Source: Chitinophagaceae bacterium
GTDB lineage: Bacteria > Bacteroidota > Bacteroidia > Chitinophagales > Chitinophagaceae
Direction of reading: 5' to 3'
Assembly (NCBI GenBank): GCA_947381435.1
Contig: CANCVE010000033.1
Span: forward strand, 1-38,997
DNA: 38,997 nt
The translations under genes and the position numbers were made by a program. This document shows positions 1 through 38,997 of this stretch, one piece after another (the stretch's first letter is position 1; each line of letters begins with the position of its first letter). A model generated the notes under the pieces. That model was not told the DNA's origin and did no database searches. It worked only from the letters and a program-made list of their open reading frames with translations.

Positions 1-52
1 TGTTGTCTTTTTTTGCCATTTGAGTCTTGTATAAAAGGTTAATAAAAAGTTG

Positions 53-109
53 TTTTAGGGTTTCATCGCCTCGTTCCGCTACGCTCCACTCAGCGATGAA
101 ACCCTAAAA
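53..109. repeat. Palindrome with 17-bp perfect arms
   Basis: The arm TTTTAGGGTTTCATCGC (53-69) is the exact reverse complement of 93-109. The 23-nt loop contains TTCCGCTACGCTCC, a GC-rich core unlike the AT-rich surroundings. T and A runs flank both sides, so the transcript could end in either direction here. It could be a bidirectional terminator or a dispersed REP/MITE-like palindrome. No gene can be seen between it and the left edge. Confidence 0.7.
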
Positions 110-179
110 TTAATTACTACCAGTTTACACAAACTACTTTATACTCTCCCACAAAGGGTGATAATCTCCACTTCTTCGT

Positions 180-305
180 CTGTTTTTCGATATAGATCGC
201 CTGTTATTGACTTCGTATAATCTGTTATTGACTTTGTATCATCTGTTTTAGACTTTGAATCAACTGTTTATCACTTCGTATCGTCTGTTTGTGACTTTGA
301 ATCGT
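180..305. repeat. Tandem array, 21-bp period (array A)
   Basis: Six units start at 180, 201, 222, 243, 264 and 285, and a seventh partial unit starts at 306. The spacing is exactly 21 bp with no indels. Each unit opens with CTGTT. Positions 9-19 of the unit are close to GACTTTGTATC and the remaining positions drift. The array abuts the 3' end of the decayed IS630 transposase. Neither strand carries a convincing reading frame through it. Its sequence differs from the other 21-bp arrays in this window. Confidence 0.85.
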
Positions 306-308
306 CTG

Positions 309-1250
309 TTAATGTTTATTCATCAAGAATGGATGTTGTTTACCACGAATGGTGAGCCATGATGCCGACTTTGGGATATGATGAAACTCAAACCTGTCCG
401 CCAGAGACTTCGCCTCATCTGCAGGCAGGTGTTCATAGAATGAACTTGTATTATGTGTATTCAAATTATTCTGTACCATCTTAATTTTAATGGCATCGGG
501 ATAATTCTCTGCTATCACCTGCATGAACTGTGTATATTCTTTTCTCGTTCTTTGTGCATATAACATTGCTATCCTTTTACCTTTCAATGGTTCTATTGAA
601 GGCAACAAGCAGAAATAACCATTCTTTTCATAACTGTAATGCTCCTTGGCAACCTTGCCTGTCTGAGCTGGGAGGGGGCTTCCGTGTCGCCAATCAGGAA
701 ACAAGGCCTCTCATCAAAACACACAACAGGGTAGGCAGCTTTATAAGGTTTTGCATAAACATCCAACACGTCTTCCATCTTTGACATAAAGGCGGCATCC
801 ACCTTTGATATGCACCAACTCACCTTTAAATGCGGCTTGATGTAGTTTTTTAAGTATATCTACCACGCAACTATGTGAAATGGTATAACAACAATTCAGC
901 ACCACAATCTTGTCTGCCAATAGCCTGAGACTCAATCTGGCAAACCCTTCCGGTGATTTGCTACACGCCAAAGCAGTAATCTTTGCACGCTGTGTGCCCT
1001 ATATCATCGCTGGGCCACCTTGCTGCTTCATGTCATAAAGTTAGCCCAAGCCGCTATTCTTGTATTTGGCTATCAAACCTGAAAAGGTAGGATAACTTAA
1101 TCCTACCAGTGACTTCGCATTACCTACGTAAAGCTCTTATCAAGTTCTAACATGACTATACCCTTTTGGACACCTTACTAAGTAAATCTAATCTCTTGTG
1201 TAAGGTTAATAATTCTTCCCTGTCAATGGCACTCTAACTACCCCTTGGAC
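309..1250 (-). pseudogene. Decayed IS630-family transposase
   Basis: Fragments in different frames, read on the minus strand, line up in the order of an IS630 DDE transposase. An N-terminal HTH-like part includes KSLVGLSYPTFSGLIAKYK (around 1050-1110). It is followed by ACSKSPEGFARLSLRLLADK (around 910-970), then a frameshift near 820-850, then KMEDVLDVYAKPY and VVCFDERP (around 690-780), another shift, and IEPLKGKRIAML to NLNTHNTSSFYEHLPADEA (around 410-600). Internal stops interrupt the N-terminal part. The usual VMDNLNTH catalytic aspartate reads as asparagine, and the C-terminal SWLN-x-E region is lost, so the gene is dead. No clear terminal inverted repeats were identified. The family assignment rests on remembered IS630 motifs. 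Confidence 0.8.
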
Positions 1251-1351
1251 GTATCGTAATTTCGTTTGTTATATAAATGATATTTTTCCAATTTATTTAA
1301 TTTACATTGTAATAATAACAATAGAAGTTGCCAATCAATCTATATATATGT

Positions 1352-1392
1352 AAAATGCTTAACAGAACATAACATGTTCTATTAAGCATTTT
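1352..1392 (-). terminator. Intrinsic terminator after response-regulator gene
   Basis: AAAATGCTTAA (1352-1362) and AGAACA (1364-1369) pair with TGTTCT (1375-1380) and TTAAGCATTTT (1382-1392), with one internal mismatch and a 5-nt loop. The stem ends in A on one side and T on the other, so it could act in both directions. It lies about 75 bp past the stop of the AraC-type response regulator and probably ends that transcript. Confidence 0.75.
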
Positions 1393-1466
1393 TATAACCG
1401 TCAATAATTGGAGTAGCTACTACAAGACAGAAATAGAGGTATAGATTTTAAACCCGACTATTAATT

Positions 1467-2222
1467 CTACTTTGTTTTGGAAGGGGTATGACCAAACTGA
1501 TCTTTGTAGCACTTAGAAAAATAGGATAATGAGTTAAAACCAAGAGACGTAGCTATCTCCTTCATTGGTAACCCCCTCTCACTCAATATCAAAACACGTG
1601 CTTTTTCAAGTTTGCGTTTCAAAATATAATTAGCAGCGGTTACACCCAATTTGCTTTTGAGTATCCTGTTTAATGTGCTATGACTTATGTTTAGCTCTTC
1701 AGAAATTTCTACTATATTTATCTCTTTAGCCTCATTTAAACTTCTATCAGAAATTTTATTGAGTTGCTCGATAATACGAGAAGCTCTAGAATTTGATATT
1801 TCGAATGGAATCTCACGTTCTATTACCGCACGTTCACGGTTCTTTTCGCTGATGAAAAGGAGGTTTTTAATTTTAAAAACAAGATTCTTTAGCTGAAATG
1901 GCTTAACTAGATAATCGTTTGCCCCCAAGCGTAAACCATCTTCGATAATATCGTTTGACGACATTGATGAGATAAGAATTACGGGTATATGAGCCAAATC
2001 TTCATTGCGTTTAAGGGTTTGCAAGAAATCGAGACCATAATCGTTTCCCGAAAGCATGATATCTAATAGTATTATATCGGGTTGGAAAGACTTACACGTT
2101 TCAATACCCTTACTTGTTTCAACCAAATTTTGCACTTCAAATTCTGGTTTTAGGAGTCTATTAATAATTTCCACAAATCCAACGGAATCTTCAATTAATA
2201 ATACTTTTTTCTTGTCGTCCAT
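1467..2222 (-). CDS. Response regulator with AraC-type DNA-binding domain
   Basis: This 251-aa protein has an N-terminal receiver domain (about residues 6-122). The acidic pair is E11/D12, the phospho-acceptor is D54 in DIILLDIML, S85/S86 sits at the switch position and K107 lies in YLVKPF. A linker leads to a C-terminal AraC/XylS helix-turn-helix (about 150-250), with ISHSTLNRILKSKLG as the first HTH and GLPMKEIATSLGFNSLSYF as the second. It is therefore a phosphorylation-controlled transcription factor. It lies on the same strand as, and downstream of, a receiver-only regulator gene. A divergent histidine kinase gene next door is the obvious partner candidate, although pairing is inferred only from position. 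The target genes are unknown. Confidence 0.9.
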   Translation of the reverse strand: MDDKKKVLLIEDSVGFVEIINRLLKPEFEVQNLVETSKGIETCKSFQPDIILLDIMLSGNDYGLDFLQTLKRNEDLAHIPVILISSMSSNDIIEDGLRLGANDYLVKPFQLKNLVFKIKNLLFISEKNRERAVIEREIPFEISNSRASRIIEQLNKISDRSLNEAKEINIVEISEELNISHSTLNRILKSKLGVTAANYILKRKLEKARVLILSERGLPMKEIATSLGFNSLSYFSKCYKDQFGHTPSKTK

Positions 2223-2280
2223 TTTCTTAAAAATTTAATTTTGTCAAGCGCTCTTCAGCAATTTTAGTTGATCTGAAATA

Positions 2281-2298
2281 AGTGTCAAAAGTGACACT
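2281..2298. promoter_or_regulatory. Inverted repeat, possible operator or terminator
   Basis: AGTGTCA and TGACACT are perfect 7-bp arms separated by 4 bp. The site lies 59 bp upstream of the AraC-type regulator start and 75 bp downstream of the preceding regulator's stop. Arm length and spacing suit a dimeric regulator site. The weak T-rich run after it on the minus strand would also allow a poor terminator. Confidence 0.4.
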
Positions 2299-2373
2299 CG
2301 TAAAAAGTAAAAATAAAGTATTTTATGTACCTTTTTTGTAGAATTTTGTTTAAATAATTAAAATAATTACAAA

Positions 2374-3009
2374 TTAAGTTTTATTTTTCAAATCACTATC
2401 ATATCCTTCTAATATAATATCAAGTTTACTAACTACAGTTTTGACCATTTCGAGAAGTCTCTTGTTATTTTTATCAAAATGAGATTGGTCTAGCTGATTA
2501 ATTAATTCATTTAACGACCTTAAAGTAGCCGTAAAGTGATGAGATGTGCTTATGATTTCATCATGCTCTAACATATTAACCTTTAATTCATTAAAATGTT
2601 TGTCTATGAGCGTATCTACTTCATTTTCTATTTCTTTCTTTCTATTTAATTGCGCATACATTATTGACAATAAATCACTTCTACTTATGGACTTTGGCAA
2701 ATATTCATCTGCACCAAGTGACATCCCTCTACGAAGCTCTTCTTGTGTAGAGAGTGATGTAAGAAATAAAAAGGGGACATTTGCTGCACAAGGCAAGCCT
2801 TTAAATGCTTCATAAAATTGATACCCATTCATTATAGGCATACAAACATCGCTAATTACAATATGGGGCATGTTTTCGGAAACAACTTGCATAGCATCCC
2901 TTCCGTTTAAAGAGTGCACAACTTCAAAATTGTCGTACTCAATCATTCTTTTTACAACAGAAGCAAAATTGGGTTCGTCTTCCACAAGCAAGACCTTATG
3001 TTTAAGCAT
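2374..3009 (-). CDS. Response regulator, receiver plus helical C-terminal domain
   Basis: This 211-aa protein has a receiver domain (about residues 4-118), with acidic residues D11/E12, phospho-acceptor D54 in VISDVCMP, T84 and K106. No DNA-binding domain follows. Residues 120-205 are predicted helical. They contain STSHHFTATLRSLNELINQL, which resembles a kinase DHp first helix (SHE-F-TPL pattern) but has H158 in place of Glu and T in place of Pro. It could be a phosphorelay intermediate or a dimerisation helix; this is inference. The start lies 208 bp from the divergent three-PAS kinase, and the AraC-type regulator gene lies downstream on the same strand. Confidence 0.85.
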   Translation of the reverse strand: MLKHKVLLVEDEPNFASVVKRMIEYDNFEVVHSLNGRDAMQVVSENMPHIVISDVCMPIMNGYQFYEAFKGLPCAANVPFLFLTSLSTQEELRRGMSLGADEYLPKSISRSDLLSIMYAQLNRKKEIENEVDTLIDKHFNELKVNMLEHDEIISTSHHFTATLRSLNELINQLDQSHFDKNNKRLLEMVKTVVSKLDIILEGYDSDLKNKT

Positions 3010-3217
3010 GGAGACGAAAATATTATAATTTATAGATAATAAAATCCTTTGAATTTCATTTACAACAGATTGACGATTATATGATATTAAGTATATTTAA
3101 GGTGCGCTAGTTTTGCGAAATACTGTTTTGTCATATTTCATTAGAAATAATAATATTTCCTTAATTAGTTTATATGATTTAGAATATTTTCAGTAAATAT
3201 TGTAGTAAAGTAAATAC

Positions 3218-5125
3218 ATGAATAACCCAGAAGATATAATCAAAGCATACGAGCAAAAAATTTTAATCCTTGAGGAGGAACTTGTAATGAGCGACATTTA
3301 TGAGCGCGTATTACTTTCTTCTCACCGTTCAGTTGCAGTAATTGGATTAGATTTTAAAATAATCTGGATTAATAAAACAGCAGAAAAAATGTTTGGCTAT
3401 GAACTTTTTGAATTGAAGGGGAAAAAAGTTTCAGAAACACTTTTTGGAGAAGAAACCGATATAAGCAAAGTTCCGGAAGCACTAGAAAATGCAATAAAAG
3501 GCCATGTTAGCGTATATGAACACATTCTTTACAAAAGAGAGAAAACTAAAGTTTGGGTCAGGGTACACATGCATCCAATGTATGACAGAAATAATCAAAT
3601 AGATAAGATTTGTATTTATGGTACTGATATAACACAAGAAAAGGCTTATCAAAAACAGATTACAGAAAGTGAAAATAGATTTAAAGAATTATTAGAACAT
3701 ACATCAGACTTAATATATACCATAGACATATCTGGAAACATTATTAGCACCAACGCAGCTTGGGAAAGATTTACAGGTTATAGTATTGATGAAACTTTAC
3801 ATAAACACAACAGTGTTTTTCTACACCCAAAAGATGTTGATAAACTTAAATTGGCTAGTGAGGATATTATTTCTGGAAAGAGTTATTCTTTTAACAAAGA
3901 AATCAGGTGCTATACCAAAAATCATGAAATTGTATGGCTAAACACAACATGCTACCCGTACTATTCTGCTACGAAAGAAGTTATTGGTTTTAATGGAATA
4001 GCCAAAAACATAACTGAACAAAAGCGGAATCAATGCTACTACGAGTTGCTCTCAAAAAATGTAGGAGACCTTATTTGCTTGTTAAACAATGACTCAATCT
4101 ACAACTTTGTTTCTCCTTCGATTAAAGAAATTGCTGGCTACGAACCTGATGAACTTATTGATAAATACTCATTTACCTTTTATCATCCAGATGATTTACG
4201 AAAAGCAATTAATTACAGGGAGCAAGTTTTAAAAAATAGCAATTCACAACTAGAAAGTATCACACTTAGATTCAGAAAAAAGAATGGCACATACACATGG
4301 TTGGAAATTACTGCCAAATACTTTTTTGATGATTTCACTGACGATTATAGAACTATAATATCTGCCAAAGTTGCTGATATAAGAAAAATTGAAGAGGAGA
4401 AATTAAATGCCAAACTGGAAGAAGAGAAAAGACTGAATAGAATTAAATCTGGCTTTGTTGATTTTGTATCACATGAGTTCAAAACACCATTATCAATCAT
4501 TAAAGGATTGTGTGAGTTGGTAAACATGAGCATTGATGATAAACAGATTGATATTGAACAATTAAGGAAGGATATAAAAGGTATAGATTTTGAAACAAGG
4601 GGATTGATTGATTTGATAGAAGATGTACTAATTATTGAAAAAATAGAAAATGGCAAACTTTCCTTACAGCCTAGACTGGTTAACATCGACACAATTATAT
4701 CAAGTGTAAACGACAGACTTTCAACTAAATTAAACAATAATAGAAAAGCTGCCATAGAAATAAATGGTCCGCCAGTGCAGATAGAGGGTGACCCAAAATA
4801 TCTTGAAGTAGTTTATAAGAATTTACTTTCAAATGCTTACAAATATTCGGATGGTCGTCCTTCTCCTATTGTAAAGATTGATTTCAGAGATTATGAAGTG
4901 CTAGTTACAGTGAAAGATTTTGGGATAGGCATTCCTGAAAAAAGCAAAGCCTATTTATTTACTAGTTTTTTTAGAGCAGACAATGTAACCCAAATTGAGG
5001 GGACTGGACTAGGACTAAGTATTGTAAAGAAGTTTGTAGAGTTACATAATGGCAGCGTATCCTGCAAAAGTGAATTGGGAATAGGAACAGAAATGATAGT
5101 ACGATTGCCTACCAAAATGGTATGA
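3218..5125 (+). CDS. Soluble PAS-PAS-PAS sensor histidine kinase
   Basis: This 635-aa protein has no signal peptide or membrane segment, so it should sense a cytoplasmic signal. There is an N-terminal coil (1-28), then three PAS/PAC modules at about 30-140, 152-268 and 275-392; the second and third carry the FTGYS and IAGYEP motifs. A coiled coil (390-412) leads to HisKA with H419 in DFVSHEFKTPL. The ATPase domain shows the N-box NLLSNAYKYS (about 535-544), G1 DFGIGIP (567-573), the F-box FTSFFRA and G2 GTGLGLSI (595-602). All residues needed for autophosphorylation are visible. It is divergent from the two response regulators, its likely partners by position. Confidence 0.92.
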   Translation: MNNPEDIIKAYEQKILILEEELVMSDIYERVLLSSHRSVAVIGLDFKIIWINKTAEKMFGYELFELKGKKVSETLFGEETDISKVPEALENAIKGHVSVYEHILYKREKTKVWVRVHMHPMYDRNNQIDKICIYGTDITQEKAYQKQITESENRFKELLEHTSDLIYTIDISGNIISTNAAWERFTGYSIDETLHKHNSVFLHPKDVDKLKLASEDIISGKSYSFNKEIRCYTKNHEIVWLNTTCYPYYSATKEVIGFNGIAKNITEQKRNQCYYELLSKNVGDLICLLNNDSIYNFVSPSIKEIAGYEPDELIDKYSFTFYHPDDLRKAINYREQVLKNSNSQLESITLRFRKKNGTYTWLEITAKYFFDDFTDDYRTIISAKVADIRKIEEEKLNAKLEEEKRLNRIKSGFVDFVSHEFKTPLSIIKGLCELVNMSIDDKQIDIEQLRKDIKGIDFETRGLIDLIEDVLIIEKIENGKLSLQPRLVNIDTIISSVNDRLSTKLNNNRKAAIEINGPPVQIEGDPKYLEVVYKNLLSNAYKYSDGRPSPIVKIDFRDYEVLVTVKDFGIGIPEKSKAYLFTSFFRADNVTQIEGTGLGLSIVKKFVELHNGSVSCKSELGIGTEMIVRLPTKMV

Positions 5126-5165
5126 TTGATTTCATAACTATGTTTTCTTAAACCGAAGTACTATG

Positions 5166-5219
5166 GATTGGAAATCTAAAGATTGTATGAGGACTGAAAG
5201 TCCAAGTGGTGACTTCGCC
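5166..5219 (+). other. Run of three small hairpins, unassigned
   Basis: Downstream of the kinase stop, three short stem-loops follow each other within 54 nt: GATT-GGA-AATC (5166-5176), GGACT-GAA-AGTCC (5191-5203) and GGTGA-CT-TCGCC (5208-5219, with one G-T pair). This could be part of the kinase mRNA 3' end or a small RNA, or chance. A 66-codon frame runs through it on the other strand but shows no recognisable protein. Confidence 0.2.
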
Positions 5220-5388
5220 GAATCTTTTACCATTTATAATAATATCGAACGTTATTAAATTTGTACAAACTAAAGTATTGCAATAAAGTCCATAGCTTAT
5301 GCTAGGGTGTTGTGACCAGTTAAATGATTTTAGAAATTCAATGTACATAGAAACTATCCCAATAAAAGGTTAAAAGTAAATTGATACT

Positions 5389-7500
5389 TTATTTTTCTTC
5401 TAGTAAAATAATTTTCTCCACTGCCACTAAATCAGCAAGGTCTACATTCATTGGGAGTTGACCTATTTGGACAATGGCACGTTTTCCTCTTATTTCTTTT
5501 ACCTCGCCTACTTGGTAATTTTTTTTAAGTTTTACTAAGGTACCTATTCCAATTATTTCTTTTGTTTCTTTGAACTTATTATCTACTTTTTTGGCTAATT
5601 TATTTACTACTATCTTTTCAGGACTTTTGAAGAGAAGGGTTTGTAGATTTTTAATAACTGTATTTTTATCTTCTGCTTTCTTCCAATCAAGAACTATTTG
5701 TCTTAGTTTTCGTTCCATATCCTTCAAATAACTCAACCTTTCTTCTGTTATCTGGTTTTGATGTTTTAAAGTTTCTACTTGTTGACGATGGCGTTCTTTA
5801 TCCAGAACAACTTCCATTTCCTTCTTGAGTTTTTCATTTTCCCGGATAAGTTTATGCAAGTCTTTCTTTTCGACATCTATTTGTTGTAAATCCTGTTCAG
5901 TACGGTTTAGAAGCTTATCCAATTTAAAATGATCTTCATCGACAAGATTTCTGGCTCGATTTATCAAATTCTTGGGTAAACCTATTCGTTCAGCAATTGC
6001 AAAAGTGTAACTACTACCAGGTTTGCCAACTAGTAACTTATACATGGGCAACAAATGGACTTCATCAAATTGCATAGCACCATTGATAATACCTTGCGTA
6101 CGATTTGCCATTACCTTTAAGTTTAAATAGTGTGTAGTTACAATTCCAAATGCATGACGCCTACTTAATTCCTCCATGATAACTTCTGCAAATGCCCCCC
6201 CAAGATTCGGATCACTACCACTACCCAACTCATCTATAAAAAATAAGGTCTTCCCATTAGCCACCTCAATGAAGTGTTTCATGTGCTGCAAATGAGATGA
6301 GTAGGTACTTAATTCAAATTCAATACTCTGTGTATCGCCAATATGAATAAAGAGCTGCTTAAAAATCCCCATTTGTGATGTGGGATGAACAGGCACCAGT
6401 AAACCGCTCTGTAACATAACCTGATTGAGGCCAATGGTTTTCATAGTAACAGTTTTGCCACCTGCATTTGGTCCACTAATTACTAAAATTCTATTCTGAG
6501 CATCTAAAACTAAAGTTACCGGGATGGTATTTTTACCACTAGACTTATTATATAAAAACAATAAGGGATGGTAAGCGTCTTTTAATTCAAGATGGGCTTT
6601 ATCAACCAAATTTGGCATACTTGCATTCATATCAATGGCCAATTTAGCCTTGGCTTTAATGAAATCAAATTCTCCAATTAGTTCTAGATACCCCATTAAC
6701 AAAGTAGAATAAACTGAAAGTTTTGCCGTTAAAGCCCTTAGGATACGATGCACTTCTCTTATTTCATCATTCTCTAACGAGAACACTTCATTATTAAGAG
6801 GAATGGTTTCTTCTGGTTCTATAAATGCAGTTTTACGACTATCACTTTCACCATGTAAAATTCCTTTAACGTGGCGTTTGTGTTCTGCATAAACAGCAAC
6901 CACTCTCCTACCATTACTAAATCCCTCATCAATTTCGGCTGAATACCCTGCTTTGTTTAATTTAGATACTACCTTTTCGAACATTCTACGTAAATCGTTT
7001 CTACGTTTATAGAGAGCAGTTCTAATTTTAGATAGTTCCTCGCTAGCATTGTCTTTGACGCATCCAGTTTCATCAAGTACTTCATTAATCAATTCAATTA
7101 TTACCTTTTCGTAGTATGAGTTTTCAATAACGCTTGCTAAAGCGGGATAAGCCAATCGTCTCTCCTGATCAAACCATCGAAATATATTATTGGCTTCATC
7201 GACTAATCGTCTTATGTATATCCATTGATCGCTTACCAACATAGCTCCTGGTATGCCAAGAAGCTTTAAATCTTTATGTATGTTTAAAGTAAAATCATTT
7301 GGAAAATACATTGACTGTAATAGTAATAGCTTGAACTCATGGGATTGGTTCAATTCTAGTTCAATGTACTCCTTTTTAGTATGTATGCGAAGATTAGCAG
7401 CTTTATTTTGAGCAAAATTGGTTCTACAATGACTAACTAATAGGGCTTTTATTTTGTCAAACTCAAGTTGATTAGCTGCTGATTCTGGATATAAACGCAT
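5389..7500 (-). CDS. mutS2: MutS2-like ATPase without Smr domain
   Basis: This is a MutS-family DNA-binding ATPase of the MutS2 branch: no N-terminal mismatch-recognition domain, with core/lever helices (about 10-320) followed by the ATPase. Walker A is GPNAGGKT (about 343-350), Walker B is TLFFIDE (about 418-424), and the TTHY switch is near 456. A charged coiled coil (about 530-610) and a KOW-like beta segment (about 650-695) follow. The protein then stops at about 703 aa. Family members usually run to about 780-800 aa and end in the Smr nuclease domain, which is absent here. The ATG at 7500 is preferred over 7518 because homology starts there. It follows map by 36 bp on the same strand. 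Its role may be branched-DNA processing or ribosome rescue, as described for other MutS2 proteins; which applies here is unknown. Confidence 0.85.
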   Translation of the reverse strand: MRLYPESAANQLEFDKIKALLVSHCRTNFAQNKAANLRIHTKKEYIELELNQSHEFKLLLLQSMYFPNDFTLNIHKDLKLLGIPGAMLVSDQWIYIRRLVDEANNIFRWFDQERRLAYPALASVIENSYYEKVIIELINEVLDETGCVKDNASEELSKIRTALYKRRNDLRRMFEKVVSKLNKAGYSAEIDEGFSNGRRVVAVYAEHKRHVKGILHGESDSRKTAFIEPEETIPLNNEVFSLENDEIREVHRILRALTAKLSVYSTLLMGYLELIGEFDFIKAKAKLAIDMNASMPNLVDKAHLELKDAYHPLLFLYNKSSGKNTIPVTLVLDAQNRILVISGPNAGGKTVTMKTIGLNQVMLQSGLLVPVHPTSQMGIFKQLFIHIGDTQSIEFELSTYSSHLQHMKHFIEVANGKTLFFIDELGSGSDPNLGGAFAEVIMEELSRRHAFGIVTTHYLNLKVMANRTQGIINGAMQFDEVHLLPMYKLLVGKPGSSYTFAIAERIGLPKNLINRARNLVDEDHFKLDKLLNRTEQDLQQIDVEKKDLHKLIRENEKLKKEMEVVLDKERHRQQVETLKHQNQITEERLSYLKDMERKLRQIVLDWKKAEDKNTVIKNLQTLLFKSPEKIVVNKLAKKVDNKFKETKEIIGIGTLVKLKKNYQVGEVKEIRGKRAIVQIGQLPMNVDLADLVAVEKIILLEEK

Positions 7501-7536
7501 AAATAAGTGAAAACACAATTCAAATAAAGAAAAATA

Positions 7537-8367
7537 CTAGAAACTAATAACTGGAGAAGGGAGTAAATTTGTATTAGCTTGCTCCGCTGCCTCTATAATG
7601 CTATAATCGGAAAGAATTAAGGCTTTATTTCTTTTAACACAAACATCATGTTCAAAATGAACCGAAGGCTTCCCATCTTTGGTTCTTACAGTCCAACCGT
7701 CTTTATCAGTAAAAACCTCCTTATTACCCATATTAATCATTGGTTCTATTGCTAAAACAAGATTTTCTTTTAGCTTCATGCCATTTCCTCTTGAACCAAA
7801 ATTAGGCATCTGAGGATCTTCATGTAAGCTTTTACCAAGTCCGTGTCCTACAAGTTCGCGGACAACTCCATACTTATGTTTGCGCTCAGTATGTTCTTGT
7901 ATTGCAAAAGAAATATCACCAATACGATTATTTACAATTGCTTTTTCGATGCCTTTATACAAACTTTCTTTAGTTACACGGACAAGTTGTTTTACGTCTT
8001 CCGTTGTATCCCCAAGAACAAATGTATACGCATGATCTCCATGCCAACCATTTAGTATAACACCAAAATCAATACTTACAATGTCACCATCAACTAAGGG
8101 AGTACTATTTGGAAATCCATGAACAACTACATCATTAACACTAGCACAAATGTTATGTGGGTATCCATGATAATTCAAAAAAGATGGAATAGCCTTATGA
8201 TCCTTTATAAAAGTTGAACATAAGTCATCAATTTGTAAAGTTGTAATACCAGCTTTTAAAACCTTGGCAACTTCAGTTAAGGTTTTACTAACCAATAGAG
8301 CGGCTTCTTTCATTAAAAGAATCTCAGATTCAGTTTTATAATAAACAAGATTTTTACTAAAACTCAT
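7537..8367 (-). CDS. map: Methionine aminopeptidase, type I
   Basis: This enzyme removes the initiator methionine from nascent proteins in the cytoplasm. The 276-aa sequence has the pita-bread fold signature and all five metal ligands: D100 (VSIDFGV), D111 (HGDHAYTF), H175 (VGHGLG), E208 (AIEPM) and E239 (HFEHDV). H83 lies in the substrate pocket (VVHGFPN). No N-terminal zinc-finger extension is present. It is the last gene of the spc-type cluster, separated from secY by an intrinsic terminator, so it may be partly transcribed by read-through or from its own promoter. The usual next genes (infA, rpmJ) do not follow. Confidence 0.95.
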   Translation of the reverse strand: MSFSKNLVYYKTESEILLMKEAALLVSKTLTEVAKVLKAGITTLQIDDLCSTFIKDHKAIPSFLNYHGYPHNICASVNDVVVHGFPNSTPLVDGDIVSIDFGVILNGWHGDHAYTFVLGDTTEDVKQLVRVTKESLYKGIEKAIVNNRIGDISFAIQEHTERKHKYGVVRELVGHGLGKSLHEDPQMPNFGSRGNGMKLKENLVLAIEPMINMGNKEVFTDKDGWTVRTKDGKPSVHFEHDVCVKRNKALILSDYSIIEAAEQANTNLLPSPVISF

Positions 8368-8387
8368 GTTGATGGATTATCATATTA

Positions 8388-8420
8388 ATAAAAAAACCTG
8401 TCAGTAATTACACTAACAGG
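8388..8420 (-). terminator. Intrinsic terminator between secY and map
   Basis: On the minus strand CCTGTTAG pairs with CTGACAGG (8397-8420, one mismatch) around an 8-nt loop, followed by a run of seven or more T (8388-8396 as A on the plus strand). It lies 28 bp after the secY stop and 21 bp before the map start, so it probably lowers transcription into map and mutS2. Confidence 0.75.
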
Positions 8421-8447
8421 CTTAATATTTAAAATAGTTATTATCAA

Positions 8448-9803
8448 TTAAATAGTAGTGGTTGGTGTACTAATACTTTGTTGTCTGCCCTGAACACGAC
8501 CGCTTGACATTAAACCATCATATTGACGCATTAAAAGATAAGTTTCAATTTGTTGTAATGTATCAAGAACTACTCCAACCATTATCAATAAACTAGTTCC
8601 TCCAAAGAAAGTACTAAAAGATTGTGTTACTCCCAAACGCTGAGCAAAACCGGGCATTATACCAACAATTGCTAAAAATATTGCACCAGGTAATGTAATC
8701 TTATCCATGATAGCACCAATAAAATCAGCAGTTGGTTCACCAGGTTTAACTCCCGGAACAAATCCGTTATTGCGTTTCAAATCCTCAGCAATTTGTTTAG
8801 GATTAAATATTAATGCAGTATACAAAAAAGTGAACCCTACAACCATTACAGAATAAATAACCATGTACCAAGGGTTACTATGATCACTAAAAACTCTTAT
8901 AAATCCTTTAGTAGAATCAAGATTAGTAAAAGAAACCAAAGTGGGCAAGAACATGATTGCTTGGGCAAAAATGATTGGCATTACACCAGCACTATTAACT
9001 TTTACTGGTAAAAATTGACGAGCACCACCGAATTCTCTATTACCAATAATTTGTTTTGCATAACTCAGAGGTATTTTACGAACGCCTTGAACTAAAATAA
9101 TTAATCCCATTATGATAGTGACTAAAATAGCTACTTCAATTAGAAAAATCAATAATCCACCTCCGCCTTTTTCACTCTTAGCAGTAAACTCTTGAAGAAT
9201 AGACTGAGGAAGGCGAGCCAATATACCTACCATTATAATTATAGATGTGCCGTTTCCTAGACCTTTATCTTGTATTTTTTCACCAAGCCACATAACAAAC
9301 AAAGTTCCAGCGGACAAAGTAATTATAGTAGAGAAAGCAAAAAAAGGTTGATAAGAAGGAATTAAGGCTTCAGCATAACCGGGACTTTTAAGATATGCAA
9401 CATAAGCTCCAGCTTGGAACATAGTCACAATAATGGTAAGATACCTAGTCCATTGATTAATTTTATTCCTTCCACTCTCCCCTTCTTTTTGAACTTTTTG
9501 AAGTTGTGGAACCAAAATGGTCATTAACTGCATAAAGATAGAAGCAGAAATATATGGCATGATTCCAAGTGCAAGAATAGATGCTTGAGAGAACGCACCA
9601 CCCGCAAATGTATCAAACAAACCCAACAATCCGTTTTTAGAACCTCCGGCTTTTGCTGCTTCAAGCAAATTAGGATTAATTCCGGGGAGTGTAATTTGAG
9701 TTCCTAATCTGTAAGTAAATACTAGAGCAAGCGTAATAATTACTTTATTACGCAGTTCTTCAATTGCCCAAATATTTTTTAATGTTTCTATGAATTTTTT
9801 CAC
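8448..9803 (-). CDS. secY: Preprotein translocase subunit SecY
   Basis: This is the central channel of the Sec translocon in the inner membrane. The 451-aa sequence has ten hydrophobic segments. Recognisable blocks are RLGTQITLPGI near the N-terminus, the plug-region stretch FDTFAGGAFSQASILALGIM, MPYISASIFMQL, WLGEKIQDKGLGNGTSIII, and the cytosolic loop with YAKQIIGNREFGG. The C-terminus has NGFVPGVKPGEPT before the last helices. Length is normal for Bacteroidota. It follows rplO with an 84-bp gap that contains a strong terminator-like hairpin, so its expression can be tuned separately from the ribosomal proteins. Confidence 0.97.
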   Translation of the reverse strand: MKKFIETLKNIWAIEELRNKVIITLALVFTYRLGTQITLPGINPNLLEAAKAGGSKNGLLGLFDTFAGGAFSQASILALGIMPYISASIFMQLMTILVPQLQKVQKEGESGRNKINQWTRYLTIIVTMFQAGAYVAYLKSPGYAEALIPSYQPFFAFSTIITLSAGTLFVMWLGEKIQDKGLGNGTSIIIMVGILARLPQSILQEFTAKSEKGGGGLLIFLIEVAILVTIIMGLIILVQGVRKIPLSYAKQIIGNREFGGARQFLPVKVNSAGVMPIIFAQAIMFLPTLVSFTNLDSTKGFIRVFSDHSNPWYMVIYSVMVVGFTFLYTALIFNPKQIAEDLKRNNGFVPGVKPGEPTADFIGAIMDKITLPGAIFLAIVGIMPGFAQRLGVTQSFSTFFGGTSLLIMVGVVLDTLQQIETYLLMRQYDGLMSSGRVQGRQQSISTPTTTI

Positions 9804-9841
9804 TTGAATCGCTTGAGTTAAATATAAATACTACAAAAACC

Positions 9842-9871
9842 AAAAAAGACGCATCATTAATTGATGCGTCT
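9842..9871 (-). terminator. Terminator or attenuator between rplO and secY
   Basis: AGACGCATCA (9847-9856) pairs perfectly with TGATGCGTCT (9862-9871) around a 5-nt loop. On the minus strand it is followed by six T (9842-9847). It has the full form of an intrinsic terminator yet sits inside the spc cluster. Its sequence belongs to an AGACGCA/TGCGTCT palindrome family also seen at 26030, 28768 and 37972. Confidence 0.75.
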
Positions 9872-9887
9872 GTAAAAGTAAATTAAA

Positions 9888-10337
9888 TTATTTAACAACC
9901 TCTACACTGCCACCTACCGCTTCAATAAGTTCTTTAGCCTTGGCACTCAATGCGTTGACTTTGAAAGAAAGCTTAGATTTTAGTTCTCCCGTTGCTAGTA
10001 TCTTGACTTTATCAGTTTTAGATATTAGACCGTTAGAATAAAGTGTATCAATTGAAAATTCAGAAAAAGTATATTTTTCATTCAATTGATCAATCTGACC
10101 TAAATTGAAGACTGTGTATTCAACTCTATCTGGGTTTTTGAAACCACGCTTAGGAATACGACGTTGTATTGGCATTTGACCACCTTCATGTGCATTCTTA
10201 CGTTGATAACCAGCTCTTTGTTGACTACCTTTGTTACCCTTAGTTGAAGTACCACCTTTACCACTGGCTTCACCTCTACCTAATCTTTTTTCTTTGTGTG
10301 TTGAACCTTCAGCAGGTTTTAGTGTATGTAATTTCAT
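9888..10337 (-). CDS. rplO: 50S ribosomal protein L15
   Basis: This 149-aa protein of the large subunit binds 23S rRNA. The N-terminus carries the typical Gly/Lys-rich extension (GRGEASGKGGTSTKGNKG), the RRIPKRGFKNP motif lies near residue 60, and the C-terminal globular domain ends in AKELIEAVGGSVEVVK. It is placed between rpmD and secY, the standard spc order. The 49-bp gap to rpmD holds a small GGGGT/ACCCC hairpin. Confidence 0.96.
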   Translation of the reverse strand: MKLHTLKPAEGSTHKEKRLGRGEASGKGGTSTKGNKGSQQRAGYQRKNAHEGGQMPIQRRIPKRGFKNPDRVEYTVFNLGQIDQLNEKYTFSEFSIDTLYSNGLISKTDKVKILATGELKSKLSFKVNALSAKAKELIEAVGGSVEVVK

Positions 10338-10386
10338 AACTATGATTTTGTACTATCGGGGTATCACCCCTCGCTAAATTTAATGA

Positions 10387-10566
10387 TTATACTAACTCTT
10401 CTACTTTTACTAGATGACTAACTTTTTTAATCATGCCTAATATTTGGGGAGTAGCTTCAACTTCTTTAGAGGCATTTAGCTTTCTTAAACCAAGTGCTTC
10501 AAGAGTTCTCTTTTGTCTTTCAGATCTGTCAATACCACTTTTGACCTGTGTTATTTTTACGTTCAT
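10387..10566 (-). CDS. rpmD: 50S ribosomal protein L30
   Basis: This 59-aa gene was found by reading the gap between rpsE and rplO. The product starts MNVKITQVKSGIDRSERQKR, continues with TLEALGLRKLN and ends HLVKVEELV, the normal compact L30 fold and length. The start is an ATG at 10566, 42 bp after the rpsE stop. It is a minor large-subunit protein that contacts 23S rRNA, and its position between rpsE and rplO is the conserved one. Confidence 0.95.
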   Translation of the reverse strand: MNVKITQVKSGIDRSERQKRTLEALGLRKLNASKEVEATPQILGMIKKVSHLVKVEELV

Positions 10567-10608
10567 TGTATATAATATTAATAATAGTTAAATCAGATAG
10601 ATTAAAAA

Positions 10609-11130
10609 CTACCCGTTAAATACTTTGCTCAATTTAATGCCTCTTGTTTTAGAGATTTCAATTGGCTCACGTAACAATGATAATGCTTTTATTGTAGCTT
10701 TAACAACGTTGTGTGGATTTGCAGAACCTAAGTTCTTAGCTAATACGTCAGTAATACCAGCACTTTCTAAAACAGCTCTCATACTACCACCAGCGATAAC
10801 ACCAGCACCATGAGCTGCTGGTTTTATAAGTACTTTAGCTGCACCAGCCTTAGCAAGTTGTTCATGAGGAATTGTACCATGAGAAATTGGAACACGAACT
10901 AGGTTCTTTTTTGCATCTTCAATCCCCTTAACAATAGCTTCTTGAACTTCTTTAGCCTTACCTAAACCTTGACCAACAATACCAGCCTCATTACCAACAA
11001 CAACTAATGCAGAAAAACTGAAAGTACGACCACCTTTTGTTGTTTTTACAACACGGTTAATTGCAACAACTTTATCTTTCAATTCAACCTCACCGCCTGC
11101 TTTTACCTTCAAATCCATTGGCTTAGACAT
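10609..11130 (-). CDS. rpsE: 30S ribosomal protein S5
   Basis: This 173-aa small-subunit protein helps set decoding accuracy and the mRNA-entry helicase activity. The N-terminal double-stranded RNA-binding fold includes [21 protein letters not shown]. The C-terminal domain has [20 protein letters not shown] and [20 protein letters not shown]. It lies between rplR and rpmD with short gaps. The start at 11130 gives the usual short N-terminus. Confidence 0.97.
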
Positions 11131-11156
11131 ATATCTAAAATTTATTTGTAATTAAA

Positions 11157-11510
11157 TTAAAATTGTAAACCGCCTTCTCTTGCACCATCTGCAACTGCTT
11201 TGATACGGCCATGATATAAATTACCACCTCTATCAAAAACACAAGTTAGTATACCTAGCTCTTTTGCTTTCAGTGCTATTGAAGAACCAACTAGCTTTGA
11301 TTTGTCAATTTTTGGTGCAACTTGAGCAGCAATAGCCTTTTCACGTGAGGAAGAAGCTGCTAAAGTAACACCATTTTCATCGTCAATTAATTGGGCGTAA
11401 ATATCAGCATTACTTCTAAAGACAGACAATCTTGGTTTAATAGAAGTACCAGAAACTTTTTTTCTGATACGATATCTAATCTTTTGTCTTTGTACTAATT
11501 TAGTATTCAT
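11157..11510 (-). CDS. rplR: 50S ribosomal protein L18
   Basis: This 117-aa protein binds 5S rRNA and anchors it to the large subunit with L5. The basic N-terminus (RQKIRYRIRKKVSG) and the core motif KPRLSVFRSNADIYAQLID are clear, as is the C-terminal FDRGGNLYHGRIKAVADGAREGG signature. Gene order rplF-rplR-rpsE is the standard one. Confidence 0.97.
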   Translation of the reverse strand: MNTKLVQRQKIRYRIRKKVSGTSIKPRLSVFRSNADIYAQLIDDENGVTLAASSSREKAIAAQVAPKIDKSKLVGSSIALKAKELGILTCVFDRGGNLYHGRIKAVADGAREGGLQF

Positions 11511-11558
11511 ATTTGTGTATTTATATATCCGATTCTGCCGGATAAAATTTATTAATTA

Positions 11559-12113
11559 TTATTTACCAGCAGCCTTACCAGCTTTTCTTCTAAGTACTTC
11601 ACCAACATATTTGACACCTTTACCCTTGTATGGTTCTGGTTTACGGAGGCTTCTTAATTTTGCTGCAACTTGACCGATTAACTGTTTGTCAATACCTTCA
11701 AGAGAAATAATTGGATTCTTACCTTTTTCAGTAAGAGTAGAAACTTTAATTTCTTTAGGAATATCGAAAATGATGTTGTGTGAATAACCTAAAGCTAAAT
11801 CTAATGTATTTCCGACATTAGCAGCTTTATAACCCACACCAACTAATTCAAGATCACGTTTGTAACCAGTAGTAACTCCGGTAACAAGATTGTTAACTAG
11901 AGCACGATATAAACCATGCATTGCACGGTGACGAATTTGATCGGTAGGACGAGTTATTATTAACTCATTACCAATAATTTCTGGTGTAATGTCTCTATCT
12001 AATGTCTGAGAAAGAGTTCCCTTAGGGCCTTTTACAGTTACAACATTATTTTTTTCAACTTCAATTGAAACCCCAGCAGGGATGACAATAGGTTTCTTTC
12101 CAATTCTAGACAT
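11559..12113 (-). CDS. rplF: 50S ribosomal protein L6
   Basis: This 184-aa protein sits near the elongation-factor site of the large subunit. It has the two tandem L6 domains: the N-terminal one starts SRIGKKPIVIPAGV, and the C-terminal one ends with the family signature KPEPYKGKGVKYVGE, then a basic RRKAGKAAGK tail. The 73-bp gap to rpsH is longer than most in this cluster but shows no clear signal. Confidence 0.97.
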   Translation of the reverse strand: MSRIGKKPIVIPAGVSIEVEKNNVVTVKGPKGTLSQTLDRDITPEIIGNELIITRPTDQIRHRAMHGLYRALVNNLVTGVTTGYKRDLELVGVGYKAANVGNTLDLALGYSHNIIFDIPKEIKVSTLTEKGKNPIISLEGIDKQLIGQVAAKLRSLRKPEPYKGKGVKYVGEVLRRKAGKAAGK

Positions 12114-12186
12114 AGTCGAATAAGTTTTAAATTATAATATTTGTTTTCAGCCCCGACTAAAAGGCTTAAATTATCAAATTAAATAT

Positions 12187-12585
12187 TTAGCTAATGTAGC
12201 AAAGAATCTCGCCACCAACATTTTGTGCTTTTGCTTGTTTGTCTGTAAGAACTCCTTTAGAAGTACTCACTATAGCAACACCAAGACCATTAATAACACG
12301 TTTGATTTCAGCAGGTTTTGCATACTGTCTTAAACCAGGTCTACTAACTCGTTCTAGAGAACGAATCGCAGGTTGCTTATTGATTGGATCATACTTAAGT
12401 GCAATTTTGATAACTCCTTGTTTGTTGTCATCTTCAAATTTGTACTTTAAAATATATCCTTGTTCGTATAAAATTTCGGTTATACGTTTTTTTAAATTTG
12501 ATGCAGGTATTTCAACAATTCTATGTCCAGCCATTTGAGCATTACGAACCCTTGTTAGAAAATCAGCAATAGGATCAGTTACCAT
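12187..12585 (-). CDS. rpsH: 30S ribosomal protein S8
   Basis: This 132-aa protein binds helix 21 of 16S rRNA during central-domain assembly. In E. coli it is also the translational repressor of the spc operon. The N-terminus DPIADFLTRVRNAQMAGH and the C-terminal STSKGVLTDKQAKAQNVGGE signature are intact. Order rpsN-rpsH-rplF is conserved. No S8-binding-like helix could be assigned upstream of rplE by eye. Confidence 0.97.
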   Translation of the reverse strand: MVTDPIADFLTRVRNAQMAGHRIVEIPASNLKKRITEILYEQGYILKYKFEDDNKQGVIKIALKYDPINKQPAIRSLERVSRPGLRQYAKPAEIKRVINGLGVAIVSTSKGVLTDKQAKAQNVGGEILCYIS

Positions 12586-12635
12586 ATTCTTAAATTAATC
12601 TTTTTAAAATTATTTTTCATTAACCACTTAGGAAA

Positions 12636-12905
12636 CTACCAACTAGCTTTCTTAACGCCTGGTATTTTTCCATTCAAGGCCATATCTCTGAAAATTACAC
12701 GGGAGATACCAAAATATCTCATGTAACCTTTAGGTCTTCCAGTTAACTGGCAACGGTTTTTTAATCTTACAGGAGAAGAATTCTTAGGTAATAAATCTAA
12801 AGCAGCATAGTCACCAGCAGCTTTAAGCTCGGTTCTCTTTTTTGCAAATTTTTCAACCATTTTCTCGCGCTTCCTTTGTCTAGCTTTAATCGATTCTTTA
12901 GCCAT
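12636..12905 (-). CDS. rpsN: 30S ribosomal protein S14 (zinc-free form)
   Basis: This 89-aa small-subunit protein of the long type contains only one cysteine ([12 protein letters not shown]). It therefore lacks the two CxxC pairs of the zinc-binding short form. The basic N-terminus ([18 protein letters not shown]) and the C-terminal IPGVKKASW are typical. It lies 10 bp after rplE. Confidence 0.96.
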
Positions 12906-12915
12906 TATTAAAATT

Positions 12916-13491
12916 TTAAGCGTTATCTTTTTTAATGTTTTTAAAAGGCAAGCCTAATTCTTTAAGCAATTCATAAGCTTCTTCATTAGTATTTGCTGTT
13001 GTAACAAAAGTTATATCAAAACCTGTGATCTTATTTACTTTGTCAATATCAATTTCAGGAAATATAATTTGTTCAATAACACCTAATGTATAGTTACCTC
13101 TACCATCAAATGCTTTATCACTAATTCCTTTAAAATCACGAACACGAGGAAGAGCAACAGAAACTAATCTATCTAAGAATTCGTACATTTTTTCACCTCT
13201 TAAAGTTACTCTAGCACCGATTGGCATACCTTTTCTCAACTTAAAATTAGAAATATCTTTCTTTGAATAAGTGGCTACGGGCTTTTGACCAGTAATGATT
13301 GAAAGTTCCTCAAGAGCTACATCGACTAATTTTTTGTCGGTAACTGCACCATTAACCCCTCTGTTTACACAGATTTTTTGCAATTTAGGGGCTTGCATGA
13401 CACTTTTGTACTCGAATTTTTTCATCAATGCAGGAACAACATCATTAGAATATTTGTCTGCTAAACGAGGAGTATATTTTATTGTTTCCAT
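12916..13491 (-). CDS. rplE: 50S ribosomal protein L5
   Basis: This 191-aa protein binds 5S rRNA and forms a bridge to the small subunit. Visible motifs are [18 protein letters not shown] near residue 35, [20 protein letters not shown] and the [18 protein letters not shown] signature. The C-terminus has [20 protein letters not shown]. Its start codon overlaps the rplX stop by one base (TAATG), which suggests translational coupling. Confidence 0.97.
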
Positions 13492-13829
13492 TATTTAATT
13501 GTTTCTCCAGATTTTTTTGAAATACGTATTAATTTACCATCAACTCTTTGACGCTTAATCTTAGTAGCTGATTTTAATTTAGCATCCCACAACATTACAT
13601 TAGAAATACTAATAGCAGCTTCCTTCTTTTCAATACCACCTTTGGTATCTTGAGCAGTTGGTTTGATATGTTTTGTAGCCAAAGCCACACCTTCGATAGT
13701 TACTTTACCTTTTTCGATATTAACATCTAAAACAGTTCTAGGCGTTTTCAAATTTTTGTCATCACCTGTGATAACAACAACTAAATCACCTTTTTTGATA
13801 TTAAACTTAGGTTTAAATCTTGTACTCAT
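13491..13829 (-). CDS. rplX: 50S ribosomal protein L24
   Basis: This 112-aa assembly-initiator protein of the large subunit has a KOW motif near its N-terminus ([20 protein letters not shown]). The [18 protein letters not shown] end is typical. The stop codon overlaps the rplE start by one base. Confidence 0.96.
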
Positions 13830-13884
13830 TTTTTTTATATTATTACACTTAACAAATTAATAAACTGCAAGTGATTTTTAAAAT

Positions 13885-14253
13885 TTATAATACTTCCGGA
13901 GCCAAACTGATAATCTTCATGTAACCTTTATCACGAAGCTCTCTTGCAACTGGCCCAAAAATACGTGTACCTCTTGGATCATCAGCATTGTTTAGTAAAA
14001 CTACAGCATTGTCATCAAAACGTATGTAAGATCCGTCTTTTCTACGCAATTTGTTTTTTGTTCTAACAATAACTGCCTTAGATACTGTACCTTTTTTTAT
14101 ACCACCAGCTGGGATGGCATCTTTTACAGTAACTACAATTTTATCACCAATTTTAGCGTAATCTTGTCCACTATTGCCGAGGACTTTAATGCAAAGAACT
14201 TCTTTTGCACCACTATTATCTGCTACGTTTAACCTACTTTCCTGCTGAATCAT
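13885..14253 (-). CDS. rplN: 50S ribosomal protein L14
   Basis: This 122-aa protein lies at the subunit interface. The N-terminus [20 protein letters not shown] and the conserved [26 protein letters not shown] and [13 protein letters not shown] stretches leave little doubt. The length is the universal 122 residues. Confidence 0.98.
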
Positions 14254-14307
14254 TTTATAAGCTTTTTCTAATCACTAAAAGAGAAATCTAGAAAACAAAA
14301 GTGTAAA

Positions 14308-14574
14308 CTATTTTGCTTTCTCAATGACTTCCACTAGTCTCCATCTTTTTGTTTTACTAAGAGGCCTAGTTTCCATTATTTTAACAAGGTCGCCAATAGT
14401 ACACTCATTTTTTTCATCATGAGCATGAAACTTAGTAGTCTTTTTTACAAACTTACCATAAAGTGGATGTTTTACATTTCTTTCAACTGCAACAGTTATA
14501 GTTTTAACCATTTTATTGCTAGTAACAACACCTATCCTTGTTTTTCTTAAATTTCTTTCAAGTACTGATTCCAT
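14308..14574 (-). CDS. rpsQ: 30S ribosomal protein S17
   Basis: This 88-aa primary 16S-binding protein has an OB fold. Motifs include [40 protein letters not shown] and [20 protein letters not shown]. It lies 10 bp after rpmC, in the standard rpmC-rpsQ-rplN order. Confidence 0.97.
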
Positions 14575-14584
14575 TATTTATACT

Positions 14585-14794
14585 TTATTGAGCGTTTACT
14601 CTATTTTTTAATTCTGTTTGTAGACGTGCAACATCTCTCCTAAGAATACGAATACTAATAGGATTCTCTATTGGAGATAGTGCATGTGCAAATTTCAGTT
14701 TTTTTAATCTTAAAGAATCCTCTTGAATTCTTGCTTTCAAATCTAATTCTGAAAGAGATTTAAGTTCTATATTTAACTGTACTTTCTTAACCAT
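14585..14794 (-). CDS. rpmC: 50S ribosomal protein L29
   Basis: This 69-aa two-helix protein at the nascent-chain exit is the place where trigger factor and SRP dock with L23. Features are LKSLSELDLKARIQEDSLRL and the end RILRRDVARLQTELKNR. Length and position after rplP are normal. Confidence 0.95.
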   Translation of the reverse strand: MVKKVQLNIELKSLSELDLKARIQEDSLRLKKLKFAHALSPIENPISIRILRRDVARLQTELKNRVNAQ

Positions 14795-14845
14795 TGTAAA
14801 TTATTGAAAAATTATATTTATGATGGAAGTTATTCCAAGAAATTA

Positions 14846-15268
14846 TTAAGCCTTCTGTAAATCTCTTCTAACAATAAATTTTGTTGCAATTGGTAGTTTT
14901 TGAGAGGCTAATAACATAGCATGTTTTGCAGTTTCTTCGGAAACACCATCACATTCAAAAATGATTCTACCTGGTTCAACAACGGCAGCCCAATACTCAG
15001 GATTACCCTTACCTTTACCCATTCTCACCTCAGCTGGTTTGTGAGTGATGATTTTGTCAGGGAAAATTCGTATCCAAACATTACCTTCTCTTTTCATAGC
15101 ACGAGTCATAGATTGACGTGCAGCTTCTAATTGACGATTAGTCAACCAAATAGGTTCTAGGGCTTTTAGAGCATAAGAACCAAATGCTATATATGAACCT
15201 CTCTTGGCAACTTCACGTATTCTACCTTTCTGTTGCTTTCTATGTTTACTTCTTTTGGGTTGTAACAT
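14846..15268 (-). CDS. rplP: 50S ribosomal protein L16
   Basis: This 140-aa protein contacts the A-site tRNA elbow. The start [19 protein letters not shown], the middle stretch [19 protein letters not shown] and the signature [20 protein letters not shown] are all conserved. It follows rpsC with a 38-bp gap. Confidence 0.98.
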
Positions 15269-15306
15269 CTCTTATTATTTTCTGGATAAATTAGTAATTA
15301 ATGAAA

Positions 15307-16131
15307 TTAGTTTCTTCTTGGTGCACCAGCATTAGGAGAATTTCTTCTGTCATCGTTATTTCTTGGACCTCTATCACCGTAACCACCTCTGTTACGATCA
15401 TTTCCTGAATTACGACGATCATCACCACCTCTACCGTTTCTATCGCTTCTTTCGCTCATGTCATTTTTACCACCAACGAAATTAGGATTCAATTCTCTTT
15501 TGCCTAAAACTTCACCTTTACAGATCCAAACCTTGATACCTATTTTACCGTAAACAGTTTGAGCAAAAACACTAGCATAATCTATATCCATACGGAATGT
15601 ATGAAGAGGAGTTCTGCCTTGTTTAATTTCTTCGGAACGAGCAATTTCAGCACCACCCAAACGACCACTTACTCTAACTTTAATTCCTTCGGCCCCCATT
15701 CTGAGGGTAGAAGCAATTGCCATCTTAATAGCACGTTTGAAATTAATACGGTTTTCAATTTGTCTAGCGATAGTATCACCAACAATTGTAGCGTCTAATT
15801 CAGGTCTTCTTATTTCTAATATATTAATTTGAACATCTTCCTTCTTGGTAAGTTTCTTAAGTTCTTCCTTAATACGATCAACTTCACCACCACCTTTACC
15901 AATGATAATACCAGGTTTGCTAGTGTGAATAGTAACAATAAGTTTACCAAGTGTACGCTCTATTACAATTCTTGCTATACCGCCTTTACTGATACGAGCA
16001 TTTAGATAAGTTCTTATTTTATCATCTTCAATTAGCTTTCCAGCATAATCATTTTTGCTTGCGTACCAATTACTTTCCCATCCACGGATGATACCTAATC
16101 TATTACCAATCGGATTTGCTTTCTGACCCAT
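15307..16131 (-). CDS. rpsC: 30S ribosomal protein S3 with RG-rich tail
   Basis: This 274-aa protein of the mRNA-entry tunnel has an N-terminal KH domain ([20 protein letters not shown], about 70-90) and the S3 C-terminal domain ([20 protein letters not shown], then [14 protein letters not shown]). After about residue 220 there is a disordered tail of some 50 residues made of Arg, Gly, Asn, Asp and Ser. The typical length without such a tail is 210-235 residues. The tail reads in frame with no interruption and ends PNAGAPRRN. Confidence 0.97.
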
Positions 16132-16142
16132 ATTCGGTTGTA

Positions 16143-16487
16143 TTAATTTTTTGTATCTACTATTATTGTTACATGATTACTACGTTTGCGAATCTTGTAT
16201 CCTCTACCTTGAGGAGCAGGACGCATACGTTTGATAACCCTTCCGCCATCAACAAATATTGTTTTAACAATCAAATTACTATCAGCAGCATTTTGACCTT
16301 CATTTTTTTGCTCCCAATTGTTAATTGCACTTTTAAGCAATTTAGCCAAAGGAATAGCATTATGTTGTGGATGAAATTCTAAAATAGCCAAAGCCTTTTC
16401 AACATCCATGCGACGGATTACGTCAGCGATTAAACGCATTTTACGTGGACCGGTTGGATAATTTTGTAATCTAGCACTTGATTCCAT
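16143..16487 (-). CDS. rplV: 50S ribosomal protein L22
   Basis: This 114-aa protein lines the peptide exit tunnel. Conserved parts are [20 protein letters not shown] near the N-terminus, the middle helix ending [12 protein letters not shown] and the beta-hairpin end [20 protein letters not shown]. It is placed between rpsS and rpsC as usual. Confidence 0.97.
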
Positions 16488-16543
16488 TATTGTAATCTTA
16501 TTTTTTGCATCACTTAGGTAATAAGAGATACTATTTTAATAAA

Positions 16544-16813
16544 TTATTTCTTAGACCCAGAATGACCTCTGAAATTTCTTGTTGGAGAAAACTCACCTAA
16601 TTTATGACCAACCATAAACTCAGTTACATATACAGGGATAAACTTGTTACCGTTGTGAACTGCAAAAGTATGACCTACGAAATCTGGAGTTATTGTACTT
16701 CTTCTGCTCCAAGTTTTTATAACACCCTTTTTACTCTTTCCTTCGTTTACATTTAGTACCTTAAGATCAAGGTTAGCATCAACGTAAGGACCCTTTTTAA
16801 TTGAACGACCCAT
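16544..16813 (-). CDS. rpsS: 30S ribosomal protein S19
   Basis: This 89-aa protein of the small-subunit head has the start [15 protein letters not shown] and the signature [20 protein letters not shown], followed by [17 protein letters not shown]. It lies between rplB and rplV, the standard S10 order. Confidence 0.98.
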
Positions 16814-16848
16814 ATTAGTGTTTTATATTACTATTTAAACTAAGATTA

Positions 16849-17688
16849 CTATTTAGCAAGTTTTTTACCGTCTCTACGTTGGATTATAAGCTTACTACTT
16901 CCTTTTGTTCTAGATCTAGTTTTTTCGCCCTTAGCGTATTTACCAGTTCTACTTCTTGGGTGACCACCAGAAGCTCTACCTTCACCACCACCCATCGGGT
17001 GATCGACAGGGTTCATAGCAACACCACGCGTTCTTGGAGTGATACCTTTCCAACGATTAACACCGGCTTTACCAGCTTGTTCTAGATTATGATCACTATT
17101 AGAAACAACACCTATAGTAGCATAACAGTTAATCAATAATTTTCTTAGTTCACCACTTGGCATTTTAAGAACAGCATATTTCTCTTCTTTATTTGCCAAT
17201 TGAGCTGAAGTACCAGCACTTCTAACTAGTTTACCACCTTGACCAGGTTGCATTTCTATGTTATGAATCATAGTACCTAAAGGCATATTCTTCATTTGAA
17301 GTGCGTTACCAATTTCGGGAGCAACTTGGTTACCAGAAATCACCTTAGCACCAACTTGTAGTCCTTGAGGAGCGATTATATACCTTTTTTCTCCATCGAT
17401 GTATTGTATAAGAGCGATAAAAGCAGTTCTATTTGGATCATATTCGATAGATAATACAGAACCTTCCACATCAAACTTATTACGTTTGAAGTCAATGATA
17501 CGGTATTGTTTTTTATGACCACCACCGATGTATCTCATAGAACGACGTCCTTGAGCATTACGACCACCAGTTTTCTTAATTGGTTCTAATAAACTTTTTT
17601 CTGGTTTATTAGTAGTAATTTCTGCGTAAGCATTTCCAATTCTCCAGCGTGTTCCAGCTGTCATTGGTTTGTATTTCTTTAATGCCAT
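16849..17688 (-). CDS. rplB: 50S ribosomal protein L2
   Basis: This 279-aa protein near the peptidyl-transferase centre has the start [35 protein letters not shown] in the RNA-binding domain and the C-terminal signature [20 protein letters not shown], which contains the conserved functional histidine. The length is normal. Confidence 0.98.
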
Positions 17689-17730
17689 TTTTTAATCTTT
17701 TTACGAGTTTATCAGCCTCGAGTGCTATAA

Positions 17731-18030
17731 TTAGAAATTAGTATACAAATCAATTGTTTCACCTTCACCAACAGTTACAAAGGCTTTTTTGTATGAAGGT
17801 CTTTTACCTTCCACAAGACCTTGCTTAGTTTGTTTGGTTTTATTTTTCCCTGGAGCAACGGCAGTGTTAACATCACTAACTTTTACACCATAAAATTCTT
17901 CAACAGCTTTTTTTATTTCTAACTTATTAGCTCTTTTATCAACTTTAAAAGCATAAGTGCGCAATTTCTCTTGCTGTTTGTTTGCTTTTTCTGTTAAAAT
18001 TGGTTTAACCAATACTTCAGTAAGTTTCAT
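17731..18030 (-). CDS. rplW: 50S ribosomal protein L23
   Basis: This 99-aa exit-site protein docks chaperones and SRP. The opening LVKPILTEKANKQQEKLRTY and the following FKVDKRANKLEIKKAVEEFY with VKVSDVNTAVAPGK are diagnostic. It follows rplD with a 26-bp gap. Confidence 0.97.
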   Translation of the reverse strand: MKLTEVLVKPILTEKANKQQEKLRTYAFKVDKRANKLEIKKAVEEFYGVKVSDVNTAVAPGKNKTKQTKQGLVEGKRPSYKKAFVTVGEGETIDLYTNF

Positions 18031-18056
18031 TTTGTATCTATTATACAGTTTGAGAA

Positions 18057-18695
18057 TTATGCTTCTGAGACAATTTGGTCATCAGAAAATATGTTAACAG
18101 CGCTTTCAGTAAAAACAAGTACATCAGCATTCATGATATCGTAAGTATTAACATCAGCTAACATGGTAGTTGTGATATTAGGAACATTACGAGTGCTTAG
18201 GTACAAACTGTCATTGTATTCGGATAATACAATAATAGTCTTCTTATCAGAAACATTTAGACTGCTAAGAATGCCAACAGCTTGTTTAGTTTTAGGAACT
18301 TCTAAATTGATATCCTCAACAACAACAATTGCAGCATCTTTTGCTTTGTAACTTAAAGCAGAGATTTTAGCTAAGTCTTTTACTTTACGATTGATTTTCA
18401 AATCGTATTTGTGTGGTTTAGGGCCAAATATTGTACCACCACCTTTATATAAAGGGTTACGAATGTTACCCTTACGAGCTCCACCAGTACCTTTTTGTTT
18501 GTGAAGTTTACGGCTAGAACCTTTAACTTCAGCACGAGTTTTTACTTTGTGCGTACCAGCACGACCTGCTGCTAAATATTGCTTAACGGCTAAGTAGATT
18601 ACGTGATCATTTGGTTCGATACCAAAAATATCTTGTGGCAATTCTACTGTCCTGCCTGTTTTTTGACCTTCTATGTTTAAAACATCAACTTGCAT
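18057..18695 (-). CDS. rplD: 50S ribosomal protein L4
   Basis: This 212-aa tunnel-wall protein also binds its own S10 leader mRNA in E. coli. The tunnel-loop segment is visible as SRKLHKQKGTGGARKGNIRN with GGGTIFGPKPHKY (about 80-105). The C-terminal Rossmann-like part ends FTESAVNIFSDDQ. The gap to rplC is 21 bp. Confidence 0.97.
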   Translation of the reverse strand: MQVDVLNIEGQKTGRTVELPQDIFGIEPNDHVIYLAVKQYLAAGRAGTHKVKTRAEVKGSSRKLHKQKGTGGARKGNIRNPLYKGGGTIFGPKPHKYDLKINRKVKDLAKISALSYKAKDAAIVVVEDINLEVPKTKQAVGILSSLNVSDKKTIIVLSEYNDSLYLSTRNVPNITTTMLADVNTYDIMNADVLVFTESAVNIFSDDQIVSEA

Positions 18696-18716
18696 CTTTC
18701 GAAAAATTAACTGTGA

Positions 18717-19334
18717 TTACTTTTGGATTAATACGATTGAACCGTTATGACCTGGTACAGAACCGCTCACTAGAATGTAGTTCTTTTCAGGGAAAATCTT
18801 AACAACCTTAAGACCTTTCATTTTAACCCTGTCACCACCCATACGACCAGCCATTCTCAATCCTTTGAATACACGTGAAGGATAAGAAGAACCACCTAGA
18901 GAACCTGGTGCTCTTGAACGATCATGTTGACCATGGGTAGCTTCACCAACACCAGAGAAACCGTGTCTTTTAACAACACCTTGGAAACCCTTTCCTTTGG
19001 TAGTACCTACAATTTCAACAGCATCTCCTTCAGAAAAAATATCTAATGATACAGTTTCACCAAGGTTTTTCTCAATTGAATAATTGCGAAACTCTTTAAC
19101 AAATCTTTTTGGAGCAGTTTGAGCTTTAGCGTAGTGGTTAAGCTCAGCTTTTGTGGTGTGCTTTTCTTTTTTGTCTACAACAGCTAACTGAAGTGCAGTG
19201 TAACCGTCGGTTTCGATAGTTTTTACTTGTGTGACAGTGTTTGGTTGGGCTTCGATGATTGTACAAGCGGTTTGTTTTCCGTCTGCAGCAAAGATGCTAG
19301 TCATCCCAATTTTTTTACCAATAATACCTTTCAT
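18717..19334 (-). CDS. rplC: 50S ribosomal protein L3
   Basis: This 205-aa protein starts [15 protein letters not shown] at the ATG at 19334. The frame stays open to a TTG near 19400, but that stretch shows no L3 homology and lies in a structured leader. The central loop that reaches the peptidyl-transferase centre is visible as [35 protein letters not shown] and [13 protein letters not shown]. It is unusual in lying about 250 bp from rpsJ. Confidence 0.97.
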
Positions 19335-19356
19335 CATTTTTGCGGTTATGCCCCGC

Positions 19357-19494
19357 TTAAGGTGTGAAGGACATTTCGAAATAAAACTTTCGAAATTCAA
19401 TCCTCTGTTTGCTACCGACCTTTTCTGTTGTTTTCAAGAAATTTACTTGAAGAAGAAGTACCGGTAGTAAACAAACCTCGAAGGGCCTGTTCAT
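19357..19494 (-). promoter_or_regulatory. Structured rplC leader with a 45-codon upstream ORF
   Basis: The rpsJ-rplC gap is far longer than any other in the cluster. On the minus-strand RNA, GTTTACTACCG (19472-19462) can pair with CGGTAGCAAAC (19417-19407) with one mismatch, enclosing a TTCAAG/CTTGAA hairpin (19451-19433). A second hairpin has TTTCGAA arms (19395-19374). A short frame beginning MNRPFEVCLLPVLLLQ runs from 19494 to 19357 and is preceded by AGAGGATT; a second AGAGGATT occurs near 19402. This looks like a leader for control of L3 and the downstream genes, but the function is inferred from structure only. Confidence 0.4.
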
Positions 19495-19584
19495 ATTTAA
19501 TCCTCTGTTAAAGAGGTGTAGTTAGCTAAATCAGCGCTCTTTTCTTTGTAGTAACAAATTGAGAGATGACAATTTAATTATTTG

Positions 19585-19890
19585 TTAGGCTTTGATTTCT
19601 ACTTCAACTCCTGAAGGCAAATCTAATTTACTTAGAGCGTCAACAGTTTTTGATGATGAAGTGTAGATATCAAGCAATCTTTTATGCGTTGCCAATTGAA
19701 ACTGCTCGCGACTCTTTTTGTTAACGTGAGGAGACCTAAGAACTGTAAAAATTCTTTTGTGTGTTGGTAAAGGAATAGGTCCTGTTACAACAGCTCCAGT
19801 GCTACGTACTGTTTTAACAATTTTCTCAGCAGACTTGTCTACTAAGTTGTGATCGTAAGATTGTAATTTAATTCTAATTCTCTGTGACAT
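19585..19890 (-). CDS. rpsJ: 30S ribosomal protein S10
   Basis: This 101-aa protein belongs to the small-subunit head and also serves as the transcription antitermination factor NusE. Features are [20 protein letters not shown] near the N-terminus and the signature [20 protein letters not shown], followed by [13 protein letters not shown]. It is the first gene of the block, with a good promoter 30-60 bp upstream. No fusA, rpsG or rpsL lies upstream. Confidence 0.98.
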
Positions 19891-19919
19891 ATCCTTTACC
19901 CCATTTCAAATTGGGAGTG

Positions 19920-19950
19920 CAAATGTAGGGGTATGATTTGAATTGACAAG
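19920..19950 (-). promoter_or_regulatory. Bacteroidota-type promoter of the S10 cluster
   Basis: On the minus strand CTTG (-33 box core TTG, 19949-19947) is followed by 19 nt and then TACATTTG (19927-19920), an exact match to the Bacteroidota -7 consensus TAnnTTTG at the known 19-bp spacing. Start of transcription would fall about 20-25 bp before rpsJ. A CCCAATTT/AAATGGG hairpin lies in the short leader. Confidence 0.75.
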
Positions 19951-20016
19951 CATTTATCTAAAATATTTTTTATTTTTTTTCATTTTATCCGGTTTATTGG
20001 TACTCAGGGGTATTTT

Positions 20017-20142
20017 TACCACAAGGAACACAACGGTTTTAACTAAGAACACAAGGATTTTATTCTAGTATTTTTGCAGAACTACCAACCTTGGATTCTA
20101 TACCTTAGTGTTCTTTGTTTTTTATTAGTGTGCTTTGTGGTA
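20017..20142. repeat. 126-bp inverted-repeat element (ACCACAAAG family)
   Basis: The outer ends TACCACAAGGAACACA (20017-20032) and TGTGCTTTGTGGTA (20129-20142) are nearly complementary. Inner CTAAGAACACAAGG and CCTTAGTGTTCTTTG also pair. It fills most of the 311-bp gap between the divergent rpsJ and GH5 genes. It resembles the larger element at 34406-34591 in its AAC-ACAAAG-type words. No coding frame is visible. It is probably a non-autonomous repeat of the kind common in Bacteroidota intergenic DNA. Confidence 0.6.
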
Positions 20143-20201
20143 AAGCGCCTGAGCAGTAACTCTAGTTTTAACCCACCAGTAATAGATACTGCTTTATTAT
20201 T

Positions 20202-21236
20202 ATGCTTATGAATAAATTATACTGTCTAGTTATCATTTCGTCTGTATTACTATCTGCCTGTGTTAGTAAACCTATCAGTAAAATTAGTCAATCAAGAATA
20301 GGCATTGTACTATGTGGGGCAGAATTTGGCGAAAAACATCTGCCTGGTAAATTAAACACTGACTACATATATCCTAACAAGGTAGAACTGGCCTATTTTG
20401 CGGCAAAGGGTTTTAATCCTATTACACTTCCTTTTAAATGGGAAAGAGTGCAACGAACTATTGGTGGAGAACTTGACTCGGCTGAGATAGAAAGAATGAG
20501 AACCTTTATTACTGATTGTGAAAGTTTGAACCTTAAAGTTATATTGACCTTGCAAAACTTTGCAGCCTATAGTGCAAACGGAACTCCATACGAATTGAAT
20601 AGCCGCCATTTATCTATTGAAAATTACAAAGTCTTATGGTACAAATTAGCCACTAGTTTTAAATCGAATAATAATATATATGGCTATGATATTATGAATG
20701 AGCCTCGAGGCATATTTGGTAAGAGCTGGCAAAGGGCTGCACAACATGCTATTGATGGTATAAGAGAAGCTGATACCTTACCCTATATAATAGTAGATGG
20801 TGAGAATAGTTCATTTTCGGCGGATTGGAGTGCTGAAAATAATGGTCTTAGAAAATTGAAGGATAAGAACGATAAAATAATCTATGATGCTCACTGCTAC
20901 TTTGATTATGACCACTCTGGTAGGTATAATAATCATCATGAAGGAAGAATAACGAATGATATAGGTATAGAAAGACTAAAGCCGTTTATAAAATGGCTGA
21001 ATAAACACCATAAGAAGGGTATGATTGGCGAATTTGGCGTTCCGGCTGATAAGAAATGGATGGAGGTAATGGATCACTTTCTTACTTATGCTACGAAATA
21101 TGGGGTTGATGTATCGTATTGGGCAGCTGGACCTTGGTGGAATGATTATCCCCTATCTGTAGAACCTGCAAATGGAATAGATAAACCCCAAATGAAGGTT
21201 TTGGAGAAGTATTTGCCTGTTAGGAAGAAGTTTTAG
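20202..21236 (+). CDS. Glycoside hydrolase family 5-like lipoprotein
   Basis: This 344-aa protein has a type II signal peptide with lipobox LLSAC (C20), so it should be a lipidated envelope protein. The (beta/alpha)8 domain matches the cellulase-like GH5 clan. The acid/base is E167 in GYDIMNEPRG, the nucleophile is E277 in GMIGEFGVP, and DAHCYFDYD precedes it. Such enzymes cleave beta-1,4-linked glucans or mannans; the substrate cannot be read from the sequence. The start may be the ATG at 20202 or 20208. It stands alone between repeats, with no polysaccharide-utilisation genes nearby. A heptamer array begins 2 bp after its stop. Confidence 0.85.
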   Translation: MLMNKLYCLVIISSVLLSACVSKPISKISQSRIGIVLCGAEFGEKHLPGKLNTDYIYPNKVELAYFAAKGFNPITLPFKWERVQRTIGGELDSAEIERMRTFITDCESLNLKVILTLQNFAAYSANGTPYELNSRHLSIENYKVLWYKLATSFKSNNNIYGYDIMNEPRGIFGKSWQRAAQHAIDGIREADTLPYIIVDGENSSFSADWSAENNGLRKLKDKNDKIIYDAHCYFDYDHSGRYNNHHEGRITNDIGIERLKPFIKWLNKHHKKGMIGEFGVPADKKWMEVMDHFLTYATKYGVDVSYWAAGPWWNDYPLSVEPANGIDKPQMKVLEKYLPVRKKF

Positions 21237-21238
21237 GC

Positions 21239-21294
21239 GTTAGTGGTTAGGTGTTAGTGGTTAGGTATTAGGTGTTAGGTGTTAGTTATTAGGT
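21239..21294. repeat. Heptamer tandem array after GH5 stop
   Basis: Eight exact 7-bp units begin 2 bp after the GH5 stop codon, alternating forms such as GTTAGTG and GTTAGGT. Every unit holds TAG at its positions 3-5. Because 7 is not a multiple of 3, the TAG triplets fall in all three forward frames. Confidence 0.85.
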
Positions 21295-21343
21295 TTTATG
21301 TTATACTCATTAAAGTTTAAATGCTGCTTTACATAGTTTTGTA

Positions 21344-22288
21344 TTACAACTTAACCAACTCTACATCTATACGGTGCATGATGCCAGTTTTTAATTGTAC
21401 ACTGTTTGTGATAATTTCACTATATCCGGGTGCATTGATGGCAACTGAATATAAATCTTCACTCATTTTAATTTCGAGTATAATACCATTTGCAACTGCA
21501 ACTTTGGCTCCAGGCTGAACAGTAACTGCAAAATTGGTTATATTGACTTTTGAGACACTATCTACAACTGTAAAACGTGTACCAGTTGTTCCATTGCCTG
21601 ATACTTTTTTCAGTATGGTTGCGAAAGTGAATATTGCTACCTTGGTATGATCGGTTTCAAAAATCAGCTGGGCATCTTTCATCATGGCCATTAAAGTTGT
21701 ATATACCTTATTATTGGCTTTCATTTTGTTGCTGGTATCTCCAGGAGTAGCTTGAGAAGTAAGAAGGTAGTTTTTGTATACGGTTTCGAAGGCGGTTTTG
21801 TCGGCAGTGTAAGTAGCAACAAACGCAACAGGCATATTGGTACCCGCCATTTCTAAAGCAGCTGTATTATCGGTAATAAACAATGCCCCATCAGTTATCA
21901 TTGTATTCATTTCCTCCCAACCTTCATGGTAGGCAGCTTTGTATGATTTATTGCCCGCAGAGGCTAACATTGTGGAAGATGAAGTGGGAAATGCTTCTTC
22001 GATATAACTTTTTAGCTTCCGCTGGTTGGCAAGGCAGCTATTGGCTAATGGTACCAAGCTGATTCGGACGGATTCTGGCATTGCATTCCTAGTTTCTTGG
22101 TTGGGCAACAACTTTGCTGCTGTTAGGGCGGCTAATGCGGTAGTGGCTAATGCTGGGGTATACTTTGCTTTGAAACTTGTGAATTGAAGAATATTTGTAT
22201 CGTAGTTGGCCCAAGCGACTGCAGCAACTGTATAAAAAGATTGTTGTGAACAGCCATACAATGCGCGTACTCCTTTAAATTTTGCCAT
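21344..22288 (-). CDS. Uncharacterised protein with carboxypeptidase-like C-terminal region
   Basis: I do not recognise a named family. The ATG at 22288 (MAKFKGVRALYGCSQQ) is preferred over one 42 bp upstream; it gives 314 aa. Residues 20-230 look helical and Ala/Thr/Asn-rich. Residues 240-314 are beta-rich and read like a carboxypeptidase regulatory or SusD-like Ig fold (FTVVDSVSKVNITNFAV, then GYSEIITNSVQLKTG). No signal peptide is evident, so a cytoplasmic or non-classical location is possible. It sits alone between the GH5 gene, convergent on the other strand, and the RM locus. Its function is unknown. Confidence 0.65.
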   Translation of the reverse strand: MAKFKGVRALYGCSQQSFYTVAAVAWANYDTNILQFTSFKAKYTPALATTALAALTAAKLLPNQETRNAMPESVRISLVPLANSCLANQRKLKSYIEEAFPTSSSTMLASAGNKSYKAAYHEGWEEMNTMITDGALFITDNTAALEMAGTNMPVAFVATYTADKTAFETVYKNYLLTSQATPGDTSNKMKANNKVYTTLMAMMKDAQLIFETDHTKVAIFTFATILKKVSGNGTTGTRFTVVDSVSKVNITNFAVTVQPGAKVAVANGIILEIKMSEDLYSVAINAPGYSEIITNSVQLKTGIMHRIDVELVKL

Positions 22289-22500
22289 TATTTTTATTTT
22301 ATTCGAGCAAGGTAGACCTTTATATTCCAAACTAACAACTATAAAAAATTATATTTATTTTTAATATTTTAAGTGAGGATATTAGTTACTATGTAAGTGG
22401 TTCATTACTAGCATTGTAGGTGGTGTTTGGGAGAGGAAAAGTATTTTTGGGGGAGGGAGGTGAGATTTGACTAATAACTAGCGAATGGCTTTTTTGTAAA

Positions 22501-22530
22501 CCCTTATAGGGGCTTGAAGCCCTATAAGGG
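22501..22530. repeat. REP palindrome downstream of Y1 transposase
   Basis: Arms CCCTTATAGG and CCTATAAGGG enclose a GCTTGAAGC core with one bulged G. It lies 7 bp past the stop of the Y1 transposase gene and belongs to the family also seen at 23233-23266 and 25809-26010. On the minus strand it could also end the transposase transcript. Confidence 0.85.
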
Positions 22531-22537
22531 TGGAGGA

Positions 22538-23161
22538 TCAATATTCAATTTCATTTTGTAGTTCAACGGCATGTAGTTGAAAATCTTTATATGCTAGAAC
22601 TCCACCGTACCATTCTAATACACTTTCCCTTTCTATGCTGGTAGCTTTTTCTGATAGCATGGTTTGATATGATGAATATATCCAGTCTTCTATTGACGAA
22701 CTGAAGTTATGATGTACAGGATTATTATGGATATAATGAACCAATCTGATAAAATAGGTATCATCGGTTACTTGTTTTCTTCGTAGATAGTCAATAAACA
22801 ATGCCCCTTTTCTGTCGAACATCTTATTGTATGCCTGTGCATATCCATTGAGCATATTGCTAAATTGTTGCATCACTATCTTACTGTAATCTTTGCTTGG
22901 ATTGATAGAAGTTGGGAATTTATCCATGTAAAATTTTTCTATTGTTGCTTCATCTCTGATCTGAATAAGAAAATGGAAATGATTTGGCATTAAACAATAA
23001 GCATATACTTTACAAACAGGACTTATGTATTGACCAAACTTGGTTAGAAAGTATTGGTAGTTTGCATTGTTTCGGAATAGATTTTCATCGCCAATAGCAT
23101 GATTGAATAAGTGATAGTATCCTTCTGGTTCAAAAGTATCTGTATTGGCAGGCGTGTACAT
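22538..23161 (-). CDS. REP-associated tyrosine (Y1) transposase, RAYT-like
   Basis: This 207-aa single-domain HUH nuclease of the IS200-like Y1 type has the metal-binding HUH motif H61-F-H63 in LMPNHFHFLIQI. Candidate catalytic tyrosines Y107 and Y111 lie in NGYAQAYNKMF. DRKGALFIDYLRRKQV and HYIHNNPVHH are typical of the REP-associated branch. It is flanked on both sides by the GCTTGAAGC-core palindromes, which are its likely substrates. It lies downstream of the hsdM-hsdS fusion on the same strand. The gene appears intact. Confidence 0.85.
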   Translation of the reverse strand: MYTPANTDTFEPEGYYHLFNHAIGDENLFRNNANYQYFLTKFGQYISPVCKVYAYCLMPNHFHFLIQIRDEATIEKFYMDKFPTSINPSKDYSKIVMQQFSNMLNGYAQAYNKMFDRKGALFIDYLRRKQVTDDTYFIRLVHYIHNNPVHHNFSSSIEDWIYSSYQTMLSEKATSIERESVLEWYGGVLAYKDFQLHAVELQNEIEY

Positions 23162-23211
23162 ATAATTTTTGCTGGTGAAGGTATCGTTTAGTTTATATAA
23201 ACTGATTATTT

Positions 23212-23266
23212 AACCCTTATAGGGGCGTATAAAACCCTTATAGGGGCTTGGAGCCCTATAAGGGTT
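23212..23266. repeat. REP half-copy plus full REP overlapping hsdS 3' end
   Basis: A half copy (AACCCTTATAGGGGC from 23212) precedes a full palindrome at 23233-23266 with arms AACCCTTATAGGG and CCCTATAAGGGTT around GCTTGGAGC. The stop codon (TAG) of the hsdM-hsdS fusion lies inside the full copy, so the repeat supplies the last two codons (Pro-Leu) and the stop of that gene. Confidence 0.85.
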
Positions 23267-25781
23267 GTGTGGAACCATCCCCCCACACTTTTGCTATCCT
23301 ATCTTTTATCTTCTGTTCAAAAATTGCTATTAGTTGTTTGTTGGCATTTACCAAGGATTGCTCTTTTTCTATTTGGGCAACTATTTGGGTTTGGATTTCT
23401 ATTGGAGGAAGAGGCATTAATAAAGAGTTTAAGCTTCTGATAGGAAGTTGTGGTTGTGCCGCACCTGAAATAACACGCTTAAACTGTGCTTGACAATTCT
23501 CAGATTGAAAGAAATAGAAAAGATAATTAGAAAGGAGAACAGAATTGTCCGGTCTGAATATAAGCATACCTGAGTTGATTCTTATGTGATCGTAAGAAAC
23601 TGTATCGTTGTAATAGGCAGTATTACCTACTGTACCTCTTGTGGTTAATAAAACATCTTCTCTTTTTAATTTACCTTTTCTCAGTAATTCATCCTTCTCT
23701 TTGGTAATAAACATTAAATCATCAAAGCGAAATCCGTTTTCCCTAACATTCTTTGTACTGAGAAATAAGCAATATCCTTCTGAAGAGAAATCATCACCAT
23801 TTGGATAGTTACTTCCTCTATCTCCGTCAATAATTTCAAATGGTGCCTCCACCAACTCCACCATTTTCCACTCGGAATCAATATCTATTTTGGGTTTATA
23901 GTTTTCTACAACTGCTTTGGCACCATCTATTATTTTTTGATACCCCTCTATTTCCGCAACTATTTCTTCTTGAATGGATAGGGGCGGTAGGGGGATTTCT
24001 CTTTCTTCAATTCCTCCTTTTGTAATATGCATCATTGCAATACCACGTCCACCTTCAATTTTAATAGCTTCTGTTTCCCTATTTAAAACATGAAAAAGGA
24101 AATGTTTATTAATAATGTCCTCATCTGGGATCATCTTCCAAATGTGGTAATGGTAAATGCACTTCTCACCAACCCATATTTTAGGACCAAAAGAAGCAGA
24201 CCAAGCATATAATAAATCCCCTGCTATACAATACTTATCCTCCTCCAATTCTAAATCAGAATAGTACCAACCTCTATTTGAAAAGAAATTTCCAACTCTT
24301 AAAACTGGGTATTTACCAGAATCTAACAGCTCCTCTTGTTTATAAGCTTTACCGTTAATTACTTTACAAACATCTCCTAACTTTACAGATGGATAAACGT
24401 TCGAGACTACGCCTGTAGTTTTATATCTCTCTCCACTCAAATTATAATCTCCATTCTTTGCAAGTTCTGTTTTATTAACAGCGTGGGCAATCATGGTTTC
24501 TTTTACTTCTCCCGTAAGGGCAAAATGATGTATTAATTCAATGGCTTCTTCTAGTTGGCTGCCTTTTACGGCATTGCGTTGTGCGCCTAGGTTGTAGCCG
24601 TCGTTATCTATCTTCACAAATAGTACTTCGTTCCTCAGTTTTGCCACTTGTTTGTCCATCAACAGCATAGAGGTCTTTACGCCACTATAGGGATTGAAAA
24701 CTCCCGCAGGTAAACTTACCACAGCATACAAACTAGTGTCTACCAGCATTTTGCGTAGGTCTTTGTAGGCAGAACCACTCTGAAAGATTATGCCTTCGGG
24801 TACTATTATGCCTGCCCTGCCTTTTGGGTTTAGGTGTTCGGCTATATAATCTACAAACAACACTTCACTACGGTTACTGCCAATGCTGAACTTTTTGTGT
24901 GGACGAATGCCTCCCTTAGGACTCATAAACGGTGGATTGGCAAGTACCACATCGTAGGTTTCGTTCCAGCGTTCTTCGCTGCTGAGGGTATCATATTCGT
25001 AGATGTGTGGGGCGGCAAAGCCATGCAGGTATAGGTTTACCAAACTTAACCGCACCATATCGGGCGATATATCGTAACCTACAAAATTTTTGATGAGCCT
25101 CTTGCGTTCATCGGGGGTAAGGTTATCATTGTTTTTTTCTTTGATGTGCTTGAAGGCAGAAATGAGGAAGCCCGCCGTTCCGCAGGCAGGGTCTAGTATG
25201 GTATCATTTTTTGATGGGTTTACTATTGCCACCAAAAAATCTATGATATGCCTCGGTGTGCGAAATTGCCCGGCATCGCCTTGTGACCCCATTACAGAAA
25301 GCAGGTACTCGAAGGCATCGCCTAGCTTTTCGCTATGGGTATATACGAACTCACTGATGGTTTTCAGAAACATCTTTAGTGTTTCTGGGTCGCGATAAGG
25401 CAGGTAGGCATTTTTGAAAATATCACGGAACAGTTGTGGGATATTGGGGTTTTTATCCATCCCTACTATTGCTTCGGAATACAAGGTTAGCATCTCCGTT
25501 GCCGAAACTTTAGGATTGATCAGGTTATCCCAAGCGTACTTTTTAAATTCTATTACTTTATCCTTGGTGCGGTCGTTAGGAAATTCAGGGTCGGGGATGG
25601 TATAGTCTGAAAAGAATTTGGCTTGTCCGCCCAATTCAACGGCTTCTTTGTCCATATCGTCCATAAACTTATAAATTAAGCCAATGGTTATTTGTTCAAT
25701 CTGCGCTTTAGGGTCGGGCAATTTTCCTACTAGTATATCGCGGCAATCATCTATTCTTTTCTTCGTTTGCGTATCTAACAT
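23256..25781 (-). CDS. Type I RM methylase and specificity subunit fusion (HsdM-HsdS)
   Basis: This 841-aa protein joins two normally separate subunits. Residues 1-455 are the N6-adenine methylase: a helical N-terminal domain, then motif I ILDPACGTAGFL (about 195-206) and motif IV ANPPF (281-285). Residues 463-841 are a specificity subunit with two target-recognition regions (about 465-625 and 655-825), each ending in a helical spacer (PPLSIQEEIVAEIEGYQ and PPIEIQTQIVAQIEKEQ). No frameshift separates the parts. It lies downstream of hsdR with a REP cluster between. The recognition sequence cannot be read. The last residues come from a REP element. Confidence 0.93.
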   Translation of the reverse strand: MLDTQTKKRIDDCRDILVGKLPDPKAQIEQITIGLIYKFMDDMDKEAVELGGQAKFFSDYTIPDPEFPNDRTKDKVIEFKKYAWDNLINPKVSATEMLTLYSEAIVGMDKNPNIPQLFRDIFKNAYLPYRDPETLKMFLKTISEFVYTHSEKLGDAFEYLLSVMGSQGDAGQFRTPRHIIDFLVAIVNPSKNDTILDPACGTAGFLISAFKHIKEKNNDNLTPDERKRLIKNFVGYDISPDMVRLSLVNLYLHGFAAPHIYEYDTLSSEERWNETYDVVLANPPFMSPKGGIRPHKKFSIGSNRSEVLFVDYIAEHLNPKGRAGIIVPEGIIFQSGSAYKDLRKMLVDTSLYAVVSLPAGVFNPYSGVKTSMLLMDKQVAKLRNEVLFVKIDNDGYNLGAQRNAVKGSQLEEAIELIHHFALTGEVKETMIAHAVNKTELAKNGDYNLSGERYKTTGVVSNVYPSVKLGDVCKVINGKAYKQEELLDSGKYPVLRVGNFFSNRGWYYSDLELEEDKYCIAGDLLYAWSASFGPKIWVGEKCIYHYHIWKMIPDEDIINKHFLFHVLNRETEAIKIEGGRGIAMMHITKGGIEEREIPLPPLSIQEEIVAEIEGYQKIIDGAKAVVENYKPKIDIDSEWKMVELVEAPFEIIDGDRGSNYPNGDDFSSEGYCLFLSTKNVRENGFRFDDLMFITKEKDELLRKGKLKREDVLLTTRGTVGNTAYYNDTVSYDHIRINSGMLIFRPDNSVLLSNYLFYFFQSENCQAQFKRVISGAAQPQLPIRSLNSLLMPLPPIEIQTQIVAQIEKEQSLVNANKQLIAIFEQKIKDRIAKVWGDGSTQPL

Positions 25782-25808
25782 AATGTGTTTATCTATTTTA
25801 AATTGCCA

Positions 25809-26010
25809 AACCCTATAAGGGGCTTGAAGCCCTTATAGGGTTAATGCGAAACGAAACCACTGAACCAAACCCTATAAGGAACTCGCAACCAAAACCCTAT
25901 AAGGGCTTGAAGCCCCTTATAGGGTTAAAGCGAAGCCCTTATAGGAGTTAATGCGAAACGCCTCCCCTTGAACAAAACCACTATAAGGGCTTGAAGCCCC
26001 TTATAGGGTT
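25809..26010. repeat. REP cluster between hsdR and hsdM-hsdS
   Basis: Three full palindromes (25809-25842, 25893-25926, 25977-26010) and two half copies (about 25868-25880 and 25935-25946) lie in this gap. All share CCCTATAAGG/CCTTATAGGG arms and the GCTTGAAGC core. Short spacers contain repeated AATGCGAAACG words, so the unit was probably duplicated together with flanking DNA. Nothing coding is seen in the gap. Confidence 0.85.
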
Positions 26011-26029
26011 AACGTAGCGGTACCAAATA

Positions 26030-26049
26030 AGACGGATTAACATCCGTCT
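26030..26049 (-). terminator. Palindrome directly after hsdR stop
   Basis: AGACGGAT (26030-26037) and ATCCGTCT (26042-26049) form an 8-bp stem that begins at the base after the hsdR stop codon. On the minus strand it is followed by TATTTGG, a poor T tract. It belongs to the AGACG...CGTCT family seen at 9847, 28768 and 37972. It may act as a terminator or be only a repeat. Confidence 0.5.
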
Positions 26050-28578
26050 CTACGCAGCAAACCTATCCAGATTAATGTAATCTTTTATATACACAGGTAT
26101 TACCTCTCTATATTTTGGGGCTACCTGCCTAAACTCTGCAATGGTAAGGGTTGGATTGGTTTGCAGGGCATTAAAGTCTTTGTTGGCAATAATTTGGCGA
26201 ATATCCTGATCTACAATATATGCCTTAAAAAAATGTTTCAGAACACGCAAATTCACCTCTTCATCGGGAGGATAGATGGAAATGAACTTATCAAATTCCT
26301 CATCCAACAATTCATCTTTGGATTTGAACTTGGGGATGATGCCAAATATCTTCTCCACCATTTCTCGTATGGAAATCTTCCGGTCGATTAGAGCAGCTTT
26401 ACGCAGTTTTTCTAAATTGAAATATTCATCCGACTTATCAAAAATTTCCTGTTGTATGTGGGTGATGATATGTTCCCAATTTCCTAGTTCCACATTTTTC
26501 TTTATGATGTCATCCATGCTAATGCGGTCTTCAAACTTTTTAAACAATTCCCTATCAATGCGCATCCCTTCTGCCCCTACTTGTCTTTCGTTTACTGTTA
26601 GTAGAGGGTCGGGGATGGTACTTGTATATTTATCAATATCTACCTCGCTACTTCCACCTTTTGCACTGGCTTTTTTGGGGTCGGTTAGCTTCAGCTTCTC
26701 ATCATAATTAAACTTCTCTTCAAAATATTCGCAATTGGCAAAGAAGTCGAATAGTTTAAAATGTTCCTTTTCGTGTTGTATCAGTTCTTCCTCGTTCAGC
26801 TCGTTTTTATGTTTAAACTCAAACGTATGCTTTCTGGTTCCTCTTCCTTTTATCTGTACAAAATCGGATGGGCTAAATATTGGGCGCATCATACAGATAT
26901 TCAATAAGTCGGGGCAATCATAGCCTGTAGTCATCATGCCCACCGTAACACAAACCCTTGTCTTGCTGGATTTATACCCTTCTAACCAATTGGTTTTACC
27001 GCTAAGGTTATTATTGGCAAAGTTGATGGTCATTTGTTGTGCATCCCCCACCTGCGATGTTACCTGAACGGCAAAGTCTGAGTTGTATTTATTAGGATAC
27101 CTCAGTTCGGCTATTTCGTTTAATAGTTCTGTTATTTTTCTTGCATGATTCTGGCTAACCGCAAAAATTATGGTCTTTCCTATTTCGTGGGTTATGGGAT
27201 CGAGCAGGGCTTTATCCAAGAAAGTTTGACAGAAAATTCTGTTTGTCTTCTCAGAGAAGAATTTCTTTTCAAAATCACGGGAAACAAAGGTTTCCGTTTC
27301 TTCTCCTTTTGTAGTAGGAACAACCACCGCATAACCCTTATCGGAAAGAAGCTGGGTGGTAATTTCAGTGCGGGCATCGATGGTAAATGGATTTTTTAGA
27401 AAGCCATCCTGAACACCATCTAGCAATGAATACCTAAATGTAGGCTCTCCACCTTCGCACCCAAAAGTGGCGTAGGTATCTCGCAGCATCCTTCTTTCAA
27501 TCTCTCTTGGGTCGTTGGTGTTTTCTTTGTCTGGGTCAACACCTTTCAGATAATCTTTCGGGGTAGCCGTTAAGCCTAATTTGTAACCAGAAAAATATTC
27601 GAAGACCGCCCTCGCGTTACCAGAAATGGAACGATGGGATTCATCAGAGATAATTAAATCAAAATCAGTAGGAGAAAATTCGTACCGATACTTATCGTAG
27701 TATAATAAGGATTGGATAGTGGTTACCACAATGTCTGCCTTACGCCAATCGCTTTTACGTTCCTTATAGATATAGGTAGTGTAATCGGGCTTTAGATAAT
27801 CCTTAAAAGCTTTCCATGCTTGGTCTTCCAGTTCTAGTCTATCAACCAAGAACAATACTCTTCTTGCATTTTGTGTTCGCAGAAATAATCGGATAACAGC
27901 CGCTGAAGTCAACGTTTTTCCTGTGCCCGTTGCCATTTCGAACAAGAAACGGTCTTTGCCTGCTGCAACTGCTTTCTGCAGTTCTTGAATGGCCTTTAAT
28001 TGATAATGCCGCAGAAATCGAAGTCCGTTAGTCCAAATAAAGTCTTTACTAGTTTCTGTGCTTCCATTCCATCCTGGTTTTTGCGCATAATCAGGCATTT
28101 GAACCGTAACGATATAATCGGAGGAAACGGATTCATTAACCAATGAAACTCTATCAGGATTAAAAGCTTTGATAGCACCAATTTCGTCGGGAGAAGGGAA
28201 TTTGAAAATAGGTTTCGGATTCCCCTTGGCTGTATCCCAAAAGAAATGAACAATACCATTAGAAAGGATTACATATTGCGCGCCGACAGTTTTGGCATAT
28301 TTTCTTGCCTGTTCCTTGGCTACCAAAGGGTGAAGACTTTCCTTTTTGGCTTCCAATACACAGATGGGTTTATTGTTGCTATCGACGAGTAAAAAGTCTA
28401 GAGAACCGTGTTTTGTTTTTTCGTAGTCATTGCCCCAATCATCAATTTCTGATTGGGTGATTTTTACATGATTTTCTAGAAGAATGTTTGCCTTACCTTT
28501 TTCATCATCAAAGAATCGCCATCCTGCTTCGGTAAGCAGTTGGTTTATTTTAATTCTTGCATGAGCTTCGTTCTTCAT
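26050..28578 (-). CDS. hsdR: Type I restriction endonuclease subunit R (HsdR, EcoEI-like)
   Basis: This 842-aa motor and nuclease subunit has an N-terminal PD-(D/E)XK domain with D61 (SLDFLLVD) and E76-x-K78 (VLEAKKES). A superfamily 2 helicase follows: Walker A ATGTGKT (216-222), motif II SDESH (about 311-315), LGLTATPKDY and motif VI KGRGTRKH. The C-terminal part (about 690-842) matches the EcoEI-type R C-terminal domain that docks to the methylase. All catalytic motifs are intact. It is first in the locus, with the methylase-specificity fusion downstream on the same strand. The 876 bp upstream is non-coding repeat DNA. Confidence 0.93.
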   Translation of the reverse strand: MKNEAHARIKINQLLTEAGWRFFDDEKGKANILLENHVKITQSEIDDWGNDYEKTKHGSLDFLLVDSNNKPICVLEAKKESLHPLVAKEQARKYAKTVGAQYVILSNGIVHFFWDTAKGNPKPIFKFPSPDEIGAIKAFNPDRVSLVNESVSSDYIVTVQMPDYAQKPGWNGSTETSKDFIWTNGLRFLRHYQLKAIQELQKAVAAGKDRFLFEMATGTGKTLTSAAVIRLFLRTQNARRVLFLVDRLELEDQAWKAFKDYLKPDYTTYIYKERKSDWRKADIVVTTIQSLLYYDKYRYEFSPTDFDLIISDESHRSISGNARAVFEYFSGYKLGLTATPKDYLKGVDPDKENTNDPREIERRMLRDTYATFGCEGGEPTFRYSLLDGVQDGFLKNPFTIDARTEITTQLLSDKGYAVVVPTTKGEETETFVSRDFEKKFFSEKTNRIFCQTFLDKALLDPITHEIGKTIIFAVSQNHARKITELLNEIAELRYPNKYNSDFAVQVTSQVGDAQQMTINFANNNLSGKTNWLEGYKSSKTRVCVTVGMMTTGYDCPDLLNICMMRPIFSPSDFVQIKGRGTRKHTFEFKHKNELNEEELIQHEKEHFKLFDFFANCEYFEEKFNYDEKLKLTDPKKASAKGGSSEVDIDKYTSTIPDPLLTVNERQVGAEGMRIDRELFKKFEDRISMDDIIKKNVELGNWEHIITHIQQEIFDKSDEYFNLEKLRKAALIDRKISIREMVEKIFGIIPKFKSKDELLDEEFDKFISIYPPDEEVNLRVLKHFFKAYIVDQDIRQIIANKDFNALQTNPTLTIAEFRQVAPKYREVIPVYIKDYINLDRFAA

Positions 28579-28767
28579 TTATATATCTTGTACTTTAGTA
28601 TAGTTGATTCTGGCTTAGAGCAAAGAATTGAAAAATAGCCTACATTTTTGAAATATAAAAAAGATAGATCTTTAACCATGTTGTAAAGAAAAGTGATTTA
28701 TTGATACAAAGCTATTAAAGTAGATAAAAGTTTTTAGGGTAGCGACATACTAGTTTTTTCGCTTTTA

Positions 28768-28787
28768 AGACGCATTAATGTGCGCCT
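28768..28787. repeat. AGACGCA palindrome copy
   Basis: AGACGCA (28768-28774) and TGCGCCT (28781-28787) pair with one mismatch around 6 bp. This is a degenerate member of the family that forms the rplO-secY terminator. It lies in an 876-bp non-coding stretch (28579-29454). Apart from this copy and the 21-bp array, I see nothing in that stretch. Confidence 0.5.
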
Positions 28788-29105
28788 TTACACCTGACTG
28801 GTAACAATAAACACAGATTACTCAATAGGAATCTACTATAATTAACACTACTGCAAACACAAGCTTTTACTTGATTTATTTGGCTTCAACGTAATATATT
28901 ATGTCTTCAGTCAAAAAAATCTGCTCAACAATTTGTCTTTATTGTGTTTGAAACTTTCGTGACGAGCCTATTTAGTAATTTGGGGTTTAAAAAAGGTGAC
29001 TGGGCTGAGTAAGATGCATATTTTAAGTAAAACTTGGCGTCTTTTGAGTAAAATATTTCTTTGTTAACCTAAATAATATTTCGTCTTAACCTTTTTATGC
29101 CTTAC

Positions 29106-29399
29106 TGTAACGGATTTACAAGTTATTGTAACCGATTTACACAACCTAGCATTCTATTTATATAAAAGAGTAATGCATTTATAGCAAACAGTAGTGGAAT
29201 TATATTAAAAAGTAACCGATTTACACCTCTCAGTAGCCGAATTATACCTAAAAGTAGCGGAGTAATACTAAAAAGTATCGCTGTTATACATCCTAGTAAC
29301 CCATTAATACTAAACAGTTGGACTTCTATACCACTTAGTAGCCAACTTATACCTTTCTGTAGATCAATTACAGTAAAATGTTGACCAATTACTATAAAC
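29106..29399. repeat. Tandem array, 21-bp period (array B, 14 units)
   Basis: Fourteen units start at 29106 and every 21 bp to 29379, without a single indel. Weaker units extend to about 29043 on the left and 29420 on the right. Typical units open with AGTARCCGA and continue TTATACC, while the rest drifts strongly. On the minus strand a 107-codon frame (29446-29123) reads through it as heptads of the form LL-x-x-I-x-x. A plus-strand frame is also open over most of it, so openness follows from the period and does not prove a gene. Confidence 0.85.
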
Positions 29400-29454
29400 C
29401 GTTTTGGTAATATTTTGGTTTTTGCGATTTTAACACTGTGGTACAATCAATAAT

Positions 29455-30147
29455 TTACATAGAAGAATCCTTACATGCTGTCAGAAAGGCTTTCCTAATT
29501 GATAAAGAAAAAGATTCATCATTACTTATTCGTTCTGGATGCCACTGAACTAGTAATAGCCAAGTCTTTCCTTCGGGTTGCTTGTATTCGAGGGCTTCTA
29601 CAATATTATTATCGGAAAAGGCGGTGGCACGAAGCTCCTCTCCTATTGTATCGGCAGATTGATGATGGGCAGAGTTTACTGTTCCTATATGTTGGTTTGT
29701 AATGGCGCTAATAAGGCTTCCCGAGATAATTGATATGTCATGGCGTTGGTCTTGCCCCTCTATTTTACCGTGTTTATTACTGCCTATAATGGTAGGAATA
29801 TCTACTATCAATGTGCCTCCAAAGTATACATTGGCAATCTGTAACCCACGACAAATGCCTAAAATAGGTTTACCCATACTGATGGCGGCGGCTATTACAC
29901 TCATCTCGAATGCATCTCTTTCTTCATCAATCTGATCTGCATCTAATACATCTAAATAGTTAGGTTTATTGTACAAGGCAGGATGTACATCGTGGCCTCC
30001 AGTGAGGATGATACCATCGCAAGAAGCAACTAAATCAAGATTATCCAATTTATAAGATAGACATTGAATAGTAATGTTGGTGCCTGCATTGGCTATCCAT
30101 TGCCTGTAGTCTTCATATTTCTTTGAGTCTGTAATACCTATTGTCAT
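29455..30147 (-). CDS. Class I glutamine amidotransferase-like hydrolase (peptidase C26)
   Basis: This 230-aa cytoplasmic enzyme resembles gamma-glutamyl-gamma-aminobutyrate hydrolases such as PuuD. The catalytic triad is visible: C99 in ILGICRGLQIANVYFGG, H203 and E205 in VQWHPE. The oxyanion strand GIILTGGHDVHPALY (about 45-59) and the SAHHQS segment (159-164) fit the family. It probably hydrolyses a gamma-glutamyl amide; the substrate is unknown and no putrescine genes are nearby. It stands alone, followed by array B and preceded by an AACCGCAAAG-type repeat fragment near 30197. Confidence 0.85.
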   Translation of the reverse strand: MTIGITDSKKYEDYRQWIANAGTNITIQCLSYKLDNLDLVASCDGIILTGGHDVHPALYNKPNYLDVLDADQIDEERDAFEMSVIAAAISMGKPILGICRGLQIANVYFGGTLIVDIPTIIGSNKHGKIEGQDQRHDISIISGSLISAITNQHIGTVNSAHHQSADTIGEELRATAFSDNNIVEALEYKQPEGKTWLLLVQWHPERISNDESFSLSIRKAFLTACKDSSM

Positions 30148-30297
30148 GCTGCAATTTATTGATTATATTGATTTGAATGCTTGGAATGAATTATTAACCG
30201 CAAAGTAGGCTAAGTATTTACGCAAAGAAGGGAGGACAAAAAGAAGCGATGGTGTATGGAGAAGAAAATTATTTGACTTCTACCCTACACCATCGCC

Positions 30298-30332
30298 TAA
30301 CCTAATAACTAACCACCAAAAACTAATAATTA
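30298..30332. repeat. Heptamer array at beta-barrel gene 3' end
   Basis: Five 7-bp units (for example ATAACTA and AAAACTA) run from 30298 to 30332 and overlap the stop codon of the adjacent minus-strand gene. Read in the sense direction of that gene the units are of the TTAGTTA type, with TAG triplets 7 bp apart at several positions. The middle unit is degenerate. Confidence 0.6.
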
Positions 30333-32780
30333 GTTTCCTCCTTTTATCCTTTTGCTTTCACTTTCTAATCCTGACTCTCTTTGGCGGGAGGCTTTTACTT
30401 GGCTATTACCAAATCTGTAGGTAAAGTTTAAACGTAGAGTTTGGCTTTCCCAACTTCCACCAGCATCTATTTTAAGTCCGCCAAAGTTGCTGTTTGCTTT
30501 CCATGGTGCGGTAAAGAAAATGTCTGTAGCACTTAACTTTAGTGAAGCCTTTTTATCCCAGAATTGTTTTTGTATTCCCAAATCTAAACCTCCTTGTGGC
30601 TTTGTCATCCAAGTTGCTCCCCAAACGCTTGGCCCATTATACCAACCACTCATTTCGGCGGAATAATCATGCCCTAGCGTAAAGGTATTTTGCAAATAAG
30701 CCCCATACATTGGTATTTCGGTGTGCACACTCTTTTGGTTTATATGCCCATCAAATATTTGATAGTTGTACCATAGGTTGGCATAGCCATTCCACCATTT
30801 TTTAATTGGCAACGGAGATCCTATGCTTAAGGTCATCATTTGTTGTATGGCCAAGTTTTGCTGCTGCACATAGGTTGCATTGCCAATGGTATCGGTAATC
30901 TGTGTAGCGTAATTAGTTACATAACTATAGCCAACAGTGGTATTTAAAAAACCCATTAAGGTGTGCGTTAACTCTAAGTTATCGGTATACTGTGGCTTCA
31001 AGAAAGCATTACCTTTTTCGTACGTTAACTCATCCAATTTGTTTTCGAATGGATTCAAATCTTGGTAAGAAGGTCTGTCTATTCTGCGGCTATATGTAAG
31101 GTTTAGCGAATGTTTCTTATTTACATTCCATGTTAGGGCTGCACTCGGAAACAAGTTTAGGTAATTGGTATCTACCACATTATCAGACTGCACTACCCCG
31201 TCTGCCCTATTTAGCTTTCCAATACTATGTGTTCTTTCTAAACGTAAACCTGTTTGAATACTCCATTTCGCACTCAATTGACGATTGTAATTAATGTAAG
31301 CGGCAGCGACTTCTTCGGTGTAAGAGAAACTATTACTCTTACTTGGGTCTTTAGTTTTTATGTTAGTTGTTGGATTAATCTTGAAGAAATCGAAGGTATT
31401 GTCAGTTTTTACATTAGAATATTTAGCACCAAAGCCAAGCTTACCTTTAAAGAAGTTCTTTTCGGCATCTACTTTAGCTGTATATATGTCAATATTAGTT
31501 GGCGTACTATTTCCATAAATATAAGTACTAAGTAAGCTATTGTCTTTTCTGTAATAATTATTAGGTTGAGTACTTGCGCCTGTTCCTTTGAAAGAGCCAT
31601 AATCAGCATCGGCATTTACTTCTGTACCACTAGTATCTGCAAAACGGTAGTTTAAGTTTATGTCCGTGTTTTCTCTGTGACCGGGTACATTATTGGAGGC
31701 AATTAGTTTTTTTACAAAGCTATCTACCGATGCTTTACCTGCGTAGATGATAGTGTTTGTAGTACTGGTAAACCTAGTTTTATCGTATCCATACCTTGCC
31801 ATTACACCAAGTGTATTTTTACTATCAATAAAATAATCGGCACCAGCTTTAATATTTACACTGGTATTATCGTTTGCATTGATGCTATGCTGATCGTAAA
31901 TGCTGTCTTTTTGGGTTCTGTAAAGATCTAGCGTGTTATTATGTTTACCAAAGCTACCACCCACATTTCCAAAGAGGTTAACCTTTTTATCACGATAATT
32001 CAAGTTTACAGAAGCATTTCCTTTTGGGGTAATCCCTTGCACAAAACCAATACTAGTAGAGCCATTAGTACCAAATTTCTTGTTCTTTTTTAGCCTGATA
32101 TTGATGATACCTGCATTGCCACTTGCATCATATTTTGCACTTGGGTTACTAATCATCTCGATAGCTTCAATGTCATTACTGCTGATGCTGCGCAGATAAG
32201 CCGCCAAATCTTTAGTATCTAGCTCCATCTTTTTGCCATCTACATATATTTTAACGCCATTCTTGCCTTTCATGCTGATGTTGTCGTTATTATCAACCTG
32301 AATGCCTGGGCTTTTTTGTAATAATTCCATACCATCGCTACCAGTTGCATTAATACTGCTTTCCACATTAAACACCATCTTATCGGCTTTTACCTCAATC
32401 ATTGGTTTGCGGGTACTCGTTACGGTTACTTCTTCCAGTTTGCCAGTTGCTACAACTAATGAAACTATGGTTGCCTGATAATTATCTTGTGCCGTTAAAT
32501 CGAACACAGGAGAATATTTTTTAGCAAATCCCAATGCATTATAACTCAATAAAAACTTACCAAGTGCATTGGTGGTTATTTCGAAATGACCATCGTTTTC
32601 AGATACACCTACTTTTATTAGGCTACTATCTTTTGCCTTTAATAGAGATACAGACACGCCTGCCAATCCCTTGCCTTTGTTATCTTGGACGATTCCCGTT
32701 ACTGTCTTTTTTGATTGCGCAAAACCTTGTGTTACCAGCAAGGATAATAGCATGGATGTAAAGTAAAAATACTTTTTCAT
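30330..32780 (-). CDS. TonB-dependent receptor-like outer-membrane beta-barrel protein
   Basis: This 816-aa protein has a Sec signal peptide (residues 1-21, ending QGFAQ). Residues 25-110 form a carboxypeptidase-D-like regulatory domain (KKTVTGIVQDNKGKGLAGVS). A plug-like region includes SINATGSDGMELLQKSPGIQ, VKIYVDGKKMEL and SAKYDASGNAGIINIRLKKN. The rest is the beta-barrel, closing with LRLNFTYRFGN and a short charged tail. This matches the Bacteroidota outer-membrane-protein beta-barrel family related to TonB receptors. A TonB box is not obvious and no SusD partner is adjacent, so the ligand is unknown. Upstream lie two repeat arrays. Confidence 0.88.
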   Translation of the reverse strand: MKKYFYFTSMLLSLLVTQGFAQSKKTVTGIVQDNKGKGLAGVSVSLLKAKDSSLIKVGVSENDGHFEITTNALGKFLLSYNALGFAKKYSPVFDLTAQDNYQATIVSLVVATGKLEEVTVTSTRKPMIEVKADKMVFNVESSINATGSDGMELLQKSPGIQVDNNDNISMKGKNGVKIYVDGKKMELDTKDLAAYLRSISSNDIEAIEMISNPSAKYDASGNAGIINIRLKKNKKFGTNGSTSIGFVQGITPKGNASVNLNYRDKKVNLFGNVGGSFGKHNNTLDLYRTQKDSIYDQHSINANDNTSVNIKAGADYFIDSKNTLGVMARYGYDKTRFTSTTNTIIYAGKASVDSFVKKLIASNNVPGHRENTDINLNYRFADTSGTEVNADADYGSFKGTGASTQPNNYYRKDNSLLSTYIYGNSTPTNIDIYTAKVDAEKNFFKGKLGFGAKYSNVKTDNTFDFFKINPTTNIKTKDPSKSNSFSYTEEVAAAYINYNRQLSAKWSIQTGLRLERTHSIGKLNRADGVVQSDNVVDTNYLNLFPSAALTWNVNKKHSLNLTYSRRIDRPSYQDLNPFENKLDELTYEKGNAFLKPQYTDNLELTHTLMGFLNTTVGYSYVTNYATQITDTIGNATYVQQQNLAIQQMMTLSIGSPLPIKKWWNGYANLWYNYQIFDGHINQKSVHTEIPMYGAYLQNTFTLGHDYSAEMSGWYNGPSVWGATWMTKPQGGLDLGIQKQFWDKKASLKLSATDIFFTAPWKANSNFGGLKIDAGGSWESQTLRLNFTYRFGNSQVKASRQRESGLESESKRIKGGN

Positions 32781-32880
32781 GAGCTTTAAATTTTGTGTTG
32801 TTGTAATTAATTTGAGTGCAAATTGCCTACTTTAAGCAAAAGAATGAAGATATAGTGGTTTAATGGCAAAATAGAATGTT

Positions 32881-32950
32881 TAATGATTAATGTTTAGGGA
32901 TTAGTGGTGAGTGTTAAGTTGTTAGCGGTTAGATGTTAGTGAGTAGCGAC
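32881..32950. repeat. Heptamer tandem array, ten units
   Basis: Ten exact 7-bp units fill 32881-32950, with forms such as TAATGAT, TAGTGGT and TAGCGGT. Eight of ten begin with TAA or TAG. It lies about 100 bp upstream of the beta-barrel gene start, in a 545-bp non-coding stretch (32781-33325) that also holds array C and the tsaD-proximal heptamers. Nothing else is visible there. Confidence 0.75.
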
Positions 32951-33046
32951 AAGAGATTTCGTTGGTTACAACTTACTGTGCTTTCTATCAGTTTTAAAGC
33001 AATTAAATATTGCAGATTTGGGTCATTTACGCAGCTAGGAAGAAGA

Positions 33047-33235
33047 TTCCCTCACTTGGTTCTAACATTTCCTCACTTGGTTTTAAGATTTCCTCACTTG
33101 GTTCTAACATTTCCTCACTTGGTTTTAAGATTCCCTTGCTTGGTTCTAACATTCCCTTGCTTGGTTTCAACATTCCCTTGCTTGGTTCTATCATTTCCTC
33201 ACTTGGTTCTAACATTTCCTTGCTTGGTTTTATCA
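33047..33235. repeat. Tandem array, 21-bp period (array C, 9 units)
   Basis: Nine units start at 33047 and every 21 bp, and a degenerate tenth starts at 33236. The unit core is CCTCACTTGGTT or CCTTGCTTGGTT. The 3' part is mostly CTAACA, but units 2 and 4 read TTAAGA, so units 1-4 form two 42-bp higher-order repeats. Less drift than arrays A and B suggests a younger array. Long frames are open on both strands because the period is a multiple of three. No spacer-repeat structure, so not CRISPR. Confidence 0.92.
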
Positions 33236-33286
33236 TTCCCTTAGCTGAGGAAATGGCAGAAACTAACGAATTAAAATTGAAAATAA

Positions 33287-33328
33287 ACTCATAACTGTTT
33301 ACTCCTTACTGCTAACTTTTCACTGTTA
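33287..33328. repeat. Heptamer array at tsaD 3' end
   Basis: Six 7-bp units (for example ACTCATA, ACTGTTT, ACTGCTA) end exactly on the tsaD stop codon (33326-33328). In the tsaD sense direction, stop triplets fall in all three frames within 40 nt of the stop. Confidence 0.7.
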
Positions 33329-34357
33329 CCACTCCGCCCTTGCACTCGGACTCGCCTCCAAACCTGCAAACTGTCCAGCCAAATATTTGTAGTGGGCAGT
33401 AATGGCTATCATGCCCGCGTTGTCTGTGCAGAATTGAAAAGCAGGGATAAATGTTTTCCAACCATGCTTTTTACCCATCTCGGTTAGTCCGGTGCGCAAA
33501 CCACTATTGGCACTCACGCCACCGGCAATGCAAACATTCTTAATGCCTGTTTGCTGTACAGCCTTCTTTAGCTTTTTGAGTAATATATTGATGATAGTAT
33601 ATTGTATAGAAGCACATAAATCGGCCTGATTGGCTTCGATAAATCCTGGTTCTTGCTTCTGAAGGAAATACAAGACTGAGGTTTTTAATCCGCTGAAGCT
33701 AAAGTTAAGTTCCGGCATCTGAGGCTCGGCAAACTTAAACGCCAATGGATTACCTTCTTTGGCATATTTATCTATCAATGGTCCACCGGGGTAAGGTATG
33801 CCCATTATTTTGGCACATTTATCAAAAGCCTCTCCTGCGGCATCATCTATTGTTTCGCCAATAACTTCCAGTTCCAACGGACTTTTAGCCAACACAATTT
33901 GGGTATGCCCACCACTAACGGTAAGGCACAGAAAAGGAAAGTCGGGTTTATTGTCTGTATCAATCAGGTTTGCCAATACATGAGCTTGCATGTGATGCAC
34001 GGCAATTAGAGGTTTATCCAATGCTAGTGCCACACTCTTTGCAAATTGCACCCCTACCAAAAGGCTACCGATCAATCCGGGAGATTGTGTAAAAGCAATG
34101 GCATCCAATTTATCCATTGTGGTATTTGCAGCATCCAAAGCCGCTTGCACCGTAGGAACAATGTTTTGCATGTGCGCCCTACTAGCCAATTCTGGTACTA
34201 CACCACCATACTTTTCATGCACTTTTTGCCCTGCAATAATGTTAGAAAGGATAACGCCATCCTTACATACCGCCACACTTGTATCATCGCAAGAAGATTC
34301 TATTGCAAGGATGGTGATGCCTTTGCCCCTTAAGGGATATTGTTCGTGATTGCTCAT
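33326..34357 (-). CDS. tsaD: tRNA threonylcarbamoyladenosine synthase subunit TsaD
   Basis: This is the ASKHA-fold subunit that transfers threonylcarbamoyl to A37 of ANN-reading tRNAs in the cytoplasm. The ATG at 34357 (MSNHEQYPLRGKGITIL) gives 343 aa; the open frame upstream shows no homology. Motifs are ILAIESSCDDTSVAV, GGVVPELASRAHM, the metal-binding HHMQAH, LTVSGGHTQIVLA, FSFSGLKTSVLYF and CIAGGVSANSGLR with a late CTDNAGMIA. Its partners TsaB and TsaE are not in the window. Repeat DNA flanks both sides. Confidence 0.95.
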   Translation of the reverse strand: MSNHEQYPLRGKGITILAIESSCDDTSVAVCKDGVILSNIIAGQKVHEKYGGVVPELASRAHMQNIVPTVQAALDAANTTMDKLDAIAFTQSPGLIGSLLVGVQFAKSVALALDKPLIAVHHMQAHVLANLIDTDNKPDFPFLCLTVSGGHTQIVLAKSPLELEVIGETIDDAAGEAFDKCAKIMGIPYPGGPLIDKYAKEGNPLAFKFAEPQMPELNFSFSGLKTSVLYFLQKQEPGFIEANQADLCASIQYTIINILLKKLKKAVQQTGIKNVCIAGGVSANSGLRTGLTEMGKKHGWKTFIPAFQFCTDNAGMIAITAHYKYLAGQFAGLEASPSARAEW

Positions 34358-34405
34358 ATTGGCTGCAAAGTAAAAGAGAAGGATTTTATTAGTTGATAAA
34401 AAATT

Positions 34406-34591
34406 AACCGCAAAGAACACGAAGGCATACCGCAGAGAAACACAAAAGATATACTTTGATTAGATTTAGCTTTTAGCTAAAAACTAATTGAATATAAACC
34501 TAAGTTTACTACTCTTCACTTCTAAGCTCTCAAAGAAACCAAAAGAATCTTTGTGCCTTCTTTGCGTAAATGCTTAGTGTTCTTTGCGGTT
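34406..34591. repeat. 186-bp element with 15-bp terminal inverted repeats
   Basis: AACCGCAAAGAACAC (34406-34420) is the exact reverse complement of 34577-34591. Inside, CACAAAAGAT and ATCTTTGTG also pair. It sits between the divergent tsaD and epimerase genes and carries no reading frame. It resembles a MITE or a folded dispersed repeat and shares word content with the element at 20017-20142. A half fragment AACCGCAAAG is also found near 30197. Confidence 0.7.
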
Positions 34592-34643
34592 ATTTTAAAA
34601 CTACTTTCCTGCAACTTGTATCTTGCAACCCAATTTTGCAACT

Positions 34644-35672
34644 ATGACTCTCTATTACTGGAAAAAAGAATTGCCTTTTCAATACCCGTTTACCATTTCT
34701 GGTGGGCGGACTAAAACCCATCAGCCTACTTTGGTTGTGGCATTACAATTGGGTAATTATGTAGGTTTTGGCGAAGCACCTGCTATCACATACTACAATA
34801 TTTCGGTGGAGGATATGATTGACGATATAGAAAAGAAGCAAAAATTCATTGAGAAGTTTGCTCTAACAGACGATCCCGGCCGCTATTGGCATTACTTACA
34901 TCACCTTATTCCGCATAATCCTTTTTTGGTAAGTGCCTTGGATATGGCCTGTTGGGATTTGTTTGGACAAATGAAAGGCAAACTGCTCTACGAATTATGG
35001 GATACCAAATGGGAAAATGCACCACTTACAGACTATACCATCGGACTAGATACCATTGATAAGATGGTGGAAAAGATGCTGGCACATCCTTGGCCTATTT
35101 ATAAAATAAAAGTGGGAACACCTGATGATATTGCCATCATAACAGAATTGCGTAAACACACAGATGCCACATTTAGGGTAGATGCCAATGCCGCTTGGAC
35201 GTTGGAGGAAGCACTGACAAAGATTCCTCTATTGAAGGAACTAGGTGTAGAACTAGTAGAACAACCTTTGGCTAAAGATAATTGGGAAGGAATGAAAGTG
35301 TTGTACAATCAATCAGTATTGCCTTTGTTTGCAGACGAAAGCTGCGTATCGGAGCATGATGTAGAAAAGTGTAGTGGCTACTTTCATGGCATCAACATCA
35401 AAATTACTAAATGCAGTGGCATTACGCCTGCTCAAAGAATGATTACAAAAGCACGGGAGCTAAACCTTAAAGTAATGATGGGCTGCATGAATGAAACAAG
35501 TATTGGCTCGGCTGCCATTGCCAACTTTTTACCACAACTAGATTATGTAGATATGGACGGCCCTTTATTGCAAACACAAGATTTAGCAAAAGGATTAATT
35601 TATGATGCAGGCAAAGTGTCCATACAAGGAAAAACAGGATTAGGAATAGTGGCTACGTTTTTTGAAGGATAG
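34644..35672 (+). CDS. Dipeptide epimerase (enolase superfamily, Ala-Glu epimerase-like)
   Basis: The ATG at 34644 gives 342 aa; a TTG 21 bp upstream is also in frame. The protein has the enolase capping domain followed by the barrel. Catalytic lysines lie in the KIKVG motif (near residue 155), and metal ligands in FRVDANAAW, LVEQPL and FADES. The second lysine is in NIKITKCSG, and the late DMDGPLL with GCMNETSIGS marks the dipeptide epimerase branch. It probably interconverts L-Ala-L-Glu and L-Ala-D-Glu in peptidoglycan recycling; other dipeptide substrates are possible. MurI, the glutamate racemase, lies 0.7 kb downstream on the other strand. Confidence 0.85.
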   Translation: MTLYYWKKELPFQYPFTISGGRTKTHQPTLVVALQLGNYVGFGEAPAITYYNISVEDMIDDIEKKQKFIEKFALTDDPGRYWHYLHHLIPHNPFLVSALDMACWDLFGQMKGKLLYELWDTKWENAPLTDYTIGLDTIDKMVEKMLAHPWPIYKIKVGTPDDIAIITELRKHTDATFRVDANAAWTLEEALTKIPLLKELGVELVEQPLAKDNWEGMKVLYNQSVLPLFADESCVSEHDVEKCSGYFHGINIKITKCSGITPAQRMITKARELNLKVMMGCMNETSIGSAAIANFLPQLDYVDMDGPLLQTQDLAKGLIYDAGKVSIQGKTGLGIVATFFEG

Positions 35673-35677
35673 TGTTA

Positions 35678-35718
35678 GATTACCGTCAACCGATTACCGT
35701 TAACGGTTGACGGTAATC
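35678..35718. repeat. Palindrome with 15-bp perfect arms
   Basis: GATTACCGTCAACCG (35678-35692) is the exact reverse complement of 35704-35718. The loop and right flank repeat the same words (CCGATTACCGT, CGGTTAACGG), so several alternative foldings exist. It starts 6 bp after the epimerase stop and ends 22 bp before the methyltransferase start. It has no T run, so it is more likely a repeat or a post-transcriptional hairpin than an intrinsic terminator. Confidence 0.7.
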
Positions 35719-35740
35719 GGTTAACGGCAATACAAATAAT

Positions 35741-36322
35741 ATGACAGAAGAAAGAAGAAATAAGGTACAGACCGTATTGAATAAAAGGCAAACTAACCTG
35801 ACCATCGTATTTGAAGATGTTCAAGATCCTCGAAATATTACAGCCGTTATGCGCACTGCCGATGCTGTGGGGGTGCAGGATATCTATATAATAAATTCGG
35901 GCAAACCCATCAGGAAACTAGGTTATAAAAGCGGAGGTAGTACATCCAAATGGATTACCGTTCACCAGTTTGCTACCGTGGAAGAATGCTTTACAGAACT
36001 GCGCAAACGTTTCTCGGTAATATTAACTACCCATTTATCATCGGATGCGATGGACCTATATAGTATAGATTTTACACAAAGCGTTGCACTTGTGTTTGGT
36101 AATGAAGGTGATGGTGTTAGTGAAAAAGCAAGGGAATTGGCCGATGGCAATTTCATCATTCCTCAAGTGGGCATGGTGCAAAGTCTCAATATTTCAGTGG
36201 CTTGTGCCGTAAGTATTTACGAGGCTTATCGTCAAAAGAAACTGGCAGGACATTATGAACAACCAAGCATGCCTTACGAGCAGATGAAGGCATTGAGTAT
36301 TGAATGGAAGCTTGAGCAGTGA
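35741..36322 (+). CDS. trmH: SpoU-family RNA 2'-O-methyltransferase, TrmH-like
   Basis: This 193-aa protein with the SPOUT knot has motif 1 VQDPRNITAVMRTADAVGV (about 27-45, with the catalytic-type Arg), motif 2 VALVFGNEGDGVS (about 115-127) and motif 3 IPQVGMVQSLNISVACAVSI (about 145-164). It lacks the extra N-terminal RNA-binding domain of RlmB-type enzymes, and its short length and C-terminal basic helix fit TrmH, which methylates G18 of tRNA. The target is inferred from the branch only. It follows the epimerase on the same strand. Confidence 0.85.
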   Translation: MTEERRNKVQTVLNKRQTNLTIVFEDVQDPRNITAVMRTADAVGVQDIYIINSGKPIRKLGYKSGGSTSKWITVHQFATVEECFTELRKRFSVILTTHLSSDAMDLYSIDFTQSVALVFGNEGDGVSEKARELADGNFIIPQVGMVQSLNISVACAVSIYEAYRQKKLAGHYEQPSMPYEQMKALSIEWKLEQ

Positions 36323-36357
36323 GTTTAGAGAGAGCAGTGAACAGTGAAGAGAATTAA
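36316..36357. repeat. Heptamer array at trmH 3' end
   Basis: About six degenerate 7-bp units (for example GCAGTGA, GTGAACA, GTGAAGA) begin at the last codon of trmH. TGA, TAG and TAA triplets in the sense direction cover all three frames within 40 nt. Confidence 0.5.
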
Positions 36358-36406
36358 TAAAAATAGTTAGGTTTATTTATCTAAAGAGGCATTAATACCG
36401 AGTTTC

Positions 36407-37228
36407 TTACCTAATATCTGCATGTTTAGATTGCACATCTCCACCCCAAAAGATGGTTGCCTTGTTATTGAAGTCGGTAGTGGAATCGGTGGTGTAAAAA
36501 TCTATTGAGCCTGTTTTTAAACATCTCTCCTCCATTTCAGGATGGCGATTAAGATATTCTGCCAAGCTTTTGGCTACTATCTCTCCTTGCGAAACAATGT
36601 TGATATGAGAGGGGGTAAACTGCCGCAACTTATCAATCAATAACGGATAATGCGTGCAGGCAAGTAGCAAGGTATCTACATCGGCATTTTGATTCAAGAG
36701 GTTTTGGAGGTTATGCTGTACAAAATAATCCGCTCCAGGATTGTTGTATTCGTTGTTTTCAATCAGCGGAACCCACATAGGGCAAGCTTCCTGAAAAACC
36801 TGTATATCAGGATAGAACTTAGCAATCTCAATAGGATACGAACCCGATGTAACAGTACCAGTAGTCCCTACAATACCCACTTTGTTAGTGTGAGTAAAGC
36901 TACCAATAACCTCGGTGGTAGGACGAATTACCCCCAATACCCTGTTGTTGGGGGCAATAGAAGGCAAATCTTTTTGTTGAATAGTTCGCAATGCCTTGGC
37001 AGAAGCGGTATTGCAGGCGAGAATTACAAGCGAGCATCCCTGACTAAAAAACCATTGCACACACTGCAAAGTATACTGGTGAACGGTATCGAAACTACGT
37101 GAACCATAGGGTGCTCGGGCATTATCGCCAAGGTATAAATAGCTGTAATCGGGCAATTGTTTCACAATCTCCTTTAGCACGGTCAATCCGCCATAACCAC
37201 TATCAAAAACACCGATGGAACCCTTCAT
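36407..37228 (-). CDS. murI: Glutamate racemase MurI
   Basis: This 273-aa cytoplasmic, cofactor-independent enzyme makes D-glutamate for peptidoglycan. The N-terminus IGVFDSGYGGLTVLKEI and the substrate motif LYLGDNARAPYGSRS are typical. The two catalytic cysteines are C72 (LACNTASA) and C191 (LACTHYPLL), with H193 beside the second. The C-terminus has DFYTTDST and the end FWGGDVQ. It follows lptC on the same strand with a 109-bp gap filled by facing heptamer arrays, so it may form a transcription unit with coaX and lptC. Confidence 0.95.
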   Translation of the reverse strand: MKGSIGVFDSGYGGLTVLKEIVKQLPDYSYLYLGDNARAPYGSRSFDTVHQYTLQCVQWFFSQGCSLVILACNTASAKALRTIQQKDLPSIAPNNRVLGVIRPTTEVIGSFTHTNKVGIVGTTGTVTSGSYPIEIAKFYPDIQVFQEACPMWVPLIENNEYNNPGADYFVQHNLQNLLNQNADVDTLLLACTHYPLLIDKLRQFTPSHINIVSQGEIVAKSLAEYLNRHPEMEERCLKTGSIDFYTTDSTTDFNNKATIFWGGDVQSKHADIR

Positions 37229-37231
37229 TTT

Positions 37232-37341
37232 AGTTATGAGTTATGAGTTATGAGTTATGAGTTATTATGCATCAGAAAGGATGTCCAGTTAGTATGGCTG
37301 CTATCCTAATTCATAATTTATAACTCATAATTAATAACTAG
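37232..37341. repeat. Two facing heptamer arrays between lptC and murI
   Basis: Five units of AGTTATG type run 37232-37266 (four identical, one changed). Five units of TAATTCA/TAACTCA type run 37307-37341 in the opposite orientation and overlap the lptC stop codon. The two arrays can pair as a long hairpin with a 40-bp loop that contains CATCAGAAAGGATGTCC. Confidence 0.75.
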
Positions 37342-37934
37342 TAAATGCTATCTGCAATATTGATAAAGCTTTTCTTGCCTGTATTCATTCTGCCAATTTT
37401 ATTGATGGTAAACCATTTAAAGTTCTGGTCTGCCCGTAAGCCTTGTCCGTATATCTTTTGGCGGGGTATCTGCTGACTGATAATGACTGGCTTATCAGTG
37501 TAATAAACCCCCATGGCCTGATCCCAATATAATTCTTTGCACCAAAGTGTATCTTTCTTTCTATTAAAAACAATGACACTATCGCTCAAATAGACTTTAT
37601 TATCGTTCTCCAAGTACCTACCATAACTAGCGTACAACTGGCTCTCCACAGTGGTAGCACTATCGTAAAAGTCGACATGCAATGATTTAGGGAACTCTAC
37701 TTTAGGCGTATCGGTTTGGTAACGAAGCATTAATGGAGCGGTTAATCTTGCAGAAGTCTTACCACCATTGGTCATGATACTTTCTATATTCTTTCCCTCT
37801 TCAATGCTTACCTTATGTTCGCCTAAAGCCTTCACCATTTCGATGCTGTTCTCGCAACTATTGAATAGCAGTAGGCTAGTTATTAGAACAACAACTATTT
37901 TGAGTGTATATATATCGCAACTAAAATGAATCAT
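37338..37934 (-). CDS. lptC: LPS export lipoprotein LptC
   Basis: This 198-aa protein bridges the inner-membrane LptBFG transporter to LptA. Unlike the transmembrane form of Proteobacteria, it has a lipobox (LLLFNSC, C27), as is usual in Bacteroidota. The beta-jellyroll part follows, with KNIESIMTNGGKTSARLTAP, FYDSATTVESQLYASYGRYL and KKDTLWCKELYWDQ. The LptC/YrbK family pattern is clear although identity to named proteins is generally low. It lies downstream of coaX on the same strand, as seen in other Bacteroidota. Confidence 0.85.
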   Translation of the reverse strand: MIHFSCDIYTLKIVVVLITSLLLFNSCENSIEMVKALGEHKVSIEEGKNIESIMTNGGKTSARLTAPLMLRYQTDTPKVEFPKSLHVDFYDSATTVESQLYASYGRYLENDNKVYLSDSVIVFNRKKDTLWCKELYWDQAMGVYYTDKPVIISQQIPRQKIYGQGLRADQNFKWFTINKIGRMNTGKKSFINIADSIY

Positions 37935-37971
37935 TCAGAAAGCTTAAAAACGCTACAAATTAACGATGTAG

Positions 37972-37991
37972 AGACGCATTATAGTGCGTCT
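37972..37991. repeat. AGACGCA palindrome copy between coaX and lptC
   Basis: AGACGCA (37972-37978) and TGCGTCT (37985-37991) are perfect arms around TTATAG. It sits 26 bp past the coaX end on the minus strand, with only short T runs beyond. It belongs to the family of the rplO-secY terminator. Confidence 0.6.
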
Positions 37992-38016
37992 TAGTAAAAT
38001 AATGCGTGTTAAACTA

Positions 38017-38739
38017 TTAATTGCACTGACATATATGGTACAATCCCTTGAACAATAAATCGGGGTCTGCCAAGAGTTTATTACGAAGGTGTGGCAAAAA
38101 GAACGACATGTCACCACCTGTCATCAATACTTGTAGGTTATTGTATTTCTCTTTATAAGCCTCTATTATGCCGTCAATTTCTTTACTCACTCCCAATATA
38201 ACTCCGCTTTGTAAGTTGGTATTTGTATCGTAGCCCACCAATGGAAAGTTGTGCTGAGCCTTCACCATGGGTAGTAAGGCCGTCTGCTCGTGCATGGCTC
38301 TAAATCGCATGTTCATGCCCGGAGAAATGCCTCCTCCCAAAAACTCATGGTATTTATTGGTAAAATTGTAAGTAATGCATGTGCCCAAACCAATGGACAA
38401 TGTATGCTGATTAGGGAATATGGAAACCGATGCCGCACAAAGAGCTAGCCTATCTGCCCCAATTGTTGAAGGCTTGCCCACAGGCGTAGTAAAAGGTAGT
38501 TTGCTGGCATGGCTAAGCTTATGGAAATCGGTTGCATCGGCTAATAGTGGTTCTATTGCCGGCTTATGATTAATAACCGAAGATAGGATAGATTTTGTAG
38601 GCTTGTATAAGTTTATTAAGTGCTCAATGGCTGGCACGCTATCATCTGGAAGTACTTCTACTGTGTGCAAATTACCACCTACAAACACTGCACATTTGAG
38701 GCGTGTATTACCAAAATCGAAGCATAAAGTAGTCTGCAT
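38017..38739 (-). CDS. coaX: Type III pantothenate kinase CoaX
   Basis: This 240-aa ASKHA-fold enzyme makes 4'-phosphopantothenate, the first step of CoA synthesis. The phosphate loop LCFDFGNTRLKCAVF (about 4-18, with the catalytic-type Asp), the pantothenate motif TIGADRLALCAAS and the adenosine region LSIGLGTCITYNF, then GGGISPGMNMRFRAMHEQTA, are all present, with TGGD near the C-terminus. It is probably the first gene of a coaX-lptC-murI run. Upstream is a long hairpin repeat. Confidence 0.94.
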   Translation of the reverse strand: MQTTLCFDFGNTRLKCAVFVGGNLHTVEVLPDDSVPAIEHLINLYKPTKSILSSVINHKPAIEPLLADATDFHKLSHASKLPFTTPVGKPSTIGADRLALCAASVSIFPNQHTLSIGLGTCITYNFTNKYHEFLGGGISPGMNMRFRAMHEQTALLPMVKAQHNFPLVGYDTNTNLQSGVILGVSKEIDGIIEAYKEKYNNLQVLMTGGDMSFFLPHLRNKLLADPDLLFKGLYHICQCN

Positions 38740-38759
38740 ATTTATTACAATTTTTTCTT

Positions 38760-38829
38760 AACACATAGGAACATAGGGATAGAGGCAACATAGGTTTAAT
38801 ATTCCTATGTCCCTATGTTTCTATGTGTT
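38760..38829. repeat. Inverted repeat with 20-bp arms
   Basis: AACACATAGGAACATAGGGA (38760-38779) pairs with 38810-38829 with one mismatch, and CATAGG/CCTATG extends the pairing in the loop. It lies between the coaX start and a transposase end. It may be a folded dispersed repeat, and could also end transcription coming from the right. Confidence 0.65.
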
Positions 38830-38856
38830 GAATATTTTCTTCTCCATGATTAGAGT

Positions 38857-38997
38857 TTATGTCAGTTTAATTACAGGGTAATTAAACGGCTTTCTTTCCA
38901 CCCTAAAGTTATGCAAGGCGGCACAAATGGCAAATATCTTGTACGGATATTTGTTTTTTCTTAACCTGCATTCATCCTTTACAATTCTGTACCTTTT
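38857..38997 (-). CDS. DDE transposase, C-terminal end (partial)
   Basis: The frame enters from beyond the right edge and ends in a stop at 38857, giving the last 46 residues. It contains KRYRIVKDECRLRKNKYP, then IFAICAALHNFRVERKPF. The R-I-x-K-D-x-C-R and ALHNFR pattern is typical of the C-terminus of DDE-superfamily (IS5-like, DDE_Tnp_4) transposases, near the catalytic Glu region. Whether the rest of the gene is intact lies outside the window. Confidence 0.65.
   Translation of the reverse strand, partial: KRYRIVKDECRLRKNKYPYKIFAICAALHNFRVERKPFNYPVIKLT

Follow-up and report, generated by a model that had tools for sequence, protein, structure and literature searches.

Three Tandem Arrays with a Common Step

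Why should tandem arrays that differ in consensus, and whose units have drifted, share one and the same step? The question is raised by contig C33 (38,997 nucleotides, the whole stretch that was analysed and hereafter the window) of a draft Chitinophagaceae MAG of 4,877,482 bp (4.88 Mb) in 231 contigs. The initial annotation described three arrays of different consensus, each with an exact 21-bp step free of indels, and proposed that this spacing, equal to two turns of B-DNA and also to seven codons, marks a genome-wide class. The three arrays proved to be real and to lie at about the places described (Table 1). For each of them 21 is the best period among 10-40, and the mean pairwise column identities (0.708 for array 1 at 180-305, 0.535 for array 2 at 29101-29415, and 0.849 for array 3 at 33043-33231) were reached by 0 of 2000 Markov shuffles. 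The consensus does differ between the three arrays, and 0 indels were counted inside them.

Table 1. Arrays of the window and features next to them
Feature	Position	Strand	Description
Left flank of array 1, repeated segment	50..144		Recurs next to the array that begins contig C5 (L038)
Array 1	180..313		Period 21, unit CTGTTATTGACTTTGTATCAT; 5.2 good copies at 201-310 plus a weak unit from 180
Dispersed repeat, left neighbour of array 2	28808..28992		About 185 bp; matches in own genome and in G005
Array 2	29101..29415		Period 21, about 15 strongly drifted units; flanking genes: peptidase C26 and HsdR-like
TonB-type outer-membrane beta-barrel (OMP) gene	30330..32780	-	Start faces array 3, 263 bp
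Array 3	33043..33242		9.5 copies of unit ATTCCCTCACTTGGTTCTAAC at period 21, with a higher order of 42 bp
Right edge of array 3	33232..33256		Palindrome by eye: last unit meets an inverted unit
tsaD	33326..34420	-	Stop faces array 3, 84 bp

Array 1 lies near the contig end and is strong only from position 201. Its family also occurs elsewhere in the same genome (G000, C164:7058-7275), and its left flank is 98% identical over 95 bp to the left flank of another array (L038). Array 2 is too decayed to appear in the list of our gapless detector; it is backed by the shuffle test, by pieces detected with TRF, and by the orthologous place in congener G005, which holds a strong 42/21-bp array (42-bp period, 8.4 copies). 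Its family recurs weakly at C39, and the dispersed repeat on its left has 10 further matches in the genome (74-79% identity), 8 of which are at least 140 bp long. At the right edge of array 3, the inverted match scores 10, under the cut of 12 that we used when searching flanks.

Other repeats, and a pair of neighbouring genes, are also found in the window. Arrays of 7-bp units lie at 21233-21298 (TTAGGTG-like) and 37232-37265 (AGTTATG, 4.9 copies). A MITE-like repeat at 20001-20144 has ends that are roughly inverted by eye (TTTACCACAAGG... ...CTTTGTGGTAAA), its left end possibly preceding 20001, where the query began; at least 34 copies (72-78% identity) are present in G005, 40 of 352 candidates having been scored. 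Finally, an N6-methylase with a fused type I specificity domain lies beside an HsdR/helicase-type gene at 23256-28578, as a type I-like restriction-modification pair.

A Genome-Wide Class of Repeats

Our sample of the genome covers 837,681 of its 4,877,482 bp (17%), namely C33 in full, an initial 20-kb piece of each of 39 long contigs, and part of C42, and may thus lean towards contig ends. Within it, gapless detection (score 30, at least 2.2 copies, so that weak and two-copy arrays are dropped) yielded 65 arrays, of which 52 have a period of 21 (31 arrays), 42 (9), 41 (5), 22 (3), 43 (2), 63 (1), or 64 (1). The other 13 have a period of 7 or 14 (eight arrays) or of 30, 58, 87 (twice), and 97 (five arrays), both 87-bp arrays falling within reading frames. 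None of the 65 has a period of 15-20, 23-29, or 31-40, and Markov shuffling of 21 of the 41 loci produced 0 arrays. The predicted genome-wide class is therefore borne out by 52 arrays in 838 kb, and the period search against shuffled DNA finds the expected peak at 21 in the 17% of the genome covered. An indel-tolerant run with TRF gave a similar picture, with 65 of 82 arrays in classes 20-22, 40-43, and 63, although the seven with a consensus of 20 are partly a TRF artefact.

The density amounts to about 62 arrays per Mb, or about 1% of the genome (about 200 bp times 62 per Mb), and extrapolation from the sample suggests roughly 300 such intergenic elements per genome. According to our crude longest-ORF caller, 50 of the 52 arrays are located outside ORFs. 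Their 21/22-bp units follow each other without spacers, and arrays have a median length of 196 bp when built of 21/22-bp units (about 8 copies) and of 198.5 bp when built of 41-43-bp units (about 4 copies). Either total length is also held or the assembly caps it; short-read assembly may limit array length, and the near-constant 196-198 bp is possibly in part technical. By far larger, a repeat with a 153-bp unit in 45 copies occupies L129 8903-15834.

An exact 21-bp step is thus found in the three arrays of the window, but does not define the class, which also includes periods of 22, 41, 42, 43, 63, and 64 bp. Of these, 22, 41, 43, and 64 bp (11 of the 52 arrays) fit helical turns and fit neither codons nor heptads, which argues for two helical turns as the natural unit, as the initial annotation had proposed, and against its other option, the seven-codon unit, which the location outside ORFs also disfavours. 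In addition, of 28 arrays with 41-43-bp units, about half lack a clear 21-bp sub-repeat, which means that descent from dimers is not the whole reason for this length. Pure helical phasing would also allow three-turn (31-32 bp) and five-turn (52-53 bp) periods, and none was seen among the 65 arrays; a unit size or footprint of about 21 bp therefore seems to be needed as well. Intrinsic curvature through phased A-tracts is not supported, as the units of 33 arrays show no 10.5-bp A/T rhythm (harmonic 1.00 vs 1.11 for the null).

The main period of 21 and the presence of heptad arrays in the same genome (8 of 65) would be expected if the units encoded seven-codon repeat peptides or derived from arrays of 7-bp heptads. 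Coding repeats are nevertheless excluded as the explanation of the class by its periods of 22, 41, 43, and 64 bp. An origin from heptads is not supported either, since 33 arrays with a 21-bp period match at lags 7 and 14 less often than expected. Moreover, heptad arrays sit elsewhere than the 21-bp class: for 6 of the 8 arrays of period 7 or 14, a facing stop codon lies no more than 15 bp away, and 4 of these arrays run into the gene end. Taken together, we consider a coding or heptad explanation to be highly improbable.

Position Relative to Genes

Array 2, which is below the cut-off of the gapless detector, was added by hand to the 52 arrays, and the resulting set of 53 is used hereafter. 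Gene context is incomplete for 8 of the 52, which lie at contig edges, and 44 of the 53 could be placed. Among gaps that leave 100 bp or more when the array is discounted, 19 of 74 divergent ones hold an array, as do 17 of 178 co-directional and 5 of 47 convergent ones (odds ratio 3.2, p=0.0014). From an array to the start facing it, the median distance is 183 bp.

Spacing and Sequence under Divergence

If spacing were more constrained than sequence, indels should be scarce relative to substitutions within arrays, and the step should outlast the letters in orthologues. Twelve congeners (G001 to G012) were available for comparison with the genome of the window (G000), whose closest named relatives, as found with the OMP gene, are Chitinophagaceae MAGs (best identity 86%). 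We counted 15 indel events for 1412 substitutions in the 53 arrays of the gapless set and 41 for 1340 in 65 TRF-detected arrays. In other non-coding DNA aligned with G005, the counts were 44 for 337 (70 HSPs, some overlapping or paralogous) and, in a stricter control of 12 non-overlapping HSPs, 30 for 250. Arrays thus show 0.011-0.031 indels per substitution vs 0.12-0.13 elsewhere (0.131, or 0.120 in the stricter control), the control counting differences between species and the array figure differences between units and consensus. The depletion is significant against the stricter control (Fisher p about 2e-14 and 2e-7). The gapless detector is prone to pass over indels, and tolerant detection gives a weaker depletion. 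The absence of indels initially described for the three arrays does not extend to the genome scale, where they are found in 4 of 53 arrays with gapless detection and in 23 of 65 with indel-tolerant detection.

Orthologous arrays provide the second line of evidence. In G005, the counterparts of arrays 2 and 3 are both on C114, that of array 2 being the 42/21-bp array described above. The counterpart of array 3 shows a unit of clearly different letters, repeated about 4.5 times (by eye) at the 21-bp step; its units look like the right edge of array 3, whose outermost unit resembles them. Two further sets of orthologous arrays (C20/G005:C24/G006:C74 and C10/G005:C1) have flanking proteins that are 67-97% identical. 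In C20/G005:C24 and C10/G005:C1, edges are conserved and inner units are homogenised differently, and in G006:C74, units are recognisable while flanks are not (all by eye). The step is kept between orthologous arrays of congeners, although persistence is not general, as G003 has no array at the place of array 3. Together, indel depletion and a step kept across replaced units support a spacing more constrained than sequence, and suggest that geometry rather than sequence is conserved.

These observations bear on the main rival explanation, a function-free amplification process. In this case, the arrays would be minisatellites, with units of about 21 bp made and homogenised by slippage, hairpin-assisted copying, or a rolling-circle step. 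Such a process would account for copy numbers that differ between orthologues (about 6 vs 8, and 9.5 vs about 4.5, by eye), and the BrickBuilt 23-nt repeats of Porphyromonas gingivalis are likewise described as expanding and contracting between strains (PMC4596501). Inverted units (score at least 12) beside arrays, present in 10 of 106 flanks vs 3 of 522 control flanks, also point to hairpin-related copying. Generation alone would leave the indel depletion unexplained, however, because indel variants should be homogenised like substitutions. Nor would it predict the bias to divergent gaps, or unit families that are recognisable across species where the adjoining intergenic DNA is unalignable by eye, as in G006. 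We thus regard function-free minisatellites as somewhat unlikely.

Symmetry within Units

Dyad symmetry was found in the units of 21 of the 53 arrays at p<=0.05, and of 13 at p<=0.01, in column permutations that do not keep dinucleotides. Furthermore, double changes that keep the dyad number 43 vs 21.4 expected. None of the three arrays of the window has a dyad (p = 0.72, 0.38, and 0.59).

Symmetric units could act in DNA, as dimeric sites, or in RNA, if transcription of the arrays gave 5' UTRs or small RNAs with small hairpins in a row. The latter would agree with the better folding of 29 of the 53 arrays than of column-permuted arrays (z < -2 on the better strand) and with an excess of G-U over A-C cells (34 vs 19) in dyad columns of the gene-sense strand; of 69 arrays examined, 32 have a dyad, and the cells were counted in the 18 of these that are co-directional. 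Yet gene-sense strands are not favoured in stability, being the more stable in 8 of 20 co-directional arrays (Wilcoxon p=0.45), and a folding excess without strand preference is what DNA dyads would give. The divergent location of the arrays also runs counter to a role in 5' UTRs or small RNAs, and no Rfam match was found in the window. RNA evidence being mixed, we read unit symmetry as a DNA-level property and consider an RNA-level function to be quite improbable.

Unit Families and Shared Flanks

No k-mer is common to all arrays, so that a single motif for the class was rejected; instead, there are many unit families, some of which recur. Family b (unit GATACCTCGGATGCGACAAAA) is found at 6 loci of the genome and has matches in G001, G003, G005, G006, and G010. 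Its neighbours (GH43 enzymes, a sulfatase, an ABC transporter, a sigma factor, HSP70) form no single regulon. Family g, that of array 3, has 3 loci in the genome (the others on C42 and C197) and matches in 6 of the 12 congeners, while family a has 5 loci and one in G007. In one G010 array (L222), one family passes into another in phase.

Recurrence could result from mobility, if arrays were the inner part of MITEs or of REP/BIME-like elements moved by a transposase. Some flank is shared with another array by 16 of 60 arrays, which implies that part of the set spread by copying. For example, the arrays of C8 and C31 have left flank, array, and a 71-bp tail in common at 91-99% identity, and those of C131 and C86 share 172 bp on the left (95%) and 106 bp on the right (90%). 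On the other hand, 44 of the 60 arrays share no flank at all, and neither terminal repeats nor target duplications were seen in the few array pairs viewed by eye. An association with REP-type Y1 transposases (RAYT) finds no support, since such genes are no more common in array carriers than in others (7 hits in the own genome, 0-7 in congeners, and 0-9 in others, among 39 genomes) and their counts are independent of arrays.

A further case of sharing is a 100-bp leader found at C3, C8, C23, C28, and C31. Immediately after it come arrays that belong to three unit families, two of them with a common TGCGACAAAA half. By eye, the arrays of C3, C23, and C31 are followed by the start of a related gene, which at C28 has an early stop and of which C8 retains only the first codons. 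As the leader precedes similar gene starts, gene duplication is the simpler reading there, C8 being by eye a cut-off copy. Overall, we consider a mobile-element origin of the class to be improbable. The C23 leader is itself split by about 1.6 kb of extra DNA (L120 15946-17511), and leader coordinates overlap by 10 bases across the insert, as a target duplication would.

A Putative Protein-Binding Lattice

The reading that we favour, if tentatively, is that the arrays are DNA-level lattices of putative tandem protein-binding sites, whose spacing would be selected while their sequence turns over. They fit the phased protein array suggested by the initial annotation, the binding protein being putative. 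An element would consist of about 200 bp of head-to-tail units, each spanning one double turn (21, rarely 22 bp) or two (41-43 bp). Units would serve as tandem sites on one helix face for DNA-binding proteins, often dimeric as dyad units suggest, which might bind cooperatively. Located upstream of genes and preferentially in divergent gaps, the lattice may modulate or insulate transcription, or else give order to the nucleoid. Inner units would be homogenised by unequal exchange or slippage, so that the unit sequence of a whole array could drift, and selection on spacing would purge units of other lengths. Points against this reading are the lack of dyads in the window's three arrays, of a motif shared by all arrays, of three- and five-turn periods, of a 10.5-bp A/T rhythm, and of a coherent regulon beside family b, as well as the apparent dispensability of the arrays and the spread of part of the set by copying.

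A stronger proposal, which we find unlikely but not implausible, is that the several hundred promoter-side arrays of a genome are geometry-coded cis-elements. The information they share would then be the 21-bp lattice and its near-fixed total of about 200 bp, not sequence. A putative reader protein, or protein family, would sense repetition and helical phase, so that a whole array could drift without losing function.

Non-coding sequence is usually judged by conservation of its letters, whereas this class seems to keep geometry and length instead; ordinary comparative methods would therefore miss it. Orthologous arrays with exchanged sequence offer a ready test of whether spacing or sequence carries function.

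Comparison with Known Repeats

Plasmid iterons are direct repeats of about 20-22 bp with a two-turn spacing, bound by proteins and differing in sequence between replicons. They are located at replication origins along with a Rep gene, whereas the present arrays lie beside many ordinary genes, and a Pfam scan of some of these neighbours found no Rep gene. The BIME/REP of E. coli are dispersed, protein-binding intergenic repeats as well, but consist of 35-40 bp palindromes at 3' ends instead of phased 21-bp direct arrays.

The closest known kind is provided by the 22-, 23-, and 41-nt tandem repeats of P. gingivalis, which also belongs to Bacteroidota. These repeats (BrickBuilt, PgRS/464) are intergenic head-to-tail arrays of imperfect 22-, 23-, or 41-nt units, located 49-591 nt from genes, with strain-variable copy number and predicted stem-loops (PMC4596501). 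The present arrays resemble them in being intergenic, in lacking spacers, and in having units close to 2 and 4 turns. However, BrickBuilt is a single 23-nt family with 19 copies in 2.35 Mb, described as a MITE with a leader, a tail, and IS5-type terminal repeats (PMC4596501). Here, by contrast, unit families are numerous, the density is higher (about 62 arrays per Mb), and the period is 21/42; units are replaced between orthologues, and the few pairs viewed by eye lack terminal repeats. The P. gingivalis repeats may follow the same geometric principle. The main text of that paper makes no use of the word "helical" (PMC4596501).

Two other systems are more distant. Heptamer repeats of the TAACTGA type occur in many intergenic sets per genome in Beggiatoaceae, Cyanobacteria, and some Bacteroidetes, but have a 7-bp unit of one sequence and lie mostly just upstream of start codons (PMC4679880). 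They are alike in forming many intergenic direct-repeat sets, also in Bacteroidetes, and differ in that the 21-bp arrays are not built of heptads. The tandem repeats of archaeal Borgs are, similarly, genome-wide, rapidly evolving, and often intergenic, but they are perfect and A-rich, have several unit lengths, and fall in ORFs in about half of the cases (PMC9879509). For Chitinophagaceae, we found no description of such arrays in the open-licence literature that was searched; the available part of one paper dealing with Chitinophagaceae, tandem repeats, and intergenic DNA (PMC9426551) does not describe them.

Distribution among Relatives

The class is present in five (G003, G005, G006, G007, and G011) of the six congeners sampled by stretches. 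In 100 kb of G012, no array with a period of 21, 22, or 41-43 was detected, and one 44-bp array has 2.3 copies. The arrays thus appear to be dispensable, as G003 lacks array 3 and G012 lacks the class in the sampled 100 kb. G012 does carry other short repeats, in which 9-bp units reach 44 copies and 7-bp units 55 (L115 3398-4253, L293 3364-3951).

Outside the genus, 353,407 bp from 20 genomes of other genera and families contained no array of the class and only three 7-bp arrays. The sister genera G022, G025, and G027, sampled over 400 kb, yielded a single 21-bp array, which falls within an alanine-rich open frame. Common across most of the genus, the class is rare or absent in our samples from outside; if a protein reads the arrays, they would form a lattice that regulates genes or organises the nucleoid and is typical of one bacterial genus. 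The class may nevertheless extend beyond the genus, as a record whose OMP is 68% identical (JAIXOJ010000170.1) carries a non-coding 21-bp array of 5.7 copies (L059 5770-5889).
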